The position numbers and the translations under genes were made by a program. This document shows, in pieces, positions 1 through 21,187 of a DNA stretch of 21,187 bases (its first letter is position 1; each line of letters starts with the position of its first letter). The notes below the pieces were generated by a model that did not search any database, was not told the origin of the DNA, and saw only the letters and a list, made by a program, of their open reading frames with translations. The stretch comes from a virus. The stretch covers positions 1 to 21,187 of the IMG/VR virus record IMGVR_UViG_3300050120_000114; one strand, 5' to 3'.

Positions 1-62
1 GTTGATAATTGGACGTTATGTCAAATTGGAGATTGAGGCGGGTGGAGGGGGAAATTGTTGGC

Positions 63-120
63 AGAGAGTTAAAATTTGCAAGGCACCATCCTATTTTTTC
101 TGAAATTTTAGCAACTCTCT
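63..120. repeat. Long inverted repeat, potential hairpin
   Basis: AGAGAGTT at 63-70 is the exact complement of AACTCTCT at 113-120. The helix continues as AAAATTT (71-77) with AAATTTT (103-109), broken only by a three-base bulge at 110-112, so 15 pairs enclose a 25-base loop. No U-run follows on either strand, so it does not look like an ordinary intrinsic terminator. It may be a protein-binding site or an RNA fold. Confidence 0.6.
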
Positions 121-262
121 CCTTACTGATTGCTCCGTGTAGAGTGCTACTTAGAGGTCAGCCAGTTATTTTTATTTTTTTATTATTTATACTTACCCGC
201 GAGCCAGTTTCCGAGAAATTGTAGTCTCCTGCGCAGCTCTCTCCGGCTGCAGATCGTTTCCC

Positions 263-290
263 ACCGGGATTACTATTTATTAATTTATGT
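263..290 (-). repeat. Dispersed TAATCCCGGT repeat, copy 1 (minus orientation)
   Basis: Read on the minus strand this copy carries the 3' half AGTAAT-CC-CGGT, which matches copies 2 and 3 exactly. The inner stem (AGTAAT with ATTAAT) is retained. Instead of the usual ACCG outer arm, it has ATCGACAT at its 5' side (ATGTCGAT at 287-294 on the + strand). That alternative arm is shared with the only other minus copy, at 19291-19318. It lies upstream of the first gene block. Confidence 0.75.
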
Positions 291-406
291 CGATAACTAA
301 CTGAAGTTGATCTGACCCTACCTGATTGCTGGCTGACCAACGCGGTGCTTCACGTGTGGCGCGCGAATATGTTATCTTCACGTTAAATTACCAACGGAGA
401 AGGCTC

Positions 407-595
407 ATGGCAGGCTTGATAGAAGGTGCATTGACCGCTAAGATGTTATGGCCTGGATTGAAGAGTTTCATGGAAGACAGATATCCTCCAGGCGGTTCTC
501 CCATATTCTCTTCAAATCTTAAATGGTTCACCACTTACCGAACCTCACCAACCTTCGGTATCTTTCGGATTAAGGGAGCTTCCAATGAAACTTAA
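407..595 (+). CDS. Small protein of unknown function (62 aa)
   Basis: The ATG at 407 is chosen because GGAG lies seven bases upstream, in ggagaaggctc. The frame is open further upstream to 326, but no ribosome site supports an earlier start. The 62-residue product begins MAGLIEGALTAKMLWPG and has neither a clear membrane segment nor a recognised motif. Its stop overlaps the next start by 11 bases, which suggests translational coupling to the helix-turn-helix gene at 585. I do not recognise the family. The case rests on the ribosome site and the overlap, so this could still be a chance frame. Confidence 0.45.
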   Translation: MAGLIEGALTAKMLWPGLKSFMEDRYPPGGSPIFSSNLKWFTTYRTSPTFGIFRIKGASNET

Positions 596-911
596 ATACA
601 CACACGAAGCCATGATCGACTTGATTCTTGCCGAGCCAACCGTCAACAACAAGGAACTGGCAGCGATCTTCGAATACTCGGAAGCCTGGATCAGCCACAT
701 TCGTTGCAGCGACAGCTTCCAGAGCAGGATTGCGGAGCGCAAGAGCCTGTTGGTTGATCCTGCCATTCGCCGCTCTATCGAAGATCGCTTGGCTGGTGTC
801 ACCACCTCTGCCATCAACCGGTTGCAGGAAGTTCTCGACGGTCCCGATGCATCAGCACAGTTCGCCCTCGATGCTCTTGGTGTGGCATCATCTGGCTTGA
901 GGGGGTTGTAA
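585..911 (+). CDS. Helix-turn-helix protein, paralog of the adjacent TerS-like protein
   Basis: A 108-residue protein of possible DNA-binding function. GGGAG lies a few bases before the ATG. Residues 5 to about 104 align without large gaps to residues 64 to about 167 of the next gene product. Shared positions include Y-x-x-E-x-M at the start, KEL-x-x-x-F around 23-29, W-x-x-x-x-x-x-x-x-x-FQS, R-x-x-G near 68-71 and LQE near 80. The middle (NNKELAAIFEYSEAWISHI) reads like a helix-turn-helix: a short helix, a turn, then a recognition helix. The stop overlaps the next ATG by one base (TAATG). It may assist the terminase small subunit or act as a regulator derived from it. Which of the two is the working TerS is an inference. 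Confidence 0.7.
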   Translation: MKLKYTHEAMIDLILAEPTVNNKELAAIFEYSEAWISHIRCSDSFQSRIAERKSLLVDPAIRRSIEDRLAGVTTSAINRLQEVLDGPDASAQFALDALGVASSGLRGL

Positions 912-1579
912 TGGACGACGAGTTTCGTGCCATTGCTCAGAGCATTGCTGACACACCAGCTGTGCAAGAGAAGGTAGTGACCCTTGCCCCTTCAATCGGA
1001 CAAGCAGTGCACGATCAATGGAAAGGTGGACAGTCTGTTGGGCTGGCAAGAGTGAAGCCTGAAGGTGGCATCAGTCTTCCCGTTGCTTCTTCCCTTCGCT
1101 ATTCCCCCGAACTGATGGTTGATATCATCATCAACAACCCGGAATACAGCCCAAAAGAGTTAGGTAATGTATTCGGCAAGCCCCAGTCGTGGGTGGCCCA
1201 AGTCCTGGCATCCGCCAATTTCCAGTCTGCTCTCGACCCACGCCGGGCTGAAGTACTCAATCCAGAGTACGCGATGACTCTTGAGGAGCGGTTCCGGGGA
1301 CTGACTATCCGGTCCCTCACTGTCCTGCAAGAGAAGCTCGAAGCTGGCAAGGCCCTCCCTGACCTAACTGTGGTGAAGATAGCCGAACTCGGGATCAAGG
1401 CACTTGGCATGGGGCAGAAGGTTGCTGAGAAAGCAGCCCCTGATGAAGCTCCTAAGAACTCCAGTGAGATGGTTGCTGATCGAATCATGGCGGCTATGGC
1501 TAAGAGAAAAGCAGCTGAGCAGGGTGATGCAATTGATGTAGAAGCTGTGGAGGTTCCCGATGGCGTGGGTGATAATTGA
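911..1579 (+). CDS. terS: Probable terminase small subunit
   Basis: A 222-residue protein immediately upstream of the large terminase, the usual place for the DNA-recognition subunit. Residues 64-167 form a helix-turn-helix module (SPKELGNVFGKPQSWVAQVL, about 80-99) related to the whole preceding protein. Residues 1-63 are an extra N-terminal arm. The C-terminus (about 172-222) is charged and low in complexity, as expected for a tail that contacts TerL. Small terminases are poorly conserved, so the call rests mainly on position, size and the helix-turn-helix. The ATG overlaps the upstream stop by one base, and the end of this gene contains the start and ribosome site of the small gene at 1560. 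Confidence 0.65.
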   Translation: MDDEFRAIAQSIADTPAVQEKVVTLAPSIGQAVHDQWKGGQSVGLARVKPEGGISLPVASSLRYSPELMVDIIINNPEYSPKELGNVFGKPQSWVAQVLASANFQSALDPRRAEVLNPEYAMTLEERFRGLTIRSLTVLQEKLEAGKALPDLTVVKIAELGIKALGMGQKVAEKAAPDEAPKNSSEMVADRIMAAMAKRKAAEQGDAIDVEAVEVPDGVGDN

Positions 1580-1739
1580 AACTGCCGACTATGGTGTACA
1601 TATCATGCCGGAAGATGAAGAGCATGATCTGGTGGATTGCTCTTGCAAGTTCGCTTTCTTCGAAAGTAGCTGTGCGTTCGTGCATAATTCCTTTGACGGG
1701 CGGGAAGCCTACGAGAATGGCGACAGGAAGCCTCACTGA
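1560..1739 (+). CDS. Small acidic protein between TerS and TerL (59 aa)
   Basis: The ATG at 1560 lies inside the 3' end of the TerS gene, preceded by GGAGG with a six-base gap. Its TGA overlaps the TerL ATG at 1739 by one base, so the frame exactly bridges the two terminase genes. The product starts MAWVIIETADYGVHIMPEDEE and contains Cys27, Cys29 and Cys38 plus four histidines, a set that could bind a metal. I do not recognise the family. The strong ribosome site and the precise overlaps at both ends make a real gene likely. Its position suggests coupled expression with the terminase. Confidence 0.7.
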   Translation: MAWVIIETADYGVHIMPEDEEHDLVDCSCKFAFFESSCAFVHNSFDGREAYENGDRKPH

Positions 1740-3235
1740 TGGCTAATGCCCTCCAGACCTCCCTCAAGAAAACAGTCCTCACAGCGGACCTTATCGAGGG
1801 GTTTGCTGTCACCTACTTGTACTCTGGCTTTGACGAGGCCAAGCCCACTCCTCAATTCCACAGGGAAGGTTGGGAACTCTACAGTGGCCCTGCCTTGCAG
1901 GCATGTGTGATTGCCCCCCGTGGGCATGCGAAATCATCAGCCCTCACCCACGTATTCATCCTCGCCACGTGTTTATTCCGGGTTGAGAGCTACGTAATCC
2001 TCATCTCCACTAACGAAGAACTCGCCATTGAGCACTTGGGCGATATCTCACGGGAACTTACAGAAAATGAAGACCTCATTGCCGACTTCGGAATCAAGTC
2101 GTTTGTCACCAACAGCAAAACTGAAATCATCGTTGAGTTTACTGATGGGCATCAGTTCCGCATACTTGCTCGGGGATCCGGTCAAAAGCTGCGGGGGCGG
2201 AAGTGGAGAGGGATGCGCCCCGGACTTATCGTCTGCGACGATTTGGAAGACGACGAGCAGGTCGAGAACAAAGAACGCCGAGAAAAGTTTCGAAAGTGGT
2301 TCAATCGAGCAGCTATGCCTGCTTTGCGCAGAGGCGGCAAAATACGGGTGCACGGAACCATCCTCCATGAGGACTCTCTACTTGCAAGATTTCACAAGCA
2401 AACCAGAGAAAAGAAATCCTGGGTAGTCCTCTTCTACAAGGCCCACAAGGCCTATGATGACTTCACCGAGATCCTCTGGCCGGAGCAGTTTACTAAGACC
2501 GACCTCCAGGCAATCCGCCAGCGGTACATCGATGACAACGACAGCTCTGGCTACTCCCAAGAGTACCTCAACGACCCTTACGACAACACTGATGGCTACC
2601 TGAAGAAAGAGCAGTTCCATCCAATGGAGGACGAGGACTTCGACAAGGATGTGCAGATTGCTGCTGGAGTCGACTTCGCTATCAGCAAAGCTGCCAAAGC
2701 CAACCGTAGCTCCTTCACTTTTGCTGGGCGGACTGTCGACAACTCCTTGCATTTCTTCATGCAGGATAAAGGGCGGTGGGGGACCGACGAGATCATAGAA
2801 AAGATGCTCGACTATGAAGAGCAGATCCATCCGGAAGTGTGGTTTGTCGAGGATGGGGTGATCTGGAAGGCAATCGAACCGATCTTGCTTGCCGACATGC
2901 GGGCCAGGAACATCTTCCTCAACATCACCCCCCTTTCCTCTGTAAAGGACAAAGCCACCCGTGGCCGCTCTTGGCAGAAGCGAATGAAATCCAACACATG
3001 CAAGTTCGACAAGGAAGCCGAGTGGTACGCGGACTACGAGCACGAGTGCCTGCGGTTTACAGGCTATTCCGACTCCATTCTGGACGACCAATTCGACAGC
3101 TCTGCTATCGTGTCTCGTGGATTTGACCTGCTCCCTATGATGACGGAAGAAGACTTCATGTCGGAAGAGGAGTTGGAAGCACAGCGCACTGACCCTCCCG
3201 GCAATCGTGGCCGTAACGAAACTACAGGATACTAG
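1739..3235 (+). CDS. terL: Terminase large subunit (packaging ATPase/nuclease)
   Basis: This protein powers DNA packaging into the procapsid and cuts the concatemer. Its 498 residues have the usual two-part layout. The ATPase part shows a Walker A-like loop PRGHAKSS (60-67), a hydrophobic strand ending in acidic residues, LIVCDDLE (163-170), as Walker B with catalytic Glu, and a coupling motif near HGTILHED (205-212). The RNase H-like nuclease part shows GVDFAIS (310-316, Asp312), WFVEDG (368-373) and an acidic cluster near DSILDDQFD (445-453), which would supply the metal-binding acids. Length is normal for the family. The start overlaps the upstream 59-residue gene (TGATG), and the portal gene begins two bases after the stop. 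Confidence 0.93.
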   Translation: MANALQTSLKKTVLTADLIEGFAVTYLYSGFDEAKPTPQFHREGWELYSGPALQACVIAPRGHAKSSALTHVFILATCLFRVESYVILISTNEELAIEHLGDISRELTENEDLIADFGIKSFVTNSKTEIIVEFTDGHQFRILARGSGQKLRGRKWRGMRPGLIVCDDLEDDEQVENKERREKFRKWFNRAAMPALRRGGKIRVHGTILHEDSLLARFHKQTREKKSWVVLFYKAHKAYDDFTEILWPEQFTKTDLQAIRQRYIDDNDSSGYSQEYLNDPYDNTDGYLKKEQFHPMEDEDFDKDVQIAAGVDFAISKAAKANRSSFTFAGRTVDNSLHFFMQDKGRWGTDEIIEKMLDYEEQIHPEVWFVEDGVIWKAIEPILLADMRARNIFLNITPLSSVKDKATRGRSWQKRMKSNTCKFDKEAEWYADYEHECLRFTGYSDSILDDQFDSSAIVSRGFDLLPMMTEEDFMSEEELEAQRTDPPGNRGRNETTGY

Positions 3236-3237
3236 AT

Positions 3238-5532
3238 ATGGCAGCATACATTGCACAGCAGGATTCGGTCAGTGCGCCGCCAGAGCCAGAAATCAAGAAG
3301 AAGTTCGATCTGGATGAGATCCTTAACAGCCCCAATCTGGCGGATAAGCTCGACAAGGACCTTCGGCAGGCTCTGGGCAAGTGGGTTGTCGGTGGATACG
3401 TGAAGGACCTGTCCAGCCGGACTCAATGGGCTGAACGCCATGCAGCAGCTATGAAGCTGGCCCTGCAGGTGAAGGAGATGAAAACCTTCCCGTGGACGGG
3501 GGCAAGTAATGTCAAGTTTCCGCTGATTACAGTAGGGGCTCTGCAATTCCTAGCTCGTATTTCGATACTGACCAAGGGCAACCATCTGGCCAGCTTCCGC
3601 ATCCAGGGGGCTGATCCTGAAGGGCAGAAACTTGCTAAAGCGAAGCGTGTCTCCGCCCACATCAACATGCAGCTGACTGATGACGACCCCGACTGGGCGG
3701 ACATGGATGAGAGCTGCAAGTTCGCAGCTAGCTTGCTCGGGTCTGCTTTCAAGAAGACCAGCTATGACGCTGTCGCGGGGATCAATGATAGCGAATTCGT
3801 CCCTGCACAACACTTCGTTGTTGATTACAACTGCAAGAACCTTGCTACGGCCTCCCGCTATACTCACGTCATCCATATGGATGCTAACAAGCTCACGGAG
3901 CGGGTCAAGCGGAAGATATTCATCAAGGAGGAGAATGCAGCTAACTCTTCCCCAGATCAGGTGATGGTTAATTTACTGGAGCAGGCTGCTAAAGAGGTGG
4001 CCGGATTATCCCCAAATGCCGAAACGGAAGATGTACGGGTACTGGAACAGTATTGCTGGATTGATCTGGATGGTGACGGTTACCGCGAACCTTACGTGGT
4101 TAGTGTTCGAGAAGACACCGGGCATCTCTATCGGATTGTCGCTCGTTTCTATGATGACGGTAGTGTTCACCGTCGTTTTGATGCTCGTCAACGTCAGTTC
4201 GAGAACCTAGCCAACCTAGCAACAGACCCGGCACAGCAATCTGTCCTCGAACTCCGCGCTGAGGCCGTCCGTAACAGCAAGGACAATACTGTGGTGCGTA
4301 TCGACCCGGTACAGTTCTTCACCAAGTACACGTTCGTACCCTCTCCTGATGGGGGGTTCTACGGATTGGGGCTTGGTGCGTTGCTTGGGCCTGTCAATGA
4401 GGCTGTGTCTACCCTCATCAACCAGCTCATCGATGCTGGCACGATGCAGACCACTGCTGGTGGCTGGATGGCACGTGGTGCCCGCATGAAAGCAGGGAAA
4501 ACAAGCTTCGATCCGTTTGAATGGAAGCATGTGGATTCGACTGGGGATGATCTGCGGAAGAGCATCATGCCCTTGCCAGTGAATGCTCCTAGTGATGTGC
4601 TGTTTCAGTTGCTCGGAGTGCTCATCCAGTATGGAGAGAAGATCAGCTCTGCAACTGACATCATGACCGGCGTGTCTCCTGGTCAGAACACTCCCGCAAC
4701 TACCTCCCAGGTGACTGTCGAGCAGGGCATGATGCTCTTTTCCGGCATCCATAACCGCATGTATCGGGCATTCAGACATGAGCTGACCATCTACTACAAG
4801 CTCAATCAGACCTTCATCCAGCATTCGCCGAAATTTTGGGAGCTTACCCAGGGACCTGACGCGATTCTGCAGGAAGATGACTACCGGCAGAACAACTTCC
4901 GGGTGTTCCCTGCAGCTGATCCGACTGTAGTAAGCATGTCGCAGAGGAAAGAGAAGGCTGCTCAGCTAGTGCAGGCTGCCCTTACCCCCATTGGGGCCCT
5001 CTGGGACAAGTCAGTCGTCTCTCGCAAGTGGCTGGAAGCTAACGAATGGGATGTTGAGGAGATCTTCCCTGATCCGCAAGGTCCGCGTGCCATCAAACCA
5101 CCGGTTGATCCGAAGTCTGCTATCGCGCAGGCCAAGCTGCAGCAAGAACAGCAGGAACATCATGACGACATGATGCTTCAGGTGGCTGAATTGCAGGGCA
5201 AGCTCAAACTCAACGATGCTGAGATTCAGAAACTCCGGGCAGAGGCGGAGAAGCTGAGTGCGCAAGCGGATTCGGAACCAGTGAAGACGCAAATTGCTGC
5301 TCTTGATGCGCAAATTGGGGCTAGGAAATCCCATAACGACACCATTCTGCAGGCAGCTGGCATGATGCTCAAGGGGCACGGGGAGAAACACAAAATCGAA
5401 AAGGGCCACCACGACATGCTGATGGATGTACAGGATCGGTTGACTGAGCGTGAGGCAGCGAAGAGGGAAAATCTGGCAGCACCAACCGGTGGGGCAGGGC
5501 AAACTACTCCTTCCTCAACTAGCGGAGCCTAA
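3238..5532 (+). CDS. Portal protein
   Basis: The dodecameric portal forms the DNA channel at one capsid vertex and docks the terminase and later the adaptor. The protein has 764 residues, close to the size of large P22-type portals. Family-like features include FPWTGASNVKFPL (84-96) near the N-terminus and ATDIMTGVSPGQN (472-484) before a long helix rich in large residues. From about residue 625 to 740 the sequence is a Gln, Glu, Lys and Ala-rich predicted coiled coil, like the barrel helix in P22. AGGA lies about eight bases before the ATG. It directly follows TerL, the standard order. Confidence 0.9.
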   Translation: MAAYIAQQDSVSAPPEPEIKKKFDLDEILNSPNLADKLDKDLRQALGKWVVGGYVKDLSSRTQWAERHAAAMKLALQVKEMKTFPWTGASNVKFPLITVGALQFLARISILTKGNHLASFRIQGADPEGQKLAKAKRVSAHINMQLTDDDPDWADMDESCKFAASLLGSAFKKTSYDAVAGINDSEFVPAQHFVVDYNCKNLATASRYTHVIHMDANKLTERVKRKIFIKEENAANSSPDQVMVNLLEQAAKEVAGLSPNAETEDVRVLEQYCWIDLDGDGYREPYVVSVREDTGHLYRIVARFYDDGSVHRRFDARQRQFENLANLATDPAQQSVLELRAEAVRNSKDNTVVRIDPVQFFTKYTFVPSPDGGFYGLGLGALLGPVNEAVSTLINQLIDAGTMQTTAGGWMARGARMKAGKTSFDPFEWKHVDSTGDDLRKSIMPLPVNAPSDVLFQLLGVLIQYGEKISSATDIMTGVSPGQNTPATTSQVTVEQGMMLFSGIHNRMYRAFRHELTIYYKLNQTFIQHSPKFWELTQGPDAILQEDDYRQNNFRVFPAADPTVVSMSQRKEKAAQLVQAALTPIGALWDKSVVSRKWLEANEWDVEEIFPDPQGPRAIKPPVDPKSAIAQAKLQQEQQEHHDDMMLQVAELQGKLKLNDAEIQKLRAEAEKLSAQADSEPVKTQIAALDAQIGARKSHNDTILQAAGMMLKGHGEKHKIEKGHHDMLMDVQDRLTEREAAKRENLAAPTGGAGQTTPSSTSGA

Positions 5533-5535
5533 TTG

Positions 5536-5811
5536 ATGAAACTCCCCCAGGACTACGGCCCAGAGGATTTCCTCGGCTGGTATCACAACCCAATCACCGA
5601 GTGCTTTCTGAATAGCCTGCGAGATGACAAGCAGGAGATAATGGAAGCGTGGGCCAGGCGTTCCTACACAGGTGAAAACGAGGGGCAGACTCTGCAGCTG
5701 AATGCTGTGGGGTTGGCTCAAATCAAAACGATTGACGAGTTGCTGCATAATCTGGAAGATAGTGCTGAGTCGGCACGGCAGCAGATTGCAGAACATAACA
5801 GGAGTAAGTGA
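5536..5811 (+). CDS. Small protein of unknown function (91 aa)
   Basis: The ATG at 5536 has GGAG about eight bases upstream, inside the end of the portal gene. A TTG three bases earlier is in frame but less likely as a start. The product begins MKLPQDYGPEDFLGWYHNP and is acidic. Its C-terminal half reads as a helix (IDELLHNLEDSAESARQQIA). No catalytic motif is visible and I do not recognise the family. The stop sits just before the co-chaperonin ATG at 5813, and the GGAG in its last codons is that gene's ribosome site, so the two are probably co-translated. Confidence 0.75.
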   Translation: MKLPQDYGPEDFLGWYHNPITECFLNSLRDDKQEIMEAWARRSYTGENEGQTLQLNAVGLAQIKTIDELLHNLEDSAESARQQIAEHNRSK

Positions 5812-5812
5812 G

Positions 5813-6214
5813 ATGGAAGGTTTCAGCAATGCGCAAGATGCTCTCGAATATCTTCAGCCCGGCTGGCGTTCATACAAAAAAGGCCCCAACCCAGCTAACA
5901 ACTCCGGATTCCGCGCCACAGGCCACCGCATCCTGCTCATAACAGAGGAAGTGGAAGAAGTAACTTCCGGCGGGATTGTGCTGGTAGCAAAGACAGTTGT
6001 GGCTGAAGCCAACCGTGCCCAGGTCTGTACTGTGCTGGAAATCGGCCCTGATGCCTGGGCGGACAAATCCACAGACTACTGCGAGCTTGGTGATCGAGTC
6101 CTCATCGGCCAGTATGTGGGCAAGATGCATGAATCTCCGGTTGACGGGAAGACCTACCGGTTTGTCAGTGACCTGGACATCATCAGCCCCCTGCCCCCGA
6201 AGGAAGCCAAATGA
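5813..6214 (+). CDS. GroES-like co-chaperonin
   Basis: This 133-residue protein resembles Cpn10/GroES, the lid of the GroEL folding chamber. Residues 37-115 follow the GroES order: GHRILLITEEVEEV (37-50, first strand), TSGGIVLVAKT (51-61, where the GroEL-binding mobile loop lies), VCTVLEIGPDAW (71-82), LGDRVLIGQYVGKM (92-105) and DGKTYRFVSDLDII (111-124). An extra segment of about 35 residues precedes the fold. Phage T4 gp31 is a known case in which a phage lid replaces GroES to fold the coat protein, and the location here between portal and scaffold suggests a similar job. The start at 5813 is set by GGAG in gaacataacaggag. A longer frame from 5702 overlaps the upstream gene and lacks support. 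Confidence 0.85.
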   Translation: MEGFSNAQDALEYLQPGWRSYKKGPNPANNSGFRATGHRILLITEEVEEVTSGGIVLVAKTVVAEANRAQVCTVLEIGPDAWADKSTDYCELGDRVLIGQYVGKMHESPVDGKTYRFVSDLDIISPLPPKEAK

Positions 6215-6402
6215 GCACGCAGATCAACCTGCACGTCCGCCTCATTACCAGCGACTATCGTGCTGCCGATATCGTAGACAACCATGCAGACATTCTCAAA
6301 GCAGCTCTACTAGATTCTGTCGATAGGATCTTGCGGCTGCATGGGCTGCACAACCTCTTTATTCAAAGTGTCGGTGGTCCGGAGATTGTGACCCTGCCGT
6401 AG
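6211..6402 (+). CDS. Small protein of unknown function (63 aa)
   Basis: The start overlaps the co-chaperonin stop (ATGA), indicating coupled translation. The product starts MSTQINLHVRLITSDYRAAD and reads as strand, helix, strand (LHVRLIT, ADILKAALLDSVDRILRL, LFIQSVGG). There is no recognised motif. A copy of the dispersed repeat begins 11 bases after the stop, so this is the last gene of its block. Its function is unknown. Confidence 0.7.
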   Translation: MSTQINLHVRLITSDYRAADIVDNHADILKAALLDSVDRILRLHGLHNLFIQSVGGPEIVTLP

Positions 6403-6412
6403 GTAGTTTTCA

Positions 6413-6440
6413 ACCGTTATTACTAAATAGTAATCCCGGT
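6413..6440 (+). repeat. Dispersed TAATCCCGGT repeat, copy 2
   Basis: Arms ACCG (6413-6416) and CGGT (6437-6440) flank inner arms ATTACT (6419-6424) and AGTAAT (6429-6434), with an AAAT loop and a TT/CC internal mismatch. It lies in the gap between the small gene ending at 6402 and the scaffold gene. There is no U-run, so it is not a standard terminator. A regulatory role is inferred from its recurrence at block boundaries. Confidence 0.85.
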
Positions 6441-6456
6441 AAATAACCGTAGTTCC

Positions 6457-6470
6457 ATAACTGGAGTTAT
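6457..6470 (+). promoter_or_regulatory. Scaffold ribosome site presented in a hairpin loop
   Basis: ATAAC (6457-6461) and GTTAT (6466-6470) are complementary and leave TGGA as the loop. The GGAG at 6463-6466 is the only good Shine-Dalgarno site for the scaffold ATG at 6475. The stem is short and A/T-rich, so any effect on translation is uncertain. Confidence 0.4.
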
Positions 6471-6474
6471 AGCA

Positions 6475-7392
6475 ATGAGCTTTTTGCTGCGTAAGCTGTT
6501 GGGCCATCATGTAATGGCTGAAGAGGAAGGAGCCGGCGGGGGCGATGACCACCTCGTTAAGGAGCAGGAGCTCGAAGCCTCCCGCAAGGGCTGGATTCCC
6601 AAGCACAAGTACTCCGGTCCCGAAGGCAAGTGGAAGGATGCAGCTACCTTTCTAGCCGACGGAGCCAAGTTCAACAGCCGCCTGCAGGACGAACTCGGGG
6701 CGGTCAAGCGAGAGCTTGCTGACTTCAAGGGCACCGCCAAGCAGTTCGCAGACTTCCAGCAACGGCAGATCGAAGCTCGCGACTCCCAGATTGGTGACCT
6801 CGTACGCGACCTCAAGCGCCAGCAACGGGAAGCCATTCGTGATGGCAATGATGAAGCTGCTGATGCCATTGACGACCGTATCGAAATCCTCAATGACGAA
6901 CGAGCCAACGTCAAACAGCAGATTGAAAAGACCAAACAAGCTGCCCCAACGACAGTCCGCACAGACATCATCGATGAGAACGGGAACACTACTGATCCGG
7001 GAGTTCGGGCGTGGATCGATGATGGCAACCAGTGGTTCAATGACAGCAAGCCCATGCGCGACTACTGCTTTGCACTCGCTAACGAAGCCATCGCTGCAGG
7101 TGAAACCCGGCGTGGTCGCCCCTTCCTGGACCTGATGCGCGAGAAGATGGAAGAAGCCTTTCCCCTCAAGTTCAAGAAGGCCGGCGACCCGACCGCTCGT
7201 GGCAGTATGACCGAAGCTGGTGGTGGTGGTGCTGGTGGAGGCAAGAGCTACTCGGTCAATGACCTCCCTGAAGCTGATCGTGAGCTGATGAAAACCGGCA
7301 TCCGTCAGGGCTGGACCTCAGAAGCGACCTTCCTGAAGAATTACTTCAGCGACGAGCCTCACATCCACCGTTCAGCAGAGAAGAAGAAATGA
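6475..7392 (+). CDS. Probable capsid scaffolding protein
   Basis: The scaffold guides coat assembly and then leaves the procapsid. The protein has 305 residues. Residues 30-62 resemble the GWIPKHKYSGPEGKWKDAATF motif seen near the N-terminus of many podovirus scaffold-like proteins. Residues 65-155 are highly charged and helical, a likely coiled coil. Residues 248-256 are a glycine-rich linker, and the end is basic (AEKKK), like the coat-binding tail of P22 scaffold. Its position between portal and coat is the standard one. The start has GGAG eight bases upstream. The stop overlaps the next gene (ATGA). Confidence 0.82.
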   Translation: MSFLLRKLLGHHVMAEEEGAGGGDDHLVKEQELEASRKGWIPKHKYSGPEGKWKDAATFLADGAKFNSRLQDELGAVKRELADFKGTAKQFADFQQRQIEARDSQIGDLVRDLKRQQREAIRDGNDEAADAIDDRIEILNDERANVKQQIEKTKQAAPTTVRTDIIDENGNTTDPGVRAWIDDGNQWFNDSKPMRDYCFALANEAIAAGETRRGRPFLDLMREKMEEAFPLKFKKAGDPTARGSMTEAGGGGAGGGKSYSVNDLPEADRELMKTGIRQGWTSEATFLKNYFSDEPHIHRSAEKKK

Positions 7393-7592
7393 GTAGAGAA
7401 CTGCAATGGACAATCTTCGCCGTAGACCTGGGGTTGTCTGACAAAGAGGTTTCCGAAATCATGGACATAGCCACTCTCAAGCCTCTTCACGAAGCTTTCA
7501 TTAAAGAGATGTGGTTCAGATGGCCAGAACTTAGAGACAAAATGCAGTTGGGTATAAACATGCCCCAGGTGGTGGACCTCAAACGCCTCTAA
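7389..7592 (+). CDS. Small protein of unknown function (67 aa)
   Basis: The start overlaps the scaffold stop by four bases (ATGA), so it is probably made by re-initiation. The product starts MSRELQWTIFAVDLGLSDKE and is compact and helical, with a conserved-looking FRWPELRDKM stretch. No membrane segment or catalytic motif is visible. The location suggests a minor assembly factor, but that is only inference. Confidence 0.65.
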   Translation: MSRELQWTIFAVDLGLSDKEVSEIMDIATLKPLHEAFIKEMWFRWPELRDKMQLGINMPQVVDLKRL

Positions 7593-7634
7593 CCCTTCCA
7601 GCATTTCCCTTTTTCTTACCTACAGGCTATTCTC

Positions 7635-8237
7635 ATGGCTAACGAATCAAAGACAGCAGCGGGTTCCTTTCAACGGGCTCCCGATGCCGACCACAACCGA
7701 TTGCTCACAGCCCGTCGCCACGGTCGCTCACTCCGCGAAGCACGCGCAGATGGCACTGCCGAACGCGAACGGGAAAATGATCTCGGAGGGCTCACTCTCC
7801 AGTTAAACGTCCGTGGAGAAATCCCCGGTCATAAGCTTTCCTGGGTCAATGACGAAGATGGTGGGATTGAAACCAAGCTGGAATTAGGTTTCGACTTCGT
7901 CACCCAAGACGAGCTGAATGCGAAACAAGCGAAGATTGTCCCTGATGAAGAAATCACCAACGTGATCTCCCGTTTCGTCAAGGGCACTCGCAGCGACGGG
8001 CAGGCTCTCCGAGCTTACCTGTTGAAGTGCCCAGATGATCTTTGGGCTGAAATCGAATCGCGCCGGTATCGGGCTGCAGATAAGTGGGACGCGGACATCC
8101 GCAGGCAAGCAGAAGATCCCCAGAAGGGCTCCGGACTGCGAAGCTTGCGTAACATGCGAACTGAAGTCGATACTAGCTACAAGAAAGAGTACGAGCTTGG
8201 GGAAGGCGCAAAGCAACGCGGCAACTCAGAGTCGTAA
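7635..8237 (+). CDS. Protein of unknown function in the head gene cluster (200 aa)
   Basis: The frame opens with ATG at 7635 after a 42-base pyrimidine-rich gap. The ribosome site is weak (CAGG, eight bases upstream). The product starts MANESKTAAGSFQRAPDADH. It is highly charged and rich in Arg, Glu and Asp, with no transmembrane segment. A central part (about 50-85) could be beta-rich (LTLQLNVRGEIPGHKLSWVND), and the C-terminal half is helical. I do not recognise a family. It lies between scaffold and decoration/coat genes, so a head-assembly role is plausible but unproven. Confidence 0.7.
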   Translation: MANESKTAAGSFQRAPDADHNRLLTARRHGRSLREARADGTAERERENDLGGLTLQLNVRGEIPGHKLSWVNDEDGGIETKLELGFDFVTQDELNAKQAKIVPDEEITNVISRFVKGTRSDGQALRAYLLKCPDDLWAEIESRRYRAADKWDADIRRQAEDPQKGSGLRSLRNMRTEVDTSYKKEYELGEGAKQRGNSES

Positions 8238-8244
8238 GCATCTT

Positions 8245-8261
8245 GGGGCTGGGTCGGCCCC
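8245..8261 (+). other. GC-rich hairpin ahead of the decoration-type gene
   Basis: GGGGC (8245-8249) pairs with GCCCC (8257-8261) around a seven-base loop. No U-run follows, so termination is unlikely. A stem in this position could protect the 5' end of a processed messenger RNA. A similar, shorter GGGC/GCCC hairpin (8916-8927) precedes the coat gene. Confidence 0.45.
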
Positions 8262-8291
8262 TCTCAACAAACCCTTTTCAGGGAGACCACA

Positions 8292-8909
8292 ATGGCAAAC
8301 TTTATCCAGCCGCGTGGCTTCGTTCCTGTCCGTTACCTTAATGGTGCGGCATGGAGCGGAGGCGGCAACATGTATCACATCCCAGCAGCAGACACGAACC
8401 AGTACAACCCTGGTGATGTGGTGCTGTCGGCAGCTACCGGCGCAGATGCAAACGGTATTCCGAACGTCACGAAGAACACGACAGGTACAGGTGTCGTGCG
8501 CGGTGTGGTGATCGGATGCTTGCTGGCAATCCCCAACAACCCCTCACTGGTCGGCACGAACTTGGACCTCACGGTTCAGAATATCCCGGCTACGAAGACC
8601 CGTGACTACTACGTGCTGGTGGTGGATGACCCCAAGATTGTCTACCAGATCCAGGATGATGGTATCACCACGGCCAACTTGGTCGCGGCAAGCGTGGGCC
8701 TCAACGCCTCGTTCACTGTGACCAACCCGACCGCTCCTGCGCAGAACTCAGCAACCGTTCTCCTCTCCTCGTCCTTCGCCGTAACGGCTGCCCTCACGGT
8801 CAAGCTCTTCGGCCTGTCGCAAATCCCGAACAATGCGTTCGGTGCAAATGCGACCTGGGACGTGATCTTCAACCAACACGAATTCCAGGGCAATACCGCC
8901 GGGGTTTAA
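8292..8909 (+). CDS. Probable head decoration/structural protein
   Basis: A 205-residue protein with a strong ribosome site (GGGAG, seven bases before ATG). The sequence is rich in small and polar residues and short beta-prone runs, such as TGVVRGVVIGCLLAI (64-78) and RDYYVLVVDDPKIVYQI (102-118), and carries many Asn and Thr. Proteins of this type often lie directly before the coat gene in phages and bind the outside of the capsid. No enzymatic motif is present. Strong ribosome sites here and at 8944 suggest high expression of both proteins. The decoration role is inferred from position and composition. Confidence 0.65.
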   Translation: MANFIQPRGFVPVRYLNGAAWSGGGNMYHIPAADTNQYNPGDVVLSAATGADANGIPNVTKNTTGTGVVRGVVIGCLLAIPNNPSLVGTNLDLTVQNIPATKTRDYYVLVVDDPKIVYQIQDDGITTANLVAASVGLNASFTVTNPTAPAQNSATVLLSSSFAVTAALTVKLFGLSQIPNNAFGANATWDVIFNQHEFQGNTAGV

Positions 8910-8943
8910 TAATCTGGGCTTTGGCCCTTAGAGGAGAATTACC

Positions 8944-9858
8944 ATGCCAGGTATTGTCAATACAGGCTCCTACCCCAAGGGACTATGGGAAGGGGTCAAG
9001 AGCTGGTGGGATTCGGCAGCGCCTTCCGCGCCCGAGTTTGCCCCGATGATGTTCCGCAAGTACGATTCGGAGAAGAACTACGAAGAGTATGTGCAGTCAG
9101 TCGGTTTGGGTCTGGCTGTGTTCAAGCCTGAGTCGCAGCCGATCAGCTACGACACGATGCAACAGGGTTTCATCACCCGTGGCACCAACGTCGCATACGG
9201 TCTGGGGATCATCGTCACGCACGAAGAGTTGAAAGACAACTTGTACGTGAAGCTCACCCAGGGTCGTGTGGAACGGCTGCGCCGCGCATTCAAGGAAACG
9301 AAGAACATCAACGCTACCAACGTGTACAATCGGGCTTTCAATGCCGCGTATGCTGGTGGTGATGGCGTTTCGCTCCTGAACGTTGCCCATCCGAACTTCT
9401 CGGCAGGCACGTGGCAGAACAAGATGGCGATTGATGCTGCGCTCAGCCAGGCAGCTGTCGAAGACATGCTCATCTTGATGATGCAGTCGAAGGACGACCG
9501 CGGGTATATCGAGCCGTTGACCGGGGACAAGCTGATCGTCCATCCGAACAACATCATGAATGCTGATCGGATTCTGAAGACCAGCAAGGCAGTGGGCAAC
9601 AACAACAACGACATCAATCCGATTGAGACCGAAGGGTATCTGTCCGGTGGTCGGTTGTCCAACCCGTATCTGACTGCCTCGGACCCGTGGTTCATCACCA
9701 CGAACATCCAGGACGGGATGATCTGGCAAGAGCGTGAGCCGCTGGAAATCTGGGAAGATAACGACAGTGATACACGTAATTACAAAGTAGGGGCATACGA
9801 GCGATACACCTTCCTGTGGGCTAACCCCCGTGGCCTGTTCGGTTCCAACGCTGCATAA
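8944..9858 (+). CDS. Major capsid (coat) protein
   Basis: The shell-forming protein, 304 residues. AGGAG lies seven bases before the ATG, one of the strongest ribosome sites in the window, which fits the most abundant virion protein. Features consistent with an HK97-fold coat include an N-terminal region with SVGLGLAVFKPES, a long charged helix (about 97-125, LKDNLYVKLTQGRVERLRRAF), the phrase LLNVAHPNFSAG (149-160), and DKLIVHPNN (194-202) before a loop-rich segment. It follows the scaffold at the usual place and is followed by a repeat copy and a terminator-like hairpin. No separate protease gene is seen, which also fits a P22-like plan. Confidence 0.87.
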   Translation: MPGIVNTGSYPKGLWEGVKSWWDSAAPSAPEFAPMMFRKYDSEKNYEEYVQSVGLGLAVFKPESQPISYDTMQQGFITRGTNVAYGLGIIVTHEELKDNLYVKLTQGRVERLRRAFKETKNINATNVYNRAFNAAYAGGDGVSLLNVAHPNFSAGTWQNKMAIDAALSQAAVEDMLILMMQSKDDRGYIEPLTGDKLIVHPNNIMNADRILKTSKAVGNNNNDINPIETEGYLSGGRLSNPYLTASDPWFITTNIQDGMIWQEREPLEIWEDNDSDTRNYKVGAYERYTFLWANPRGLFGSNAA

Positions 9859-9868
9859 CGAGTAATTA

Positions 9869-9896
9869 ACCGCTATTACTTTTTAGTAATCCCGGT
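9869..9896 (+). repeat. Dispersed TAATCCCGGT repeat, copy 3
   Basis: Arms ACCG (9869-9872) and CGGT (9893-9896) enclose ATTACT (9875-9880) and AGTAAT (9885-9890) around TTTT, with a CT/CC mismatch. The outer stem extends by TTA/TGA with a T-G wobble (9866-9899). It begins 10 bases after the coat stop and is the first element of a chain of alternative hairpins that leads into a terminator-like stem. Confidence 0.85.
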
Positions 9897-9911
9897 TGAA
9901 AACCGCTCTCT

Positions 9912-9970
9912 AAGCGGGATCTATTGAAGGTAGCTACGGCTATACTCTCGACAGATCCCGCTTTTCTTTA
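9912..9970 (+). terminator. Intrinsic-terminator-like hairpin after the coat gene
   Basis: AAGCGGGATCT (9912-9922) is exactly complementary to AGATCCCGCTT (9953-9963), giving an 11-pair GC-rich stem followed by TTCTTTA. The 30-base loop contains its own hairpin, TAGC-TACG-GCTA (9931-9942), closed as C(UACG)G, a very stable tetraloop class. The long loop is unusual for a terminator. The left strand can instead pair upstream (CCGCT 9903-9907 with AGCGG 9913-9917), so readthrough may be conditional. Confidence 0.65.
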
Positions 9971-9990
9971 CCTAATTCAGGAGAAGTAAA

Positions 9991-10782
9991 ATGCCCGCAG
10001 AACTCTCTCGTGTAACCCGGATGCCCTTCGGCGTCACCAATGCAGCTCCACGTCAGACCATGTCCAACTACGGATGCCCGGACCCGGTCTGGTCGGCTTA
10101 CATCGACCTCGATTATATCCAGCTTGGTGATACCACTGCTACGACGCAAACAGGCACGGCCAGCTTGGCTTTGACTGCGGGTGTCGGTGGACTGGCGCTG
10201 CTCACGACCAATGCAGTCGGAGGCACTCTCGGGGCTTCCTCGACCAACCAAGCCGTCTTTCAGGTTCCTCAAGCCTCAAACGCTCAGGGTCGGATGTTCT
10301 TCAAGTGGGCTGGGGCAATCGACAGCTTGCTCGGGACTCTCCAGGTCGGTTTCGTGGCTTCCTATGCGGCCAGCCCGCAGGGTATCTATATCCAGTCAGC
10401 AGTTACCACTGGTGCTCTGTCCTTGATCGTGAAGAACGGCACGGGCACCAGCACATTCCCCTTCCCAGCAAACTTGGCCCTCGTAGCTGGCACGCAAGTA
10501 GAACTCGGTATTGAAATCGACATCTACGGCAATTGCTTCGCCTACTACAATCCCACGACTGGCGAATTCTCCCCACAGAACTCCAACGGGACGATCAGCA
10601 ATGGACCTGTCGTAGCCGCCTACATCCAGAACAACGGTGCTCTCACCGGTCTGTTCTTGCCCCTCGGCACTCTCTTTGCCTCGCAGGGGGCCAACCCGAC
10701 CACGGCAGCTGCCCGCACCCTCACCATCGACTACTTCGTCGCAGCCCAGGGCCGTACCGCTGTCGTCGGCATTCCTAACTAA
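9991..10782 (+). CDS. Probable virion protein, beta-rich (263 aa)
   Basis: The ATG at 9991 has AGGAG seven bases upstream. The 263-residue product is rich in Ala, Gly, Thr, Asn and alternating hydrophobic residues, with beta-prone runs such as FQVPQASNAQGRMFFKWAG and TQVELGIEIDIYGNCFAYYN. The pattern resembles a lectin-like or jelly-roll sandwich. This could be a second decoration protein or a carbohydrate-binding surface protein, but no specific family is recognised. It is separated from the coat gene by a terminator-like element and followed after 12 bases by another small structural gene. Confidence 0.6.
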   Translation: MPAELSRVTRMPFGVTNAAPRQTMSNYGCPDPVWSAYIDLDYIQLGDTTATTQTGTASLALTAGVGGLALLTTNAVGGTLGASSTNQAVFQVPQASNAQGRMFFKWAGAIDSLLGTLQVGFVASYAASPQGIYIQSAVTTGALSLIVKNGTGTSTFPFPANLALVAGTQVELGIEIDIYGNCFAYYNPTTGEFSPQNSNGTISNGPVVAAYIQNNGALTGLFLPLGTLFASQGANPTTAAARTLTIDYFVAAQGRTAVVGIPN

Positions 10783-10794
10783 CCAGAGGCCGTC

Positions 10795-11235
10795 ATGGCA
10801 AACGCAGTCACTATTCAAACGAGCATCGACGGCCCTCGAAATGCAGTCGTGAAGATCACTGGGATGCTCGACACCTCAGATGTAGCCCCGGTGCAGGTGG
10901 CCATCCCTCAGAACATGATGCATGCGTTCGAGTCCCGGCCCTTCCCGCTGCTGAAACTCAACTACATTGATTACTCCATTGGGGGCAATCTTGAGGTTAT
11001 TCTCTCGTGGGGGCTTGCCGCAGCTGCCGGTCCTGGGGCTCCTATCTTACCTATCGCTGCTCGTGGCCGTATGGGGTTTGATGATTTTGGTGGCCTGACC
11101 AATAACCAAGCTGGATCTGACGGGAGTATCTGGCTGCAGACGACTGGATGGGCAGCAACTCCAGACGCGATTAACGTCTTCAGTGTGGTGCTGGAATTGG
11201 TTAAAACTGGTGGTATCGGCGTGGGGGTATTGTGA
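10795..11235 (+). CDS. Probable structural protein (146 aa)
   Basis: AGAGG lies five bases before the ATG. The 146-residue product starts MANAVTIQTSIDGPRNAVVK and is beta-prone with a Gly/Ala-rich centre (WGLAAAAGPGAPILPIAARG). It has no charged catalytic cluster and no signal peptide. Its position between coat-region genes and the gp4-like adaptor suggests a minor head or decoration protein. The final TGA overlaps the start of the next small gene (TGATG). No family is recognised. Confidence 0.6.
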   Translation: MANAVTIQTSIDGPRNAVVKITGMLDTSDVAPVQVAIPQNMMHAFESRPFPLLKLNYIDYSIGGNLEVILSWGLAAAAGPGAPILPIAARGRMGFDDFGGLTNNQAGSDGSIWLQTTGWAATPDAINVFSVVLELVKTGGIGVGVL

Positions 11236-11384
11236 TGGTCACGAATAAGAAAAAGCCAGAGCACAGCCGGAAAGTCAGCCATGCTGAAGCCAAGCGTGGT
11301 GCTGCTGCTATGTCCCAGGCCATGATGGCCCGTCCTACCAAAAAGGCCAAGGGGCAGATCAATCGCAAAGAGAAGAAAATCTAA
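11235..11384 (+). CDS. Small, very basic protein (49 aa)
   Basis: The start ATG at 11235 overlaps the upstream stop by one base, which indicates translational coupling. The product has 49 residues, starts MVTNKKKPEHSRKVSHAEAK and ends GQINRKEKKI. About a third of its residues are Lys, Arg or His, with a short Ala-rich central segment. Such a protein might bind nucleic acid inside the head or coat partners. It is followed after nine bases by the adaptor gene. The function is unknown; the tight packing makes it very likely to be coding. Confidence 0.7.
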   Translation: MVTNKKKPEHSRKVSHAEAKRGAAAMSQAMMARPTKKAKGQINRKEKKI

Positions 11385-11393
11385 GGATCGGCT

Positions 11394-12107
11394 ATGCCTA
11401 CCTACAGCGGCACTTACTCCTTCGCGATAACTGCGCAGCAACTGATAACTGCTGCGTTGAACAAAACCGGAGCGTTTGACGAGTACGAGACGATTCCTGC
11501 GCAGGATCTGGCGAATGTGTTGCAGATCTTGGAAATTCTGGTCAAGGAAATGGCCCTGGATGGGATGCCTCTGTGGTGTATTCAGGATATTGCCTTTCCG
11601 ACAGTGCAAGGGCAGGCGACTTACAACCTGTCGACAATCACTGGGTCTACCCTCCCCCTGCGGATTCTTGACCAGTATATTGTTGACTCCACTGGCAACA
11701 GCGTCACCCTTGTCATGACTTCCCGTTATGATTGGGATACTCTTGGTCAGAAGTTCCAGCCGGGAGTCCCGAATCAGATTTGGTACAACCCGCAGCTTGG
11801 GGCAGGTATCATCACGCTCTATGACGTGCCCTCTGACAGCACCCACACCATTCACGTCATCACCCAGCTGCAGATGCAAGACGTCGGAGCGCTCACGAAC
11901 AACATCGCTTTTCCTCAGGAAGCCTATCGCATGTTGCTGTGGTGCCTGACAGATGAGATTTCTCTTGACTACCGCATGCCTGCAGATGAGCGGGCTGAAG
12001 TCTTCGCCAAGTCCCAAGCCTTCCGCAAGAACTTCTTCAACGCAGAGTTCGGCCAGGAACAGACCAGCATCTTCCTGACCCCTTCTGAGCGGATGGGGAA
12101 CCGGTAA
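11394..12107 (+). CDS. P22 gp4-like head-completion/adaptor protein
   Basis: In P22, gp4 binds beneath the portal, closes the filled head and starts the tail. This 237-residue protein matches that role in size, position and pattern. An N-terminal helical region, FAITAQQLITAALNKTGAF (9-27), is followed by a helix, LANVLQILEILVKEMALDG. Next come beta segments typical of the family (ATYNL, LPLRILDQYIVD, VPNQIWYNPQ) and a C-terminal helical block with FPQEAYRMLLWCLTDEIS. AAGGA lies upstream of the ATG. The stop overlaps the next gene (TAATG), coupling it to the gp10-like stabiliser. Confidence 0.75.
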   Translation: MPTYSGTYSFAITAQQLITAALNKTGAFDEYETIPAQDLANVLQILEILVKEMALDGMPLWCIQDIAFPTVQGQATYNLSTITGSTLPLRILDQYIVDSTGNSVTLVMTSRYDWDTLGQKFQPGVPNQIWYNPQLGAGIITLYDVPSDSTHTIHVITQLQMQDVGALTNNIAFPQEAYRMLLWCLTDEISLDYRMPADERAEVFAKSQAFRKNFFNAEFGQEQTSIFLTPSERMGNR

Positions 12108-13549
12108 TGGCTGACCAGAGAGAAGATCAAGACCTGCCAGTCACCTGGGCGCATCCGATTGGTACGCGGGACGGCACGTTGACTGCCGATGCGAAGATGA
12201 TTAACTGCTTCGCAGAGAAGACTGAAACCGGAGTTGCTATTGTCAAGCGCCCGGGGACCGGGTACACGTCGACAATCACGGGCACGGCGCAGGGGCAGTT
12301 TGCCTACTTCGGCAGCAATTCCATCATTGTCAATGACACCATTTATCCGTCAGGATCTATTGGGGGAACTGGAGTAGCTATTCCCTCAGTTGGCACTACA
12401 GGACTTGCCTACTTCTCCATCGATTCGGAAGAAGCCGGAGCCCCCCAAACAACTCTCCAAAGTGAGGACGGGCAGCTGTGGGTCTTCAACGGCTCGGTAG
12501 CAACTCTCGTTACAGATACCAACTACAACAGCACTGCGGTTGCTCCGGGCATGTCCTACCTCGACGGGGTGTACTACGCCATGCGGGTAGATGGGCAGGT
12601 TATCGGTAGTGCGATTAACGACCCGACTACGTGGCCAGCCCTGGACTTTGCTCAGGCTGATGTCACGTATGGATCTGGGATTTCCACTATCCGGCATCTG
12701 AACTATGTGCTGGCGTTCTACGACAAGGGTTTGCAGGTGTTCTGGGATGCCAATGCGGCTCCGAATACACAAGGTATTGCGCTGTTACCAGTGTTGAGCG
12801 CATCGTACCGGACTGGCTGCTTCAACGCTCGGACGATTGTGGAGATCTACGACAACTGCTTTTTCATGTCTCATGGGCTGCAGTATGGTCGGCAGATTCA
12901 GATGCTCTCTGGGCTAGGTCTGCAGGTAATCAGCAACCCGTTTATAGAGAAAATCCTGAATCAGGTCTCCCTCACACAGAACTCTTCCCATATGTGGGCC
13001 TTCGGGATTAATATCTGTGGGCACCAGTTCTACGTGCTGACGTTAGTGCAGCTTAACGTGACCCTGGTTTATGACGTGAGTAATGGCAACTGGGAGACTT
13101 GGAGTTCGGTAGTTGGTGGTGTGGAGCAGTATTTCACTGGTCGGTTCTATATAGAAAGTCAGGGGTCCTTCGGGATCTTCGGAGATCTGCTGCAGGATGT
13201 GTCGACAGGCCGGCAGATGCAGATGCTCCCCACCGTTTATGTGGATGCGACAGGACCGATTAATGTGACCTGTATCACCCCTCCATATGACTGGTCCACG
13301 AGCAACTATAAGCGATTTAATCAGATCTCGCAGCTGGCTGACTCTATCGACACCACCATAGCGGTTAGCTTTAGCGACGACGACTACCAAACCTTCAGCA
13401 CTCCACGTGATATTGACTTGAACGGCCCACGCAATCAACTTCGCCGGTGTGGGAGTTCCCGACGTAGAATCTGGAAGATGTTTCATCAAGATACCACTCC
13501 CCTCAGGCTGTATGAGGTGCGTATGGATATGGATGTGATGAGCAGGTAG
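12107..13549 (+). CDS. P22 gp10-like DNA stabilisation (tail hub) protein
   Basis: In P22, gp10 sits below gp4 and keeps the packaged DNA in the head. The 480-residue product starts with a family-like opening in which residues 33-50 read NCFAEKTETGVAIVKRPG, comparable with the N-terminal strand-Cys-Phe and RPG pattern in this group. The rest reads as repeated beta segments with YFGS, LWVFNG, YVLAFYDKGLQVFWD and similar runs, as expected for a beta-propeller-like hub. It is translationally coupled to the gp4-like gene. The stop is followed by a repeat copy, which marks the end of a gene block. Confidence 0.75.
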   Translation: MADQREDQDLPVTWAHPIGTRDGTLTADAKMINCFAEKTETGVAIVKRPGTGYTSTITGTAQGQFAYFGSNSIIVNDTIYPSGSIGGTGVAIPSVGTTGLAYFSIDSEEAGAPQTTLQSEDGQLWVFNGSVATLVTDTNYNSTAVAPGMSYLDGVYYAMRVDGQVIGSAINDPTTWPALDFAQADVTYGSGISTIRHLNYVLAFYDKGLQVFWDANAAPNTQGIALLPVLSASYRTGCFNARTIVEIYDNCFFMSHGLQYGRQIQMLSGLGLQVISNPFIEKILNQVSLTQNSSHMWAFGINICGHQFYVLTLVQLNVTLVYDVSNGNWETWSSVVGGVEQYFTGRFYIESQGSFGIFGDLLQDVSTGRQMQMLPTVYVDATGPINVTCITPPYDWSTSNYKRFNQISQLADSIDTTIAVSFSDDDYQTFSTPRDIDLNGPRNQLRRCGSSRRRIWKMFHQDTTPLRLYEVRMDMDVMSR

Positions 13550-13562
13550 AAGGGAGTTTCCC

Positions 13563-13590
13563 TCTCACTTTACTTTATGTTAATCCCGGT
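13563..13590 (+). repeat. Dispersed TAATCCCGGT repeat, copy 4 (degenerate left arm)
   Basis: The right half GTTAAT-CC-CGGT (13579-13590) is intact, but the left arm has lost ACCG (TCTC here). Outside it, GGGAGTTT (13552-13559) and AAACTCCC (13594-13601) form a perfect eight-pair stem, so the overall hairpin is kept by different bases. The copy lies between the gp10-like gene and the cupin-like gene. Confidence 0.75.
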
Positions 13591-13618
13591 GAAAAACTCC
13601 CTCGAAATATCTGACCAC

Positions 13619-14035
13619 ATGAACACCATGCTCATGCTCGATGCAGCTAAATATGGTGATCTGGAATTGGCTGAACAATATGGGTTGAGGATGGCCCAGA
13701 CAGAATGTCGCGTGGAGCATCTCTTCGGACCGGGGTTTTGTGTTCGAGAGATGCACATCCCTGCAGGGACATTCGTCATCGGCCACGCGCACAAAGAACC
13801 TCTAGCCAACATGCTCGTGCAGGGAACCCTCATCGTCCAGTCAGAAGGCCGCTGGTCTCGTATGTCAGCCCCCTTATTTTTCGTGGGAGCCCCTGGCCGC
13901 AAGTCCGCTATAGCTCTAACCGATGCCATCTGGCAGAATATTCTCGTAACCAATGAAACCGACCCTTCAGTTATTGAAGCCCAGTTCGTTGAAAAAAGCC
14001 CTCAATGGCTTGCAAAACAGGAGCAATTAAAATGA
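13619..14035 (+). CDS. Cupin-like protein at the P22 gp26/gp14 position
   Basis: A 138-residue protein with a small beta-barrel pattern. From residue 31, VEHLFGPGFCVREMHIPAGTFVIGHAHKE leads into MLVQGTLIV, the typical first cupin motif with His56-x-His58. The usual Glu three to four residues later is absent, so metal binding is uncertain. Similar single-cupin proteins occur in phage structural clusters. Its role is unknown; it may be a head-tail or assembly protein. The frame is open from 13577, but that ATG lies inside a repeat copy. The ATG at 13619 is preferred although neither start has a clear Shine-Dalgarno site. The stop overlaps the next start (ATGA). Confidence 0.65.
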   Translation: MNTMLMLDAAKYGDLELAEQYGLRMAQTECRVEHLFGPGFCVREMHIPAGTFVIGHAHKEPLANMLVQGTLIVQSEGRWSRMSAPLFFVGAPGRKSAIALTDAIWQNILVTNETDPSVIEAQFVEKSPQWLAKQEQLK

Positions 14036-14640
14036 GTTTCGCAGCTGTTGCGGTAGGTGTAGGGGCTTCCGTAGCTGGAGCGGTGGCCACTTCGGCGCTC
14101 TCGGGCGGCGGAAATAGCAGTAGCGGGGGTTCGCAAGCAGCCGCAGCCGCTGCAGATCCTTTTGCATCTCAGCGAGGGCAGTATCAGCAACAACTGTCCG
14201 ATCTCATAAACAATCCTTCCTCGATCACTTCGACCCCTGGGTATGCCTTCGGCTTACAGCAGAGCCAGAATGCTGTAGAAGGGAGTGCCGCAGCTAATGG
14301 CATGGTAAACAGCGGCAATGTCCTTTCTGCCCTCTCCACCAATGCCCAGGGCTATGCCTCCACCCAGCTCAATAACCAAGAGTTGCTTCTCGCCCAACTC
14401 TCCGGGGCTAACGTCGGCTCTCCTGGAACTGCCGGTCAGATTCTGCAAGGCCAGAATAATAACAACCAGGCAGCTGCTGGCACCCTCGGCAGTCAGATCG
14501 GGGGAGCAGTCACTTCCGGAGCTAACAGCCTGTACCAGGGGTTCAACTCCGGAGTGAATGGCACCTATGCTGCTGGAGACACCAGCTCCTCGGTCAATTC
14601 TGACAATCAGGGTGTGTACTACGATAACGGCATCAACTAA
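14032..14640 (+). CDS. Probable ejection protein, P22 gp7-like (202 aa)
   Basis: In P22, three ejection proteins travel with the DNA into the host. This first candidate has 202 residues and starts MSFAAVAVGVGASVAGAVAT, a glycine/alanine-rich hydrophobic N-terminus that could insert into a membrane. Residues 42-114 (DPFASQRGQYQQQLSDLI and the following TPGYAFGLQQSQNAV, NSGNVLSAL, YASTQLNNQ) match a common pattern in phage DNA-transfer proteins. The tail is low in complexity, rich in Gly, Asn and Ser. The start at 14032 is set by AGGAG eight bases upstream. A longer frame from 14005 has no ribosome site. Confidence 0.75.
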   Translation: MSFAAVAVGVGASVAGAVATSALSGGGNSSSGGSQAAAAAADPFASQRGQYQQQLSDLINNPSSITSTPGYAFGLQQSQNAVEGSAAANGMVNSGNVLSALSTNAQGYASTQLNNQELLLAQLSGANVGSPGTAGQILQGQNNNNQAAAGTLGSQIGGAVTSGANSLYQGFNSGVNGTYAAGDTSSSVNSDNQGVYYDNGIN

Positions 14641-14651
14641 GGAGAGTCATC

Positions 14652-16184
14652 ATGGCAGGATTTGGCGGATTCCTCCAAGGGCTGGGGCTGGCAATTGGCA
14701 ACGACATGATTCAGGGGCAGAACTACCAGAACAAGCAAGCTGATATTGAACTGAAGAAGACGGAAGTCCAGCAAGCTCAGATGCAGCAGCAGCAGATGCA
14801 ACAACAGATGAAGACCCAGAAGGACATCGGGGCGTTTATCAAGTCCCAGACTGATCTGGAAGGGGCTGACGCGGCCCTGCCTATGAATCAGGCAAAGATG
14901 TACAGCAAGGCTGCAGGGCTGGCGGCTTCTCAGGGGGATCTTGCATCTGCAAAAGAGATGACGGATTTGTCAAAGCAAGCCACTCAGGAAGGCGTGGAGC
15001 AGACAAAAGCCCTGGCAGTACAACAGGCCCAGAAGAAAGAAGCCCTGGCCAACATTGCTGACAACACCCCGGAACAGCCCACGCGTGAGCAATCAAATGC
15101 TTTGGTGAAGGCTGCTGTCGAGGCTGGTACTGACCCCACGACAATCCCTATGCCGGGCACTCCTGCCTTCCTTACGTGGAAGAACGAGCAGAAAATGGCT
15201 GGTATGGATTCGGCAAAGAAAGCTGAATTCGTGCAGAAAGCAGCCGACATCAAGATGAACCGAGATATGAAGTGGCAAGAGCACACAGATAATGTGGATT
15301 TGCGTCGGGCTACGATGCAGCAGACTGCATCCTTCCGAGAAGCTCAACTCGGGATGGAGCGACAGAGGCTGGCTGATAGCGAACAAGCTCGAAAGGATCG
15401 ATCCCAACAGGCTCCCTCACACCTTGAGACTGGTGGGGCTATCTGGGAATTTGATCCTGATATGAAGCTGAAGTCAGAGAGAAATGCTAATGACCCTCGA
15501 TATGCAAAACTTGGGAATAAGGTCAGCACCACGCAAGAAAACAACACAGTAGCCACCGGAAAGGCAGCTGCTAACGTGTCGCGCGACCTGGATCAGATGG
15601 GCCGTTTCCCTACCGGAACCGCCAACAGCCCCTTTGCTCATATCACTGATCACGACTTCCTTTCCTCTATCGAGAAGGTTGGTAGTAATGCACTCACTCC
15701 AGAGCAGATTCAGATGTTCGGCACGTCAACGGGCGGTATGTCGACGGAACTGGGTCGTGTTCTCACTATCGGCGCGGGCCGTGGGGCTAACCAATCCCTC
15801 ATCAATGAGGTAAAAACATTCACCACACCAAATGCCGGGGATACGAATCTGGAAGCCGCCTACAAGATGGCTACTGCCGCCCAGATGGTTAAAACTACAA
15901 TGGAGAATACTCCTCCTCCGAATGATCAGAGTGTGAAGAAAGGTTGGGATGCTACTCTGGCGAAGGTTAGTTCATTCCCTAGCCCTGAAGAGATCTTAAA
16001 GGCAGCTTCAGGCCCGCAGAGAAAGCAACTGGCAACCCTGGATGGGACGTACACCCAGCTGCTGGGTAAGGTGCAAGATGCTGTTACGAAGAACAACTCT
16101 TCCGAGCCTTTACCTGGCGGTGGGGATGTTGGAGCAGGAACTAACGCGCCTCCGCTTCCTGCTGGCTTTACCTTGGATAAATAA
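14652..16184 (+). CDS. Probable ejection protein, P22 gp20-like (510 aa)
   Basis: A 510-residue virion protein with AAGGAG seven bases before ATG. Residues 2-18 are glycine-rich (AGFGGFLQGLGLAIGND). Residues 28-60 are a Gln/Met-rich helix (TEVQQAQMQQQQMQQQM). A long, helical, Ala/Gln/Lys-rich part follows. The C-terminus ends in a Pro/Gly-rich tail. These features fit the second ejection protein in P22-like clusters, although sequence identity to any one family cannot be judged by eye. The stop overlaps the next start by one base (TAATG), so the second and third ejection proteins are coupled. Confidence 0.7.
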   Translation: MAGFGGFLQGLGLAIGNDMIQGQNYQNKQADIELKKTEVQQAQMQQQQMQQQMKTQKDIGAFIKSQTDLEGADAALPMNQAKMYSKAAGLAASQGDLASAKEMTDLSKQATQEGVEQTKALAVQQAQKKEALANIADNTPEQPTREQSNALVKAAVEAGTDPTTIPMPGTPAFLTWKNEQKMAGMDSAKKAEFVQKAADIKMNRDMKWQEHTDNVDLRRATMQQTASFREAQLGMERQRLADSEQARKDRSQQAPSHLETGGAIWEFDPDMKLKSERNANDPRYAKLGNKVSTTQENNTVATGKAAANVSRDLDQMGRFPTGTANSPFAHITDHDFLSSIEKVGSNALTPEQIQMFGTSTGGMSTELGRVLTIGAGRGANQSLINEVKTFTTPNAGDTNLEAAYKMATAAQMVKTTMENTPPPNDQSVKKGWDATLAKVSSFPSPEEILKAASGPQRKQLATLDGTYTQLLGKVQDAVTKNNSSEPLPGGGDVGAGTNAPPLPAGFTLDK

Positions 16185-18610
16185 TGGCTGATCAATCGTG
16201 GACTCCAGTAGAACAGACAGCAACCGGCCCAGATGGCTCGAAGATGGCTCTGGTAGGGGGTAATTGGCAACCTGCAACGCAGACAGCAACAGGGCCGAAT
16301 GGTTCGAAAATGGCTATGCTTAGCGGGGAACCTGCGGCAGCAACTCCCGCAACCCCTGCCAGCAAGAAAGATCGGATGGATGCTGCTATCAAGGGGCTGA
16401 AGCCGGATCTGAAGATGGATACTGAAGGGAAGCCAGTGCCAACGCCTACGGTGAAATCGGCTCTGGAGGCTATCGGTACTTCCACTGCCTTTGGCGGAGC
16501 GCTCGGGGCGGCCTCTCCCGAAATCCTCACCGGAGCTGGCTATGCGCTTAGCTTTATCCCTGATGTTGGACCGACGATCGGAGCGGCTCTCATGGAGGCA
16601 GGCACGGCAGCTAGAGGGGCTAGAATGGCTTACGCAGCCAGTGGTGCACTGTCCGGTGCGATTGGGGAGACCGGAGGGCAGGTTGTTGAGGCCGCTGGTG
16701 GAAGCAAGGGCACCGCAGATGCGGCTAGATTGGTTGGAGGGATGGCAGCTGGTCCGGGGGTAGCACTGGCGAGCAAAGCCAAAGGGCTATTCGGGGCAGT
16801 GGCAGAGAAGCTGGGAATGGTGGCTGCTACGGATGCGAATGTGACGAAGGCAGCAGCTACTCTCCGTGCAGTCGAAGATGCTGGAGTTCCTGCAAATGCC
16901 TGGCATCAGACACTTCAGCATGGAGCAGATATCAATCTCCAGGATACTGCTAAATCCGGTGAGAAAGTTATGGTGGAGGCTCGACAAAGGGCTGCTGATA
17001 TAGCATCACAAGACCCGAAAGCAGCTGCAAAGGTTCTTGATGAAGGGCAGAAACGTGTCGACCAAATGATGGCTGATGCGCGTAAGCAAGCAGCAGACCT
17101 CAATAAGGCTTCAGGTAACCGAATGGCTACTGCAGGAAAAGTGCTGGCCCAGGCAGAACCAGCATTGCGAGTGGTAGGAACGCCCCGGTTAGAGTCTGAT
17201 ATCGGTACAGAACTGCAGACAGCAGTGAAGTCTCAACACGATGCAGCAATTCAAGCCCGCACGGATGCCTACAATAATCTGAAGACACAGCGGGATTCGA
17301 TAGTAAAGAGCAAAGAACAGGCCGGGCAGACGGTCAGCCAGACTGAAGGGATGAAGGATCTGAAGAGCTACATCAAGGGGAAGACCGATTCGGCGGCATC
17401 TCCGAGGCAGACTACGGATCAGGGCACGCTCCGAGTGTATGGGCAGGTGAATGAGGCCCTGCAAAATCCCTCATTTGAGGCTCTGGATCAAGTACGGAGG
17501 AAACTGGGTGATGTGCTGGGCGGTAGGGATGTGGAAGGGTATTCGGCAGTCGGGAAGGATGTGGCGGGAAAGCTCTACGCGAAGATCAGCGACATCCAGA
17601 AAGAGTTCGTGGGCAAAGATGCCTCTGGAACCAACCTTCAACAAATGATGCAGGAGCAATACCATGACGCGTCGCTTGGGCTTAGAAAATTTGGCACGGG
17701 CGCAGGTGGCAAGGCAGCGGCAATTGACCGAGTTGACCCGGAGAGATTTGCAGCCGACCCCAAGGGAATCCCAAAGAGCTTCTTCTCCAGCCAGCAATCC
17801 GTGCGGGACTTACGTGAACTCACCGGAGATTCGGGATTGGTGCAACGAGCCGGGAGCAGTTATGTCAGCAGCCAATTACGGGGAATGTCAGCCAAGCAAG
17901 TGGCAGATTACGCTGAAAAGAATGCTGATTGGATGCGGGAGGTTCCTGGATTGCAGAAAGGGGTAGCCGACTATGCAACGAGACTTGGAAAGATTGAAAC
18001 GACAGCAGCAAAGGCTGGCGCGAGCGGAGAAACCCTGGCAAAAAGGGCAGGGGCTGTCCTACCGGAAGCTGAGGGAGTTGCGGCGAAGGAAAGGGCTGGG
18101 ACGATTAGCCGAGTGGGAGATATGGCAGAGCAATCGGTGAAGAACCAGGGGAGGATGCTGGAGGAAGGGGGGAAGGCAGCAGCACAGGCAACAAAGGAGG
18201 CGCAAGCTCCGGCACAAGGATTGAAGGCAATTTTGAATGGAGGGGAGCGGCCAGAGGCGGTACGTGACCTTCTTTTGAATGGGAAGCCAGAGCAGACCCG
18301 GCTGGCGGCGAGGATCTCATCACAGACGGCTGAAGGGAGAAAGCAACTGGAAGGATCAGTGAGGCAGATCACAGCGGATATGTCGGCAGGGACTTTGCAG
18401 AAGAGCTGGAATGCGCGGTTGAAACCGATGCTCACGGATGGCCGTATGATTTCACCTGATCGGATGAAGGCTCTGACTAAGGACGTGGAAGGGCTGCTGA
18501 AAGCGTACTCGGGTAAGCCTCCGGTGACGTTGGTGCAGAGGTTGATCCTGGGGGCTGTTGCGAGTGGTGGGGGTAATTACGTCGGATCAGATTCCCGTGA
18601 GGGTAATTAA
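16184..18610 (+). CDS. Large ejection protein, P22 gp16-like (808 aa)
   Basis: The largest gene here and the last of the ejection set. The N-terminus carries two 22-residue repeats (residues 6-27 and 28-49), each with W-x-P and QTATGP-D/N-GSKMA. Residues about 95-200 are rich in Gly and Ala with hydrophobic stretches (GALGAASPEILTGAGYALSF, LVGGMAAGPGVALAS), plausible for membrane contact during DNA entry. Most of the remaining sequence is helical and charged. No lytic transglycosylase motif is apparent. The weak ribosome site and the TAATG overlap indicate coupling to the 510-residue gene. The stop codon lies inside the left flank of repeat copy 5. Confidence 0.72.
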   Translation: MADQSWTPVEQTATGPDGSKMALVGGNWQPATQTATGPNGSKMAMLSGEPAAATPATPASKKDRMDAAIKGLKPDLKMDTEGKPVPTPTVKSALEAIGTSTAFGGALGAASPEILTGAGYALSFIPDVGPTIGAALMEAGTAARGARMAYAASGALSGAIGETGGQVVEAAGGSKGTADAARLVGGMAAGPGVALASKAKGLFGAVAEKLGMVAATDANVTKAAATLRAVEDAGVPANAWHQTLQHGADINLQDTAKSGEKVMVEARQRAADIASQDPKAAAKVLDEGQKRVDQMMADARKQAADLNKASGNRMATAGKVLAQAEPALRVVGTPRLESDIGTELQTAVKSQHDAAIQARTDAYNNLKTQRDSIVKSKEQAGQTVSQTEGMKDLKSYIKGKTDSAASPRQTTDQGTLRVYGQVNEALQNPSFEALDQVRRKLGDVLGGRDVEGYSAVGKDVAGKLYAKISDIQKEFVGKDASGTNLQQMMQEQYHDASLGLRKFGTGAGGKAAAIDRVDPERFAADPKGIPKSFFSSQQSVRDLRELTGDSGLVQRAGSSYVSSQLRGMSAKQVADYAEKNADWMREVPGLQKGVADYATRLGKIETTAAKAGASGETLAKRAGAVLPEAEGVAAKERAGTISRVGDMAEQSVKNQGRMLEEGGKAAAQATKEAQAPAQGLKAILNGGERPEAVRDLLLNGKPEQTRLAARISSQTAEGRKQLEGSVRQITADMSAGTLQKSWNARLKPMLTDGRMISPDRMKALTKDVEGLLKAYSGKPPVTLVQRLILGAVASGGGNYVGSDSREGN

Positions 18611-18637
18611 CCGTTATTACTATTTTGTAATCCCGGT
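18610..18637 (+). repeat. Dispersed TAATCCCGGT repeat, copy 5
   Basis: ACCG (18610-18613) and CGGT (18634-18637) enclose ATTACT and TGTAAT around ATTT. The outer stem extends through AATTAACCG (18605-18613) with CGGTTGATT (18634-18642), nine pairs including one T-G wobble. It overlaps the last codon of the large ejection gene and marks the end of the structural cluster. Confidence 0.85.
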
Positions 18638-18697
18638 TGATTAGTAACTGGCTGGAGATTGTAGAGATTTTACGTGAAGTGGGGCGGCCTCGCCTAC

Positions 18698-18771
18698 GGC
18701 TCGCGAATCGGAGGGGTACTACCGGAGCGGGGGGTTGCCTCCGGGGGAGTGATGGTAGGGATTCGCGAGCC
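18698..18771 (+). ncRNA. Strong structured RNA candidate downstream of the ejection genes
   Basis: GGCTCGCGAATC (18698-18709) is exactly complementary to GATTCGCGAGCC (18760-18771), a 12-pair stem. Inside, CCGGAG (18722-18727) pairs with CTCCGG (18739-18744), and CTACC (18719-18723) can pair with GGTAG (18754-18758), competing for two bases. No U-run follows, so it is not a classic terminator. The + strand is shown, but the fold is almost symmetrical and the transcribed strand is not known. No known RNA family is recognised. Confidence 0.5.
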
Positions 18772-18891
18772 TCAATTGATTTCTAACCCTACCTATCAGC
18801 CCAATTTCCACCCCCTTCTACCCCTTGCTTTACAGCAGCATCCATCTACTGTAAGCTCTCTTCAACTGTTCTCTAACTTGTTGAGGTTCTT

Positions 18892-19287
18892 ATGCCCCGC
18901 GCCCGATTTAACCACAAGCTCATTCGAATTCCTATTCAACCTGCAGTTGCTTATGATCTTGCTTATTACTATGACCCCAGGAAGGATGAGGAGTTGCTGA
19001 AGAAGCACGAGAAGAGATTGGGAGAATTGGCCATACAATTCATGAAGGTACTGTTGCTTAAGCGCCGTCTCTCTCCGAAGCAAAGACTGGTGGTCTTGTT
19101 CCTGGAATTCCCCGATGATCTGCGGCTGAAAGCTATTCAAGCTTGTATTAAAAGGGGCAGCAAACAATGGATGGAGAAGTTTCGAGAAGATCCGAAGGCT
19201 GCTTATAATGAAGAGCTGGCCGCTGTAGAAAAAGCAATTCGAGATATCGATTGCGAAGCAAAGATTATGGAAACTGTAGGTGGGTAA
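18892..19287 (+). CDS. Protein of unknown function (131 aa)
   Basis: GAGG lies five bases before the ATG. The 131-residue product starts MPRARFNHKLIRIPIQPAVA and is strongly helical and charged, with alternating Lys/Arg and Glu/Leu (ELLKKHEKRLGELAIQFMKVLLLKRR). It has no signal peptide or catalytic motif. It is isolated, with non-coding sequence on both sides and a minus-oriented repeat copy starting four bases after the stop. It may be a small regulatory or nucleic-acid-binding protein, but no family is recognised. Confidence 0.65.
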   Translation: MPRARFNHKLIRIPIQPAVAYDLAYYYDPRKDEELLKKHEKRLGELAIQFMKVLLLKRRLSPKQRLVVLFLEFPDDLRLKAIQACIKRGSKQWMEKFREDPKAAYNEELAAVEKAIRDIDCEAKIMETVGG

Positions 19288-19290
19288 TCG

Positions 19291-19318
19291 ACCGGGATTA
19301 ATAAAAAGTAATGTATGT
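19291..19318 (-). repeat. Dispersed TAATCCCGGT repeat, copy 6 (minus orientation)
   Basis: On the minus strand the right half reads ATTAAT-CC-CGGT and the left inner arm ATTACT. The outer left arm is ACATAC rather than ACCGTT, preceded by ATCG, like the copy at 263-290. A different outer stem forms here: AATCGAC (19286-19292) pairs exactly with GTCGATT (19317-19323). It lies just after the 131-residue gene. Confidence 0.78.
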
Positions 19319-19345
19319 CGATTATTTTTATAGGGGAAAACCCTA

Positions 19346-19374
19346 TTGACAGGTTAGTTTGACGACACTATAAT
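19346..19374 (+). promoter_or_regulatory. Perfect sigma70-type promoter
   Basis: TTGACA at 19346-19351 and TATAAT at 19369-19374 are separated by 17 bases, the exact bacterial consensus. The expected start of transcription is about 19380-19382, at the edge of a G/C block (19379-19394). It points toward the PurD-like gene about 325 bases downstream and implies recognition by unmodified host RNA polymerase. It is the only consensus promoter noticed in this window. Confidence 0.85.
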
Positions 19375-19399
19375 CTGAGGGCCCCCCGGGCCCCACCGG

Positions 19400-19447
19400 C
19401 GGCTAGGGTCGATTGTTCTGTTTTGTAGCCGTGCACGGGGCCGTGCA
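19400..19447 (+). ncRNA. Two adjoining leader hairpins
   Basis: CGGCTA (19400-19405) pairs with TAGCCG (19426-19431) around a 20-base loop. Immediately next, TGCACG (19432-19437) pairs with CGTGCA (19442-19447) around GGGC. The two helices abut without a gap and could stack end to end. They begin about 20 bases after the expected start of transcription. They may belong to the PurD-like leader or to a separate small RNA; no U-run terminator is seen directly after them. Confidence 0.45.
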
Positions 19448-19499
19448 AACCAACTAGTAGTCTCCTACATCCCCGCCCAGTCTAGTTTCCGAGTTTTTA

Positions 19500-19527
19500 A
19501 CCGTTATTACTTTTTGTTAATCCCGGT
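19500..19527 (+). repeat. Dispersed TAATCCCGGT repeat, copy 7
   Basis: ACCG (19500-19503) and CGGT (19524-19527) enclose ATTACT and GTTAAT around TTTT. The outer stem continues as GTTTT (19493-19497) with AAAAC (19530-19534), joined by a T-G wobble and one mismatch. This copy lies inside the probable transcript from the 19346 promoter, so here at least it would be present in RNA. Confidence 0.83.
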
Positions 19528-19534
19528 CGAAAAC

Positions 19535-19699
19535 CCCGAGCGTTAGCGAGAGTCCCCCACCTCCCTATGCAATTCCCCTTCAGCGACCTGCTACCCCCTC
19601 CTTGCTGCTACAATCCTTCCCATCGCGCGCACGCAGCTACTCTTATAAGAAGTTGCGGTAGCAGCTTGCCACATTGTAGGGTCTCTCGCTCCGCTCGGG
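19535..19699 (+). promoter_or_regulatory. Putative structured 5' leader with alternative pairings
   Basis: CCCGAGCG (19535-19542) pairs with CGCTCGGG (19692-19699), and AGCGAGAG (19545-19552) pairs with CTCTCGCT (19683-19690). That makes 16 pairs with one small internal loop. Inside, GGTAGCAGC (19657-19665) can pair with CTGCTACC (19588-19595) or with GCTGCTAC (19604-19611). The latter overlaps CTACAAT (19608-19614), which pairs with ATTGTAG (19673-19679). These choices exclude each other, as in a switch. The outer stem buries GGG at 19697-19699, the only ribosome-site-like bases before ATG 19707. No known riboswitch class is recognised. Confidence 0.5.
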
Positions 19700-19706
19700 C
19701 TTACTA

Positions 19707-21032
19707 ATGAAGATCTTGTTAATTGATAGCTCCGCATTCTTTCTGGACTTCGCCATGCGCTGCGAGGCTCAGGGTCATGACGTCCGGGTGTGGATTGCCC
19801 CTGATGAGAAGACTTTCGAACGGGTTTCCATCGGCGATGGGCTAGTCAGAAAGGTCCCGACCTGGGAAGGGTCAATGCAGTGGGCAGATCTGATCCTGGT
19901 AAGTGACAACTGTCGCTATATGAAGCGGCTGGAAGGCTACCGACAACGCGGCTTTCCTATCTTTTCCGCCAACTGCGAGGGCACTTCCTGGGAGATGGAC
20001 CGGCTGAAGGGGCAGGAGGTTCTCGAATCTGCCGGAATCGAATGTCTCCCCTGCATTAAATTCAAAAACTGGGACGAGGCTATCGCACATCAGCTAGCCA
20101 ATCTCGACGTGCGCTACGTGTGCAAACCCTGCTCGGATGTCGACAAAGCCCTCAGCTACGTCAGCAAGTCAGCAAAAGACATGATCTTCATGTTGCAGCA
20201 TTGGAAGCGGACGATCAAAAAGCCATGCCCGTTTATCTTCCAGGAGTTCTGCCCGGGGATTGAAGTGGCGGTAGGTGGCTGGATGGGTCGCAACGGGTTC
20301 CTGGGCCATGTGCTGGAGAACTTCGAATTCAAGAAACTGATGAATGGGGAAAAAGGACCCAACACGGGCGAAATGGGAACAGTAATGAAATACGTTCCCT
20401 TTGCTGAGAGCAAGTTGGCTGTGGAGTTGCTAGCTCCTGTAGAAGCTGCCCTGATCCGGTCTGGCTACACTGGCTATATTGATGTAGCTGTGATGCTCGG
20501 AACAGAGGGCCCTCGGAAGGGGCTGCTCAATCCGCTGGAATTCACCTCTCGACATGGCTGGCCCCTGTTTCTAATACAGCAGATCCTGCATGGGGATGTC
20601 TGTAACTGGATGAAGGACGCGGCCGACGGTCGGGATACCTTTCAGCCGTCTGATGAAGTAGCTCTGGGGGTGTTCGTGGCGATGCCAGATTTCCCCAATC
20701 ACCATCTGAAGGAAGAGCAGCTCTCTGGATTTCCTGTGTGGGGCCTCACGAAAGAGAATCGGTACTACTTCCATCCCTTCAATATGAAGCTCGGAGAGGG
20801 GATCGATGAGAAGGGAGCGACGGTCCCTATGATGGTCACGTGTGGCAATGCTATTGCGACCGTCACGGGTTGCGGTAGGACCGTGCAGGCCGCTAAAAAG
20901 GATGCCTATGGGCATCTAGCGGAGTTGGAAATCCCGAATAGCCCGATGTATCGAACCGACATCGGAGACCGCCTCGCGGAGCAGCTACCGATCCTCCAGA
21001 GATACGGCTACTGCACTAGCTGGACTTACTAA
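19707..21032 (+). CDS. Divergent PurD-like ATP-grasp ligase
   Basis: Glycinamide ribonucleotide synthetase (PurD) joins glycine to phosphoribosylamine using ATP. This 441-residue protein has PurD length and the ATP-grasp core: VCKP (138-141, nucleotide-binding Lys140), IFQEFCPGIEVAV (177-189), EFKKLMNGEKGPNTGEMG (207-224, very close to the PurD signature) and NPLEFTSRHGWP (275-286, metal region). Two differences stand out. The N-terminal GxGGREH phosphate-binding motif of PurD is replaced by DSSAFFLDFA (7-16), and the conserved Asn after EF is Thr280. The substrate is therefore probably not the standard one. No other purine gene is in the window. The start at 19707 has no free ribosome site; an in-frame stop at 19677 rules out an earlier start. 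Confidence 0.8.
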   Translation: MKILLIDSSAFFLDFAMRCEAQGHDVRVWIAPDEKTFERVSIGDGLVRKVPTWEGSMQWADLILVSDNCRYMKRLEGYRQRGFPIFSANCEGTSWEMDRLKGQEVLESAGIECLPCIKFKNWDEAIAHQLANLDVRYVCKPCSDVDKALSYVSKSAKDMIFMLQHWKRTIKKPCPFIFQEFCPGIEVAVGGWMGRNGFLGHVLENFEFKKLMNGEKGPNTGEMGTVMKYVPFAESKLAVELLAPVEAALIRSGYTGYIDVAVMLGTEGPRKGLLNPLEFTSRHGWPLFLIQQILHGDVCNWMKDAADGRDTFQPSDEVALGVFVAMPDFPNHHLKEEQLSGFPVWGLTKENRYYFHPFNMKLGEGIDEKGATVPMMVTCGNAIATVTGCGRTVQAAKKDAYGHLAELEIPNSPMYRTDIGDRLAEQLPILQRYGYCTSWTY

Positions 21033-21044
21033 TAGGAGCTTGTT

Positions 21045-21187
21045 ATGGCCCTCGGAGCTAACACCTACGCGCTGTCGCCGGTTCCTCCCGGTGGGGTAGA
21101 TGCGAAATGGTTGCAGCAGTTGCAGGCTACTGTCATGTGGAACTTCAATGCAAGCGCGACGACAGCCAAACGGCCAAATAATGCGGT
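21045..21187 (+). CDS. Start of a gene cut by the window end
   Basis: ATG at 21045 has AGGAG six bases upstream and lies 12 bases after the PurD-like stop. The 47 visible codons read MALGANTYALSPVPPGGVDA and continue with WLQQLQATVMWNFNAS. The stretch has no recognised motif. In P22-like phages, tail spike or fibre genes can follow the ejection genes, so a tail protein is one possibility, but the visible part does not show it. Confidence 0.6.
   Translation, partial: MALGANTYALSPVPPGGVDAKWLQQLQATVMWNFNASATTAKRPNNA

Follow-up and report, generated by a model that had tools for sequence, protein, structure and literature searches.

The seven-copy repeat in the window (the whole 21,187-base stretch of DNA analysed here) belongs to a dyad of 44 bp built from two equal half-sites, and the repeated 10-mers are the cores of these dyads. 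Such sites recur about every 3 kb in the genomes of a large group of uncultivated phages. The site is a symmetric double-stranded DNA element with independent arms, and its architecture is fixed while the half-site sequence diversifies by lineage. Rather than forming an RNA hairpin or a phage promoter, it most likely serves a small DNA-binding protein, made by the phage, as a docking site. Judging from sequence comparisons, we put at slightly above one half the probability that the dyads are distributed operators of a phage regulator, with a ribbon-helix-helix (RHH)-like protein as the candidate binder, which would read them as a dimer or tetramer so that transcription is set unit by unit. We infer both the identity of the binder and the transcriptional output of the dyads.

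Structure of the repeated site

The window is a virus record, and its genes represent the structural half of a podovirus-like phage, including those for TerL, the portal, a GroES-like protein, a Mu-gpT-like capsid protein, the head-closure protein Hc3 and an ATP-grasp protein. The 10-mer TAATCCCGGT has seven exact copies in the window, against a mean of 0.02 expected from 100 dinucleotide shuffles. All seven were found at the coordinates and on the strands given in the original prediction, which had also correctly placed them in gaps or at gene ends and noted that no U-run lies 3' of the copies. The seven sites in Table 1 are based on matches to the 10-mer, a scan with the symmetric PWM and a gene-context table. 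The locus of site 3, after the capsid gene, is also occupied in four related genomes (G002, G004, G006 and G016), and a post-capsid dyad is likewise present in the phage MW202489. No obvious gene was seen at 19327-19491, between the inverted dyads 6 and 7, where a small RNA might be located. Adjacent homologous small-terminase-like genes occupy positions 585-911 and 911-1579 of the window, and the same pair was found again in relatives.

Table 1. Dyads and a sigma70-type promoter in the 21,187-base window.
Feature	Position	Strand	Context
Site 1, 44-bp dyad	255..298	-	upstream of TerS-like gene (585); 10-mer 263-272; centre 276.5; PWM score 48
Site 2, 44-bp dyad	6405..6448	+	centre 24 nt past a stop, 48 nt before scaffold-position gene start (6475)
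Site 3, 44-bp dyad	9861..9904	+	centre 24 nt past stop of major capsid gene (8944-9858)
Site 4, 44-bp dyad	13555..13598	+	centre 28 nt past head-closure (Hc3) gene
Site 5, 44-bp dyad	18602..18645	+	outer box overlaps stop codon of 808-aa gene (16184-18610)
Site 6, 44-bp dyad	19283..19326	-	overlaps stop of 131-aa gene (18892-19287)
Site 7, 44-bp dyad	19492..19535	+	194 nt upstream of ATP-grasp gene (19707)
Sigma70-type promoter TTGACA-17-TATAAT, perfect	19346..19374	+	12/12 matches; between sites 6 and 7, upstream of ATP-grasp gene

From the centre outward, each half-site reads N-N-A-[GT]-T-A-A-T-C-N-C-G-G-T-N-R-R-W-A-A-C. The outer boxes, GTTWW/WWAAC, belong to the unit, and conservation ends at +/-23 in gene-oriented alignments. 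The 28-bp unit described originally was thus too short, and what had appeared as an invariant 10-mer with a stem interrupted by a two-base mismatch is a near-perfect half-site opposite a degenerate one, with no pairing-type excess of matched bases in 84-90 non-redundant copies. A symmetric profile with a 22-position half-site, fitted on whole contigs of relatives, detected 123 dyads in 371 kb of sequence from 13 related contigs; 1.1 Mb of dinucleotide shuffles yielded no hit. Three near-complete genomes (G001, G002 and G016; 43.0, 45.7 and 45.8 kb among the three) contained 14 dyads each, and the overall density was about one dyad per ~3 kb of genome. A scan of IMG/VR with TTACT-N6-TAATCCCGGT yielded 87 stretches, many of them with multiple copies. 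A literature search with the 10-mer returned unrelated papers only.

An imperfect hairpin can be drawn for each copy, directly 3' of stop codons, as would be expected of an RNA structure for transcript processing, termination or protection; RNA processing was one of the three roles proposed originally. However, the arms vary independently within a copy, with no position matched significantly above chance in 84 non-redundant copies. In 35 divergent copies, standard pairs accounted for 72.2%, compared with 73.1% when partners were shuffled. A conserved RNA stem would give excess pairing, which was not seen, so that RNA pairing was rejected on both arm independence and the formal pair count. There was neither covariation nor a U-run, no Rfam family matched the element, and the element is kept within the coding sequence of UDG-PolA, a position at which cleavage or termination would leave no intact message. 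The RNA hairpin, including the processing site of the original prediction, is already disfavoured and in our view extremely improbable. Base frequencies in the outer box, a region that played no part in the selection of copies, were nearly equal between the arms. Intrinsic terminators were rejected as well: the A/T tracts lie on the wrong sides and none of 17 scan hits builds a terminator from the whole dyad, although one short hit (13552-13566) overlaps site 4.

Placement, spacing and orientation

Using gene calls from a home-made predictor, we assigned 94 of the 123 copies to gaps between tandem genes, 10 to divergent and 9 to convergent gaps, 9 to predicted genes and 1 to a contig edge. Two of the nine in-gene copies sit in tiny, doubtful ORFs, while the other seven represent a single site at codon 191 of UDG-PolA. 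The centre of the dyad is usually located 18-30 nt past a stop codon, and the next start often lies 38 nt from the centre. Several loci recur across genomes: one ~132 nt upstream of TerS, one following MCP and one following Hc3, the gap between Sak4 and p151, and the convergent junction of early and late genes. Random scatter inside genes or a lack of conservation among relatives had been named as arguments against a regulatory role; instead, copies of the motif were distributed over whole genomes of the relatives at conserved gene boundaries, and the sole regular in-gene copy marks a conserved codon.

This in-frame copy was present in all seven genomes with a complete UDG-PolA gene. Identical residues were encoded by identical codons at a frequency of 75% within it, whereas other windows averaged 45% and reached at most 67.5%, indicating that the dyad DNA is kept beyond the need of the protein. 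The polymerase gene of MW202489 has a dyad at residue 181, in the same alignment column as residue 191, with a diverged sequence. We also considered that G019 has separate UDG and Pol genes with a dyad between them, but the DNA shows an HNH-like insertion, so that G019 was left out as evidence for a history of gene fusion. The HNH-endonuclease-like ORF, at about 13610-13908 of L163 (G019), seems to interrupt UDG-PolA, and a dyad (centre 13665) lies at the 5' edge of this ORF. Further HNH genes are located near dyads in G001, G003 and G004.

The downstream arm was the stronger one in 37 of 75 tandem sites, which means that there is no directionality relative to transcription, and gene-oriented alignments revealed no flanking motif beside the dyads. 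Oriented promoters and oriented stoperators were rejected on this lack of directional asymmetry and of a flanking motif. The proposal that the repeats are promoters for a phage RNA polymerase is not supported, given the absence of directionality, the copy between convergent gene blocks and the separate sigma70 promoters; promoters of T7-like single-subunit RNA polymerases are asymmetric and point towards the genes they precede, unlike the symmetric dyad. An RNA polymerase gene was not found among those proteins of G001 and the window that were scanned. The perfect sigma70 promoter of the window lies between sites 6 and 7 and the strong sigma70 promoters in G001 lie away from dyads, which argues that the dyads are not host-type promoters. 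Most dyads do not adjoin recognisable sigma70 promoters, and this limits a reading of the sites as operators at promoters.

The dyad could also be read as two overlapping, divergent promoters, possibly activator-dependent, with GTTTTC-N17-A[GT]TAAT on each strand recognised by a modified host RNA polymerase. On either strand, 17 bp indeed separate the outer box of one arm from the inner box of the other, and a start codon often follows 38 nt downstream. Against this, the C-N-C-G-G block in the middle is conserved and symmetric, and the hexamer is without the A at position 2 of TATAAT. Together with the copy between convergent blocks, the perfect sigma70 promoters elsewhere and the missing asymmetry, this makes a promoter improbable.

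Dyads are spaced more evenly than random in three genomes, with coefficients of variation (CV) of 0.45-0.53 compared with 0.9 (p = 0.009, 0.002 and 0.003). Such spacing is in line with the main rival to distributed operators, an architectural or partition-type site at which a bound protein bridges, condenses or segregates the genome in a parS/Noc-like or nucleoid-like manner with little effect on promoters. The disregard of gene direction, with tandem, divergent, convergent and in-gene copies, points the same way, as does a ParB_N-methyltransferase with similarity to Noc/ParB that is encoded in the early module. This protein is, however, a methyltransferase fusion, no ParA-type ATPase was found among the scanned proteins, and sites of the ParB type are palindromes of 14-16 bp, shorter than the 44-bp site, that are read by a ParB HTH with a CTPase partner. 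The precise siting past stops, often 38 nt before starts, also fits a role in gene expression. We consider the architectural reading rather unlikely, although a serious competitor. The fusion of a ParB N-terminal domain to an N6/N4 DNA methyltransferase (L099 4502-5872 in G001, and homologues) is conserved with the dyad-bearing early module.

Association with the early module and a candidate binding protein

A search with the early protein p201 identified MW202489, a complete 40-kb phage with a homologous early module (Exo, Sak4, p151, ParB-MTase, UDG-Pol, p201 and RHH). Its structural genes did not match those of G002, except for TerS-like ones. Eight 44-bp dyads of the same geometry were found in this phage, with the diverged code GTAAACCSGSCGG, one of them 22 nt past its own, different capsid gene. 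Conversely, three known phages (L095-L097) share structural genes with the dyad-bearing phages, among them the capsid gene at 42-47% identity; they contain no dyads according to the symmetric profile, no copy of the exact element and no homologue of RHH, p201, Exo, Sak4, ParB-MTase or UDG-Pol. Since MW202489 retains the early module and the dyad while L095-L097 are without both, the dyad follows the early module.

Two further repeats were observed in known phages. In the Alcaligenes phage QDWS535 (L095, OK172329), the 14-bp palindrome TCCTAAYRTTAGGA occurs about 10-15 times, mainly within 25208-48105 and mostly where genes of the early region meet; being 14 bp and different, it was rejected as the same element. 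The Microcystis phage Mel-JY34 (L139, PP438425) contains a homologue of the RHH-like protein, and no dyad of this type was found in it. Its intergenic repeats GTGTAATTC/GAATTACAC, at 35372-35403, 44031-44062 and in other gaps, one of them a palindrome with 12-bp arms, may be a diverged counterpart of the dyad.

A profile of p201 retrieved 139 viral contigs, whereas neither this profile nor that of the RHH-like protein had a match in 84,980 bacterial and archaeal genomes; the lack of any such prophage suggests that the dyad-bearing phages are virulent. An iterative search of 65 sampled p201-bearing loci found two to four dyads in most of them, above the best of six shuffles; four had no dyad above shuffles and a few more were marginal. 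These dyads have in common the core TWAC-N6-GTWA and the outer boxes, with lineage-specific middles; a generic profile served as the seed, so that the inner and outer boxes are partly imposed but the symmetry of the lineage-specific middles is not.

The right flank of some copies is shared between phages whose left flanks differ, consistent with recombination at the element and hence with a mobile, REP/MITE-like palindrome spreading from one gene boundary to another or with a homology linker for module shuffling. However, positions are kept between phages while the sequence of the element shifts genome-wide in concert, and such concerted change at fixed positions requires a trans-acting reader. 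The scanned proteins included no transposase. The mobile-palindrome reading is already disfavoured, and we consider it very unlikely.

The candidate for this reader is an RHH-like protein of 66-79 aa encoded in the early module, at 4146-4355 of L080 for the window type and at 35133-35330 of MW202489, with the consensus MGRPRKT...VRxGxxLPxDLxxRLxxHL...PHGxKSxFxExLxREyF. It is predicted to adopt a beta-alpha-alpha structure (model pLDDT 71), for which Foldseek returned no fold match in the PDB; proteins of the type associated with the window had no RHH hit in Pfam or NCBIfam, and the homologue in L139 matched the NikR and RHH_3 models weakly. Dyads were present in all 18 RHH-bearing loci found, and other proteins of the early module co-occur with dyads to the same extent. 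For the 45 contigs with all five proteins compared, the distance between RHH-like proteins was the best correlate of the distance between sites at the inner box (r = 0.38) and the outer box (r = 0.36), ahead of p142, p201, p222 and p155. At the middle positions d9-15, p201 (0.35) and p142 (0.31) correlated better than the RHH-like protein (0.19). Because all five proteins share ancestry, these correlations fall short of proof, and they lend moderate support to the RHH-like protein as probably at least one reader of the dyad. The fold predicted for p142, considered as another binder, had no match in the PDB. The proteins p222, p201 and p77 (L098 11378-12046, 13848-14453 and 19711 onward in G001, and relatives) end in a common short peptide similar to VNTDDLLKELG, possibly a docking tail for one partner protein, and p155 begins with a similar LDDLLEES stretch.

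Each site comprises two identical half-sites, built from the inner box GTAAT, a lineage-specific middle and the outer box RAAAAC, to which, under the operator reading, a dimeric or tetrameric phage protein would bind, most likely the 70-aa RHH-like protein of the early gene module. As this early protein builds up, it would fill all ~14 sites at the boundaries of gene blocks, and the occupied dyads would set transcription unit by unit through repression, roadblock or long-range silencing. Of the three roles proposed originally, the genome-wide recurrence at conserved boundaries favours that of operators bound by a phage regulator.

Relation to known distributed sites

RHH repressors of the Arc/MetJ/NikR type are small beta-alpha-alpha proteins that bind as dimers or tetramers to symmetric operators, typically one or a few of them. 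The phage protein resembles these in its predicted beta-alpha-alpha structure, and the independent, equal half-sites of the dyad are as expected for the symmetric site of a dimeric protein; it differs in its ~14 sites, its GRPRK N-terminal arm and its weak sequence similarity.

The genomes of mycobacteriophage L5 and cluster A phages contain more than 20 stoperators, dispersed copies of the repressor site, many of which lie in short gaps between genes; each is an asymmetric 13-bp sequence that follows the direction of transcription and is recognised by a monomer (PMC9283540). The many genome-spread intergenic copies are alike in the two systems, but the dyad is 44 bp long, symmetric and without orientation, and no prophage was found for the two early-module proteins in the 84,980 genomes; stoperators bring about repressor-dependent termination in a lysogen. 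SPBRE of the temperate phage SPbeta, a 15-bp repeated intergenic element predicted in silico, was later shown to be the site of the master regulator MrpR, a repressor with a tyrosine-recombinase fold (PMC10516654). Both are repeated intergenic phage elements; in our phages no recombinase was found among the scanned early-module proteins and the binder is probably the RHH-like protein. The T1-like phages T1, Stevie and TLS have 22-bp intergenic repeats of unknown function, in 16-20 copies in virulent genomes of ~50 kb, which are reported to be asymmetric and oriented with transcription (PMC4319613, PMC11447400). These resemble the dyads in their many, mainly intergenic copies, but their sequence is different and no co-varying binding protein was proposed for them. 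The KorB operators (OB) of RK2 are used by a global regulator both close to and distant from promoters across one replicon, and are 16-bp sites bound by a ParB-family CTPase clamp (PMC11790492), unlike the 44-bp site described here with its favoured RHH-like candidate. None of the L5, SPBRE, T1-like and KorB systems consists of a 44-bp dyad that is rewritten across lineages, as the putative distributed operators of these phages are.

A broader picture, which we regard as possible but doubtful, is that a large, wholly uncultivated and apparently virulent group of phages divides its genomes into ~3-kb units by ~14 private symmetric addresses, whose architecture is fixed and whose code is rewritten along with a small DNA-binding protein. 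This would be an operator or chromosome-organising system that matches no described family of sites. Most known cases of distributed phage operators come from temperate phages, in which they keep the prophage silent. In contrast, no prophage was found here, yet the sites are spread genome-wide, kept in a coding gene and changed in concert across many lineages. If the operator reading is true, these phages would provide dozens of natural matched pairs of sites and proteins for studying how the specificity of a binder and its ~14 sites changes jointly, and the intergenic repeats that lack an explanation in T1 and other virulent phages would gain a concrete, testable function.
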